DNA from: Trachythela sp. YZ-2020
Taxonomy: Eukaryota; Cnidaria; Anthozoa; Malacalcyonacea; Clavulariidae
Assembly (NCBI GenBank): GCA_016169945.1
Contig: JADLSH010000236.1
Coordinates: 186,001-250,000 of the forward strand
Reading direction: 5' to 3'
DNA length: 64,000 nt
The notes under the pieces are model-generated. The model had not been told where the DNA came from. It was given only the letters and a program-made list of their open reading frames with translations, and did not search any database. Below are positions 1-64,000 of the stretch, piece after piece (within the stretch, counting starts at the first letter, position 1; the number at the start of each line of letters is the position of its first letter). The position numbers and the translations under genes were made by a program.

Positions 1-689
1 CTAACTTCGACCTTTTTAGCTTTTTTTCGGGTACTTAAAACAGGATTTATTTTCCTAATACCATAGATTAAGCTATGGTCACTAATTCCTGTGTGTATTA
101 CTCCAGACTGAACAATTTTTTCTGGCATAGATGTTATATAATGATCTATAAGAGTGCAGGAACTAGTCGTTATTCGTGTAGCCTCAGTAATGAGCTGAGA
201 TAATTGATATGTTTCAAGAATTCCTTTAAGTGTTTTAGTTGGTTGATTAGAAATATTCGCCAACATATTACAATTTAGGTCTCCTAGGATGTGAAGTTCT
301 TTATTTTCGTCATCAATCATTTTAATCATTTTTTCAAATGTTAAGAAAAACTCAGATGTAGAGCTCGGTGGACGATAAACGGATGCAACGATAAAGTTTC
401 GAGAATTTGGTTTAGAAATTTCCAAACAAATTGCTTCAATATCATCAGGGACCAGATCATTTCGGATTTTATAACTGATAGTACTACGGAGGTAGATACA
501 AACACCTCCCCCTCTACGTGATCTGTCGTTTCTGACGATATCGTAGCCACGAATTTTGACTAGACCATCCGAGATAGATGAATCCAGTCTAGTTTCATTC
601 AGAGCAAGCAGATCAAAATGGAGAAAGAGTCTAGATATGCGCAATTCATCAACATGTTTCGGAAGACTGACTATATTAAGTAATGCCAT
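1..689 (-). CDS. LINE ORF2, APE-type endonuclease domain (runs off left edge)
   Basis: An open minus-strand frame starts at ATG 687-689 and runs to the window edge. It reads as the apurinic-endonuclease-like nicking domain of a CR1/L2-type non-LTR retrotransposon. Visible landmarks are an N-terminal ALLNI segment, LNETRLD (catalytic Glu region), GGGVCIY, the VYRPPSS block, LGDLNCN (catalytic Asp/Asn) and ISDHSLIY (final Asp-His). In this family the domain nicks the target DNA to prime reverse transcription; the RT would lie left of position 1. It is in the same frame as the SGNH-domain ORF upstream, separated only by the TGA at 783-785. No stop was seen in the 230 codons visible, so this copy is not heavily decayed. 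Confidence 0.88.
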   Translation of the reverse strand, partial: MALLNIVSLPKHVDELRISRLFLHFDLLALNETRLDSSISDGLVKIRGYDIVRNDRSRRGGGVCIYLRSTISYKIRNDLVPDDIEAICLEISKPNSRNFIVASVYRPPSSTSEFFLTFEKMIKMIDDENKELHILGDLNCNMLANISNQPTKTLKGILETYQLSQLITEATRITTSSCTLIDHYITSMPEKIVQSGVIHTGISDHSLIYGIRKINPVLSTRKKAKKVEV

Positions 690-782
690 TTTAAACCCCC
701 TAGTATTAAGACAACTCGGAATTAAATTCGGATTTAAATTTGAGATAAATTCTCCAGAATCAGTATTCACACTCTCAAACTG

Positions 783-1529
783 TCAATTTGCAATAGCAAG
801 CTTAAAATTATTTTGTAACAGCAAACTGCCAGAGTGATTTAAATGTAATCCTCTGGCATTTAAATGTGTAGTCGTAATATTAGAGTTTGCTATAAAATAC
901 CAATTATTTTGGTCACACATAGATTTGACCAATTTATTCGTTTCTCTTACCCTGCTTGAGGCAGACATATCATCTGATCTTGTTATGATCCCCGAAATAA
1001 TGATCTCAATATCTGGACACTGTTGTTCAATAGAATGTGCAAGATTGGTTATACCATCAGCAACAGTCGTGGCTTCATCGTTACGTAAGTTGTTAGTCCC
1101 AATGTGGAGAATAATTTTATCAGGTTTCTTTCGAAGAATTGGTTTTATAAAGTCAGTCATATCTTCGATACTGGCGCCGGAAAATGATTTAGCCGTAACA
1201 CGGTTGGTCGCACTTGACATCTCCCAGCCTTTCACGTATTTGGTCATAGAATCACCGACAATAACCGTGTTACTTTTTGTTTTCTTATTTTGCCCACCCT
1301 TTCTGCCAGCAGCCGATTTTCTCGAACTTGATTTATCATCTATAGGTTGTCTATCTTCGAGGCCTTCCTTAACAGCTACGTCTACGTTCGTCTCCGGTAT
1401 TTCCTCGTCCTCTATATGCAGAATAGAGTACTTGTTTTTCAGACATGGGGGATGATAATGACTGGATTTATTTATAGAAGTTGAAGTGGCCGCACGCCAA
1501 GTACAACTTAAACAGAATGTGAAAACGGC
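783..1529 (-). CDS. LINE ORF1-like protein with SGNH hydrolase domain
   Basis: The frame is open from about 1529 to the TGA at 783-785. It has a charged, Lys/Ser-rich N-terminal stretch, then an SGNH/GDSL-type esterase-like domain: block I VGDSM near 1250, block III HIGTNN near 1095, and a C-terminal LHLNHSG block near 845 that supplies the late His. SGNH esterase domains are known in ORF1 or in N-terminal extensions of CR1-like LINEs, where their role is unclear (membrane or lipid interaction has been suggested). No Met precedes the block I region, so the true start may lie in another frame or be lost; MTKYV at 1247 would remove block I. The endonuclease ORF follows in the same frame. Confidence 0.8.
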   Translation of the reverse strand, partial: AVFTFCLSCTWRAATSTSINKSSHYHPPCLKNKYSILHIEDEEIPETNVDVAVKEGLEDRQPIDDKSSSRKSAAGRKGGQNKKTKSNTVIVGDSMTKYVKGWEMSSATNRVTAKSFSGASIEDMTDFIKPILRKKPDKIILHIGTNNLRNDEATTVADGITNLAHSIEQQCPDIEIIISGIITRSDDMSASSRVRETNKLVKSMCDQNNWYFIANSNITTTHLNARGLHLNHSGSLLLQNNFKLAIAN

Positions 1530-1540
1530 TTATTTTACGA

Positions 1541-1896
1541 CATGTTACCAACATGTTACCATACATGTTACCACACATGTTACCAATAAGTTTAGTGAAA
1601 GGAGTGCCATCTATTAAGAATTGTAACATGTTACCACATGTTATCACTATTTCATTAAAAAATAATATATATATATATATTTTAAAAAGTGGTAACATGT
1701 GGTAACATGTGCCTTTTATAAGGAATTGTCATGTAAATTCACGGTAACATGTATGGTAACATGTATGGTAACATGTATGGTAACATGTATGGTAACATGT
1801 ATGGTAACATGTATGGTAACATGTATGGTAACATGTGTGGTAACATGTATGGTAACATGTATGGTAACATGTATGGTAACATGTATGGTAACATGT
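1541..1896. repeat. Inverted array of a 12-bp satellite (GGTAACATGTAT)
   Basis: From 1743 to 1896 the unit GGTAACATGTAT repeats about 13 times almost perfectly (one unit has GTGTGG). To the left, at 1541-1584, four copies of CATGTTACC are in the opposite orientation. Scattered copies at about 1623-1650 and 1690-1712 carry both orientations. Each junction makes a palindrome of the type GGTAACATGTTACC, so the two arms can pair into a long hairpin around a centre near 1650. The array ends 17 bp from the stop of the Rep-like ORF. Confidence 0.9.
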
Positions 1897-1912
1897 TGAA
1901 AAACTCTCTAAC

Positions 1913-2998
1913 TCAACTCAAAATCAGCCTCGAAAAACATATTGAGCATGAGAGCACTTCTCTTTGATTTTTCAAAGGAATTTGGTGGAAAAACTTGAAA
2001 ACCTTCCATCGACTCGCCATCATTTCATCTTCGATCGGGTCGCGAGCATTGTAGGGACCTTTGAAAGTGGTAACAGCTTTACCGGTTGCAAAAATTGGGG
2101 TGTCGCGTGTCAGACAAATGTCATCTTTGTAGTGGTTCTTGGGCGTAGGAAAGTGCACCGGCTGACCTTCCAATAACAACAACAAATCCCTCCATGGTAT
2201 CATTTCCCTGTCCCATCGAAAGTCGTTTAGGAAAATAATTTCCGCGTCTACTGCGCCGACAAAAGCGTACTTGTCGTTAGCAGGGTTGCGAAAGGTGTTG
2301 AACATAGTTTGTAGTGGTTTCAGAAGGAATGTTTTGCCGCAATTTGTTGGGCCAGTGATAAATAGGTTGCGGTTTTTACCACGGCCGTTTGTTAAAAGTT
2401 CACGCACAAAGCTAGCAAATTCGACTGGTGCCACACCGTTCTGGTCGAGCACCTGAGTTGCACACTCAAACCATGAACCATCACACTCCGGTGCACATTG
2501 CCGCTTGGAATATTCGTAGACTACATCCATGCGAGAGACCTCCTTCTTCTCAAGCTCTGCAGACGCCCCTTCCATTTTCCACGTATTGGCAATCAGATCC
2601 TGCAAGGACTTGTTCGGTTCATGCAAAAACTTGCGAGGTCTTTTTTGTTTTTGAATGTTCGCGTGTGAGAAAAGTTCAGTATCTGTTTTAACGTTGTTTT
2701 CAACAAGAAACTCGGCGACGTTTAAATTTGTTAGTCTTTGTTGTTTATTGTATGCGGTTGACGATGGTTGGTTTTGTGACCTGCTCTTTCGCTTGTTTCG
2801 GTTGGCCTGAATACATCTTTTAGTTTTTGGAGAACCGATCTCCTTCAAATTAGGGGGCCCACAACTATGGAAAACGCTCGTGTCCGACTTAGAGACATAC
2901 TGATATGCAGAATAATATGAGTCATGATTGTCTGAAAAGTGAACACTTATGCCGTAATGCTCGGACAGGAAGTTCTTAGCATGCAACCACCGCTTTGG
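1913..2998 (-). pseudogene. Rep-like protein: end of HUH nuclease domain plus SF3 helicase
   Basis: The frame is open from 2998 to the stop at 1913; the first Met is at 2986 (357 aa). Near residues 24-35 there is a YxxK-type motif (YVSK after several Tyr), matching the catalytic-Tyr motif of HUH/Rep nucleases. The HUH metal motif is absent because the upstream sequence is a BEL/Pao fragment. The rest is an SF3 helicase: Walker A GPTNCGKT at 212-219, Walker B-like IFLNDFRWD at 250-258, motif C with DTPIFATGK at 295-303, and a basic MASRWK segment near 323. Such proteins replicate rolling-circle elements and small ssDNA viruses; similar copies occur as mobile or endogenised elements. This copy lacks its N terminus, so I treat it as broken. 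The exact family is not settled. Confidence 0.78.
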
Positions 2999-3009
2999 TC
3001 ACCCAGTTG

Positions 3010-3649
3010 TGAAAACTTGCAGTTGGAATTGACTTCAGGGCTTTTTTAACATTGCTTTGAAGTTTAGCTAAGGTGTCGGCTGAAGATGTCGGCTCAATGA
3101 TTCCTTCCTCAATCTGATCATGCATAATTTGGTCGTATTCTTGCAGTTTTCCCATACTCTCTAACTTCGTTACCGTGCTCTTTAGTCTAGCTTTCGATAG
3201 GTTCCGGTTCTCAGGGAGTGGAACTTGATTTTTTTTCCAAGGCAACTTGTCTCGTAGTGTCTATCCTCAGTTTTTCTCAACTGTTCAAGAAAGTCTTCAT
3301 GGATCTGAGCGTTTTCTGACTTTGCATCGGTTACCCCAAGGATGTCAAGAATGCACAGCTTCTCAAACTCATCAGAACTTGATTGCAGGAAGAAATACTT
3401 CTCTACTTGACACTCTGATCCTGAATGTCGTCCATACATGGTCCACCCAAGCTTGGTGAGCTCTGCTCCTGGATCTTGATCTGGATTATTCCCGGGAACT
3501 GGTGCTCCCAATATTATGTGAATTGGCATCATTTTATTTTTCGTTTCTTCCTCACTGAATGGAAGCCTTCTTAGTCGCGGAAATCTTTGTTTAAGTTTAC
3601 TGACATTAGGATTAGGTAAGTAGGTAAGACCCATGAAGAAGTTCTTCAA
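3010..3649 (-). pseudogene. BEL/Pao retrotransposon pol fragment
   Basis: Two overlapping minus-strand frames (3182-3649 and 2976-3245) read as the protease-to-RT linker of a BEL/Pao LTR element. The first has IHIILGA and LGWTMYG followed by a long acidic segment with DILGV. A frameshift near 3230 moves to the second, with PLPENRNLSKARLKS and DQIEEGIIE, the typical start of the Pao reverse transcriptase. The RT core, RNase H and integrase are missing; the sequence instead abuts the Rep-like ORF near 3000. The last 30 or so codons before the junction (after GIIEP) are not recognisable as Pao. Confidence 0.7.
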
Positions 3650-4202
3650 AGAACTAGTCCTTCGTTGTTTTAAACAGCCTCTAAAAGACAGTTATGAACC
3701 TCAAAACATTCACTTTCGGCAGTAGCCATTTTGAAATATTTTCGCGCTGCGTGCCCACCAAGACCAGTATTCAATATTTTGTTCAACTGTTATTTTTTCT
3801 TAAACTACGATTAACATGACTATACGGTAGATAACGATTAAGGCAAACAAAATATTGTACAGACACAAAGACCCTATTTAAGAAAACAATTATTAACAGG
3901 TCGGTCGGAAACCTGAAACCAACTATTATTTTTATTTGGCCTATTCGCCATGCTGCCCGTTGTTCGCATCATTCTTGTTGTTGTGCCGAAGGAGGTCTCG
4001 CATCGACATATTTAGCATTCGAATCGCCTAAGTTCTCGCACCGTCCAAAGCACTTCGCATATAAATTTGTAAATTTTTATTCTTGCAAAATTTCGTGTTT
4101 ATTCAGTTGAAACATTCGGCAAATTGACACGCTTGACGTTATATAGCGCGCTTTGCCTATTGTCATTGAAATATGATTGGCAGTAGAGTCATTCGATTGG
4201 CT
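3650..4202. other. No gene seen; left flank of hAT insertion
   Basis: AT-rich sequence without a convincing reading frame. A short frame beginning at an ATG near 3730 on the minus strand stops after about 20 codons. The last 40-50 bases (about 4165-4202) read in frame with the Penelope-like sequence that resumes at 4906, so they belong to the interrupted element. Confidence 0.5.
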
Positions 4203-4210
4203 GAACAAAT

Positions 4211-4897
4211 CAGGGGTCATCCTAAGGCCTTCCATTTTCCAAAATGGGCAGTTCTAATTCTAAAATGGGTAGTTCTAAAACCTAAAATGGGCAGTTCTAA
4301 AAGTTGAGTTTTGGAGAGAACATGTTGAATTCACAAACCCGAAAAGTGTCTAAACATTCAATATTTAATATATTGTTTGAATTGGTCATTATGATAATAT
4401 ATACTTTCAAATACTTTTTACATTTTAACAAATTCCTAAAAATTTCTTTCGTTGGGATAACCCTGTGACAGTGCTTGAAGCCAGGCTAGCCAGCTTCCCC
4501 CTCCATAGGCGGCGGAACGGGGGGGAAGTAGGGAAATGGGGGGCTAAGCCCCCCTGTGTCAGTCTTTCAATTAAATATGTTTATATAACAAATGTTGAAT
4601 ATTAGATTATTGCACTATAATGTTTTTAGTACTCGAGATGAAAGCTTGTAATGTTGAAATTTCCATGAAATTCTCCCCACAGAATGCAGGAAATGCGGTT
4701 TCAGAGATACTAGATTTCAAAATTTTCTGGGGGAGGATTCCCCCAGACCTCCCCCCCCCCTACGTTGGTAAACCCACATTATAAGCCCCTCCAATAATAC
4801 ATATCTTCCGCACCCTCCCGCGCGAGAGAATTCGCGGCCCATTGCCTGTTCCACCGCCAAAATGGGCAGTTCTAAATTTTTCTTAGGATGACCCCTG
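4211..4897. mobile_element. Non-autonomous hAT-type transposon with 8-bp TSD
   Basis: The element starts CAGGGGTCATCCTAAG at 4211 and ends with the exact reverse complement at 4897, a perfect 16-bp terminal inverted repeat. It is flanked by identical GAACAAAT at 4203-4210 and 4898-4905. An 8-bp duplication and CAGGGG/CCCCTG termini fit the hAT superfamily. Subterminal copies of AAAATGGGCAGTTCTAA occur at 4250-4310 and 4860-4876. The 687-bp interior has no transposase frame; a C-rich block at 4735-4765 belongs to a dispersed repeat also seen elsewhere in the window. It sits inside a Penelope-like element. Confidence 0.93.
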
Positions 4898-4905
4898 GAA
4901 CAAAT

Positions 4906-5508
4906 TGCATTCGTATTGCACGTGTACAGCAAGAACGTTGCCACCAATATCGGCCAGACTTTCCTTAGAATCCTTGACGAGAAATTTCCCAGTAACCATG
5001 CATTGCATAAAATCTTCAACAGAAACACTGTCAAAATTAGCTACACCTGCATGACTCTCAAAATGAATGATCCACATGAAAAACCCCCCGACAATGAATG
5101 CAACTGCCGATCTCGCGACAACCGTCCTTTGCTTGGTAAATGCCTTACAAAGGCAGTTGTATACCAAGCAACAGTTACGACCAGTGACGGGAAACCAGAT
5201 CAAACGCATTCAAAGCCAGATTCGCCAACCACAAGACGTCATTTAACAACGCAAAAAAGAAACATGCTACTGAATTAAGTAAACACATCTGGAAACTCAA
5301 AGATAACCGCGTCGATTACAACATCACATGGAAAGTTCTGAAACAAGCCCGCCCCTACAGCAACGGATCCTCTAAATGTAGTGTATGTCTATGGGAGAAG
5401 TACTTTATTATTTGCGAACCTTCTCTGGCCACTCTGAACAAACGCAACGAACTAGTGTCATCTTGCAGACACGCTAGCAAATTCTTATTTAGGAACTTTG
5501 TAACATGA
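4906..5508 (+). pseudogene. Penelope-like element, RT C-terminus and GIY-YIG-type endonuclease region
   Basis: The first frame (about 4916-5195) reads NIGQTFLRILDEKF, HKIFNRNTVKISYTCM and a Cys-rich NCRSRDN...LLGKC linker before VVYQATVTT. A frameshift near 5195 with loss of the expected YIG segment leads to a second frame (about 5199-5508) with FKARFANHKTSFN, ELSKHIWKLKD, ITWKVLKQARPYSN, CSVCLWEKYFIIC and LNKRNELVSSCRH, ending at TGA 5506-5508. This order matches the linker and GIY-YIG endonuclease of Penelope-like retroelements. The hAT insertion at 4211-4897 splits the copy, whose left part is only a few codons long. It is not functional. Confidence 0.85.
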
Positions 5509-8500
5509 TTTTTAACGCAGCTCTTTACACTAATCTTATATATCTTACTATAATTAAACCTTCCGGGACATGTTTTTTGTACATTGTTTGACAACCACTT
5601 TTAAACTTCAAGTGGATATTATGTATATGTTATTTGACAGCTAAAAGCCTGGTTTTTATTGGTGTGAAAAAGGTAAATCTATAAACTAAATATGCGCGCG
5701 ATAGCATGCTAAAGTTGCTTACCTTTCTTTATAAACGTGAGTGTATTTCTCAATAATTTCTTATCTAATTCAATTCCAGAAATTTGTTTAATGTTATCTG
5801 CTAAAAACGACCGCAGCCATAACTATTCTATAGAGTGGGACATCTAAACTTATCCTCCATCACACGTATGTGTGGTACTCTTCAGACAAAATGATCTAAT
5901 GACTAAGTTGTATATACACGTAGGATTATATATCGACCTATACTATCGTTCTTGGCTATTATTGGTTAATTTGAAATTTTGACCTCCGGGATGCTCCTAG
6001 GAGCATGACACTTACCACTGATAAGATTTTCTTTGCTTTCTCTTCTTCTGATGACAGGAGTCAATCAAGATATGGTCTGGAAATTACCTTTTTGTTCATG
6101 TTTATGCAACCAAGTTTAGAACAATGAATTTTAGACATCCAATGGCATCATCTCGTCGAATCACTCAACCATGCTTTTGAAATTACGCAAAATTTCGCAA
6201 AAAAGCTCGTTATAGACGATTCCTCCTCTCTCATTCTATGTTCAAAATTCCAGCATTCTCAAAAAATTCCGTTTCCTTTATAACCTGGTTTTTTCCCTAT
6301 TTCTCATTCTGCCTTGGCGTAATAGTTAGTATAGACGCTCCTTTCAAAGGCCTAAATAGCACCCAGTATTACCAATATTTTGTTATGCCTACAAAGCTAT
6401 TCAGTTCCTGCAAATATCTCGTTTGACAGTCTCGTCATTTTTCTTTCACAATCTACATCTTCTACTCACATCTCCTATTTCTCCTAATGTTTTCCACTTC
6501 CGAGTTTTCAGCATCTGTTCCAACATGTTCATTCAGCATCTGTTCCAACATGTTGTGGTGTGATGTTTGTATTCAACACTGAGTTTCCAGGCTTACAAGC
6601 ACTTGGCTCTGCATACTCTTTTCCTTATAATCGTTCATACCTAATTTTAGTGTGCAGTGACAACCAATTTGTACCGTGATAAAGTGAAAGTGTGCAGTGA
6701 TAGACAGTTAAAATGTGCAGAAATAACATTTTAAATGTAGGTTTCAATCTAGATTGTAGAAACTATAATATTTTGGTTGACATTTACCACACCAGTTGTT
6801 GGACTATTTTCAATTTTTGTGTAAAAATGCCTGATTCGGTCACGATCACAAAATTCTGGTCATGAATTGCTGTTAGTAATTGGGCAGGCATAGTTGTATT
6901 TTCAGGAGAGCGTCGTCCGTAAAATTTTCCTGGGGGTACCAGTAGTCTCCGGACTGGCAGACCCCTATTGTTTATGGAATGTACAGTAAAAAAAGACTTC
7001 ATAAAATTAGGTATGTAATCGTTCTTCAGTTTCTCTGTGCACACTCTGTTCATGTTTATCTTAAGCTCCTTCCAACAACCCGACCAATCGTTATCTACTT
7101 TTTCACCATCTTTCCAAACTTTCTTCTCCTTCAATTCAAGCTCCTTTCCAACTTCACGCAATGCTTGTTCTGCTTTTTAAGCTTTCATGTTCGCTATTAT
7201 ACTCTCTCATCCAGGTATTCATTGCATTGGCCCAACCGGGATGACTCTGTGGTTAATTGCTCTCATTACATAGACTATCTTACAGTTCGTGCTCCACCCC
7301 AACCTCTTTCGAAGTTATCCTTTAATTCTTCACAATACTTTCACTTTATCATCCCGATTCTCTTGTTCAAGTCCATGATATTTGTAAAAGTGGTCCTCTT
7401 GTAGGGTCCAACGCCTCTGCCCTCCCTGCCTCTATATTCAGGTCCTTATTATTGTCATTATTTTTATTGATATTCGTATTATTATTATGAAAGTATTATT
7501 ATCATTATTTCGGATCATCCAAAATGGGATCATCCAAAACTAACGACAATATAATCCATTGTAACATATATATAGCGTTAAATCAATTAGACATTGATAT
7601 AAAACTGCCTGTAAAAGCAGAGTTTATCATTGTAGTTTTACTTTATTATTGAAGGTTTCTTCCCAGTGATTCACATGCATTATGAATATTACATGTGTTT
7701 TGTCAGACCACACATAATAGGTTATAGCAATCTTGGTGGATATCTCCCCAAGAAGTATTCATCACTTCAATTTACCAATAAACTTTCTGAACCAAATGTT
7801 TGTCTTTTCAATATTCACCGTCAAATCCTTAACTTCTCGACGCTTCTTGCATTTGAAGCCGATTAATTCATTCCTTAATAACCTATATTCTAGCGATTCC
7901 TTTGCTACTCCTCGGGTAAAAACGAGAATATGAATGTGCCATTGAACCTTAGCTCTTCGAGTGACGACAATAGACAGAAGGCGATATCCAAAGCATCGTA
8001 TCGCAATACATTTTCCCCATAAAAATACGAGCTATTTATATTAAGCTTGTCAAAGTCAATAGGAAAATGCCTCTCTCCTTCCCAGAGGCTTTTTACTATG
8101 ATATTTTCGCATGGGTCTTATACAGCGTAATGAAAAAGCCTCTGCGAACGCAGAAAGGGAGAATTAGAAACCATTTCCCGCCTTCCTCACAAATTACGAA
8201 CTCGTTCGAATGCCAAATCTCCATTACTTTTTTGAAATCACATGCTCTATTAAAAAGTTACATAATTTACTATTCTAACTAGTTGTAGTATGAATTGTGT
8301 TTGTATGCAGTGTATGCTAAACTAGATCTATTATCTCATTCAGGCTGAAGACCTGCAAAATATCTCGTTAATTTTCTCTTATCTATTATTATATATTTTA
8401 ATTATTATTAAATTCGCCCAAATTGCATAATTATTTAGAGGCCTTTAGAAACCTATAGAGGCTTTTATTTATGACCGCTAGTTTTTGCTATCAATATAAT

Positions 8501-8529
8501 ATAGAATAGAATTCATATAACCAGTAAAA
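5509..8529. other. Intergenic sequence, no supported gene
   Basis: AT-rich sequence with no recognisable protein domain. A 125-codon minus frame at 6784-7161 has no family resemblance that I can name and no splice context; it could be an unrecognised exon or chance. A 23-bp segment (TTCAGCATCTGTTCCAACAT and 3 more bases) occurs twice in direct orientation at about 6507-6529 and 6532-6554. Plus-strand frames at 7666-7933 and 8067-8282 look like chance. Confidence 0.5.
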
Positions 8530-8990
8530 GAAGTATTTAATAATAATAACGAATTTATTGTAGCTTTCCATTTTACATGGCTCTTCATCTACAATATCTA
8601 AAAACTAATTACAATATAGAACTAAAACTAAGAAGACGAAACACGATCTTTAGGACAGAACGGATACAAGTAGAAACGCAAAGTATATATGCTTAAAGTA
8701 TTTACAAAATAAAACTACAATTAATATAGTAGATGATATAAATCTACAGCAACATTATAGAAAAAGATTAATACTAAAAAGTTCGCACAATATATGTGCG
8801 TGCAGAAAGAGTTTCACCAAGACATTATGGCTATATTTACGATGTTTAACTATTGAGTAGAAGGTGCTTCTTAATTTTCTTTTTGAAGGTAGTATAAGAT
8901 TTGATCTTTTTATAATTACAATCTAGATTGTTCCAGATATCAACATCTCAAGTTAAGCAGACATTCTGAGTATTATCATAAGTTGACTAT
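8530..8990 (-). mobile_element. LINE 3'-end fragment
   Basis: On the minus strand, around 8960-8865, a short frame reads WNNLD...IKSYTTFKKKIKKHLL, matching the extreme C terminus common to CR1/L2/RTE-type reverse transcriptases. A 3' UTR follows and ends near 8540 in an AATAAA/TTATTATT-type tail. It lies directly behind the last exon of gene A and may have contributed to that gene's 3' end. Only the 3' tip is left. Confidence 0.55.
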
Positions 8991-9061
8991 CGTTTATTGT
9001 TTAAAACAGTCAGAAATAGTCTTATTTCTTATCTTGTATGCAAAATAATTCTTAGTATTAT

Positions 9062-9506
9062 TCATTGCATTTCCATGGAAACAGTAGCATTCGTGGAGGA
9101 ACAAGCCTGGTTTCCAGTATTGTTGTTGGCGGTCTCGTGATGATGATTTCCTTTTGTCGAGCAAAATGACTTCCATTTACTTCTTGTATCTTTTGACAGG
9201 ACACAATGAAAGATGAAAACCAACAGACCTTGAAGTGAGTTAAAGATACAAAATAGATACTGGAAGACCAATTTAGCATCTTTGATAGCAAGGACACCAA
9301 ACACCCAAGTGAGACCCAGGACCACTAGGATAGCAATACCGCGTCTTGCTTGTGTGAGCCCGCTAGTCTTTCGGTTTGCGGTCACTCTAGTTTCGGAAGT
9401 AAGGAGGGAACGTAAGATCAGGACAAAAGCAATGAAATTGATGAGCAATATGATTAGGACTGGGGCAAGGAAAGCCACTAGGAATGGGAGACGTTGAAGA
9501 CGGCAA
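9062..9506 (-). CDS. Gene A exon 10: TM5-TM7, tail and stop
   Basis: Acceptor TTCATTTAG, phase 2, open to the TGA at 9062. ECL2 Cys (YCRLQ), TM5, TM6 with GLTWVFG and TM7 with FNSLQGLLVFIFHC are present. The cytoplasmic tail is short (about 45 residues, His/Asn/Thr-rich) with no recognised motif. A polyadenylation signal AATAAA lies on this strand at 8993-8998. Confidence 0.95.
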
Positions 9507-12500
9507 CTAAATGAATAAATTAATAGTCCATATTTAATAAAATGAAGCAAATTTATCTATTTCTACGATAATCTCGTCCAAAACCGGTCGCCGATTATGG
9601 GCTGAATATCAGCTGTTTTGCACATTCAATATTTAAGGCCAGTTTTGCAAGATAAACAATCTGGAATTTTTTGAAGAATCTACTAGGAAATTTTATTTAA
9701 TCCAAAACAGAAATCTCTAGTCTTAAGCCTGGTTTCCATGAAATCGTAAATATCGCAATTGTCGTGTCGCAAGAGTCGCAGAAATTGGCTGGTTGCGATT
9801 TCTACGATTGCGATTGGTCCGATTCTTGCGATTGCGCGACTATTGCGATTTAATGGGAACCAGGCTTTAGTGTGTTCACGACTGTGCGCGGAACATACTA
9901 TATAATTATGACTTAGATTAGCCAACTTTCATCGAGTAATGTAAAAAAACGGATATTTACTCGGGAATAATGCAACATTAGCATATATGCATGCTTTGTC
10001 CTCGCGGGATATTTTAGCTTGTCAGTTCATAATAATTAACATGTCTAATGTGATAAGCACCAATGGGTAAATTGGTAAACGTTTTCGAATAAGAGATAAA
10101 ACGGCCAGCTTTACTCTTGAATAATTCTCATCGTGTACGCGAAATTTTCATTTCTCTTAACATTTTTGTCTTATGAAAGTAGAACAATCTATTTAAGAGT
10201 ACATCCATGTACGTGTTTGGGAATATATTCTGTCCGAATGTTCTCATCGATGCTACTACTTTCGGCTTTTAGCTTGGTAGTCATCCAGAGTTAGCCTCCT
10301 CCACAGGCCCGGTTGCGTCATCATGGAAGGTCACACCGCCGGTTAAAAATTCTGCAGCGCCGGCGAAATTATTTTAGCAATTAACCAGCAACCTTCTCAG
10401 ACAATCACGTTAGGGCTTTGAACAGAAATCGTATACAGTATGTATATATTGCATTTATAATTACAAATTGATTAGACATATTTGAGCCTTCTGCAGGGCA
10501 TATTTGCACTAGTTTTAGTTCCCAAATATACTTTTAACGTTTAGAATTGCTTTAAAACTGGCTTCATTCATGTTGACAAATGACGTCAAGCGAAGGGAAC
10601 TGTTACTCCATGTGCATCAGATTTTGTTTACACGACTTGGCAGGCCCTCTAGAAATTGTGACCTCCCCATCTTGCATAGGGGCAAGTTGAGAATGCTATT
10701 AAATTCAGATCAACACGCTTGGCCTGGACACGAGAATAGTTTTTAGTCGTTTAGACTTTACTTACTAATTTTCGTCGCCATATTCTTCATATTCCAAGGC
10801 GGTTGTGACAATAACAACTACTGCTGGTAATCCTAGAAGGTGAACAAACAACATGGAAATACATAAATAAATTTGTATGATGAAACATAAATAAATTATG
10901 GTCAACATTCAGCAATTAAGGTTACAGGACACCCTATAGACCACTTTCATAATTCAGATGAGTTTAAATATTCTTTTATGTGCATTTTGATAAGCCTTAT
11001 TGACCTCGTTAAAATTAATAAATTATTTTCAATTTCATGCACAGAAACGAGGCTGGTAGGCTTATTAATATGCACATAAAAGAATATTTAAACTCGTCTG
11101 AATTATGAAAGTGGTCTATGCGGCTACGTTTACACGCTGCGATTTGTCGGCCTGATTTCAGATGCACGTTAATGATATTTGAAAAATACGTGGCAAACGT
11201 CATCTGGCGACATATCAACTGAAAAAATTCGTCATTAACATTCAGCAAAACCTAAAATCGCGGCCCGATTTCCATTCAGTGCAAAATTTCGCGCGATCGA
11301 CCTTTTGCGATCGTTTTCTTTTGAATTATGAGCCCTCGACCGGACCGTTCCAGTCGAAGGCTCATAATTCAAAAGAAAACGATCGCCAAAGGTCGATCGC
11401 GCGACATTTTGCAGAGAATCGTTACTGCGCGCTTAATATTAGTCCGATTTTTACCAAATGTTGGTACTCCATGCAGAATATCAGAAAGTTGTGAATTCGA
11501 TAACAAATGAAATATTTTATGAATTATTTTAGAAAATTTAAAATCGCGGTACCTTCATGCCGCGGCCTAAAGCCTAGTTCACACGAGTGAGATAAGCATA
11601 AGCAGATCGAAATACAAAAGAAAACTTTCCCTCTAGGGCTTACATTTTACAAAGACAAAGCGGAAAGAATTTTCTTTTGAAATGTATTTTGTTCCGACTT
11701 AGCTTATTCTTAGAGGCTTGTCATGCTTATGCTTGTGCTTATGTCGACGTTTATGTTGCACACTTCACTGCATCCCTTTGTTTTACCTTTTGGCTTAAAT
11801 GCTCTGACTGTTTTAACAGATATTTCTGAAAATATCATAACAGCCAAATAGTTGACTAGTTGTTCTAAAAAAGCGTGATCGGATTTTTCTATTTATTTCG
11901 CCGTTCGTTTGGAATAGCTATTTCTTTGAGGGTTATAATATATTTCATTTGGAAAGAATTGTCCGTAACTCAAAAATACGTTTTGAAGCGGAGATTTTCC
12001 GTTTCTGTTCTTTAAATTTCAAAATAATCCGTTCAAATCGGCCGGAGCATAACCCCATTAGTCTTTTAAAAAAATCAGAAGTCTTCGAAAAAGTTTAAAA
12101 GTTTATATATTACAGCGATTTCGCGGATTTTTCAGTTTCACTCAATGACTTCCACGCACGCGCTATTACGGAACTTTAGATTTGACAACGGCTACGAGAA
12201 CGACTATGACTACGAGATTTTTCCGTAAATATCTGCTAAACAAACTCAAAGTTGTACTCGATTTGGCTCAACTGTTGTTATAATGATGTGCTGTGCCAAA
12301 GAGAGGATGATAACAAGTTTGTATTAGCAGATATTTAACGGGAAAATGTCGTAGTACCTATCAGTTCCCTATCAGTACCACGCTATTACCAAAACCGCGG
12401 ATGCTTTCTCTCACTCTAAAAAACATGTCCTGTTTTCGTGACGAAACATTCAGGAATGCGATTACATTCTTTGCGTTGATATTATAAATTAGCTAATAAT

Positions 12501-15500
12501 AGTTTGACATTTTAACAGTAAAACTCGGTGACGTTTCAAAAACATTTCTTCAAACTTAATCAAATGCTAAAACTACAAAAGAGATTATATATAAACCAAA
12601 AACTTTTTAATTTTGGGCATTTGGCTGAAATTTAACAATTCAAAGACAAAGGTTGTGTTTTGCACTTCGTGAACAGTGATCGAACTGTTTATATTTAACA
12701 ATTAGATTATGAGCTCACGATTTCTATGAGGTGATAGTTGATGAGGGCGAAGCCGGCGATCATCTCAAGGAGATGGCTGTTTCGCTACTCGCTATCTATC
12801 GACAATTAGATAGCGAGTAGCGTAGCCAATCAAATTACAGCATTTGCAATAGTATACTAGTATGATTCTACTAATCAAATTTATTCAAATTATTTGTTGG
12901 AACGTTTTGCGAGCTTTTCAAAGTGGAAGCACGGGAGGAGGACGTTGTCCCATGTCTATTCTGTGACGTTGTTTCTCTGGTTGTTTGTTTACAACTACAA
13001 TTCAATTTAAAATTTTAAAAATAAAGTTACTTAGGATTGTGTCGGAAACAGATTTGTAAGTACATGTACTTTGATATTTGATAGAGCAGTTGCGATCAAA
13101 CGTATTACGTTGTTGAGGATCGTATATATTATGTAAGTAAATCTTTGTTCATTTTTATAGTTGACTTGTTTGTTATGATACAACCACAGGCGGCCAAGGC
13201 AAACAGTATGATGTGTACATTTATACTATATAGTTTATAAAATATAATCATGTAATATTAAGAAATAAACCATAAAATAATACCTGATGATGCCCTGAAC
13301 CACCATCGTTCCTTGCATAACTTACAAGGTGATGATCGGACTTCGAATTTGGACCCAAGTGCGCACCCCTTTTTCATCCAAGAAGAAAACACTACGCAAA
13401 ACAACAATATTGAAGGGAACATTGACGATCAGAAGAAAGGATGGAAAAGAAAACTATGGTTGGAATCTGCCCAGTACAGAAAGTCAAAGTTAAAGATAGA
13501 AATGGAGGTCTTGTGGAAATGTTAGCATTGTTGGGCACAGCCTTCTTTCGAAAAGCGCGGCCAGGAAATTGGGACTAACTGGACCTCGAATTCACCTAAC
13601 AATGAATCTTGCTGGAGAAGAAAAACTTGCAGAAGTTTCTGAAATTCTCGAAGTCACGATAGTTTCATGTGTCGATGAAGGGATTGAAAAGACTGTTCAA
13701 GTCTATGCAGTGAAAAAGCCTTGCAGCAGTGCAAGAACAATCTCAAGAAAATCCATAGAAAAGTATTCTCATCTCCAGTCAATCTCAGAAAAGCTGCATC
13801 TTTCTGGTGGGGTCGTCGATCTCCTTCTCGGGACCGATTTTGCTGACGCCTTTGTCGATACACACGCCATTCCAGGGAAATGTGAAGAGACCATCGCAAA
13901 AATGAATTGTCTCGGATGGTATGTCCTGGGCCAGCTGGATTCGAAAGAAATGAGCAGCTCAGGAATTCAGTCCGTGGACGTCAGTACCGCGAGCATCACG
14001 GAGAATATGAACAGACTCCTCCAACAAGACCTAATTGAAGTTAAACCAACTAGCCTCTGTACCTGCAGTGAAAACGAATTGCGAGAAAATAAGTTTGTTA
14101 AGTCTCTGTCAAAGTCAACCACGTTAGTCAATGTAAGAATTCAAGTTAGAATGCCTTGGAAAGAAATGGGACCTCCGAAGCGCAGCAATTACGACATCGC
14201 TTTGAAACGGATGCAGTCTGCCGAAAGGTCATTCCAGAAAAAGGGGTGCCTCAACGTGGTTGACGAAGAAGTCCAAAAGTTGGTGGATCAGGGTTTTATC
14301 ACCAAAGTTCCACCTGAACAAGAAGACCACGCACAGCCGGAATGGTATTTGCCACTTCAAGCAGTTTTCACCCCAGAAAAAGACTCTTCGATTCGTCCTC
14401 CAAAGGTCACGACGGTCTCTCGTTGAATGATCATCTTGAGAAAGGACCGGACTGTGTTAACCAATTACCGTAGCCTATTCATGTGACGTCCGCAAGGTGT
14501 TCAATCAAATTATGGTGCATCCGGATGACCAAGTTTATCACAGCTTCTTGTGGAGAAGTAAAACGAGTGACCCCCTTACAGCCTACCAGTGGCTCAGATT
14601 AAGTTTCTGAGACAAACCAGCACCAGATATCGCTTCCAACTTCATCAACACACAATTAGCTAATGCGTCCCAAACTGAGTTCCCAGAAGCAGCGAAAGAA
14701 CTCCAGGAGCATACGTATGTCGATGATATTGGTGGTTCCAGAGCCACTTCAGAAGAAGCAAAGCAGATAACTGACAAGATAGATTCTATCCTCGGAAAGG
14801 GGCAATTTCAAATCAAGATGTGGCATTCCAATCGTAAGGAGATCGACCAGTCCGATGGCGAGCAGTTCACAGATCTTCTTGGTCACACATGGGATAAGAA
14901 AGCAGAGAAGTCGTTGAGCCTTCTCGGGCTCTTTCAAAGAGAGATTGTCTAGCCTTTCTAGTTCAAGTCTGGGATCCCATCGGGCTTGCATCCCCGGTCA
15001 CCATGAAGTTCAGAATTGATTTACAAGAAATGTGGAGTTTAGGATTCAATTGGGACGAAATTCTACCAGACGAAGTCCAACGAAGATGGATGGAGAATGT
15101 TCGGTTAATGAATCTGTTCATGTCATTTGAATTTGAATTTGAATTTGATCGGAAGTTGAAACCGGACAATACTGTAGGCGACCCCGAAGTTCATGGATTT
15201 TCAGTTGGAGGTGAGCTGGCCTTTTGAGCAGTTGGAAACTCCTCAACGGCGTCTATCAATGCGTCCCAATTTTGATCAAGCCATTTGTCTCGCCATTAAA
15301 AAGAAAATGTATCCCCCGATTGGAGCTTTTGGGTTGCCTTGCTCTTTCAAGGATGTACGAGACCTGCCAAAAGATATTGGGATTCGCTGGACTCAAAGAC
15401 TACCGAAGAATCTTTTGGGTAGATTCGACAACGTCTTGTCATGGGTCCGAACTCCACCACAAAAGTTCAGACCTTTTGTATCTGCCAGGGTTTCGGAAAT

Positions 15501-18500
15501 TCAAGAGACAATCGGTACAGAAGACTTTCGCTATGTGAGATCGGGGAGCAACCCAGCTAACGCACTTACTCGGGTAATTGAATCTGACCAACTAGCCACT
15601 TGGTTGGAAGGAACACCATTTCTAAAGTTACCGGAAGCCGAGTGGCCCAAATTCCAACAAGACCACGAAAGTTGCAACAAAGAATGCTCGGAAACGACAA
15701 AAGAAAAGAAACCGTTACGTCTTAACCAGATCTCTAAGGGGAACAAGAAACCCATTGACGTAAATGTTTGTTTTGCCCCCGAAGCTGAAGAAAACAAGGA
15801 GAACCCCATCCTCAATCATCTTCTATCAACTTGTTCTTCGTTTTAAAAGTCCGAAGAACATTAGCTTACGTCCTCCGATTTACAAAGAACGCAAGAGGGG
15901 CCAATTCAACAAGAGGGTCCATTACTGTTCAGGAACGTAAAACTTCAGAGACATATCTTTAAAGTGGTGTCAAAATTTCCTGGACCTAACTCGTCTAGAC
16001 AAGAAACTCATCCCAAGAGAAGGAGAGGATGGACTTCAACAAGCTCACGGACGCCTCGAAGATATTAGATCGCTCCCGGTCGAAATGAGGAACCCAATAA
16101 TTTTGCCGCGCAACCATCAACTGGTCAAGTTAATAATAATAATTTAATAATAATTTAATTTTTAGTGCGCAAGTTTCATTCAGATATGCTCACATGCGCA
16201 TAACATTCTAGATATTTACATGAAAGATAAAAATAGTTACGTGTAAGATAATTTAAACCAATTATCCATAATCAGTATAGACTATAAATATTATATGCTA
16301 TTAGTTTCATAAAAATATATATAAATATTATTAATAAAATCACAGTATTATGTCAATAAATATTATAATAAACTTTCCTAAATAAGTGTGTCTTTAAAAG
16401 TTTTTTAAAACTTCCAACAGAATCAGCTTGTTGGATGTGTGAAGGTAAATCATTCCACAAATTAGGTGCTGCACATCCAAACGAGCGATCACCAAGAGTC
16501 GGTAACGTTTTGATGATAGTCTTCTGGAGCAAGAGTTTCGAATTCGATCTAATGCTGTAAGATGATGGAGGTTTGATACTTATAAGTTCAGAAATATAGT
16601 TAGGTGCCAGCCCATGAAGTGCTTTAAAAACAATTAGTAGAACTTTAAAGTCTATTCGAAACTTAACTGGAAGCCAATGTAAATCCTTCAGAGTTGGAGT
16701 TATATGATCGAACGGAGATACATTACATATTAATCTCGCTGCTGCATTTTGCACACGTTGGAGCTTGTTAAGCTGAGTCGAAGGCAAACCATAGTAAAGA
16801 CTGTTACAATAATCTAAACGGCTTGTCACAAATGAATTCATTAATATTTGAGCGGTTTCATGTGTCAGAAACTTTCTTATCCTCCTGATGTTAAATAGAT
16901 GGAAAAATGCCGCCTTACAGCATTTGTTCACGTTGGTATCACATTTCATTTGGGAATCAAACCAAAATCCTAGGTCTTTAGCTTCATTTGGACACATATA
17001 GAACAAACAGAAGTGGGCCAAGACAAGATTCTTGGGGCACGCCATTTTTGAGATCAAAACGCTTAGATGTACCACCATTTACAGAAATGAATTGCGAACG
17101 GTTAGAAAGATAAGAGGTGAACCATTTTAGTACTTGGTCTTTGATGCCAAAACTGGAGTTCAATCGGTCGAGCATTATGTGATGGTCAACAGTGTCAAAT
17201 GCAGCACTCAAATCCAAGATTACAAGTAAGGTAACACGCTGATGGTTCATGTTCATTAGGATATCATGCTTAACACGTAGTAAGGCTGTCTCCGTACTAT
17301 GATACTTTCGGTATGCCGATTGTGCCTTGGGGTAGAGTTGGTATAAATTCAAGTAGTGATTTGTCTGATTGAAGACAGCACGTTCTGTTAATTTAGACAT
17401 AAATGTAAGGTTACTGATAGGGCGAAGATTCTCAAAGACCACTTCTGTTTTTGAAGTTGTGGCTGGACTAATGCTTGCTTCCATTCATCACAAAAAAAAC
17501 ACCAGATTGTAGTGATAAATTAATCATTCTGGTAATCACAGGGAGGAGAATATCTTGACATTTTAGGACCAGTGAAGTGGGCATTTGGTCTAAAGAGCAC
17601 GATTTTTTACTTGATTTGGATATCAAATCTTTGACTTTTTCTTCATTTAAGATATTAAAGGAATCAAATCACACGATTTGAGAGGAAGCTACAAATCCAG
17701 GGGATTATTGAACGGCGCACGCCTTATACAACTACAAGAGCGAATTAAGACTCATTCAATTTAAAATGTTAAAAATAAACTTACTTAGGATTGTGTCGGA
17801 AACAGATTTGTAAGTACATGTACTTTGATATTTGATAGAGCAGTTGCAATCAAACTTACTGCGTTGTTTAGGATCGTATATATTATGTAAATAAATCTTT
17901 GTTCAATTTTGTAGTTGAATTGTTGTTATGATACAACTGGTACAGAAATAAAGATCATTCCTGAGTATTTTTGTGTTCTTCATTTAGTTCATTATAAAAG
18001 TAGCACTGCTAACGCGTAGGCGCGAGACAGGTTGTAACCTTAGATGTCATAACGTCGGCATGCAATTTTGGTAGGAGCCTCAAAAACGACGGGTTTGTCG
18101 GAAATTTAGGAGCCTTTGCCCACCAGAAACTTTCCACCACTGACTTTTTTAGCATTATGGCAGTTGAAATTTTCAGCAGCACGTTATAACGTTGCCGTAA
18201 TTGGCAAAATAATTTCAACGCTAAAATAGTGTTTAAAATGAGTAGCGTTTTACTGTACAATATGACGATTTTTATTGGCCAGATTTTGTTTTAATTTCTA
18301 CTGATTAATTGTCACATACCCCATCCAGCGACAAAACACTTGATCATAAAGTAAGAATGGTGTGTTGGCAGAATTTTGACAAAACAAAGATACATATTAT
18401 ATGCTTCTATAGCCATCCATATAAACACAGCTAAGATAAAGTAATGTAGAGCTATTGCTGCAACACGACACGAGGTAGTAGAGGAAGTCTTGGATCTCTC

Positions 18501-21500
18501 AGCAGCCACAATGAACACAACTAATGCCAGAGATAAGGCTATGCAGAAGTTGAGCAAGATCTGGGTTGGGGCTTTCGTTCGTAACTCTCTAAATTTGAAA
18601 GGAAATGAAGATCATTTGTAACGTTTTGTTAAAATATATCAATGCAGTATACATTCAAATTGTATTAATGGATGATGGCGAATAGCAATTTTCGTTTCGA
18701 TGCATCCGGTATTTTCTTAATATAATCTGTGACTCCGGCATGTTGGTGATGTTATTTATGTTGACTGGCATCTCAACCTTTAAATTTTACCTTTTGTTTT
18801 CATTGTCAATAGCAAAAATTGATTTATGATATTGACTTAACAATAATCCGTAATCCTAAATTCCTACCCAAATAATCCATAATCTCGTTTTTCATGCCTC
18901 AATAATCCGTAATCCTACTCAAAAAAGCCAAATAATCCATAATCCTAAAACCCTAACAGGACCTCGTATATGCAATCTCTGAGTACCCTTTAGTTGTTAT
19001 TAATCAAACATATAAAGTAAAATATATTGATGATTGCAAACGACATACGTTTTATTCGTGAACAGTGCGACATGAATTACAGCCATGTTATGCATAATAA
19101 CACGTGATGGTGAAGAAAAATAGCATGTCCTGCGTTGATATAATTATTAAGCTATTCAGAAGTAAGACTTGAAAATTATTTAGTGTTTTTCCGTAAATTT
19201 GTTTTACAAAACATGACTCTGTGATATAAATTGGGTTGTAAGTTGAAATATTTATTCGAGGGTGTACATCATGCTGTATTTAAGGATTAAAGCACTCTGT
19301 GGGTGCATTATCGGGATTTAAAAGCACGAGTTCACGAACAAGGAACGAGAGTTTAATAGGCTGCACGAGACGCAGTCGAGTGCAGTATTAAACCGCTTCG
19401 ACACAAAAGCGCTAGTCCGAATTGGAATTTTGTCAGATCCGATGAGCCAACGAGAGAACAAAGGGTTTGAGATTGTTACAAGCACTGTTCAAAGTGCTAG
19501 TACGCGCGCTTAATTTGAGTTCTGTTAGTCGGAATATATACGACTTATACGAGGATTAAAAATTCACCAGCCTACCTACAACTGCAAGCATTACTGTCCA
19601 GTCTGTACTATCTCAAAGGATGTAAATTGTTAATTGTGAAATGTGAAGTGATTTGGCTTACGATCACTGGTAAGTTCACCGTCTACTTCATGAATGTTCG
19701 CCGTCTACTTTTCTTTGTTTAAGAAAAAAACTAAGTCCTCTATCAATTATATATTTATTCGAACTCCTGAATGTGTTGTTTCTTGCGCATTTTTAATTTA
19801 TACGATGTTTTATAATTCTCAGAATTCCGTCAAATCGCCTCCCAAAACGCAAGAAATAGCATTTCAGGGACTCTAAAGGGACTCATTTCATGCCCCCCGA
19901 CCCCCCTAGAGGTCTCGCGTCTACGACGTTCACCATACACATATTACAAGGGGCGCCAAATTTCCAACTGGCCTCCCCTGGCGAACACAAGCCAGCACGC
20001 CACTGTAATGCACGAACAAAGAGTGCTTTAAACGTTTTAATATTCAATTTGAGTAAACGCTTTGGCGGTATTTTTTTATTTATGAATTATGAGCAAAAAC
20101 ATCCCATAAACTTTGGTGAACAAACTTTGTTGTTTTGAATCTGTCTGCCGACTTACGAATATATTTTCAACCGGCTTCGCCACTCATTCACAACTTATAT
20201 TCCGTAAATTCGTAAAATAAACTAAATAAACAATACATGTTTACGTTTAAATACGGAATTGTTGTAGAAATTTGGCCACTTCGTCGTTTTGGGATTGTCT
20301 TCGGTTTAAAATAAACGAAATCTTATAAACTTTTCCATTCGTGAATTCGGGCGCCATCTTGCCGTGCTGATATTAGCCTGCGTAGCAGACGGTCATCCCG
20401 CGGAACTAGTCCTAAAAGGCAGGCAAGGTGGAAAGACCGTCTGCAAGGTTTGGCAGTGTATTTTATATGTCCGCCATAAAGGGGGCGGCATCAAATACAC
20501 TGCCAAACCTTGCAGAATGTCTTTCCCCTCCTCAGCCTTGCCCTTTTTGGGTGTTTCGCCGCAGGACCGTCTGCCTCGCAGGCTATGCTGATATAAACTA
20601 TAACGGCACGGCCGTGCGTTGTTGCTATATAAAATGCACACACGTGGTACAAATTCACCAATAAGAACGCGAGTTTACGAAAATTGAATATTAAACTGTT
20701 TTATACATGCATGTTTTTCGAATATTTGCACAGCTGTGTGCAGTGTGAGCAGTACCCTCATTCTCACTGGGGTTAGACATTGCACTATTTTTAGCAATAA
20801 TAAATAAATAAACAATAAATTACATTTGAACTTACTTGAACAAGAAAATCGTGATCATGGTTAAAACAAGTCCACCCAAAGATATAACGCAGCCAATATA
20901 ACTTATAATACTCAGTGCTTCCTCATGATCACCATCGATATGATCCATGATATAAACATCCTACAATGGAAATTATTTATTTGAATGTATTTGGAAAATT
21001 TTCCAGTATGTTGTGAATTGAAATCTTGTGGTACAACACCCTTACCGTTAATATAGCAAAGTTAGTAAGATGAGAACAATGACAAGTAACAATTCCTTCC
21101 TTTGTCCCGTTGTAAGAACAGCCAGTTTGTAACCAGTCACCGACACCATTGTTTAACGAGAAATCCCAAAATACACACGCAGTTTTTTCGTGTATTCCAT
21201 TTTTTATCGGTCGATATGTTGTTACAATCGGATCTTGCAAGTTAGTTAATTTTTGTCCTTTAATAGATCCAGATATCACCCAACTATTCAACTTATTAAC
21301 GGTGTCTCCAGTAGTTTCTTTAATTTGGGACTGAAACAATGATACCTTGTTGTAAATGACAAAAGCGATTCGTTGGTTTTGAGCTTTACTGTTAATGCCC
21401 AAATTGACAAACAACGATTTTGGCATTGTTAACGAAATTTGAGAATTCATAGGCTGAACACTAAAATCATTGTTGTAAACAGATAAATTGATTTTTTCGC

Positions 21501-24500
21501 TTCCTTGACTATCACTCACAGATGCTGCACTGGCGCCTTGGAATCTACTTTGGTTGACGTCTCGTGAATATACAGAGATGTTTTGTTCATTTTGTTGTAC
21601 ATTTCCACCAGGATTTATAACAACATTTAGAAGGTATTCTTCCACTGCTGATAAAACTCTGAAACATTGGTATATAAAGACATCAACAAAGTTTCAAAAC
21701 GGGTATGTTACATATAAGTATTAAATTATGTGGGAAACTGGGTTTTTTAAAAAAAAGAGCAAACACGTCTATTTATTCCGCAAAGCGTTTAATCCATAAG
21801 CCCGGACCTTTATCAGTTTAAATAATACTGAAGATCCAGGCTAGAACGGATAGAACGCTTATCGCCATGCATGCAAACCCAAATAGAATTTATTTTGTAG
21901 CCAAGCTGGCAAAACCTGTGAGGAGGAGAGAAAAGCTTCGCCAACATGGAATAGATCACATGAGAACATTCGTAGGTCAATGTCAGGCAAAGAACGGACG
22001 ACCTACCCAATCCTGCAAAACTATTTGTGACACTCTACTATATTTAAATTGCATGTGATGTGCCCCATTCTCTACAACCACGTTTCCCCATATTGTATTG
22101 ATGTACAACACTGAACAGGAAGGGGTAAGGGAGAGGATTTTGAAAATTTCCCCATAACCTATACATTTCTTTTAGAAGTTTACAGTCAATATTAACCAGA
22201 TTCCAGGATTGTAGAACTATAAGAGTAGATATAATTTATTTTCTTTCGTTAAATCCCCCTAACCATATTTAATTTAAACACAAGAGGCGAGGACGTGTAC
22301 AACACCATTATTATAGGTCTATTGTACATCACTTGACTTGTACCTTGCAGACGTATTTTCAGTTTTCTGACTTCGAGAAAGAATGCCAGGATCGTAATTT
22401 AAGAAGTTGTCAACAGCCTTAATAACATTCGTACCGGTCTAGAAAGAGAAATGAGGATTTACTGTTCTATTGTCATTGTATTGATTTGCATGCTCAGTTT
22501 AATTAATACAGAAACGCTTGATGTATATTCTTTACCTTGTCATTACTGTGAGAGAGTATGTGGGTTAGTGAAAAAGGGGATTTGGCACACGTTTAAGGGA
22601 TCGAGTAAACTACGGTTTCATTTTTAGACAGACTGCGTGTGTCACACTAGCAAAATAAATCTAGCGTGGAAAATAAATCTAAATGATCATGCTTTGAATA
22701 AGGACGACGGACGTTATCTTTCACAAAAGTACTTCCACGTTGTTGGCTAGTGATATCGTCCCATACATGCGCCGGCTGGGCATTCATTGGAAGTAAAGTT
22801 GGAACTTTAAATCAACCTTGGCATTAGACTGAAGTATCGAAATGTTTGGTCGTAATTGCAGCTTTCTTCTTCTAATTGCTAATCCCAAACGTTTTCACAC
22901 TTTTGCGTTTAAAACTACTTGGGGCGGTTGAAGATATAATTTGTAAAATTGATCTGATCAGAAAAAGTAAATGCAGCGACACATTTGAAACAATTTTAGC
23001 TTCAATAATGTCCCCAGGAAAATATTTTATGTCACTTTTATGTTAACTACTTGCGTCGTCGAAGGAGCGGGGGATATGTTTGGGGGGATTTCGCGATCAC
23101 GCTAGATCAAAGTAAAACGACTCTATCATGAACTTAGTGAGGATTTATAATTATATTGTTTTAATATTCACCTCATTCAATGCGTTTCTTTGTCCAACGA
23201 TATTTTCCAAAATTAAGACAGTCAACAAGACATCTTCTTCTCCAAAATTCTCGGGATAATTTGTCAAGTTCACCAGTCGGAGACTCTCATGAAGTGTCGA
23301 TGTATTATTCTCTTTTATATCCTAAAACAACATTAAGCAATATGAAAACAATGCATTTCGGGACTTTCATTTTTGGTAATCTGTACGTATACCAATTAAA
23401 CCACGCAACTGCAACTTGGTACTCAGTGAGAGGACGGATTCACAAGATAGACGGCCGGCCAAGCTTGAAAAAAGTGTCTAGAAAACACTGTCGATGGCAT
23501 TTTTTGTTACAAGCATGAAACTACGCAAAATGTCTTAGGATAGTGTTTACTTTGAGGGTGAGAGTGGTTGCCAACAACTTCAAATTTTATTTATGTGCTA
23601 AAATTTGAAGGTTATCTCTAAAACATTTCGAAGGATGGGATTTTTGTCGAATGCCGTATTTTATATCAGTGTTTTATTTTAATTGGCTGACTATCTAATT
23701 AACATTTGTAAAGCTCGGGTAATCTTCTTTCGTATAATTCAAAATGATATGCTAATAAGAAACATGGCGCAAATACATCAAAACACGACCTTTCAAAAAG
23801 AAGCCACAACAATATGTTTTTGTTGTGTTACAGACAGGCATCAATCACGTATGTTTAGATTACATACGAATCCGTATTACACGCCCGGTTGCCACCCGTG
23901 TAACACAATATATTTCTGTTGAGCCAGTCGAGTTTTGGCATGTAAATGGTTGAAAAGCAGCATGTTGACGCAAACGCATAGTTTCACTACAACACATAGA
24001 CGTTCAAAATCGGTAAATATTCGAAATTAAACGTAATAATTTACGAATTTAAGCCTTTGGGTAACCACTTGTCTTAATAAATCCATCCTTATTTTGAAAC
24101 TCGCCTCCATAGAGGTATTTTAACAAGTGTAATAGTAATACCATTTTTCTCATTAGCATGTCACTTTGAGTTATGACAATTAAGAAAAGGAGAAATTTGC
24201 ACATGTTAATTAGGTAGTGAACCAATTACAATAAATCCATGATATCGAAAATTGCTTTTAAATGGTTCCCATCTATCGAAATGTCGTTATAAAAACCTTC
24301 CAATTTCGGTACATAAATAGAAAAATTACGGAAAGCAACCACTTTCACCGTCAAAGTGAACACACTCCGATGACATTTAGTGTGGTTTCTTGCTTGTAAC
24401 AAAAAATGCCATCGACAGTCACTTTTTTCGAGGCTGGCTGGCCGTCTAAGAGGCCTTGCGTACGAAGTTCTCGCAGCTATACTTTTGATTGTTTAAGACA

Positions 24501-27500
24501 TTCGTAACGTTAACTTTACAGAAAACAGGTGTGATTGTTCAGCAAATACTTTCAGAACTAGTATTATCAGTTTTCTTTTAATATCACTCAGCATTTCTCA
24601 AACAAATACCAAGTCAGCAAGGGCAGAAGAAGTTTTTACAGCGTACGTGTGTCTCCCCATGGACGTTTTGAATGCAAATAATTTTAGAACAAAGCGATAA
24701 AAAGCTTGTCCCAACAGCAAATGTTTAGAAAAATGTATGTTTACTTGATTCCATTGATTTCGAATTACAAATCGAGGGCTTTATTTATGTTAACATTGCA
24801 CAGCAATTTTAGTATTTTCCAAAAGTAATCAATAGAAATCAGAACATGACATGTGACATCGTATGACGCCAGAGCCAAACTGTAACCAAAAACTATGACT
24901 GGCGAAAAAGATTGAACCAATCAGAAACGAGTGTCGAGTAAGACTGGTGAAAATGGTATTAAGACTGAAAATGATTGAATTCAAAAATCAGTTTCAACCT
25001 CACCGATTGATGATCCACGTTTTCATCCACGTGGTTATATTTATTATATTTATATATATTAACTTTCTAGAATACTATTGATTCATTCTATACCTGGTAG
25101 AGAATGGACAAACTGTCTGTAATTTCTGAGTCATTGTACACTCGGTATTTGCATTGTGAAGTGTCAGGTTCAAGCCAATATGGACTTTGACAAGCAGTAT
25201 CGTTGCATTGACAGTATCGACTCGCTCTAAACCCGAATGAAGAATTACCAGTTGGTTTTAGTTCTAAATTTCCACCATCGTCATTGTGTGAGTAATGGTT
25301 GTTTTCTCCATAAGGACAGTTTGTAAATATCGAACGGTTGCCAGCCGTTACGTTCCAAAAGAATATTCCTTGTGTAAAATTTTCTCCAGTTGTTTCTTCT
25401 GGACATGCTCCTGAAATAATGTAACAAAGTCAGTTGGAATGAGTTTCAGTACAAAGAATTTCAATAGCGAATATTTTGTTTGATCGAACACAAGTGTCCA
25501 ATATCGGAAAATTGAATCGTTTGATAACATAAACCCCTCGTCTTTTGAACTTTGTTCATTTGTTCTTTTCGCACAAGTGTTTTTCGCTTCTAATGCTCGT
25601 CTGGTGCTTTACAATTTAACTGAGTGGTCACTCTAGGTATAAGTTGTTACGCCCCCAACAAAATAAAAGCTTAATGTAATCATAGGTCTCCGATCATACA
25701 CCATTTGTGCCGTTGAGATCATAAACTTGCATGTTGCATTTCAAAACAACGGTTCAATTTCCATATTAACAACCTGATAAAAAATACAATCCTAATCCTA
25801 ACTCCAATCCTAACCTTAATCCTAACCCTAATCCTTGTGACGTAATTTCAGGATAGTAATATGGAAAGTCACCCACAATATCAATCTCCCCTACCCGTTC
25901 ATTTCTAACGCAAATCTTGTAAATGCAACTCCAACAAAAAAAGCAGAGAAGCATGAGGTTAGAACGCACCGTACGTAGGAGCTTGTGTACTGTGCACTGA
26001 TCTGAAAATATAGTACCGTGGTACTGTGAGGTGACCCAAACTCGTCTAAAGGCCGTTTTCCACTTCAAACGTATCGTAACGTACCGTAGCATTTTCTTTT
26101 GTGTCGAAGTCATTAGTTCTACCCGAGTGCTCAGGAAAAAAAGAAATACGCTACGTTTCGCTACGATAGGGGTGCTGTGGAAAACAGCCTTAATAGTTCT
26201 GTGCGGGTTTACAAATCATGTGCGCGCAGCGGTTCTCAGTTTAAGCATTTAATATTCACATTTGTTCAGACATTTTACGCCTAATACACGGTTCTTTAAT
26301 CCCAAAGCCACGCGCAAAGCGCATGAGCGAGAGTACTAGTTCCTCTCACGACGTCTAAAGTTCATCAAGCATCGCGGGCGCGTGGTTCTGTTCCATGGGT
26401 GTCATGGTTGGACCTCTCACTGATCTCAAAATATGGCGGATTGTCTGGAGTGGAATGAGTGAGATTTAAGAATGTAACGAAGCCTTCAAAAGTCCTAAAT
26501 CACATACATCAAACGACACTTCTTCACAAGAAAAAAAGATATGAGAAAATAGTTTGAAGAAAATGGCACATTAAATGTTAAGAAGAAATAGTTAAATATC
26601 ACGCAAGACCAAAGTCAAGTCACGACAAGAAGCATCAGGCCAACGACAAGATAATTTGTTTTACTGTTTATGTCTTTGCCGGTTTCAAAAATGTTGGTTA
26701 TACCATAGGCAGCCCAATGGCTATGCTGGTTTAATGATGGACTACAACATTCAAATTTTTAATAAAACTATTGTTACCTTGTTGAAAATGACGAAAATAT
26801 GATAAATTTTCTTGACAATAATGCAATTCTTCAGTTCTCGTTGCCTGTGACGTCCAACGAACGTCACTGCATAGTAATGAGTGTAAACAGTGTATAGTTA
26901 TTCCTATAATTGGCTCACCAAAGTTTTAACTCCCCAAGCTATTGCACAATTTCTGCCAGGTATTGCGCAATTTCTGCCAGGTATTGCATAATTCTGCCAT
27001 TTACCAAGAGTTGTGGTCGGGACGCTAGGTGGAAACAGCTGCTCACTTTACTTTAAATTTCTTTTAATACAGGCGTCAACCACCGAATGACTTCCAAAGC
27101 AAGAGAGGCGCATATTTTAGAAAATATGATTTTATGGAAAATTGATTATATTCAACAATGTTCAAATGTAGAAACGGTTTCAAAATAACCATACCTGTGC
27201 AAGTAAATCCGTTTCCAGTATAGCCTGTCTTACATTGACAAGTGTAAGACCCAATAGTGTTTGTACAGTCACCATTCGCACCACAACCATGAGTCCCGAT
27301 TGCGCATTCATCAATATCTAGAAAATAGTGAACAAATTGTTCCGTTTTTGAGAGTTATGTTGGACAGGATAAGAAATATAGCATTGAATACAGATGAGTG
27401 AAGTATAGGGTTAAAACGATAAATATAGATGAAGGGAGAGTATAGTAGAGTGGGCAGGGGCCACGGAACTGGGCACATGTGCCCCCCCCCCCCACTTTTT

Positions 27501-30271
27501 TCAAAATGGAAAAAGTGCCCCTTTTCTGAAATGAAAGTGCCCTTTTTTCTGGTTTGAAAGTGCCCCTTTCCAATCAATGAGCAAAATTCATGTGCTTATA
27601 ATATTTTAGGTAAAAAAATTGCTTCAGAATGCAGGAAATGGTGTTGCAGAGACGTTAGAAATCCAAATTTCTCCTCGGGGGGACCCGTCGGACCCGCATA
27701 CATGTGCCTGTTCCTCACATTGTACAATCAGGATATTTTTTATTCCTTCCCCCAAATGACTCCGGGTATACCACTGATATATAGTGCCCCTTTTTGGCGG
27801 TGCTCCTTTACTTTTGAGATGTTTCAGCGGCCTTTGCTGAGTGGGACAGGTGGCGTTATACACTTAAATGAAAGTGAATATTGTGCAAGAATTACATTGA
27901 GTCTTACCGATACAAACGATTCCACTTCCAGTGAAACCAATATGACAGGTACAGATATATGAACCAACTGTGATGGTACAGTTTGCATTGGCATCACAAG
28001 GGTTGGTGGTACATAATTCTTTAAAACAAAATATTTAAAACAATTAATAATATAGATGAGAAAATTACTCAATTCTGATTGGCTAAGAGCAGTGCAATTA
28101 TTTTTGTTATTATTCATTGTACTGTGTTATCGTTTTCTTATTGGCTAAAAACTTGCGAATTATTATCGATATCTGCCGGTGCCCGCGCTATTTTCAGCGG
28201 AAACAGTAATCTGCAGAGATAATTGGACGGCGCCCGGAATATTCCAGCGGTATATCGCATAAAATTACAAATAAGCGGGAAATTTTGAAGTTTGTTTTGT
28301 CTTCAAGTTTTAATATTTACAATGGCTAGTGCTCGTTTCGCAACGTTTTCAAACGAAGAAATTGAGAAAATAGTAGAAAACAAAGACTCGGCAAAAACAA
28401 AAAAGGCACAAAAGTGGCAAGAGAGGTATTTTTGAAATATTCTGATATTTCTTCTGTATTGATATTTATGAACAGTAATAAAATCTTTGTTTTCAATATT
28501 TGCTTGTTCTATTCGTCAATGCATGTTACAAAATGAATAATAAAACAATTATTGAATTCGGCTTACGCAGGATATCGATAATTATTCAGACCTCGGTCAA
28601 CGTTATCCGCCTCAGCTTCGCTTCGGCAGATAACGTTGACCTTGATCTGAATAATTATCGATATCCTGCTCTGCCTCATCCAATAATTGTTAATAATTGC
28701 ACATGTGTGCAATTACAGCAGTGCAAATTAACAAAACAAGAGCAGAGCCTGGAAACGAGGCAAGAAAAATCAACATGGCGGCGGATATTAGCAATGTAAA
28801 TTTTCACTTTTTGACGACTTTTTCTACACTTGCAATGGAAAATCGTACGTGAATACAACAATTTAAGTTCAAGGAGAACATAGACTGAAAAGTTTGCTAA
28901 CAAGCAACGAAAACAATGCTTAAACGGCGTAGGTGAGTGCACAAGTGTTATCAAAGCGTGTAATTTTTTCATGTATATTATTAATAAGTAATAGTATGGT
29001 TTCTCGTGAAATTTGGAAAAACAAACACTCGTGAGTTTTCAAAGACGCCAAATTGCACTCGTCCTTCGGACTCGTGCAATTTTGATCGTCTTTGAAAAAC
29101 TCACTCAAGCATGTTTTTTCCAAATTGCACTCGAAACCATACTATTACCTATACTAATACGAAATACATCAGATCGATATTTTCTATAAAAATGTTATCT
29201 ATCTATCCATGACAAACGCATTAACAGGAGTATGAAACAAGAAGTTGTAATACCACGGGAAACATGAGGAGTATATAAACAAAAATTAATTTCCAATTTA
29301 ATTAGTATAGTCCAAATTTAAAATTTCATGATTTTCCCGAACAAAATGTCTCTGTATGCCCACGACAATTAAGCCAACATCTATTTGACATGAACACAGT
29401 AATTTACAGGAGCAAAAAAACCTCTGGCTGTACGATGTATTTGCATTGTATTAACGGACGGTGTAAACTACTGATTTCTTTAATATAATGGACATAGTAT
29501 GCCATAGTTTGAGATTGCCACTGAGAAGTGGTCATTCCAGAATGATTGAGTTTCGAATAGGTTCTTACGTGCAACCAAGTCATCAAATGCAGGGAAAAAG
29601 ATGTCTTCAATCTGATTCATATTATAGCCATACAACGTAGTGGTATTTGTGTTCAAACGTTCCGCCAGTTCGGAGACCGTTACACCCAGTTGATCAGCAC
29701 GGCCCTTTATAGCTGCTGCGACGATATCAGGTACAAACAAAGGCCATTGATCATTGATCACTCGTAACGACGAAAGATTCAGTTTTTGTTCCAAGACTGT
29801 CATGTTGAAACAAAATTTCTTCTCCATTGCTGCAACAGCAAACTCGTGAATTTGTCTTACGGTATATTCCATAACGTTTTCCAAATAGAATGGATGAATA
29901 TCAGTCGCAGCAACGACATCTGCATCCTTCACGGAGTAACATACATCTGGGCAATCATATAACTTTTTCTGCTCAAGAATCGCTACTGAAAGTTGACCAC
30001 GATCCAACAGCACTCTAGCGTCGAAAAACATTGTAAGGATGGAAGACTCCACAATAACATCGAACCCACTTATATCTCCTCCTACGCTTCTAGGTGTTTG
30101 CCAAACATCATAAGAAGTAACTTTATGGTAATAATCGGGATTTTGAGATATGAAACCTTGAAGCAAAGGTAAATTTAAAGAAGCTATTGGTGCGGTGAAA
30201 ACGGGGACACGAAGATCACCATAGACATTGTCCAAAATGCTCAGCACCAGAAATACAGAACGCAACGTCAT
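9062..30271 (-). CDS. Gene A: adhesion G protein-coupled receptor (EGF-HRM-GAIN-7TM), 10 exons
   Basis: Ten exons with GT-AG borders and matching phases give 2868 nt, exactly 955 codons plus stop: 30271-29569, 28018-27908, 27317-27195, 25410-25094, 22438-22344, 21658-21046, 20960-20836, 18588-18320, 10832-10766, 9506-9062. Order: signal peptide (about 1-18), a novel N-terminal domain (19-234), two EGF repeats (235-312), an HRM-like Cys domain (313-400), GAIN with GPS (about 400-654), 7TM (669-910) and a short tail. The GPS reads CHCSHLTNFAIL, predicting autoproteolysis between Leu647 and Thr648. The 7TM has family hallmarks: ELRTKAPTQILLN before TM2, Cys at TM3 and in ECL2, GLTWVFG in TM6, FNSLQGLLVFIFHC in TM7. 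An acceptor-like AG five bases before the ATG suggests a 5' UTR intron. It likely signals from the plasma membrane after ligand or tethered-agonist activation; the ligand is unknown. Confidence 0.94.
9726..9866. mobile_element. 141-bp palindromic MITE, PIF/Harbinger-type TSD
   Basis: Intron 9 of gene A. The ends AGCCTGGTTTCCAT and ATGGGAACCAGGCT are inverted repeats flanked by TTA on both sides (9723-9725, 9867-9869). The interior repeats TTGCGATT-like words in both orientations. Confidence 0.75.
10766..10832 (-). CDS. Gene A exon 9: TM4 and ECL2 start
   Basis: A 67-nt phase 1-2 exon, acceptor CTTCTAG and donor TA|GTAAGT. It encodes LPAVVVIVTTALEYEEYGDEN and fits exactly between exons 8 and 10. 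The intron before it is 7.5 kb and filled with retrotransposons. Confidence 0.92.
10936..11119. mobile_element. 184-bp foldback MITE
   Basis: Arms of about 65 bp starting ATAGACCACTTTCATAATTC on each strand, with few mismatches and a short AT-rich loop. It lies about 60 bp from the right edge of the preceding repeat and in the intron just 5' to... exon 9 on the genomic left side, between exons 9 and 8 of gene A. Confidence 0.8.
11281..11412. repeat. 132-bp near-perfect palindrome
   Basis: Arms begin GCAAAAT(T/G)TCGCGCGATCG on each strand and pair over about 55 bp with a 12-bp loop near 11341. Likely a miniature foldback element in gene A intron 8. No target duplication was found. Confidence 0.75.
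12783..12822. repeat. Short perfect hairpin
   Basis: CGCTACTCGCTATCTA pairs with its exact reverse complement 8 bases later. It lies about 200 bp left of the LTR-like repeat at 13001. Confidence 0.7.
13001..13184 (+). repeat. Left LTR-like repeat of the BEL/Pao element
   Basis: Shares TTACTTAGGATTGTGTCGG and the following 140 bp with 17755-17937. The LTR may begin earlier, at TGTTGGAACG (12895), but that part is not present in the right copy. Both copies end GATACAAC. Confidence 0.75.
13569..14426 (+). pseudogene. BEL/Pao protease and RT N-terminus
   Basis: A 285-codon frame with the BEL/Pao aspartic-protease region (VDLLLGTDFADAF near residue 85) and the start of the RT (GPPKRSNYDIALKRM, WYLPLQAVFTPEK). 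The Asp-Thr/Ser-Gly active site expected upstream is not seen; the preceding frame 13313-13525 is a decayed remainder of the 5' part. The frame ends at a TGA after a frameshift, where the RT palm begins. Confidence 0.85.
14427..15227 (+). pseudogene. BEL/Pao reverse transcriptase core, frameshifted
   Basis: In shifting frames one reads LNDHLEKGPDCVN, HPDDQVYHSFLWRSK, DKPAPDIASNFIN and the catalytic box TYVDDIGGS near 14715-14740, then a frame at 15003-15227 with MKFRIDLQEMWSLGFNWDE and GDPEVHGF. A short in-frame expansion of the GAATTT unit (EFEFEFEF) at 15127-15150 is not expected in the family and looks like replication slippage. Confidence 0.85.
15193..15846 (+). pseudogene. BEL/Pao RNase H-like region
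   Basis: Two overlapping frames (15224-15538 and 15193-15846) share the typical order IPRLELLGCLALSRMY, RIFWVDST, VLSWVRTPPQKFRPFVS, GTEDFRYVRSGSNPANALTR and WLEGTPFLKLPEAEWP. The Asp-to-Ala change in SNPANALTR and the frameshifts fit an inactive copy. Confidence 0.85.
16130..17690 (-). mobile_element. Nested LINE with internal deletion
   Basis: Minus strand. From about 17660 leftwards: NEEKVKDLISKS and the RT N-terminus, a frame at 17484-16984 with ENLRPISNLTFMSKL, VILDLSAAFDTVDHHIML and NGVPQESCLGPLLFVLY, then a deletion that removes the YADD box. A frame at 17078-16353 follows with DLGFWFDSQM, the RLDYCNSLYYGLP block and a C terminus ending LFRKVYYN. The 3' end is an AATTATTATT-type tail near 16130. 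Family resemblance is CR1/L2-like. It sits inside the BEL/Pao element, so it inserted later. Confidence 0.85.
17755..17937 (+). repeat. Right LTR-like repeat of the BEL/Pao element
   Basis: Matches 13001-13184 with scattered substitutions and a few small indels, ending GATACAAC. Confidence 0.75.
18320..18588 (-). CDS. Gene A exon 8: TM2, TM3 and start of TM4
   Basis: A phase 2-1 exon of 269 nt, acceptor AAATTTAG and donor G|GTATGT. TM2 follows RTKAPTQILLNFCIA; TM3 starts after the conserved Cys of SCRVAAIALHYF and includes WMAIEAYNMY; TM4 begins at CFVAGWG. Confidence 0.95.
18840..18955. repeat. Degenerate minisatellite AATAATCCRTAATCCTA
   Basis: Four spaced copies of AATAATCC(G/A)TAATC with 15-20 bp linkers, in gene A intron 7, close to exon 8. 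Confidence 0.7.
20374..20585. mobile_element. 212-bp MITE with 9-bp TSD (Mutator-like)
   Basis: Inverted ends TAGCCTGCG(T/A)(A/G)GCAGACGGT, flanked by identical TGCTGATAT at 20365-20373 and 20586-20594. Inner inverted repeats (TGCAAGGTTTGGCAGTGTAT) let almost the whole element fold back. The 9-bp duplication fits Mutator-like elements. It lies in gene A intron 7, about 250 bp from exon 7. Confidence 0.85.
20836..20960 (-). CDS. Gene A exon 7: TM1
   Basis: A phase 0-2 exon of 125 nt. It encodes the stalk after the GPS and TM1 (ALSIISYIGCVISLGG then LVLTMITIFLF). Confidence 0.93.
21046..21658 (-). CDS. Gene A exon 6: GAIN subdomain B and GPS
   Basis: A phase 2-0 exon of 613 nt, acceptor TGTTTCAG and donor ACG|GTAAGG. 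It holds the beta-rich GAIN subdomain B and, at its 3' end, the GPS motif: CVFWDFS, two Cys-linked strands, then CHCSHLTNFAIL. The His-Leu/Thr triad needed for self-cleavage is intact. Confidence 0.95.
22344..22438 (-). CDS. Gene A exon 5: GAIN subdomain A
   Basis: A phase 0-2 exon of 95 nt, acceptor CTTTCTAG and donor AG|GTACAA. It encodes TGTNVIKAVDNFLNY and continues the helical GAIN subdomain A. Confidence 0.85.
23448..24448. mobile_element. 1.0-kb element with about 200-bp terminal inverted repeats
   Basis: Left end TAGACGGCCGGCC(A) and right end TGGCTGGCCGTCTA are inverted; the homology continues inward over TGTCGATGGCATTTTTTGTTAC for about 200 bp on each side with roughly 80-85% identity by eye. 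The interior holds a second, smaller inverted repeat around 23805-23915 (ACAATATGTTTTTGTTGTGT against its complement). No transposase. It sits in the intron between gene A exons 5 and 4. Confidence 0.75.
25094..25410 (-). CDS. Gene A exon 4: hormone-receptor-like (HRM) Cys domain
   Basis: A phase 1-0 exon of 317 nt, acceptor TTATTTCAG and donor CAG|GTATAG. It reads CPEETTGENF, FFWNVTAGN, TNCPYGEN, a middle containing RASRYCQCN, then YWLEPDTSQCKY, followed by a helix (ITDSLSILYQ) that begins the GAIN region. The Cys/Trp/Pro pattern fits the extracellular hormone-receptor domain that precedes GAIN in many adhesion GPCRs. It carries an extra Cys pair (CQCND...C), so assignment is by pattern. Confidence 0.85.
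25790..25840. repeat. Degenerate CCTAAC/CCTAAT repeats
   Basis: About eight units related to the metazoan telomere repeat (TTAGGG on the minus strand). Short and interstitial; similar short runs lie at 39330-39395. Confidence 0.6.
26050..26190. mobile_element. 141-bp MITE, TAA target duplication
   Basis: Ends AGGCCGTTTTCCAC and GTGGAAAACAGCCT, flanked by TAA on both sides (26047-26049 and 26191-26193). Same length and similar ends to the element at 9726-9866, so probably related PIF/Harbinger-type MITEs. Intron 3 of gene A. Confidence 0.7.
26941..27000. repeat. Three tandem units ATTGCRCAATTTCTGCCAGG
   Basis: Three imperfect copies of a 21-bp unit, the last one truncated, about 200 bp from gene A exon 3 on the intronic side. 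Confidence 0.7.
27195..27317 (-). CDS. Gene A exon 3: calcium-binding EGF repeat 2
   Basis: A phase 1-1 exon of 123 nt. It starts DIDECA and has the six EGF cysteines with [12 protein letters not shown], the consensus of calcium-binding EGF domains including the Asn hydroxylation-type site. Confidence 0.95.
27470..27790. repeat. Low-complexity repeat with C-run and AAAGTGCCCC words
   Basis: A run of 13 C at 27481-27493 followed by several copies of AAAGTGCCCCTTTT. The later part (27625-27700) carries the dispersed motif GCAGGAAATG...GCAGAGA also seen at 4680-4760, 19845-19920 and 43420-43490. Confidence 0.6.
27908..28018 (-). CDS. Gene A exon 2: EGF-like repeat 1
   Basis: A phase 1-1 exon of 111 nt, acceptor TTTTAAAG and donor G|GTAAGA. 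Six cysteines in EGF spacing: LCTTNPC, NANCT, GSYICTC, GIVC. It lacks the DxDE calcium-binding start of the next repeat. Confidence 0.93.
28544..28691. repeat. 148-bp palindromic element
   Basis: Arms AACAATTATTG(A/G)AT... then CAGGATATCGATAATTATTC and GGTCAACGTTATC pair over about 70 bp with a 2-4 bp loop near 28616. It lies in gene A intron 1, near exon 2. Confidence 0.8.
28977..29160. repeat. Palindromic element
   Basis: Inverted arms TATTAATAAGTAATAGTATG / CATACTATTACCTATACTAATA (shortened), then (A)AATTTGGAAAAA and CTCGTGAGTTTT-type words, with a loop near 29070. Intron 1 of gene A. Confidence 0.75.
29569..30271 (-). CDS. Gene A exon 1: signal peptide and novel N-terminal domain
   Basis: The exon starts at ATG 30269-30271 and ends at donor C|GTAAGA, phase 1. 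Residues 1-18 are a hydrophobic signal peptide ending VYG. Residues 19-234 form a helical domain with few cysteines that I do not recognise. It includes VTSYDVWQTP, a CPDVC pair, KKFCFNMTVLE and an RADQL...ELAERL...LYGYNMNQIED segment. The same landmarks occur in the first 240 residues of gene B, so this is a shared, lineage-specific ectodomain. Confidence 0.93.
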
Positions 30272-30410
30272 ATTTCTAAAATTGGGAAAATATCACAAAA
30301 TTAAATGACTGGTTATCTAGTTTAAGATTAAGGGAACCATCTCATCCTAAAATAATTCAATAAAACTTCTGTAAATGATATCATGGAAATTATTCTTAAT
30401 GCTGTATCAA

Positions 30411-30563
30411 CAATAATCCTCGTTTTGATCTATGAAATCTTGTAATGAAGGTAAATTCAGGGAAAGTAGAGGTGCCGATAAAATGGGACCGCGAAAGTGT
30501 CCATGCGGCATTGATTTCCCAATAATGGTAAAAATCAGGAATATTGACACGCAACAATTTCAT
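30411..30563 (-). pseudogene. Broken third copy of the shared receptor ectodomain start
   Basis: From an ATG at 30561-30563 the minus strand aligns with the first 145 bases of gene A exon 1. The best-kept part reads LLSLNLPSLQDFIDQNEDY in one frame, against IASLNLPLLQGFISQNPDY in gene A. Small indels change the frame before this and similarity ends near 30411. It is 140 bp upstream of the gene A start codon, so it looks like the remainder of a tandem duplicate whose other exons are gone or were never copied. It could alternatively act as part of the gene A 5' UTR. Confidence 0.72.
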
Positions 30564-31128
30564 CTTAAATAATACCATGCAGTCATAGTAAACGTCATAT
30601 TATAGAGGATGGTAAAGCAGGCGGAGGGAGGGGGGGACACGTTCATTTGAGGTAAAACAGCCATTTCACGTTTCACATGGAAAATATTAGCCACTTCACG
30701 GAAAAGAGAAAACAGATTTTTAACCAATCGATATATCAAATGGAAATACATGCAATAATATTGTTACATCCATAGCATTTCTCTTTTTGACGTTCTCACT
30801 GCTCGTTCAGTCATTGTTCTACCGCCCTTGAATAAATTTTCGTTTCGCGGACAAAAATTGCCGACATGGAATTACGGGACAAAAATCCGTCATTCACGGG
30901 AACAAATTTGGCAAATTGAGGATCACGAAAATATCCTTTATCAACCTGAGTAAGGGACATATTCCTCTTATGCCCCCTCTCTTTACAAGTTGAGCTAATT
31001 CTGCTTGGAGGAAATGCCAAAGAGTGTTCGATATCATATAGATAGAGCAAATATATATGACTGACGACTCTGATGAGCATGAAACAGGCTGTAGTGGAAA
31101 CCTTGAGGTAAGCGCGGAAAACTATCTA

Positions 31129-32304
31129 CCGGGTGTCCCCAAAAAAGTATCGCTGTTTGATTTAATGTAGCGCAAAAAATACAACAGGTATTTCACTCCA
31201 ATATGTTTTACTGTATGCAAAAAGGGCTAACTTAACTTTTGGTATATGACACTTGAATCGTGATGCAATATGGACCGAAATACAGATGTTTGAAGTTGAG
31301 TAGCATTTTTGAAATTGCTACAATTAGCATAAAACGGCCCCATCAAATGTCTATTTGGTTAAACTTGATGCACTATTTCAAAAACGAGTTTGAGTGTTTG
31401 ATCATGGTATCAAAACACGAGAATGCTAATGAATCTCCAGGGGCGAAGCCCCGAGAGATTCATTAGCATTCGAGTGTTTTGTTACCATGATCAAACTCGC
31501 AGAACGAGTTTTTGAAATGGCTTCTCAAAACGAAAGGCAGTGAACCAATCAGGCGCCGTTTTAGGCGCATTGATTTTTCAGTTAAATTACGATGAATGAA
31601 ACACTAGTGTTTGATTAGTGTTTGATTATCAAACACTAGTGTTTGATGCAGTGTTTTACCGGGTATAAAAGCCCATTCACGTGACGGAATGGAGCTGTCT
31701 GATTGAGTAAATTGCTAATGAATTATTAATGAGTTTGAGAAAAATATTTCTATGTGGTCAAAAGAACGCATGTACAGCGATATTTTTCCAAAGCCGATCA
31801 AGATTTGATCAACTGGAAATGCCTGTCTTTGAGCATGAATACGTCGTCTTGCTCTGGAATGCATTAAAATGAATTTTGGATCAGTTCTTCATCCAAAGTT
31901 TCACATGCCACAGCAATTGCCTCATGAAGCTGTCTTCAATGTTTTAAACTAAATGTGTATTAGTATTCTATTTTTATTCCCAAGGGTTACAAAATATTAA
32001 CAAAATAAATCTACTAGGAAAATATCTGAAGTTAAAGTTACCTTCATTGAAATTGGCAATACTCATGACAACTGTTTTCAAATCAATTTAATAAGCCGTT
32101 TTTTTAGATCTCGATATTTCACTAATTTCAAAAACGTATCGCAACTTCAAACATCTATATCTCGGTAATATGGCATCAAAATTCAAGTGTTATATACCAA
32201 ATTTTAAGTTAGCCCTTTTTGAATACAGTAAAACTTGTTTGAGTGAAATAAAGTTTTTGCGCTACATTAAATCAAACAGCGATACTTTTTTTTGGTAAAC
32301 CCGG
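31129..32304. mobile_element. 1.18-kb element with 200-bp inverted repeats, TA-flanked
   Basis: Starts CCGGGTGTCCCC after TA and ends AAACCCGG before TA. The outer inverted repeats run about 200 bp on each side and share AGTATCGCTGTTTGATTTAA, GCGCTACAT-type words and TTCAAGTGT(C/T)ATATACCAAA. The TA flanks fit the Tc1/mariner group. No transposase is visible. The interior carries another palindrome (31371-31521). It lies between genes A and B. Confidence 0.8.
31371..31521. repeat. Palindrome inside the TA-flanked element
   Basis: Arms starting ATTTCAAAAACGAGTTTG pair for about 70 bp around a GGGGCGAAGCCCC loop at 31440-31452. Probably a separate foldback insertion. Confidence 0.8.
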
Positions 32305-32717
32305 TATATTATATAAATCTGCGGGTAATAGAAAATTACGTAATCCGAAGCTTTTATATAAAAAAATTGTTTTCTAGACTATTAACTACAATCTGATAAT
32401 CTGTCTGATATCACGAGCATGTGCACCATGAAATACAAAAATTCGAAACTTCATAGCACGAATTCTGGCAATAAAACTTTTTCACATAGAAACATTCTAT
32501 ACGTCATAATATTATGCGATCAAGGTTAGGCCACTATTTGTTGAATATTAGTTTATCATCCTCCGTCCGCATGGCTTTTACAAAGCCGCATCGATGGCCA
32601 TTGTCGCAATTCTGTCAAATATCAAACCAAAATTTATTAAATTTCTTTCCAAAATTATAATTTTCCATTTGTATATTTGATACTATTTGTTGTCAAATGG
32701 ATTTTGCATGGTTTTAC

Positions 32718-35700
32718 TTACTTATAGCGAAAATGTAAGTTAAGTAATTTTATTGAGTCATGGTGGACATCACAAGTTGTAGGGCAATAATGAGATAATG
32801 GTAATGGCCGCCCGCCCGCATGAACTTTGAAGAAAGCCTCTGATGAGCTAGAAACTAATATTCAACAAATGGTGGCCTTATATTATAAAGAAATTGTTTA
32901 ATAAACTTGAAGCATCATGCATAACTATCTATGTATATAAGGAAGGATTTATAGCAAGTAGTTAAATAATCTTCGACCTCATTCTCACACGAATGCCTTG
33001 AATTTCGAGCGACCGCGGACCAACCTACGACCTACGACCTGCCGTACGTGACCTGCCTGTTCTAGATTGTGGCTGTCGTAAAATACAACCAAAGTCCAAA
33101 GCTTTTATTTTACGCCACAGTTTTAACGCTGAACTCCCAGAGTTTTATATTTTACAAGGTGAAAGGGTACATGTTTGTTTGTATTAGCGACACGCCTGTT
33201 GTATTAGCGACAGGCCATCCTTCGATATAATTGATCTTATAGTGAATTGTCAAACACTTACATTGTTGATATAGACGACAAGTTTTACCAAACACAACGA
33301 ACAAAGCCAAAATATTTTGCGAACGTACTAATATTCTCTCCCATCAAACTATCTGGGGTTTCTGAATAATACCATGAGAAAAAATATGTATTAACAATCC
33401 GTAATTGACACCCTGCCGTGAGATATAGATGCGCATTCATCTCCAATACCTGCAGGCTGTTCAGTGTCCAGGAACATTTATAAAGTCTTTTTAGAACAAT
33501 GTTCTAATCTGATCTGAACTGATCTAAAAGATAGACTGGATAGCGCAGCCTTTCTTGGTGTAGAAAATGAAGCCAGATAAACATTGAGATATAGATACTA
33601 AGGAATCAAATGTACGATAAATGTCATCTTTAGTGTATCTTTTCAAACTCTTATTTATCTACATTTCTTACTTCTATTATTTTACCAATTTGTATCAATT
33701 GCGACGCCTATGAAGTCCTTTCTCTTGTCACAACTATGTATGTTCGTTAGCCAAATCGTTGTTTTAGTTTATAATTATTGTTAAGTATACCCTTATAGTC
33801 TTGTAAACTGAGGTAATTTGTGACAAACCAATTAAATTACACTAAGCTAAACCAGCATCTCAAGCTTCAACTCAATAGAGGAGTTGCACGGTCACCTGAC
33901 AAAATCCGAAAATCGATGAAGTGGAAGCAATAAAGCTGGCTGTTTGACATGTCTTCTATGTCATTAGTCGATACAATTATTCCCTCGTGAGTTGAAAGAG
34001 TTTGAATAATATGTATTGCTGACGTCAGCATTATCTTCAAATGCTGTTAAAAACTACCTTTTTTCCAAAGCTATACTGCGATAAACTCAGTTTAGCCTTT
34101 AAAAGCAACATGTAGTATCATAGCAAACAGAATATAGACGTATGTAATAAAACACGTCTTTCCTTAAGCATTTGTTTCTTGGCGGCCATGTTGGATGGAA
34201 GGGTATTTAATTTTGTCAGTTGTCACTTCAAATTACGGCCATTTCGCTTTGCTTTTATTGAGAATATTGCGCGAAAGAGTACAACCAAAAAAACACCACG
34301 CCAGTCCTGGGCTGACTGGCCGCTGTCGCTCATTCCGCGTTAAATGCATCAAAATGTTTCGGAGCATTTCCATGGCCAGCCTATTGTTTTTAGAGCATAA
34401 TTCCCATGGGTCATTGCGGAATATCTTTCGGAGCGATTTTTGAGGGACTGTAAAACAGTCAGGTCCTAGGGATGACTGAAAGTTGTAGGTGGAGAGTTAA
34501 ATCACAGTTAGGAGCGCACATTAGGTGAGGTGTGGGGGGGGGTGACATCCCCCCAACATTTATAAGTTTTTCCCGAAAAAGTCGTTCCTCATAAGGATTT
34601 CGACAGAAAGCAATATATTCAAATATTTGAAGACATAGCCATACACCTTCAAACAATGCAAAATCCACCTGACTTTTGCACTGGCTTCGCACTGGCTCTT
34701 TCTACTTCACTATAGTCGTCAGTATTCTTGAGTAAGATGAATCAAAGGGATTATTACTTATAGCGAAAATTTAAGTAGTTTTATTGAGTCATGCTGGACA
34801 TCACAAGTTCTAGGGTAATAATGAGATAATGGTAATGACCGCCCACCCGCATGAACTTTGAAGAAAGCCTCTGATGAGCTAGAAACTAATATTCAACAAA
34901 TAGCGGCCTTATATTATAAAGAAATTGTTTAATAAACTTGAAACATCAATAACTATATATATAAGGAAGGATTTATAGCAAGTAGTTAAATAATCTTCCG
35001 ACCTCATTCTCTATGTGGTCAAAAGAACGCATGTACAGCGATATTTTTCCAAAGCCGATCAAGATTTGATCAACTGGAAATGCCTGTCTTTGAGCATGAA
35101 TACGTCGTCTTGCTCTGGAATGCATTAAAATGAATTTTGGATCAGTTCTTCATCCAAAGTTTCACATGCCACAGCAATTGCCTCATGAAGCTGTCTTCAA
35201 TGTTTTAAACTAAATGTGTATTAGTATTCTATTTTTATTCCCAAGGGTTACAAAATATTAACAAAATAAATCTACTAGGAAAATATCTGAAGTTAAAGTT
35301 ACCTTCATTGAAATTGGCAATACTCATGACAACTGTTTTCAAATCAATTTAATACGCCGTTTTTTTAGATCTCGATATTTCACTAATTTCAAAAACGTAT
35401 CGCAACTTCAAACATCTATATCTCGGTTAATATGGCATCAAAATTCAAGTGTTATATACCAAGTTATATACCGCTTTGCTTTTATTGAGAATATTGCGCG
35501 AAAGAGTACAACCAAAAAAACACCACGCCAGTCCTGGGCTGACTGGCCGCTGTCGCTCATTCCGCGTTAAATGCATCAAAATGTTTCGGAGCATTTCCAT
35601 GGCCAGCCTATTGTTTTTAGAGCATAATTCCCATGGGTCATTGCGGAATATCTTTCGGAGCGATTTTTGAGGGACTGTAAAACAGTCAGGTCCTAGGGAT

Positions 35701-38023
35701 GACTGAAAGTTGTAGGTGGAGAGTTAAATCACAGTTAGGGGCGCACATTAGGTGAGGTGTTGGGGGGTGACATCCCCCCAACATTTGTACGTTTTTCAAA
35801 AAAAGTCGTTCCTAATAAGGATTTCGACAGAAAGAAATATATTCAAATATATGAAGACATAGCCATACACCTTCAAACAATGCAAAATCCACCTGACTTT
35901 TGCACTGGCTTCGCACTGGCTCTTTCTACTTCACTATAGTCGTCAGTATTCTTGAGTAAGATGAATCAAAGGGATTATTACTTATAGCGAAAATTTAAGT
36001 AGTTTTATTGAGTCATGCTGGACATCACAAGTTCTAGGGTAATAATGAGATAATGGTAATGACCGCCCACCCGCATGAACTTTGAAGAAAGCCTCTGATG
36101 AGCTAGAAACTAATATTCAACAAATAGCGGCCTTATATTATAAAGAAATTGTTTAATAAACTTGAAACATCAATAACTATATATATAAGGAAGGATTTAT
36201 AGCAAGTAGTTAAATAATCTTCCGACCTCATTCTCACACGAATGCCTTGAAAGCGATCGCGGACCAACCTACGACCTACGATCTGCCGTACGTGACCTGC
36301 CTGTTCTAGATTGTGGCTGTCGTAAAATACAACCAAAGTCCAAAGCTTTTATTTTACGCCACAGTTTTAACGCTGAACTCCCAGAGTTTTATATTTTACA
36401 AGGTGAAAGGGTACTCAGCCACCATATTAAACTCCTTAGTTTGTTTAAATAATATTAAGTTATATATATCGTCTGTATTGTTGTATTAGCGACAGGCCAT
36501 CCTTCGATATAATTGATCTTATATCATCACCAAATTCTACGCAAGTAGCAAAGTGAATTGTCAAACACTTACATTGTTGATATAGACGACAAGTTTTACC
36601 AAACACAACGAACAAAGCCAAAATATTTTGCGAACGTACTAATATTCTCTCCCATCAAACTATCTGGGGTTTCTGAATAATACCATGAGAAAAAATATGT
36701 ATTAACAATCCGTAATTGACACCCTGCCGTGAGATATAGATGCGCATTCATCTCCAATACCTGCAGGCTGTTCAGTGTCCAGGAACATTTATAAAGTCTT
36801 TTTAGAACAATGTTCTAATCTGATCAGAACTGATCTAAAATATAGACTGGATAGCGCATCCTTTTCTTGGTGTAGAAAATGAAGCCAGATAAACATTGAG
36901 ATATAGATACTAAGGAATCAAATGTACGATAAAATGTCATCTTTAGTGTATCTTTTCAAACTCTTATTTATCTACATTTCTTACCTCTATTATTTTACCA
37001 ATTATGTATCAATTGCGACGCCTATGAAGTCCTTTCTCTTGTCACAACTATGTATGTTCGTTAGCCAAATCGTTGTTTTAGTTTATAATTATTGTTAAGT
37101 ATATCCTTATAGTCTTGTAAACTGAGGTAATTTGTGACAAACCAATTAAATTACACTAAACTAAACCAGCATCTCAAGCTTCAACTCAATAGAGGAGTTG
37201 CACGGTCACCTGACAAAATCCGAAAATCGATGAAGTGGAAGCAATAAAGCTGGCTGTTTGACATGTCTTGTATGTCATTATAACAAGTATTCACAACAAA
37301 TTACAATTATTCCCTCGTGAATTGAAAGGGTTTGAATAATACGTATTGCTGACGTCAGCATTATCTTCAAATGCTGTTAAAAACTACGTTTTTTCCAAAC
37401 CTATACTGCGATAAACTCAGTTTAGCTTTTAAAAGCAACATGTAGTATCATAGCAAACAGAATATAGACATATGTAATAAAACACGTCTTTCCTTAAGCA
37501 TTTGGTTTTTTGGCGGCCATGTTGGATGGAAGGGTATTTAATTTTGTCAGTTGTCACTTCAAATTACGGCCATTTCGCTTTGCTTTTATTGAGAATATTG
37601 CGCGAAAGAGTACAACCAAAAAAAACACCACGCCAGTCCTGGGCTGACTGGCCGCTGTCGCTCATCCCGCGTTAAATGCATCAAAATTTTTAGGCATTTC
37701 CATGGCCGGCCTATTGTTTTTAGAGCATTCCCATGGGTCATTGCGGAATATCTTTCGGAGCGATTTTTGAGGGACTGTAAAGGAGTCAGGTCCTGGGGAT
37801 GACTGAAAGTTGTAGGTGGAGAGTTAAATCACAGTTAGGGGCGCACATTAGGTGAAGTGTGGGGGGGGTCCTCATAAGGATTTCGACAGAAAGCAATATA
37901 TTCAAATATATTAAGGCATATCCATACACCTTCAAACAACGCAAAATCCACCTGACTTTTGCACTGGCTTTGCACTGGCTCTTTCTACTTCACTATAGTC
38001 GTCAGTATTCTTGAGTAAGATGA
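32718..38023. repeat. Three tandem copies of a 2-kb unit
   Basis: Unit 1 is 32718-34753, unit 2 is 34754-35977, unit 3 is 35978-38023, each starting TTACTTATAGCGAAAAT. Units 1 and 3 are nearly the same over 2.03 kb. Unit 2 lacks about 1.25 kb in its middle and has 452 bp from another place instead (35011-35462). No coding frame longer than 82 codons; repeated frames at 34195, 35449 and the matching place in unit 3 come from the repeat itself. A diverged relative of part of the unit lies at 44455-44620. Confidence 0.9.
35011..35462. repeat. Patch in unit 2 copied from 31750-32200
   Basis: The 452-bp patch starting TCTATGTGGTCAAAAGAACG is almost identical to the interior of the TA-flanked element at 31750-32200, including TTTGATCAACTGGAAATGCC. 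Its borders do not match the terminal inverted repeats of that element, so it was not simple transposition. Confidence 0.9.
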
Positions 38024-38209
38024 ACGTAGTCTTAAATCTGTTGTAAAGATTCAGCTTCTAACGTGAGCTTCAAGTTCATTAAGACACACTTGTGACTTCC
38101 TTCATAAAACTAAGCCTTATAGGCATAGTAACAATCGCAGAAGCAGCGCTGTTTTGTCATCGGCGAAGGCAAATGGCGCTCGCCTGGCGGTTCTACTAAA
38201 CAATTTTTA

Positions 38210-39185
38210 TTGCCGGACACGGATCTAGCCATTTCATGGTATGCACATAAGCAAAACTCGCTAACATTTAATGGAGAAGATGGAGACTTAAGAGAAAAAT
38301 TAATACAACTATGTGTAGACAGGGACTCGTCATCCTCGAAGTCGGCGAATTGCTCTACAGAATGTTTAATCAGCGACTGGATGGACGAAGCTAGAACGGC
38401 CAACAATGACGACCATAATAATATCATAGACTTATCCCCTGATATATCAACTACCCTACATGATCTTTTATCACTAAGCCATTCGAGTAATGACGGAGAT
38501 CTACAGGTATCGAATTTAAATTTATATTTCAGTCCAAATTCGCAAACTAACTGTGAAGATAATTTCCAGCATAACAAGGACGACAGTTTGCATGTTGTAG
38601 TGCAAACGGGCACTCAGAGTGAGCAACGTAAACCTGATCCAACTAAGAGTACAACCAGCGTTAGCCAAAACCTGGGTCTTTGCGAATATGTGAGTGTGTA
38701 TGAGAACAATGGCGAAATAGTGGCTAAAATTGAGAAAATACAATCGAAACAAAAAGATTTGGAAAATATAATCAAAAGCCAGGATGAGGCAATTAACATT
38801 CTTAAACAGGAAAATTTTATGCTTAAATCAAAGTTTGAGTCCTTGGAATTTCTTTTGTTTGCTAATCCCCAATTACATGCTTCACCCGTTTCTGATGAAA
38901 ATTGCCCAACCAAAGCGAAATCACAAAGGAATGTCAGTCCAATTGACTGCCGACTCAAATAAGGATCAGTCTGCGACTCTTTTAAGCGATAATTCTTTTA
39001 TCTACTGTTCCGATAAAGGAAACGATTTGAATATCCCTAAAAGCTCGAAGGATTACACATTGCCAGTAAATTCTCTTATGCAAAATGCCTCGACTAAGAT
39101 ATCGGCAAGTGAAAATGTGTATTGGGTTGTTGCATTTATTATCGCTGCGATCGCCTTTTGGACGATCTTAATTTGTTATGTTTAG
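38210..39185 (+). CDS. ORF of unknown family with coiled coil and C-terminal TM, likely LINE ORF1 part
   Basis: Two overlapping plus frames: 38210-38962 (250 aa) and, after one frameshift near 38900, a frame ending at 39185. The first is Asp/Ser/Asn-rich and has a coiled coil of heptads near residues 165-210 (VAKIEKIQSKQKDLENII). The second ends in one hydrophobic helix (VYWVVAFIIAAIAFW then TILICYV). I do not recognise the protein. Its place right before a CCCH-type LINE ORF suggests that it is that element's 5' ORF, but it could be a separate decayed single-exon gene. Confidence 0.45.
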
Positions 39186-39265
39186 TAAGCCTGCGTTCCG
39201 CAGCGGTAAAAGGACGGAGCATGCGCGAGAGGAGAGACACGGCGTGCGAGGAAGAAACGGTCGCA

Positions 39266-39476
39266 ACTTGTTTCCATCTATCAAACTGTCATTTTTTCAA
39301 CTTTGAAGTAAAGTTAAAAACTTTGTAACTGAGCCTAACCCTAAAACCTACCCTAACCCCCAACCCAAAACCTAACCCGAACCTAACCCGAACCAAATTG
39401 ATGAAGAAAAATCAAGAAAAACGAATATGAAAAAAGGGAAAATTGCGTAATGTCAGTTTGATAGATGGAAACAAGT
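39266..39476. mobile_element. 210-bp MITE with telomere-like interior
   Basis: Inverted ends ACTTGTTTCCATCTATC... and ...GATAGATGGAAACAAGT. The interior has a run of CCTAACCC and AACCCGAACC words at 39330-39395. It separates the coiled-coil ORF from the zinc-finger ORF and probably inserted into the element. Confidence 0.75.
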
Positions 39477-39589
39477 GAAAACCGGAAGAAACAGTGTTTT
39501 ACCAACACACAAATATGTTTTTGTAATTTAATTTTGTTATTAAAAGGAGTTTAAACCTGTTTTTTTCGGATATATTTACTGGCATCCCA

Positions 39590-40138
39590 GTACAAAATGG
39601 TAGTGTTCTAAATACGAACAACTTAGGGAAAGATCGGAGCAATGAAAATCTATCTAAAAGCAATACGTTATGCCCATTTATTCTGCGCCGTGGTTGGTGT
39701 ATAAAAGGCGACCGCTGTGACTTTTCCCACCAGAACTTAATTAATGCCCCCCAACCCCGTCACATGGCCGGTGCGTCAAAAAGTTCTGTATTCTGCACTT
39801 TTTTACGCAAGAAAGGGTTCTGCCTGAAGGGTCCGAGATGTGACTTCTCCCACGCCGAACCCTCTCCACGTTCGTTCGTAAAACCACCTCCAATTAATGA
39901 TTATCTACCCTATGCACCGAATAACCAAAAATTTTGCCACGACCCCTTATCTACCCCCCCCCCCCCTTGTTTTTTTGGAGGTTTCCAGAGCGCTCTTGGC
40001 TTACTAGAAACGAGACTGAGGAGAGTAGAGGCTACTTCCAACCCATTCCCCCTGTGCAATCCCCCTCCATCATACCTTCCACAACCATTAATGCAAATCC
40101 CAGCAGTCTACCCGCCCAACCGTGTCCCACATTGGTGA
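39590..40138 (+). CDS. LINE ORF1 with two CCCH zinc fingers
   Basis: A continuous frame to the TGA at 40136-40138. Two CCCH fingers with C-x8-C-x5-C-x3-H spacing: CPFILRRGWCIKGDRCDFSH near 39672-39730 and CTFLRKKGFCLKGPRCDFSH near 39797-39856. A proline-rich C-terminal part follows, including a run of C bases encoding prolines. CCCH fingers bind single-stranded RNA; ORF1 proteins of LINEs package the element RNA. The frame overlaps the start of the endonuclease-RT ORF in another frame. No clear start Met was found upstream of 39764, because the 5' side is interrupted. Confidence 0.8.
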   Translation, partial: VQNGSVLNTNNLGKDRSNENLSKSNTLCPFILRRGWCIKGDRCDFSHQNLINAPQPRHMAGASKSSVFCTFLRKKGFCLKGPRCDFSHAEPSPRSFVKPPPINDYLPYAPNNQKFCHDPLSTPPPPCFFGGFQSALGLLETRLRRVEATSNPFPLCNPPPSYLPQPLMQIPAVYPPNRVPHW

Positions 40139-42426
40139 GCCCAGATAAGGTTGACCTTCCACGTTTGTTAATATCTAATGTCCGTTCGATTCTCCCCAAG
40201 GTGGATGAACTTGAAGCAGTTTCTCAAATCAATGAAGCCGATTTTATCTGTATTACTGAAACATGGCTAAATAGCAGTATTTCCGATTCAGCAGTTTCTC
40301 TTGCAAATTATTTGACTTTTCGCAACGACCGTTCGTCATCCTCTGGAGGTGGCGTTTGCATTTACGTTAACAGTAAAAATTAATGCAGAAGACTTCGTAC
40401 CTATGAAGATCAGGATATTGAATCATTATGGTTGTCCATCAGGCCACCCCGTCTGCCTCGATCTATTTCTATAATTCTATTAGCTGTCATTTACCATTCT
40501 ACATCCTGTGGCGCCGCCGAAAATGTCGCGTGATATAATCACATTCAAACTAATGTTGACACTTTTCTTCGTAACTATCCCAACGGCTTACTTCTCATCA
40601 CGGGGGATTTTAACCCTTCAAGCACGGGTTTTGACGAAAGAATGGTTAAAAGAATCACCGGTTTGACCGAAATAATCAATGTTAAGACAAGAGGTAATGC
40701 TATATTGGATTGGTGCCTATCTAACGTGAAGAAATCCTTCTTTGAACAGGTACAACTCCCTCAACTTGGAACTAGCGATCATAATACCATTATCCAGACG
40801 CGTATCCCCAGACCACAGAAGCCAGATAACAGTCCTATTTCGAAAAGAGACCTTAGATATAGTAGCCTACGAAGATTTGGCCAATGGATTTCCTCTTATG
40901 ATTGGTCACCTATTTTTCACGTTCATGACTGTGAAATGAAATTCCAAAAATTTCATGACATTATAGCAAACATGCTGGAAAAGTTCTTACCTATTACACG
41001 TACGAAAGTAAGACAATCCGACAAACCATGGATGACTCCATCACTCAAAAGTTCCATTAGTAATCGCCAAAAAGCACTTTTTAAACACGGTAAATCCTCG
41101 ACAATGTTTAAGTACTGGCGCAATAAAGTTATCAGGGACGTCAAGTCTGCTCGAACCAAATACTACGTTACATCAGTCAGTAAATTAAAACAAGGCAATT
41201 CATCGAAATGGTGGAAAGAGGTTAAGTCTATTGGTGGTCTATCCTCTCGAGACTCTTGGCACCACCAACTGTTGTCATCCGATAACCCTACCAGTCAACA
41301 TCTTGTTGAATCCATAAACAAGTTTTTTACTAGTTTGACTTCCCATTTCAGCCCACTCGAGCCCGATAGTACTGTGACGCAATTAGATGTCCGTGCTTCC
41401 TTCCTGGTGGACACAGACCAGGTTTATCAAGCCTTACGTAAGATCAAAACTAATAAATCTCCTGGCCCTGACTCAATTCCTAACAAAATCCTTAAAATGT
41501 TTGCCTTTGAACTTGCTCCTGTAATTGCCGATGTTTACAACTCGTCCCTCTCACAAGGCGTGGTTCCCTCCCAGCTAAAACTATCTATTGTCCGGCCCAT
41601 TCCTAAAGAGCTTCCTCCTACATCTATTGACAACGATTTGAGACCGATCTCCTTGACCTCGCAAATTTCAAAAATTATGGAAAGATTCACAATCAATTCG
41701 ATGATGCCTCAAGTAATAATAGATCGACTAGACCATAAGCAATTCGCACTTCCGAACAAATCAACTACCCATGCCCTGGTATACCTTCTCCATCAAATTT
41801 TTGCTGCCTTAGACAGTGGTCATAACTCCATCAGATTATTTTTCGGTGATTTCAGGAAGGGCTTTGATTTAGTGGACCATAACGTTATTATAAACGAACT
41901 TGGAAATCTTAATATCCACCCTGTTCTCACTCGCTGGATTACAGCGTTCTTGACCAACCGTCAACAATGTGTCAAAATTGATTGCCATCAGTCCTCGTGG
42001 AGAAGTGCTAATGGAGGTTTACCCTAAGGAACATGTTTAGGTCCTCTTCTATTTGCTATCTTGGTTAACCCATTATTAAAAGACTGGAATGGTCGTCTAA
42101 AATTTGTCGATGATACAACAGCATTGGAAGTAGTCCCAAGGTGTTCTCCTAGTGTATTGCCTTTAGTTGTTGAAGAAATCTCCAAATTCTCATCCGCTCG
42201 TGGAATGGAGCTTAATCCCAAAAAATGTAAAGAAATGATTATTGAGTTATGTGGGAGATTTATCAACTTAACCCGGAAGAGAGCATGTAAAAACAATCCA
42301 GTCTATAATATAATCAGACCCTCCTGGTCCTCTAATGATTATTTTTTACGTAGACCAAATAGTTGTCGAACTGTGAGAACCTTTACTGAACGTTTCGATA
42401 ACTTTATCACCATTAAATATACGTAA
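40139..42426 (+). pseudogene. LINE ORF2: APE endonuclease and reverse transcriptase with three in-frame stops
   Basis: One frame (that of 40642) carries everything: endonuclease landmarks LLISNVRSILPKVDELE, ICITETWLNSSISD, GGGVCIY, LLLITGDFNPSS and LGTSDHN; then RT landmarks TNKSPGPDSIPNKIL, NDLRPISLTSQISKIMER, GDFRKGFDLVDH, the GTCLGPLLFA block and the catalytic FVDDTT near 42106. Three premature stops lie at 40381-40383, 40531-40533 and 42025-42027, and the C-terminal part after the RT is short. It is therefore dead but recently so, since no frameshift was seen. The 3' UTR ends in a TATATA-rich stretch near 42480. Confidence 0.88.
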
Positions 42427-42480
42427 TTGTCCTAGTTTAGTCCTCTGTATGTTGGAATTATGTAAATATAATTTTATATA

Positions 42481-43596
42481 TCTATATATAGTGGGGAACG
42501 TCTATATATATATATATGTTAAAATGTTAATATGTAAATTAGTTGATAACTTAGGAACAATTGTGTAATTCAGTTTTTACTGCAAATCAATTGATTAATA
42601 AACAGAATATTAACCTGAGTAAAATTAGGCGGAACTTGTTCGTAAACTTTTAAGAATTTAACCTTTTTTGTACATCTCACATGTGTAATTTGAGCCACGC
42701 GCAAACCACGCCAAATTTAACGTTCACATCCAACTTCTTAACTCCCTCGATGTTTTCTACGGACTAAGCCGACTCTCACAACGTAGTGTTACATGTTGAA
42801 CCGTAGTAGTGATGACGAGTTTGCCATCGAACTCGTCGATATTTTAAAGAACGTGCGTTGATGATGAACCCCCTCCTCCCAACGTACGGTTTGCATACGC
42901 ATGTGAAAATGTTGATTATTATGGATGACGCCTAAGCAATATTGGTATTTAATTACTGTCGTTATCTATTCTTATATGGATAAATATCTTAAGTTCAAAA
43001 AACGAACGTGTCTATAGCGTCCCTTTCCTGGTCATTAACAGAGAGTACTAGTTTTGATTTTATTCTACCAGAACCAGTTTTGATTTTATTCTACTTATAT
43101 ATAAATTTATGTACTGAAGATTTTACCGTCGTTAAATAAAATTGTATTGTATTGTAACGTATTGTATTGTAACGTATCGTATCGTATCGTATTGTCAGTA
43201 TAGTACGCAGGGCCGATTTTAGTGTGCATGATTGCCCACCTTGACGTTGTGCTGTATTATTTGGAAATTGCAGTATTGAAAATGTGAAAATGCAAAGGCG
43301 CAAACAAAGTCAAAGGAGAGGGGAACGGGTCACGGTTAGTTCATAGGTGTTGGGGAGACGGGTTGTCTTTTTGAAATTTGTTACCTTTAGAATTTTTATA
43401 AAATTTCTCCCCAAAATACAAGAAATGGTATTTCAGAGACTCCAGATCTCAAAATCTCCCGGAAGAGGATCTCTGCACCTACGTAAAATGTGGTCACAGT
43501 TTCATTTACAACCACTGAAAATGAGCACTTCCAAATTTCTAATGGGGGGCAATATGTGCACTATTGAACATTTCTTGCAATAGGCCCTGATAGTAT
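42481..43596. other. Intergenic, with pentamer microsatellite at 43139-43196
   Basis: No gene seen. At 43139-43196 there is a run of ATTGT/ATCGT/AACGT pentamers, similar to tails of some LINEs. A copy of the dispersed motif ACAAGAAATG...TTTCAGAGAC lies at 43420-43490. Confidence 0.6.
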
Positions 43597-43864
43597 GACA
43601 TTAGCCGAATTCATATTAGGGACGGGAAACTCGTCTGTGAAAACCCGTCTGAATATGAATTTAGGGACGGATTTAAGACGAGTTTCCCGTCTAGATGGGA
43701 TTCCCATCTAACTTTCCCATCCGTTTGGACGGGAAAGTTGGACGGGAAAGTTAGACGGGAAACTCGTCTGCCCCCGGATTCATATTAGACGAGTTTCCCG
43801 TCTAAGACGAGTTTCCCGTCTAAAACGAGTTTCCCGTCCCTAATATGAGAATTCGGCTAATGTC
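43597..43864. mobile_element. 268-bp foldback element with internal GACGAGTTTCCCGTCTAA repeats
   Basis: Ends GACATTAGCCGAATTCATAT and its complement are inverted. The interior is a cluster of GACGGGAAACTCGTCT words in both orientations (at least eight). No target duplication could be fixed with confidence. Confidence 0.8.
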
Positions 43865-44828
43865 AACGTTTGTATTTTTTAGATTTTACGAATACAAATT
43901 TAGTTAAATTTAACTGTCTCGTGTTAGAAATTACTCTTTCATCTTACAAAATACTTAAAAATTCCCTTGGCAAATGAAGGATTTAAACACGGAACGATCA
44001 CCATAATTACATATTCTTTTATCCAAAAAGTTAAAATGCATAATAAGATTACAGAATCGAATATTATACTATAAAAAATGCATGAGTGGTTTTAAGACAG
44101 CGGTTTTGTGACCTAGACAAGTTACGACTGCCACAGTGTAATCGGTATCCTATACTTTATAAATGTGCAAATTATTTCCGTATTTTATACCACCCCCTTT
44201 ATAATCACCATTTCGCTAAAACCTCCAACCGGATTATAAAATTTTCCAACCATCCTCCTCACATTTCTGATCTTGGCACCTAAAACCATAATATGACTAT
44301 TCTAGCGCAGAGATTTAGACATAACTTTTCAAACGAGTCCGTACGCCTGTGCATGTTTAGCGCGGTGGTGGTTTTTGTTATACCTTAGTAGTGCGTGAAT
44401 CATAATCATATTTAGAAAATTTAGAAATATGAAAATACAAATTCATGATGCAGCCACTGATCTGAAAAGTAGACTGGATAGTGCAACCCATTGTTCTCGG
44501 ATGTAGAATGTCAAAAGCCAGTTAAACATTGCTAGAAAATAGCAAGCGGTCATTACCAAGGCATTAAATGAGGGAGTAAGTGTCCGTTTCTTGTTACAAC
44601 ATCTTCAAACTTTAAAAACACCGGATACCTACAGTACATGTTTTCTACAGTACAATCTAAACCAAACAAATTTTTATTATTATACGTTACAAAGGTTTAT
44701 TATACGTTACAAAGGTTATTATCAGTTTGTCCCTTAGTAATAGCTTATTTCCAGCTACTTTTTCTACCCAATTTGGACACTTAATTAATCCAGTTTTATT
44801 TCAAATCAGTACATGCGACCTGGTTATA
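43865..44828. other. Gene B downstream region
   Basis: No coding frame. 44455-44620 is a diverged relative of the 2-kb unit (33510-33650): GACTGGATAG(T/C)GCA, CCAG(T/A)TAAACATTG and CATCTT(C/T)... words in the same order. A polyadenylation signal AATAAA on the minus strand at 44795-44800 lies about 30 bases after the gene B stop. Confidence 0.6.
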
Positions 44829-45343
44829 CTAAGGCAATTCCTCGTATATGGACTCTTTAGAAACCTCATTCCCAGGCCCATTAGACATAACAGTGACATA
44901 ACCGTCGGCCGCATCATATACAGGTTTGTTGCTCGAGCTCAATGAAGCATATCGCTGCTCATTTTCATTTCCTCTTTGCAGTACAGCATAATCCGCTCCC
45001 ACATCACCGGAGCCATCTTGTTTGTTTTTGTGTTTTAAACTCTGATAATTTGCATCAATGGGAACTCTCTTGGAACTGTCAAGTTGTGCATATTCTGCTG
45101 GTTCTTCATAACCACTTTCAGAATACGGTACCTGTGGCAGTCTTCTGTCACCTACATAAGCAGCATTTTGAATTTCACCAATGTCTCGTTCTTTCTCCCT
45201 CTCTGGCATTCTTCGATAGAGAAAGCAAGCAACAATCAAGATTACCGTTACCAAGACAACCACCGCTGCCACCACGGCTCCAATAATGACACCAATATTA
45301 CTGTTTGATGAGGAAGATGGATTGGATGAACCTGGGTCGAGCG
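44829..45343 (-). CDS. Gene B exon 4: stem, TM and tyrosine-rich tail
   Basis: Acceptor TTATCAAG, phase 1 (a second AG 12 bases on, at 45333-45332, is also in phase and would drop four residues). [22 protein letters not shown] and onward to FLY, followed by a basic stop-transfer RR. Tail tyrosine motifs: YVGD, YSES, YEEP, YAQL, YQSL, YAVL, YASL, YDAA, YVTV, YEEL. The stop is right after ELP. Confidence 0.95.
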
Positions 45344-48300
45344 CTTGATAAATCAAAATAAAATCGTCGTTATATTATTTATAAAGATGATGATCCCGGC
45401 CACACGGATCGAAAATTTTGTTGTGTCGTCATACTTCGCGCACGAATATTTGACACCCCAACAACATCCTTATCCCTAACCCTAAATATATGTTCGTTCG
45501 CGAAACCTGAAGATATAATCCAAATAAATCGAGTAAATACACATGGAATATATAAAACAAATCCCGAAATCATGCATCTTCAAAAATCCAAGATACCGAT
45601 TGAAGTCATGACAAAATATTTTAAGTTGATATTTTATCAGTTGACTATAATTAATTGTCTAATGTATACGTTCTTTCAAGATGCAAGTTTTAGGAATTTG
45701 TATCGGTATACTTTAAATAAACATGGTGTTTCAATTAACATAAATAATGAATGATTTTCATGACAGTACAAGCTGTAAATACTCAAAGTCCAAAGGGGAA
45801 CTGACTTCCAACGTTCGAAAAACTTGCACAATTGGTAGAGCGATGGGCATGCATGCCAAACGTTGTGGACAACCCCCCTCTGGAACTCAGAACTCCTTGG
45901 CACCTAAATACAGCCAGTATTTGCAAAGCAAACAACTTGCTGACTCCGTCGATCGGGAGAAAACTTTTAAGAGAATACAACTTTAGAGAGAAAATCAATT
46001 AACTTTATATTTCACAAAATTCATTAATATGTCGTGCAATTGTTAAATTTTCAATTAAAACCAACTGGCAATAACAATGAAATTTGTTCCATCTTGAATA
46101 CGAATATGCATGGTTGGATATGCGTGACATCAAAACCATATCTCGTCTATTTATTTAGACTCAATAATAAAACAATATAGCGAATAGAAGCATGTTTTGG
46201 TGACAAAAATTTGAAAGTTGAGAAAATTGTGCAATGTTCCCATATTTCCTTTAAGCTACATTTTGTACTTTTCTAACTCTCAAGGTTTCACACAACACAG
46301 CCCAAGCAACAACCTTAAAACTTTTATTTCGATTACATAAACATGTAAAACGAAACAACTACTTAGACGAAAGTTATAAAGACTACTGACCTGTGCACTT
46401 AGTTTTACCATTTCCCGTAAAACCAGGTTTACAGGAACATGTATAGGAGCCAATAGTATTTTGACACGTGGCATCTGAATGACAAACTGCGGTACTACAT
46501 TCATCATAATCTGGAGTAAAATATTTAATAAATAATGTAAAGGTTTATTAATATTACGTTAAATTATAAACAATTTATATACTAAAATAAAAGAATCAAA
46601 AATTTCAAAATCTTGCGTTTTTCATATTCTTGCTATTTGGAACACCGTTAATGTAGAAACCATCTCCCATGTTTGGTTAGTTCCAAAAGTACAGCAGAAA
46701 AGCCAATAGTCGCCCGGCATTTTACATAGTCCAGTTGTGCTGAGAGCAGTTTTAGAGCGCTGCATCGGAATCCACTGAGACCCGCCAGATTCAATTCCTG
46801 CCAGAGGACCTAAGTTGCATTTTTTTCGAGTTATCTGCAAAAACCTTCTACTACTATTAGTCCTAACGAGATGCCGAAAAAAAAAATCTACCCATATTTT
46901 TTTTTAATAAATTTTGTAAAATTTTATCAGTATTATGTTAAATAATGAAGCATTGGTAAACTTACCAGCGCAAGCTATTCCATTTCCAACATATCCAGCT
47001 TTACAAGTACACGTGTAGGAGCCAATAGTATTTTGACACGTAGCATCAGAATGACAAGGTGATTGTTGAGCACATTCATCAACGTCTAGGATCAACACTT
47101 TTTCATTAGCAACCTATTATAGTGAAGTGCCAGGGGAGTGGTCGAACATCTCATTTCATAAAAATCATTGATTAAATACTCAACCTTATATTATGTACTG
47201 TTTAATAAACTCGCAGGAGTGTTTTATTAGGTTTACAACCACGAGCGCGCAGCGCGAGTGGTATTAGACCTAATAAAACACGTACTGCGAGTTTATTAAA
47301 CAGCTTCTATATAAAGAATACTATTAAATGAAGATGAGTTTTATCATGCAGGTATAAAGCCACTTCACGTGACATGCATATTATGGTTGACATGATTTGC
47401 CAAAAAGCTTATGAATTATTGAGTTTTTGAAATATATTTCTATATACATACATGCATTGCATGAAACACCGCGTGTAACGGCAAATTGTTATTTTAGATA
47501 ACCGAAAATAGAAGTAGAAAGCTCTACCACCGTGTATTGAGCACTCTTTTTATTACAGAAAAAAACAATAAAAAAACATATATATATGTAAAATATATAT
47601 ATATACCGGGTGAGGCAAAAGTACGAGTGTTTGATTTAGTATAACTTAAAATAGGCCGTTTTTAGCTAATTCTCGACAGTTCCAAAAGTGTTTAGTCAAG
47701 TTTAAACGCAGCTATCTCAGTCGATATTGCATGAAAATGCACATGGCATGTATCAAAGTTTAAGTTAGACATCGCTGAATGCAAACAAACTTGTTTAAGT
47801 GTAATAGCTCTTTTAGTTTTTAAGTTATACTAAATCAAACAGTCGTACTCTTTCTTGCCCCACCCGGTATATATATATATATATATATAGGCACTCCACT
47901 GATCGATATCTAACAATTAATAAAGTGTTAGATGACTCCCATATATAAATTTCCTGGATGAGGTCATGGTAACTAATGTCTGTCTTAGTATTGGTACACG
48001 CATTCACCAGAAAAATTAATTGTTATAGCACAAGATTAAAGATAAATTACGATTAGGGCCCAAGTCCAATAATACTTTATCTCTTTTAGAAAATTTGCTA
48101 TAAAAAAAATTCAGTAACACAAAACAAGACAGCACAAGAAGGAAAAAATCTGGTAAAAATTGTGGGTGACTTTAATTACGTATTACTATTCCGAAATGAC
48201 GTCACAAGGAATAATTAAGACCAAGGCAATAGGGACTGCCCGCTAATGTACACCTTAAATGTAAACATAAAAAACTAGGTGTATTAAGTTTTCATGCAGT

Positions 48301-50614
48301 AATCTAAGAGGACTGTTGGAAGAATCATCTTGACTGTTGCAATTGCTTTTCGCGATTCTACCCTACTTTTCAACAGGGCCTATCTTGCTAGCTGACAAAA
48401 CTGAAACAACGATTTGGAACTGCATAACATCTGGTGATATTTTACTGACAACTGCAAATTACCCTAATTTTTATCTGACAACTGACATCCGAAGATCAAC
48501 TTGAACTACAATTTTTATCACAAAAACATACCACAATTGACAGTTGGCGCATCTTCCACAGCCATGACAATCTGTAGCAGGGTAAGGTTTGTGAATGAAT
48601 TACATAACTTTGTCCCCCAAACATCATCCCATGTTATCCTACTGCTCAACAGCGAGCTAATAGAATTGCCATACAGACACTGTATCTCAACCAACTTAAA
48701 ACCAGTTGCCATTTTTATTGAATCTGATAATAATACATCATCAAGTTCTTCCAAACTCAAACCCCTCTGGGATAAAAATTCTTCAAGGCTTACTGTCTCA
48801 AACAGGATCTTTTTCATCATCGTTTTTGCGATAGTATTGTTGTAAAATCTGTGATAGTCTCTGAAATTGCTAGACTCGAAGGAATCATTGGCCTTGTTAA
48901 ACAAACAAGAGGTAATACGATCTATGTATACGTTATTAAAAGAACTTGGTTTAGTTGTTTCAATTGTCTGAAAGTTGTCTGTTTGTGAAGAAATTGAAAC
49001 ACTGTCTGGACTAGTTTGAAGGTCGTACGAGAATGCCTGCATGACTTGCTTGAAAGATTGTTGTATCACAGCGTCGATAATCTCAGACCACTTGGAAGAA
49101 GGCAAAGCAGCTAGACCAGAGTCATTTGGAAAGTGCTCAGTGTATCCAATCAAGTACGTGATATCATGAACATCATAACGATACGATATAGTTGTCAGTA
49201 ACCATTGATGGACTTCAGTAATGGTTGTTTCTTCTGTGACAGTTTGTCCTGAAGCTTCGAACAATGTTTTGGGTGTAAAACCATATGTGGTTAATGTATC
49301 ATTGAACATTGGTGCATAGTGTTTGGAAATATACAGTAACTTATTTAATGAAATATAGTTAGCTATTATTTGAGGAATAGATAAATTTAATATATCATCT
49401 TGTGTGAGACCATTATTATCCCTGATAATCTCTCGAAGACGTGGTGTATCAATAATTATTCCATCTGTGTAATTTAGTTCCAAAATATCAGCTATTTCAA
49501 TCCAATCTATGCCAGTAACGCGAGTAAAAATCGTTAACACGCTAAGTTCTAAAGGATTTTCAATCTCAGAACTTATTGTTTCGACATGTCGAACAGAACT
49601 AGATAGAACTAAAGCCACGGGACAACTAAAATCTTCCAAAATCGATTTTGAGATGTTATACATGGTTCTGGTCAAAGATATCACACCATTGCAAGAGGCA
49701 TAGCTCTTTAAGGGAATGAACTGTAAGGCATATAATTGTGCACTGTTCCAATCATATAATATTTCCAAATCTCTGATAGACATATTTGTCGCAAAGTTGA
49801 TGTGGCGGTGTAAAGGGGAACTAGTCCAATTGTTCAAATTTCCAGACCCATCATCATCATCATCGCCTATTACATACGTCTCTATTTCATCATGTTCAAA
49901 CACGTACTTATTGCCAAGAATGTTCTGATAGGGCAAAATCAACTGTGAATCTAACTGTGCTAAATTGTAATCAAGTAAGGTAGAATCATTACTTCTCACC
50001 AGTTCAGCAAACTCTGAACGATTTACGACCAATATATCAGCTCTACACTGGATAGCATACCAGGCTATTTGAGGAAGGAACAGTTTCCATTCAGGTAATG
50101 TAACATTAAATGATGAAATACCAAGCTCTCTCTCTATGGATGACATTGTGAAACAGAAATGCAGTTCCAATGTTGTTACAACGGCTTCGTGCAAACGTCC
50201 TAGAGTAATTGCAGGCTGAGTCTGACCGTTCAATTCTTTCCTGCTTTTACCACTATGATATTCTATATCAGATATATTTAACGCGTGGCAATACGATCCA
50301 CACATGTGTACATTCAACTGGTCTGTTTTGAGAAGAGATCTTTGGTATAACCTATTCGCGTCTGAAATGATGCTGTGAACACTTCTATTGTAGATTTCAG
50401 ATACAGAAATGTTCGTTGCTTGCCAAACATCCCAGGCAGTTACTTGATAGAAGAATTGATTTCGTTCAGGAGGGTTATAAAACGACGATGTTTTATCAAT
50501 AGGTTGAGGTAATGCTTTCAGTGGTGTGATGAACAAAGGTATTCGTACGCCTGATACGTACGGAAGGACAACAAGATTAATAATTCCACATACGCACAAA
50601 TATTGTAACCACAT
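44829..50614 (-). CDS. Gene B: single-pass receptor, gene A-like ectodomain, EGF repeats, ITAM/ITIM-like tail
   Basis: Four exons, 50614-48532, 47085-46966, 46510-46391 and 45343-44829, give 2838 nt = 945 codons plus stop, all joined in phase 1. Order: signal peptide (about 1-22), a 670-residue ectodomain whose first 240 residues match gene A, two EGF repeats (695-774), a Ser/Asn-rich stem, one TM helix (about 791-817) and a 128-residue cytoplasmic tail with ten tyrosines. Five fit YxxL (Tyr859, 874, 893, 906, 941) and one YxxV (923). Pairs 859/874 and 893/906 have 11 and 9 residues between them, within ITAM spacing; 941 is SIYEEL, an ITIM consensus. A membrane receptor signalling through SH2 proteins after tyrosine phosphorylation is the natural inference. 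Ligand and cell type are unknown. Confidence 0.92.
46391..46510 (-). CDS. Gene B exon 3: calcium-binding EGF repeat
   Basis: A 120-nt phase 1-1 exon, acceptor TACTCCAG and donor [26 protein letters not shown] then GSYTCSC. It shares most bases with exon 2, including TCAAAATACTATTGGCTCCTA, so one is a recent duplicate of the other. Confidence 0.93.
46622..46840 (-). other. Possible dead exon between gene B exons 2 and 3
   Basis: After a good acceptor TTTTTGCAG (near 46834) a 70-codon frame begins and reads [15 protein letters not shown], resembling the start of an F5/8 type C (discoidin) domain, then [11 protein letters not shown]. The frame is phase 0 while its neighbours need phase 1, and it ends in a stop without a clear donor, so it is not part of the gene B model. 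Confidence 0.3.
46966..47085 (-). CDS. Gene B exon 2: calcium-binding EGF repeat
   Basis: A 120-nt phase 1-1 exon, acceptor ATCCTAG and donor [27 protein letters not shown] then GSYTCTC and GNGIAC. Confidence 0.95.
47199..47302. repeat. 104-bp palindrome
   Basis: Arms TGTTTAATAAACTCGCAG(G) pair for about 48 bp with a GCGCGCAGCGCG centre, in gene B intron 1. Confidence 0.8.
47606..47867. mobile_element. 262-bp TA-flanked MITE related to 31129-32304
   Basis: Ends CCGGGTGAGGCAAAAGTACG and, inverted, CCGGGTGGGGCAAGAAAG; both continue with TGTTTGATTTAGTATAACTT, giving about 50-bp inverted repeats. TA on both sides. The words CCGGGTG, AGTA(C/T)G and TGTTTGATTTA are also in the ends of the larger element at 31129-32304, so the two are of one family. 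Gene B intron 1. Confidence 0.85.
48532..50614 (-). CDS. Gene B exon 1: signal peptide and large novel ectodomain
   Basis: ATG at 50612-50614, donor G|GTATGT at 48531-48526, phase 1; 694 codons in a single exon. Residues 1-22 are a signal peptide. Residues 23-245 align with gene A exon 1 ([57 protein letters not shown]). An acidic DDDDDGSG linker follows near 257. The remaining 430 residues are helical, with several segments of the type ELxxL...YNxxL that may be degenerate copies of the same fold. No known domain was recognised. Confidence 0.92.
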
Positions 50615-52469
50615 ATTTGAGTGAAACTGTTTCCAGACGAAGCGACAAGGAATTGATCGATATTCGCATATGCTGATCTATGACAATGCAGAAAAAGCAA
50701 GTATATTTGCTACGTCATTGCAATTTCGGCATTCGCATTCATTTTCGAAACGTTGGCGTTTAACCACGGTTTAACACAACACGGGGTAATGAAATGCCGT
50801 GCTGGTTCGTCGCTCAGCCGTAACCACAACAATTAGAGCAACATTTAGATCATTCCTTATTTGTATACATCATTCTTTCATTGTAAAATGATGTGGGCTT
50901 TCATATGTAGTTTCAAAACAGAATTTTGTACAATTTACAAAAACAGAACATAATATGAAAAGTGGGCACTAAATAACCGCATGGCAACCGTAACATTTAG
51001 ATATCGGTTCATAGACTAGACAAATTTGTTTTAGTTTGGCAAATTTTATGCTCATCAAAATTCTCAAGAATACATTGAATAATTGTAATTAACTTTTATA
51101 CAGATTACTAATAGCTCTAGAATTGGTAGTTTTGACTTGATGACCATACTGATTGCTGTACGTCTATGTCTATGACAATGGATTCCGTGGCAGTTTAGAT
51201 TAAATTTTGGGTATCAATACCTAACGGCGAACCGAAAGCTGTTGCGAAGTAAAAGAAGCTTACCCCATGAGGCCCAGCCTACGTTATAGACCAAATGCCT
51301 AGCTCTTCATTTACATTTATGAAGGCAGTCGTAGATTTTACATTTACTGATTTAGTCTTAGAATTACAAATCTTGTGAAATGTTTCTGAATCAACAGTTA
51401 CACTTAACCCTGGTTGCAAATGAAGAAATCCATTTAGATTAGCCTCGAATCTGAAGCTTATTGTCATAGCCTATTACTGTATTAGTATTTTCGACGCTTG
51501 GTAATTATTTTCTAGTGCCATTGACTGACATTGATCAGTAAATCCTTTGCTTTGTCTATTTGAAATTATTTTCTAATTAAAAAATCTAAAATATTTTAAA
51601 TGATTTACTAAACTCAAAATAGTAATTATCCCTTGACCTTAAAAGTAAATCTCAGTATCATTGCATCAATAATGTATGCAAAGCTATCAATACTACAATA
51701 GTTTCATATAAATAAGCACGCATATTCGCATAACACTTGCGAATTTTCTGTACCGAGGTGGTCGGAGTTTTTATGTATAAACCCTAACCTAATCCTTAAC
51801 TATTAAGGGTTAAACTAATCCTTACACTAAATTATATTGCACACGCTACGATTTTAGTCGGCCGATTTATGGTTTAGGTGCATGGTAATTAACGAAGTCA
51901 ATGCAGAGAACGAGGGTAATACAGGAGAACCCCGCTATGTCGAACTCGCTTATCTCGAACTCCCCGCTATCTCGAACATCAACCCATTAATTTCCAGTGG
52001 ATTTGCCGTCCATACTATTTCCATCATTTTTACTCTTTTATCTCGAACTTTTTGTTGTTTCTCTTGGCTGTTCGAGATAGCGTCAACAATATACTCTTCT
52101 ACCGTTGCTTGCCAGGACTTGTCCAAATTTATCAGAGCCAGAATCATATAACGTCTTTTGTTCTGTCTAACTTTACCGAGGTTTTCCAGTAACAGTTCTT
52201 TAAACCGATGGAAAGCAGTCCTGTACGTTATAAATACAGAAAATGTATGTTGACCATTATACTTGCATGTACATATAAGCTAGGTTTAAACTGTTTAGGA
52301 TTGTGTGCAATGTCGTAGCCGCGGGCTAATATCTTATCTATACAGTATACACAAGAACTGGACTAAGTCTTCCATCCTCAATCTGGGCAATTTAGTATAA
52401 TTATGTACCTACTGTATAGATATTATATTAGTCTTCTATATTAGAAGGTATACTTCTGCAGTTAATCAA
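50615..52469. other. Gene B upstream region, no supported gene
   Basis: AT-rich. A 62-codon minus frame at 51279-51467 has no recognisable family. At 51925-51980 the words CCCCGCTAT(G/C)TCGAACT(C) repeat, in the style of pogo/Tigger-type terminal sequences, and a short minus frame at 51950-52147 lies beside it; this is too weak to call a transposase. Confidence 0.45.
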
Positions 52470-53800
52470 TAGTAATCAACATGGTTTTATTTCAGGGAAG
52501 TCGTGTACAACCCAATTATTGGAAGTGCTTGATTATATTGGTTCCCTCCTGGATAGTGGCAAACAAACTCATATTATCTATATGTCCAAAGCATTCGACA
52601 AATGTTAACCACAAACCCCTAATTAATAAGTTAAGAGTCTGCTTTGGCATCTCTGGTAACCTCCTTCATTGGTTTGAATCATATTTATTAAATCGCAAGC
52701 AGCACGTCACTGTCTTAGGAGCTACATCATCCGCTAGACCTGTCCTCTCTGGGGTTCCACAGGGATTTTTCTATTGTACGTAAACGACCTGCCTGACGTA
52801 GAAAACATTCCAACGTTGCCTCCTTCGCTGACAACACCAAAGTGTTTAAGAAAGTTGTTTCCACTGCAGACACTCACCTGTTACAAAGTGATCTCAGTAG
52901 CTTGGAGAAATGGTCAACATCTTCGGGTCGAGTCTTCAATCAGGATAAATGTATTTGCCAACGTATTACAAGAAATGTTAATCCCATTATGCAAGTATAC
53001 CACATAAAGGGCAAGTCTCTGGTATAGTGACGAAAAAGGAAAAATACCTTGGTATATTGATCACGAACACATTGACATGGTCGGAGCATTATACCCATGA
53101 TCGCTGTATGAAAGCAAACAGAATGCTTAGTTTTCTGAACAGGTCTGCTACAGACATTGTGAACATACGCCGCACACTGTACCTGGCAATTTAAGGATCA
53201 GTGCTAGGTTACGCTACTCAAGTTTGGTCCCCTCAATTGATAGAGTTAATAAGGACAGAGCCCATCCAACGGCGCGCTACCAAATTCATCTTAAAGTTAC
53301 CCTTCGCCTGCGTAGAAACTTACAAAGACAGACTGACTTCCCTTGAGTTACTACCAATCTCTTACTGGCATGAGTATGTAGACCTTATATTCTTCTTCAA
53401 AGCCATAAATAGTATTATATCTGTCTCGAAAGATGTCCTGCCAGAGCCTATTATTCCATCAAGGCTTACTACATCACTGTTCTCTTTCCATCCTCGTCGA
53501 TGCAAAACAGTAACACACCAACTCTCATTCTATATTAGGACAACCAGACTCCCTGCCAGCATAGACAGATAATTTAAGACTAAAAAATCCATCGCTGGCT
53601 CAATTCAAGAACTTTCTACTTGAATATTACCAGGACGCTGTACAAAATTTATATGTGGATGACGTTAGAACATGCAGGAAAACAGTGTGCTTAAAATGCA
53701 ACACGTCACGTAGACTTATACAACCATTAATGTGCTGTTATTAGTAAATTTTCATGTTTGTTCAGTAAATTTGTTCAGTTTTTATATATATTGAAGGTCC
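52470..53800 (+). pseudogene. LINE reverse transcriptase remnant
   Basis: Plus strand, several frames with indels. In order: NQHGFISG-type start near 52470, VNHKPLINKLRVCFGIS and LLHWFESYLLNRKQHV (52610-52710), LSGVPQG, YVNDLPDV near 52775, then QSDLSSLEKWS near 52880, KYLGILITNTLTWSEHY near 53045, and the post-RT block LGYATQVWSP...RATKFILKLP (53201-53572). The FADD box is destroyed by a frameshift near 52830. The 3' part includes typical C-terminal sequence. It resembles CR1/RTE-X type LINEs. Confidence 0.82.
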
Positions 53801-54510
53801 CACAGTAATTGGTGTTAAACTGTTGTGGTGTCCCCGCCTTTCTCTGTGAATATGCATGTGTTTGAGAGATGTAAATTGTTTTGTTTGTCTGTTTGTATAT
53901 TATTGGCGAAACGTAATAAGTCTCCGTCTATTTCTACTTCTAGACATTTCATCAATAATTTCGATTGTAATGATTTACTTTATGGTATTTATGGATTGGT
54001 GGCTTTATCTTCAAGTACTAAATTAACGGATTTACATGTAAACACACTTACTGTTGCCTGGCTTGCGACATGAATTAAATATTCTATTTCTTAAGTCCGT
54101 TTTACCTTCCTCTATCCTTCTTCTTTAACTTCCTGCCTTCATGTTTCAAAAAGTGGAAAAGTTCCGTACCAGTTGTTTAAAATACGAGAGTACGAAAAGG
54201 TTTCATATAGGCTGGCGTTAGTCTCAAAATTGATGTAACGAAAAATTGCACGTCTCTACCAGCGATTTACTTTTGTATCTCATTATCTATATGCAGATTA
54301 TCCAGTTACCTTTAAACCTTTAAATAGGACATGATACAATGACGTAACCATATGCAACTGGACAATCTGTACAGATGAGATGTATATCACAAGTAAATCG
54401 CTGGATAGCAAAGTTAGAAGCACTTTAAACATATTTTAAACATTTAAATATATATTTTACAACTCTTTTTCTGTGAGGATAACAGTATTTGCTGTGCTGT
54501 GCCGCACCTA
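53801..54510. other. Intergenic, nothing recognised
   Basis: AT-rich sequence. An 82-codon plus frame at 53825-54073 is not similar to any family that I know. Confidence 0.4.
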
Positions 54511-55483
54511 TGGGTCAAGGGTGCACGGCAGTACGCTTTTTGATCAATTTTAAGAGTAAGTTCGGACACTAATTCGCATTTCTTACCTGAAATAATCTGT
54601 GAATTATTATTATTTCATCTTTGTCTTCTTTAGTTGCAAAATACTGTGATAGATAGATAGATAGATAGATAGAAAATTTTATTTTGACACGCTAACTACG
54701 TCAATTAAGAATATTGATTTCCACGAAGGGCGTGTGTTCTAAAGTTATTATAGAAATAATGTAACTGTTCCAATTGACAAAATTGACAATATAGACAACT
54801 AACAAAACATATAGTTAACTATTTACAATAAAGGATTTATATAATTATATAAATATATTATTTAGCAACATGAGCAGCAATTTTTCTTTCAAATAGAGAC
54901 TGGGACCCAATCCCTCTGATTTCTTTATGGACTGAGTTCCATATTTTTGCCCCATCAAACTTGAAACTCTTTTTCATGCTATTTGTGCGAGGCTGTGGCA
55001 AAACGAGTGTTGTTTCATTGTCACGTAGACAGTAATGTGTATTCTCATTCTTGTAGCTAAAAAGGTCTGTTAGGCTTTTTGGCCCAGACTTATTTAAAAT
55101 TTTGAACATTAATTTTGCCTTGGCTTTAGTTCTCTGTACTTTTAGTGTCTCCCAACCTAACGAATTTAATGCAATTTGAGCATTAACCTCATTTCCCATG
55201 TCCATAATAATTCGAGCAGAATAATTCTGTGGAAAGAAGCTTCGAATATTTAGCGCGGATTTTACAAACGACAATTCGATACAATAAGTCAGCGGATATC
55301 CAAGTGAGAGTAGAAATTTAAAACACAAAATTTAAATAAACAACGTGAAGCTAATTTTGCAACTAAAGAAGACAAAGATGAAATAATAATTCACAGATTA
55401 TTTCAGGTAAGAAATGAGAATTAGTGTCCGAATTTACTCTTAAAATTGATCAAAAAGCGTACTGCCGTGCGCCCTTGTATGGG
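54511..55483. mobile_element. Foldback element with about 130-bp arms holding a LINE tail
   Basis: 54512-54645 and 55352-55482 are inverted copies of each other: GGGTGCACGGCAGTACGCTT, CTGAAATAATCTGTGAATTAT, TTTGTCTTCTTTAGTTGC. Between them lies a minus-strand LINE 3' fragment (54650-55345), which ends at the left arm in a GATA/TATC microsatellite at 54648-54672. Confidence 0.85.
54650..55345 (-). pseudogene. LINE RT C-terminal fragment inside foldback element
   Basis: A minus frame at 55328-54858 reads ALNSLGWETLKVQRTKAKAK, MFKILNKSGPKSLTDLFSY, LPQPRTNSMKKSFKFDGAK and IWNSVHKEIRG, the post-RT C-terminal region of CR1/L2-type LINEs. It resembles the C-terminal part of the LINE at 60907-61167 (IPRPRTEFLKRSF, LWNQIPEEIR). 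A 3' UTR follows with a TATC tail. It is 5' truncated. Confidence 0.85.
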
Positions 55484-57037
55484 TGAAAACTAACTCCCTA
55501 CGAAGTTGTTACAGAAATTCATGTATGAACCCATGTGATATAAGCAAAAGCAGTAGCCCAAGAAAGTATAAACTTTTCCTACCTTTTGCTAATGATTATT
55601 TCATCTAGTGAACCAGGCTGTAAACTAGGTGACTTGAATTTTATATTTTTCCAAAGATAGTACTAATTAAAAATACGAAAACGAATGCCGGATCCACTTT
55701 TTATAACCACTACACTCTACAGACACTTATGCTGTTACAATGTGCTGAGCCACAGTACAATCGCATAAAAACACTCTGAAATTCATGAGTAAAAATAGCA
55801 GACCATGGAGCATGGGTTCCCGATTTTTTCGGTAAGCAAGCAAAGAAAGAAGGAAAATAGAAAAGAAGAGGGGAAACGAAGGGAATGAAGAAAAGTAAGG
55901 AGAGAAAGGAAGACAAAAAAGGCAACTGCTCTTCCGTAGAATACCACCATAGGTACTAGGAGAAAGATGAAGGCGTGAAATACCCCAAACAACAAACCTA
56001 AACACAATTTGGCATTAGTTTCATAATGTTGTTAACCTAACACAATATTCATTCCACTTTTCCAAGTTGAAATGTAGAAAACTCACAGGGACACATATCT
56101 CTTTTTTAGGTGGCAGTGTGCACAAAAAATATAGTATTTCCCACCCCTGATGATACTCATAATAGACAATCATGACCAAATAAACTATTTATTCTATTTA
56201 AATGATACATTGATTACTTATTTATGCTGAAAAAACACTGACTATGACACTGTGATCAACACAATACCATTAACCACCTGGTTAAAATATCAAATGACTT
56301 CACTGACTAATAAAACAACCATTCAACACTGACTGAAGGGTACAAACTACAGAGTACAGTGTAAAACAATTACAGCAAAAATGTTTATCAATATTGTTAT
56401 CATATTAATATTTACGAAATAATACTATAGAGAATACGCAGTATAGTACATTTCCCTGGAATGTGACAAGACAAGGGTAAAACAACAATTTTTGCTGGAA
56501 TTGTTAAAGATTGAAGCATCTATATACATACTGTACCAGAGTAATAATTTGAAATCTAACTCAAGCACACTAAAATTACACTATTACAGGACGATGTTCT
56601 CTGCTAATATTACACACAAACTTAATGACTAAGCTAATTAATAAAAAACTGACTAAAAATACCAGTCCATCTTTGAGGGTGAATCAACTGCCTCGTACTT
56701 CTTGCAACTATTGTAAGCTGTATTCTAACTCACTTCACATTGCTAAATCTGTTCCTCAATCTAAATAGAGTTATACATAATTAGTACAGCTTCACTTCTT
56801 TTTGCCTAGATTCTGCTAACTGTGAATATGAACTACAGTGGACTAGAGGTCCAGATTTAAAACGACTCTCTTCAACACATTTGAAAATACTTATTTTTAA
56901 GCATTTTTTAAGGTATTGTTCTCAAATAATTCACTAGAATCGAACACCTAAAGTTGTGTTAACAGAAACTGGTATTATTAGAGAATATTGATTGAAATGG
57001 GTTATTAAGTATAAATTCAAAGGTTGAATTCACTTAC
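55484..57037. other. Probable 3' intron/UTR region of gene C
   Basis: No coding frame supported; minus frames at 55710-56007 are T-rich chance frames. The region lies behind the gene C stop and after a strong donor (57037), so part of it is likely a 3' UTR intron and terminal UTR of gene C. Confidence 0.45.
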
Positions 57038-57042
57038 CTTTT

Positions 57043-57611
57043 TCAATATGGTTTATATCCTCGACTTGTGGGAGTCGATGTGTTCCTTGACGGACCATAA
57101 CCAGAGGAAGACTGGTCGTAAGCACCCAGTTGACTGTTACCAGTAGCACCACCATATGCACTATACAATGCAGCCTGAACATTTGCTGGATTCATACCCG
57201 CAGCACCAAACATAGCATTCATAGCATTAGCATACCCTGACATATCTCCCATGCTACCCGCAGCCTGATCACCATACATGGATGTATTCTGAGATCCATA
57301 GCCAACAGCACCATCACTTGCAGTCGGATTACTAGTGCTAACACTTTCATTGGAATAATTATTTTGTTTATAACCACCAGTATTGGTAGATGATCCTCTA
57401 AATGAATCAGCGCTAAACGAACCAGAATCACCACTACGATTATGACCACCAATCCCATCACCACTACCCCTTGCACTCATCCCACCACCCATCATTCCAC
57501 CACCCATATTGCCCATGCTACCCATACTTCCCATTTGATTCACAAACATGCTCATCATCCCAGCCAAAGCCATTGGATTCATATTGAACCCTCCACCATA
57601 ACCTCCAGAAC
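57043..57611 (-). CDS. Gene C last coding exon: Met/Gly/Ser-rich low-complexity domain
   Basis: Acceptor TTTTCATATACAG, phase 1, open for 188 codons to TGA 57043-57045. Composition: MNPMALAGMMSMF, then repeats of MGSMGNMGGGMMGGG, Ser/Asn/Tyr-rich middle, an AMNAMFGAAGMNPANVQAAL patch and a C-terminal GYGPSRNTSTPTSRGY. Such prion-like tails are found in hnRNP and TDP-43-type RNA-binding proteins. The hydrophobic helix-like NPANVQAALYSAYG patch recalls the TDP-43 C-terminal helix, but without the RRM exons, which must lie beyond the window or unseen to the right, the name stays open. Role: nuclear RNA-binding by inference only. Confidence 0.8.
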
Positions 57612-58268
57612 CTGTATATGAAAAGAGAAAGACATATATGTATATTTAACCTCTATAGACATATAAAGACATTATCACATTAATGATATATAAAGCTTGT
57701 TACAATAACTTAGCTGCATGTTGAAATGTTGCAATTAGCTACAATGTTGACACAATAATTTCAACTGCAATGTTACAAAATCTCAAGTTGTTTCGCACAT
57801 GCTGATTCTTAAGTACCTGCTGTTTAATGGAAATACAGGCTTAAAATGAGTGCAGGTCGATTTGACCCACCTTCTGAGTGCAATGGTTAATTGTGCATTC
57901 CCTAGCAAAATAAACCAGTGCTAGTAGGAGAGAATTTGTCACACTGTGCTTTTTTCATTTGTTGGATGACAGATGGTGCTCACCAATAATAAAGGATCAG
58001 GGAAGGCAAATAAAATGTAACCACTTTTACTGATTTCTATTCATTAACAATACTGCGGATGCTTCCTCCCGCCAAAATAATGTCATGTTTTCACATCAAA
58101 ACATTCATGAATGTGATTACACTCCTAGCAGAAATTCTGGGAGTCCCAGATCTTTTCTGGAGCCATTATAAAATATTGTGTGTTCACTGTGTTGACTAAC
58201 CAGCCGCTTCATAAAACTAGATTATATATGTTGAACTATTCATTTTTTGAAAGTTTGCTAAGACCAAC

Positions 58269-58406
58269 CTCCTCGAGAACCTCCACCATTATTTCCAAAG
58301 AAAGGCATTCCACCACCACCACTACCACCACCACCACCACCTGACATACCTCCCTGCATTGACATTTGACCTGAACCAACGTTGTTGCCTCGCATTCTGC
58401 CTGAAC
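58269..58406 (-). CDS. Gene C internal exon: Gly-rich segment
   Basis: A 138-nt phase 1-1 exon with acceptor AATGTTTCAG. The donor G|GTTGGT is weak. It reads GSGRMRGNNVGSGQMSMQGG, then a Gly run with Ser, MPFFGNNGGGSRGG. It joins in frame to the exon at 57611. The repeat of GGT codons makes it prone to slippage. Confidence 0.75.
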
Positions 58407-58499
58407 CTGAAACATTTATAAAAATTAACCAAATTTTTCCTTCAGACTGCCCACTTTTTAACACTATGGGGCAATTAGGCACATAGTTGTACGAGGCGG

Positions 58500-60716
58500 G
58501 GGGTAATTTCGACAGAAATGGTAAAGTTGGACAATTTCTACTCGAGAGTCGGGCAATTTGGTCGCGTTCACATCTTACATGAATACATTATGTTGATATA
58601 ATAAATAGCATAAATTTTAATCGTATATTTTCCACTTTTTGACCAGTTCGACGGTTTGTCGATAATGACGATTTCCGAAGAATTGAGGGCTCTCACTTTA
58701 TTGAACTTTATTCACTACGGTGCTATTTCACCAAAATATTTACTAAATATGAAATACAACTATAAAGAGAGGGTTGTTCCTTCTAAGATTTATTTGTTCG
58801 ACAATTGATGTCGGGCAATTAATTTCTGTCTTCGTTGTGCAAAGTAGTATCCCCGTACGATATAACCACATATCGCATTGGAATTTATCGTAACGGTAAA
58901 TTGGATTTCCGTTATCGGCTCATTCCGAATATGTTTTCAATGAAAATGTATTTTACTACAGCGTGAATGGTTAGGGCAAAGGGATATACTTTGCTATTTA
59001 TGAGGTTCAATAATTTAGAATCGTTGGTTTTTGGAGAACTGGAGTGCTAGAACTAGGCTGCATGAGGCGTTAATCGGTTAACCGGAATGAATATGCACTT
59101 TCTCTTTTATTGCCGCGACGTGAGATTCTTCAAATGTAACATTCAACTTGTCTATGTCGTCAAACACAGATCTTTGTTGTTCGCAGTTTCGTCCTTTTAG
59201 TGGTGAGACCAAAACTGTGATGAAAGTTTGGCATCAGAATACTCGTCCTTCAAAGAATATGGTCCAGATATTCCACTGAAGGCTTTCTTGATGTCATGTT
59301 GCTGTTGTTTCATAAAGTCCTTTATATCAATCATAACTTGTGCAATACTAGCCTTTCTTTCTCCACTCTATTTCTTCAGTGCTGTGTTCATGCTTGCAGG
59401 GCAGTTGTTATCGAACATTTCGCCGTTTCCACATATAGAGTAATTATTTAAAATTTCATACATTCTATGAACAGTAATTCAGCATGAAAAAAATAATCAA
59501 AATCTACAGTCTACACACATGCACAGTTGTATATAGAAGCATCAAAAGAGTAAAACGAATCCAAAACGTTTTACAAATTTTCAACAAGAAACACGAACAT
59601 ATTAGTCTTGTTCGGCTATTAAGGTGGCTCCATACGCTTTTCTGCCTAAGAGGCTTTAAACCTCCATACAATTATAGCACATTATTCATCACTATACAAT
59701 TGTTACAATTTTAAAAAAGAAATTATAAAAAATATGGCGTTTTTCTTAAAAATCGCTTTTAATTGCATTATTTGGCATAAGATATGTAATGACATGTATG
59801 AATATTTTTTTGTTTTTTACGTAAATGCAGTTTTCGACTTCGGCTTTCGTGATAAATTGTTTTCATGTTGTTGTCGCCATGAAAAGTTGTTTAAATTGAA
59901 AGTGAGAAATGGTGTTTCACTAAAGTCTTTTGTTACTGACTAAAATCTTACTCTTCTTAACATGCAAAAACAAATCCAAAGATCCAAGATATTATTGATG
60001 ACAAGTCAAAAATTATTCGCCGTTTAACTTGGTAGTCTTAAATATTGACTGACAATTAAATTTAAACGTTAACTTAGTAGAAACTTGTAGAACTACATAC
60101 AGCTCATGAGAACCCATATGAATCAAACATCAAAATACACCTATTGTAGTCGACTAAAATATGTATTAGTTTGGCTCATGAAGAGCATGCCATGCATGTA
60201 TCTGGTTAACCGATATATCCACATCGTGCCTAATAGTTCTACATACTTTGTTACTTTACTACAATTTATCTCATCAGAGATAACCAGATTGGGTTAACCA
60301 GACTGCCCACATCTCTGGTTAACCCAAGAGCCACAATGGACCCCAAGATGGACCCTATTCACTAATCTACTCCTTGTAGTTAATATAACAAGACTTAAAT
60401 GACAATCTTAAACACAATATGTTTTTTTCTTATCAATTATTACGCAGTGGAAGATTGGTTTGGTTGAGGGGCTAGACAAACTCTAACAAGACGCTCTATT
60501 GAGCGTGAAGTCGCTGGGGGGCCTATAGGGCTATTGAAATTACCCTATTTTCCCTGTATATATATAAGATCATGCGCCTAGAAGCGAATATTTACGATCT
60601 TTAAAAGTTATTTTGAGTGAAAATGGTCCTTTAAAAATCCGTGCACCATCGTTCCTTCCAAAATTTCACTTATTAGAATTAATAGATAACTATTAACACT
60701 AATATATATTCTAATA
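58500..60716. other. Intron of gene C, no gene seen
   Basis: AT-rich. A minus-strand stretch at about 59230-59440 reads SIAQVMIDIKDFMKQQQHDI in one frame, with stops on both sides, and may be a relic of some protein-coding element. Two copies of a GGTTAACC(A/C)AGA word at 60275-60325. Confidence 0.4.
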
Positions 60717-62950
60717 GATGATGATGATGATCAACTTTATTTAAACACACTAATCTTTTCAACTATATACAGCTGGTTTCCAAAAGAGGTGTGCTAACAT
60801 TACAAAATACATAACAAAAGATACTAAGTATATTACAAATTTAAAAAACTATAAAACTGTAACTATATTTACACTCTATTTAGTTCAACAATATATGTTA
60901 CAATGTCTAGGTCGAGGAAGAAAGCTTTTGACAAAATGAATCGTAAGATACAGAATTTCTTATCTCTTCCGGTATCTGATTCCATAGTTGAGCCCCGCAA
61001 TAGCTAAAACTCCTTTTTAAGAATTCAGTCCTAGGCCGTGGAATACAAAGGCTAGTCGAAGAACCCCTTAGATTGTAATCACTTACTGTGTTAGTTTTTT
61101 GAAAAATATCACACAGTCTGTGAGGGGCTAATTTATTGACCGTTTTGTACATGAGCCTGGCTTTCATTTGTGCCTACGTTCTTCTAACGATATCCAGTCA
61201 AGAGAATTACGTGCCAAAATAGACTGTCCATGCTCATTTTTAAAATTCATGATCAGTCTAGCCGCTCTATTCTGAAATATTTGAAGACGTTCAGCCTGGA
61301 CTTTGCCAATCGTATCCCAAACTTCGCAACAATAATCAAAATGTGGTTGGATTAAAGCATTATATACCAATACTAAGGTGTTTCGATCCACAAATTCCTT
61401 AAGTTTCCTAATGGCTCCAATACCCGACGATATTTTACTGGCAATGAATTCAATATGTTTTTTCCAATTTAAATTCTCGTCAATCTGAACACCAAGTACT
61501 TTGGCATGTTTCACTCGTTTGACCGGTTTGCTATTGATTTTAACTTCAGGCTGGACAGCCGTATTATTTATTTTATAGTGAGATCCAATCAAAACGTACT
61601 CGGTTTTCGCAATATTTAAACTAAGTTTATTTGCAGACAGCCACCTGTGGACATTCACCAGGTCTTCATTTGCCCTCCTCTCAACTTCATCTAAAGTTTC
61701 ACCTACAGCTGTTAGGCTGGTGTCATCTGCAAACATTCTAGATGTTGTATGCTTGAGACAATTTGGTAAATCATTTATATAGATGATGAACAAAAGAGGG
61801 CCGAGTATACTTCCCTGGGGAATACCACAAGTTATTTTTCTCTGATTTGAAAATATGCCTTTTAACTGACATTTTTGTGTTCGGTGCGTCAAATAACAAC
61901 GCAATAGGGTAAGCGCGTTTTTCCCAAATCCATACATTTGAAACTTACGTAACAGTATTTCGTGGTTGACAGTGTCAAATGCTTTCTTTAAATCGAGAAA
62001 AACTACTAAATTATAAAGGCCGCGGTCCATGTTGACATACCATTCATTTGTACAATCTAAGAGTGTAGTTGTTGTAGAATGCGAAGGTCTAAAGCCATAT
62101 TGATGTTCTGATAGAATATTTTCGTTCATCAAATAGTCAAGCATTTGATCATGCAAAATCCTTTCCATCAGTTTACTCACTACTGGTAGGATTGAAATTG
62201 GTCTATAGTTGTCTAACATAGTCCGCTGGCCTTTTTTAAATATTGGAATTACCCTTGCAGCTTTCCATTCCGAAGGAAACTGCTCTGAAATAATTGACAC
62301 ATTAAATATCTTTGTCAAAGATCGTGCAATAGCAGGAGCTGCAGTCAAGAGAACTTTAGCTGAAATTTTATCAATACCCGTCGCTTTCGAGGAAGACAAT
62401 TTGGTTATAAGCTTAAAGACTGTTGCCACATTTACTGGCTGAAATGAAAACCCAGCACCAGATTCGTTTTGATCAATAAAATCTCTAAAACTACAATCAT
62501 TATCTTGTTCAATTGTTTCAGCCAATTTAGGACCTATGTTTGTAAAATGATCATTAAAAACTTCAACTAATTCCTCAGTTGAAGTAACTGTTTTATCAAC
62601 TAATTTAATTTCATTAACAGTATTTTGTTTGCGATTTCGCCTAAGATATCGTTTATTGTTTTCCAGGCTTGCTTCGGGTTCTTATTATGGTTTGCGAATT
62701 GCGTTGCATAATATTCTTTTTTGGCATTACGCATGGCAATATTGGCAGCATTTCTAGAGGACTTGTATAGTTTCCAATCATTTTCCTCTTTTGTTTTTAT
62801 TGCTTTTCGCTTGAGAAAATCCCTTCTAAATAACATTGCTTTAATTTCTTTATTTACCCACGGTAAACTACCGTTTTTCTTAATTCTTTTTGATCTAATC
62901 GGCGCATGTTTGTCAAGGACCTGAACAAATAGTGTTAATACATACAACTA
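60717..62950 (-). mobile_element. 5'-truncated LINE with nearly intact reverse transcriptase
   Basis: Minus strand, 5' end near 62950 and 3' end in an ATC-repeat tail at 60717-60735. Frames 62947-62600 (HAPIRSKRIKKN, LPWVNKEIKAML, KNPKQAWKTIND), 62525-61164 (RT) and 61167-60907 (C terminus) are joined by two frameshifts. It lies in the probable intron of gene C, same strand as the gene. Confidence 0.9.
61164..62525 (-). CDS. LINE reverse transcriptase (CR1/L2-like)
   Basis: A 453-codon frame with all RT blocks: SSKATGIDKISAKVL, EWKAARVIPIFKKG, NYRPISILPVVSKLMERI, QYGFRPSHSTTTTLL, VVFLDLKKAFDTVNHEIL, GIPQGSILGPLLFIIYIND, the catalytic MFADDTS and the KVLGVQIDENLNWKKHIE thumb region. The enzyme copies the element RNA at the nicked target. 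The frame stops by a one-base shift before the 86-codon C-terminal frame at 60907-61167, so the copy is close to intact but not active as read. Family resemblance to the LINE at the left window edge is possible: that copy ends before the segment present here. Confidence 0.93.
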   Translation of the reverse strand: MAETIEQDNDCSFRDFIDQNESGAGFSFQPVNVATVFKLITKLSSSKATGIDKISAKVLLTAAPAIARSLTKIFNVSIISEQFPSEWKAARVIPIFKKGQRTMLDNYRPISILPVVSKLMERILHDQMLDYLMNENILSEHQYGFRPSHSTTTTLLDCTNEWYVNMDRGLYNLVVFLDLKKAFDTVNHEILLRKFQMYGFGKNALTLLRCYLTHRTQKCQLKGIFSNQRKITCGIPQGSILGPLLFIIYINDLPNCLKHTTSRMFADDTSLTAVGETLDEVERRANEDLVNVHRWLSANKLSLNIAKTEYVLIGSHYKINNTAVQPEVKINSKPVKRVKHAKVLGVQIDENLNWKKHIEFIASKISSGIGAIRKLKEFVDRNTLVLVYNALIQPHFDYCCEVWDTIGKVQAERLQIFQNRAARLIMNFKNEHGQSILARNSLDWISLEERRHK

Positions 62951-63132
62951 TAATACATGTATGGCAGTGCATGATAAACTTTAATTGTACTATACTGGAC
63001 TGCAGCGTACTCTATTTACTCGTTTAAGTGATATCCTATATATTTGTCCTGTATTGAACAATCTCATATTATGAGATTACTGTCTCACACATTTTCTTAC
63101 ACATGCACTTAGATTTTGATACATGTATGTGC
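62951..63132. other. Short spacer before hAT-type tandem
   Basis: AT-rich; nothing recognised. The last 8 bases (63125-63132, GTATGTGC) are the target duplication of the following element. Confidence 0.5.
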
Positions 63133-63622
63133 CAGGGTTGCCAAGTTCGGGATTTTATCCCGAGATCTCGGGATTTTAAAAAGCAGTTGGGAACTTTTTG
63201 GGATTTTTGTTTTAAAAATTCATGCTCGGGATTTTTTTGGGATTTTTGAGAACAGAAAGTTCGAGAATTAAAAATTGATTTTTTTGTAAAATTATTTTAA
63301 ATTAAAATAAACAATAATATAATAACAATTTTCAAAAAATCCAGCGTTCGTCTGCTGGCATCCTATTGAACTTTATGTTACAAATGTTATACTAGATCAG
63401 TTTATCCAACTGAAGTATGTTTCATTTATACAACATGAAGTATTACGCATATTTCGAGAAACCGGCGCGATCTCTAAATCTCTTTTTCAGAGTATGCCCG
63501 TTCACAGGTTGGGGTCTTTGGGGACTGGGAACGAAAGTGGGAACATTGGGATTTTTGGGGGAATCTCGGGATATTTGGGAAGCTTAGTTGGGAATTTCAC
63601 ACATTTACAGTTGGCAACCCTG
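63133..63622. mobile_element. 490-bp hAT-type MITE
   Basis: Ends CAGGGTTGCCAA and TTGGCAACCCTG are inverted; identical GTATGTGC lies at 63125-63132 and 63623-63630. The 8-bp duplication and CAGGG ends fit hAT. Interior has TCGGGATTTT words near both ends and no transposase. Confidence 0.9.
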
Positions 63623-63630
63623 GTATGTGC

Positions 63631-64000
63631 CAGGGTTGCCAAGTTCGGGATTTTATCCCGAGATCTCGGGATTTTAAAAAGCAGTTGGGAACTTTTTGGG
63701 ATTTTTGTTTTAAAAATTCATGCTCGGGATTTTTTTGGGATTTTTGAGAACAGAAAGTTCGTGAATTAAAAATTGATTTTTGGGTAAAATTATTTTAAAT
63801 TAAAATAAACAATAATATAATAACAATTTTCAAAAAATCCAGCGTTCGTCTGCTGGCATCCTATTGAACTTTATGTTACAAATGTTATACTAGATCAGTT
63901 TATCCAACTGAAGTATGTTTCATTTATACAACATGAAGTATTACGCATATTTCGAGAAACCGGCGCGATCTCTAAATCTCTTTTTCAGAGTATGCCCGTT
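63631..64000. mobile_element. Second tandem copy of the hAT-type MITE (cut by window end)
   Basis: Begins directly after the target duplication of the first copy and repeats it at an offset of 498 bp with only a few differences (for example GTTCGTGAA for GTTCGAGAA). It is cut at 64000; the missing 120 bp would complete the copy. Confidence 0.9.

Follow-up and report, generated by a model that had tools for sequence, protein, structure and literature searches.

Does a single extracellular domain serve two receptors with different signaling outputs at this locus? In the window, by which we mean the whole stretch of 64,000 nucleotides analysed here (Trachythela sp. YZ-2020, C96:186001-250000, from a searched genome of 578 Mb), two genes lie in tandem on the minus strand with 14.6 kb between them (30271 to 44829). 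The first-pass annotation described gene A as an adhesion G protein-coupled receptor (GPCR) and gene B as a single-pass receptor with tyrosine motifs in its tail, and proposed that a duplicated ectodomain had been joined by exon shuffling to G-protein and SH2-type outputs, in the manner of paired receptors that see one ligand but signal differently. The tandem coordinates were borne out, as was the adhesion-GPCR nature of the C-terminal half of gene A; the tyrosine motifs are seen in the last exon of gene B. The pair itself fared less well: we consider it probable that this is a lineage-specific chimeric locus in which a decaying front lies beside an intact gene B, and not a conserved pair with one ligand and two outputs. 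The features of the two genes are listed in Table 1.

Table 1. Features of genes A and B and of the region joining the two parts of gene A (positions are those of the window; a slash marks the exon border of a donor).
Feature	Position	Strand	Evidence and remarks
GPCR exon with TM5-7 and tail to stop	9062..9506	-	PF00002
GPCR exon, TM4	10766..10832	-	tblastn, splice joins
GPCR exon, TM2-3	18320..18588	-	PF00002
GPCR exon, TM1	20836..20960	-	tblastn, splice joins
GPCR exon with GPS motif	21046..21658	-	PF01825; 11 paralogues at 75-85%
GPCR exon, Cys-rich to GPS interval (match limits)	22334..22438	-	tblastn of P0045/P0046
GPCR exon, Cys-rich to GPS interval (match limits)	23172..23333	-	tblastn of P0045/P0046
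Cys-rich GPCR exon, HRM-like by eye, no Pfam confirmation	25094..25410	-	12 genome matches at 73-100%; 62% to Paramuricea P0045
Join zone, C351-like block to GPCR-like block	25570..27026		ends of the C271 and C351 matches
EGF2 exon, A-type block	27195..27317	-	89.6% DNA identity to C351 over 27026-27454
EGF1 exon, A-type block	27908..28018	-	83.8% DNA identity to C351 over 27839-28049; 74% to EGF1 of P0057
Piece of gene A exon 1 with ATG at 30271, corresponding to one third (the first) of an A-type ectodomain exon	29493..30281	-	91.9% DNA identity to C351:5496362-5497162
Exon 1 lesions: frameshift after FETQSF and junction of the 1,374-bp absence	29493..29545	-	C351 alignment
Phase-1 GT taken as donor in the first-pass annotation (CAC/GTAAGA)	29563..29571	-	coding letters in the intact C351 exon
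Last exon of gene B, coding for a Ser-rich stalk, the transmembrane helix and a 128-aa tail	44829..45343	-	sequence read
Gene B EGF exon 2, phase 1-1	46391..46510	-	tblastn cross-matches, splice sites
Gene B EGF exon 1, phase 1-1	46966..47085	-	PF07645 E 2e-11, PF12947 E 7e-13, splice sites
Exon 1 of gene B, with the signal peptide and the complete mature ectodomain (~672 aa); phase-1 donor after ...APTVNC	48532..50614	-	open frame; outside proteins at 44-74%; AlphaFold2 pLDDT 89.8

The N-terminal similarity reported for the two genes is far beyond chance. A whole-genome search with the 719-aa exon frame of gene B gave at least 13 matches, exon 1 of gene A among them (query 35-262, 32% identity, E 9.4e-23), and tblastn gave 30% over 237 aa (E 6e-27). 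The landmarks DVWQ, FCF(N/T)M and RAD(Q/I)L are present in both genes. AlphaFold2 modeled 215 residues of gene A with pLDDT 95.6 and pTM 0.89, and the 672-residue mature ectodomain of gene B with pTM 0.74; the order of helices over domain 1 is the same in the gene A piece and at the start of the gene B ectodomain (compared by helix order, no superposition). The homology of domain 1 in genes A and B is real. The extent assigned to the shared unit has to be revised, however: in gene B the supposed 215-residue domain continues into a ~700-aa ectodomain encoded by one exon, of which it forms the first third, and gene A holds that third only. The two genes had also been said to share the same phase-1 exon junction. 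The gene B junction lies ~470 residues further on, at 48532, and an intact relative of gene A on contig C351 splices at the equivalent site; the gene A donor at 29568 (residue 234 in the first-pass annotation) falls within codons that are unchanged in that intact exon.

The ectodomain belongs to a family that extends well beyond the window. In this genome it occupies at least 12 loci, a lower bound because scoring was limited to the best candidates. Open frames of 719-778 aa are found at eight of them (five on C351, C96:25483, C155:154353 and gene B), a 603-aa frame at the C189 copy, and broken copies at three (gene A; C2, in three pieces with two TGA; C155:197755, with one TAA). Relatives occur among outside proteins too: the protein search with gene B returned 10 at 44-74% identity (10 of 10 among the matches listed), and the search with the A-type C351 copy returned 34, 31 of them covering at least 85% of the query. 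Species names are attached to 2 of the 34 and 0 of the 10, the two species being the octocorals Paramuricea clavata and Dendronephthya gigantea. Pfam scanning of both exon-1 frames gave no family above cut-off, and comparison of domain 1 of genes A and B with the PDB gave no clear structural match. The fold is predicted to be all-helical in gene B, and hhalign aligned residues 114-223 with about 441-590 (E 1.4e-6), which suggests an internal repeat in the ectodomain sequence.

The closest relative of the gene A front is not gene B, with only ~30% protein identity, but a full copy on C351 with 92% DNA identity, in which the intron and the EGF exons can be aligned as well; this argues against a local duplication of one gene into the other. 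The C351 copy has an open full-length frame with a native phase-1 donor. When this copy and its downstream DNA were compared with the window by blastn, the intron matched at 29173-29502 (76.5%), and 1,374 bp of C351 (5494988-5496361) were found to be absent from the window, at 29493-29502. The absent segment comprises the remaining two thirds of the exon with the native donor (GTG/GTAAGT) and extends into the intron. Just ahead of the gap, near 29540, a frameshift turns the GMTTSQWQSQTVAYY of C351 into WNDHFSVAISNYGILCPLY-stop in the gene A frame; it falls near the linker that follows the predicted self-contained fold of domain 1, a position that counts against decay. Given the frameshift and the 1,374-bp absence, within which the native splice donor falls, the ectodomain piece of gene A is most likely a decaying remnant, which speaks against two working outputs at this locus. 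Gene A would thus be a composite locus in which an open adhesion GPCR is preceded by a fairly recent copy of the 5' end of another family member; this copy comprises exon 1 and the exons of EGF1 and EGF2, and its nearest relative is on C351. The receptor would probably function without this ectodomain, from other 5' exons.

A working gene can still be drawn through the lesions. The stretch from the ATG to the lesion contains 13 phase-1 GTs; the one at 29568 fits the consensus best, and with 7 of 9 positions it equals the native C351 donor. A cryptic donor as consensus-like as the native one makes it more probable that gene A is a living chimera, and our preferred explanation less so. In such a chimera the site at 29568 would have replaced the lost donor, giving domain 1, EGF1, EGF2, the Cys-rich segment, GAIN and 7TM in one protein with G-protein signaling. 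If exon 1 is cut at 29568, it can formally be joined with EGF1, EGF2 and the Cys-rich exon into one open chain without loss of phase, and domain 1 is predicted with high confidence to fold alone; both points, like the donor, count for the chimera and against decay. On the other side, the letters of this donor encode Arg-Lys inside the intact C351 exon, and the arrangement would be recent and was seen at one locus. We regard the living chimera as unlikely.

The substitution record bears on the same choice. Over 224 codons the gene A piece and C351 differ with dS 0.053 (7.7 synonymous changes), dN 0.062 and dN/dS 1.17, a ratio that favors decay over a living chimera. Five comparisons of the other long-open copies gave dN/dS of 0.47-0.96, values that are not independent (four are full-length, of which three compare the same three copies with each other, and the fifth covers 603 codons). 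The family evolves fast anyway, and the contrast between gene A and the other copies is modest, with ratios up to 0.96 weighing against the decay reading. Polarised with 19 outside proteins, 13 substitutions fall on gene A and 12 on C351, with 1 undecided. Gene A has lost a Cys present in 19 of 19 of these proteins and a Leu present in 18 of 19, both of which tell against a living chimera; C351 shows one change at a site common to all 19. Since the counts are balanced and C351 also changed at such a site, gene A is not evolving faster, which suits a living chimera better than decay. The sign of decay in the gene A front lies in the lost Cys and the two lesions; the substitution rate gives none. 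A bolder variant, which we hold to be more improbable still, makes gene A a newborn receptor: a segmental copy of the ligand-binding first domain of the ITAM-type family came to lie ahead of an adhesion GPCR, was trimmed by deletion near the domain border, and the donor in the Arg-Lys codons took over. If true, the same recognition module would have been switched from a kinase-type to a G-protein output.

The 3' part of gene A is in better order, and its open exons agree with a decaying front on a functional receptor. It contains a secretin-type seven-helix domain (PF00002, E 5.9e-48, profile 3-250 of 250) with a GPS motif directly before TM1 (PF01825, E 3.2e-14); GAIN subdomain B (PF22261) stayed below cut-off at E 0.047. 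Open frames run through the GPS and 7TM exons, which can be joined without a shift of frame; tblastn placed two more exons in the interval from the Cys-rich to the GPS exon, and these lie outside the spliced model. The GPS exon has 29 matches, including 11 close paralogues (five on C118, three on C2, one each on C271 and C256, and C96:145403), and judged by sequence the adhesion-GPCR part belongs to a separate expansion from the ectodomain family. Seven of these 11 reside on C118, C271 and C256, where the ectodomain search, with the best candidates scored, found no match, a result at odds with the proposed pair. Likewise, ~4.6 kb before the Cys-rich exon of one C118 and one C271 copy contained no EGF at E below 0.6. 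The dN/dS of the GPS exon is 0.25 against the C2 copy, which accords with a working GPCR; it is 0.57-0.71 between the window and C118/C271/C256, compared with 0.36-0.42 among those three, and weighs the other way. Full constraint on the window GPCR is not clear from these ratios. The two nearest outside matches of the GPCR come from P. clavata (P0045, partial) and D. gigantea (P0046, 70%). P0046 begins with a signal peptide (by eye), Calx-beta and EGFs, a different front that fits the preferred explanation; neither its Calx-beta domain nor its last EGF matched the window at E 0.01.

How the two parts of gene A came together can be approached from the region between them. The C351 match runs down to 27026, and the good match to C271 ends at 25570; with an additional match of 107 columns included, the latter limit is 26458. 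Two dispersed repeats lie in this join zone, at about 26696-26914 and 26044-26193. These repeats, together with the close likeness to the 5' end of C351, would suit a duplicated fragment (exon 1 and the EGF block) that was inserted ahead of the GPCR without ever having belonged to the GPCR gene. This is a stricter form of the preferred explanation, and we rate its chance as somewhat below even, given that the block lies on the same strand and in phase and that similar arrangements are seen at C2 and in the D. gigantea protein P0057. At C2 the three broken ectodomain pieces lie ~20 kb upstream of a GPCR copy on the same strand, and seven EGF exons (by eye) stand right before the Cys-rich exon, followed by the GPS exon. 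In the P0057 model a 46-aa stretch of A-type ectodomain is joined with 11 EGFs and a 7tm_2 domain; this model is the best outside support for the idea of an ectodomain linked to a GPCR. A-type pieces thus occur ahead of adhesion GPCRs at two loci here (the window and C2) and in one D. gigantea model, which counts against our preferred explanation, since the link may be old. In 3 of 3 cases, however, the ectodomain piece is incomplete, contrary to what two working outputs would require.

An old link could mean that the ancestral octocoral receptor consisted of an A-type ectodomain, an EGF array and a GPCR, with the window, C2 and P0057 as its decayed descendants and a different 3' part on C351. 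The order of pieces at C2 and the single P0057 model speak in its favor, and it is compatible with the decay part of our preferred explanation. We find it doubtful, for the dS of 0.053 between the gene A piece and C351 is lower than that between the window GPCR and its paralogues on C118, C271 and C256 (0.10-0.12), where no ectodomain was reported, so that a later joining fits better, the counts being small. Moreover, P0057 is a predicted model that starts inside the ectodomain, skips its end and has no GPS match in the Pfam scan, and 7 kb of C2 between the ectodomain and the EGF exons lie outside the reading.

Gene B is, as far as its sequence tells, an intact single-pass receptor with two ITAM-like motifs. 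Its tail carries YAQL-x11-YQSL, YAVL-x9-YASL and a C-terminal SIYEEL, so that the pattern YxxL/I-x6-12-YxxL/I occurs twice; after shuffling of the tail, one or more ITAM-like pairs arose by chance in 2.3% of cases, and two or more in 0 of 20,000 shuffles. Ligand binding is the most likely role of the ectodomain; the tail would be a target of Src/Syk-type kinases and SH2 proteins.

Elsewhere in the family the same ectodomain is followed by other ends. On C351, the relative of gene A is followed by 77 cbEGF-like motifs within 60.6 kb of the gene strand, against 0 in the opposite strand, and by a vWA exon; no GPCR match was found after it. Copies L002-L006 have Calx-beta exons downstream, above cut-off in 5 of 5 (one exon tested per copy). 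The first ITAM-like pair of gene B recurs in five other tail exons of this genome: three adjoin the two copies on C155 and the one on C189, and two lie at C351:5765415 and 5888959, each following an ectodomain exon of the same strand at a distance of 50 and 33 kb, respectively; the latter tail has a Calx-beta exon just before it. These C351 tails and the ectodomain exons upstream would form one gene each. All five tails carry the YxxL-x11-YQSL core and a C-terminal S(I/L)YEELP; the second pair is seen in both C351 tails and is absent from the C155 and C189 exons read. The first-pass proposal therefore stands as far as one ectodomain family with varied stalks and ends is concerned, and is not supported for A and B as products of a local duplication with both outputs still working. 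What is new here is the extracellular domain family common to both genes, which is uncharacterised and comprises 12 or more loci in this genome alone. Gene B ends in an ITAM-like tail, as five other copies apparently do, and elsewhere the ectodomain is attached to EGF, Calx-beta or vWA stalks. To our knowledge, octocoral self/non-self and immune receptors are poorly known. Because this is a multigene family with high dN/dS among recent copies and with ITAM-like tails, its members are candidate recognition receptors in octocorals.

Gene A resembles adhesion GPCRs (class B2) in the GPS and 7tm_2 domains of its 3' half, and its nearest named relatives are annotated as adhesion GPCR L4-, G6- and G7-like; it differs in the A-type front, which is broken in gene A, absent from P0046 and unreported on the three paralogue contigs. 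Vertebrate paired receptors (e.g., CD300A/C) are likewise adjoining genes with related ectodomains and different ends, but they have closely similar intact ectodomains on both members, whereas genes A and B share ~30% identity, one is truncated and frameshifted, and the nearest relative of the broken member is at another locus. Draper/CED-1/MEGF10 and cnidarian Alr are ITAM-bearing single-pass receptors, and gene B is like them in its extracellular EGFs, one membrane helix and tandem YxxL pairs. It differs from them in an ectodomain with no Pfam family above cut-off; as to Draper/CED-1/MEGF10, the Pfam scan of the whole exon-1 frame listed no N-terminal EMI domain at E up to 1, and NPxY is absent from the tail (read by eye). 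Although its ectodomain is A-type and the model starts inside the domain, D. gigantea LOC114518684 (P0031) has the layout of gene B, with part of the ectodomain, two EGFs, a transmembrane segment and a tail with the YxxL-x11-YxxL core, which occurs twice, with YQGL.

The ectodomain of gene A has its nearest, intact relative on another contig of the same genome (C351), and in this A-type gene the cbEGF-like motifs and the vWA exon are spread across about 60 kb. Immediately 5' of its start codon (stretch L007), the initial ~42 residues of the stop-to-stop frame match a dispersed repeat at many sites; the match stops just ahead of that codon. P0044, a metagenome protein of 1,070 aa, is distantly related to the ectodomain (21%, E 2e-9) and carries at least two copies of an LxxLY...C motif, a hint that the family is wider.

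Features by position
Feature	Location	Strand	Remark
A-type ectodomain gene, then 77 cbEGF-like motifs and vWA exon	C351:5438065-5498687		Count covers this stretch; gene's 3' end lies beyond it
Long NSKSNTTPSP repeat stalk preceding membrane helix	L025 5002-5600		Broken copy on contig C155
Reverse-transcriptase- or retroelement-like frame	window 13500-15846	+	By eye
As above	window 16353-17484	-	By eye
As above	window 40534-42426	+	By eye
As above	window 61164-62681	-	By eye
Frame resembling papillomavirus E1 and parvovirus NS1 helicases	window 1913-2998	-	Weak matches, below Pfam cut-offs

The intron separating the TM2-3 and TM4 exons of the adhesion-GPCR part of gene A holds the first two retroelement-like frames. 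Judged by its resemblances, the minus-strand frame at 1913-2998 may be an ancient helicase of viral or transposon origin.
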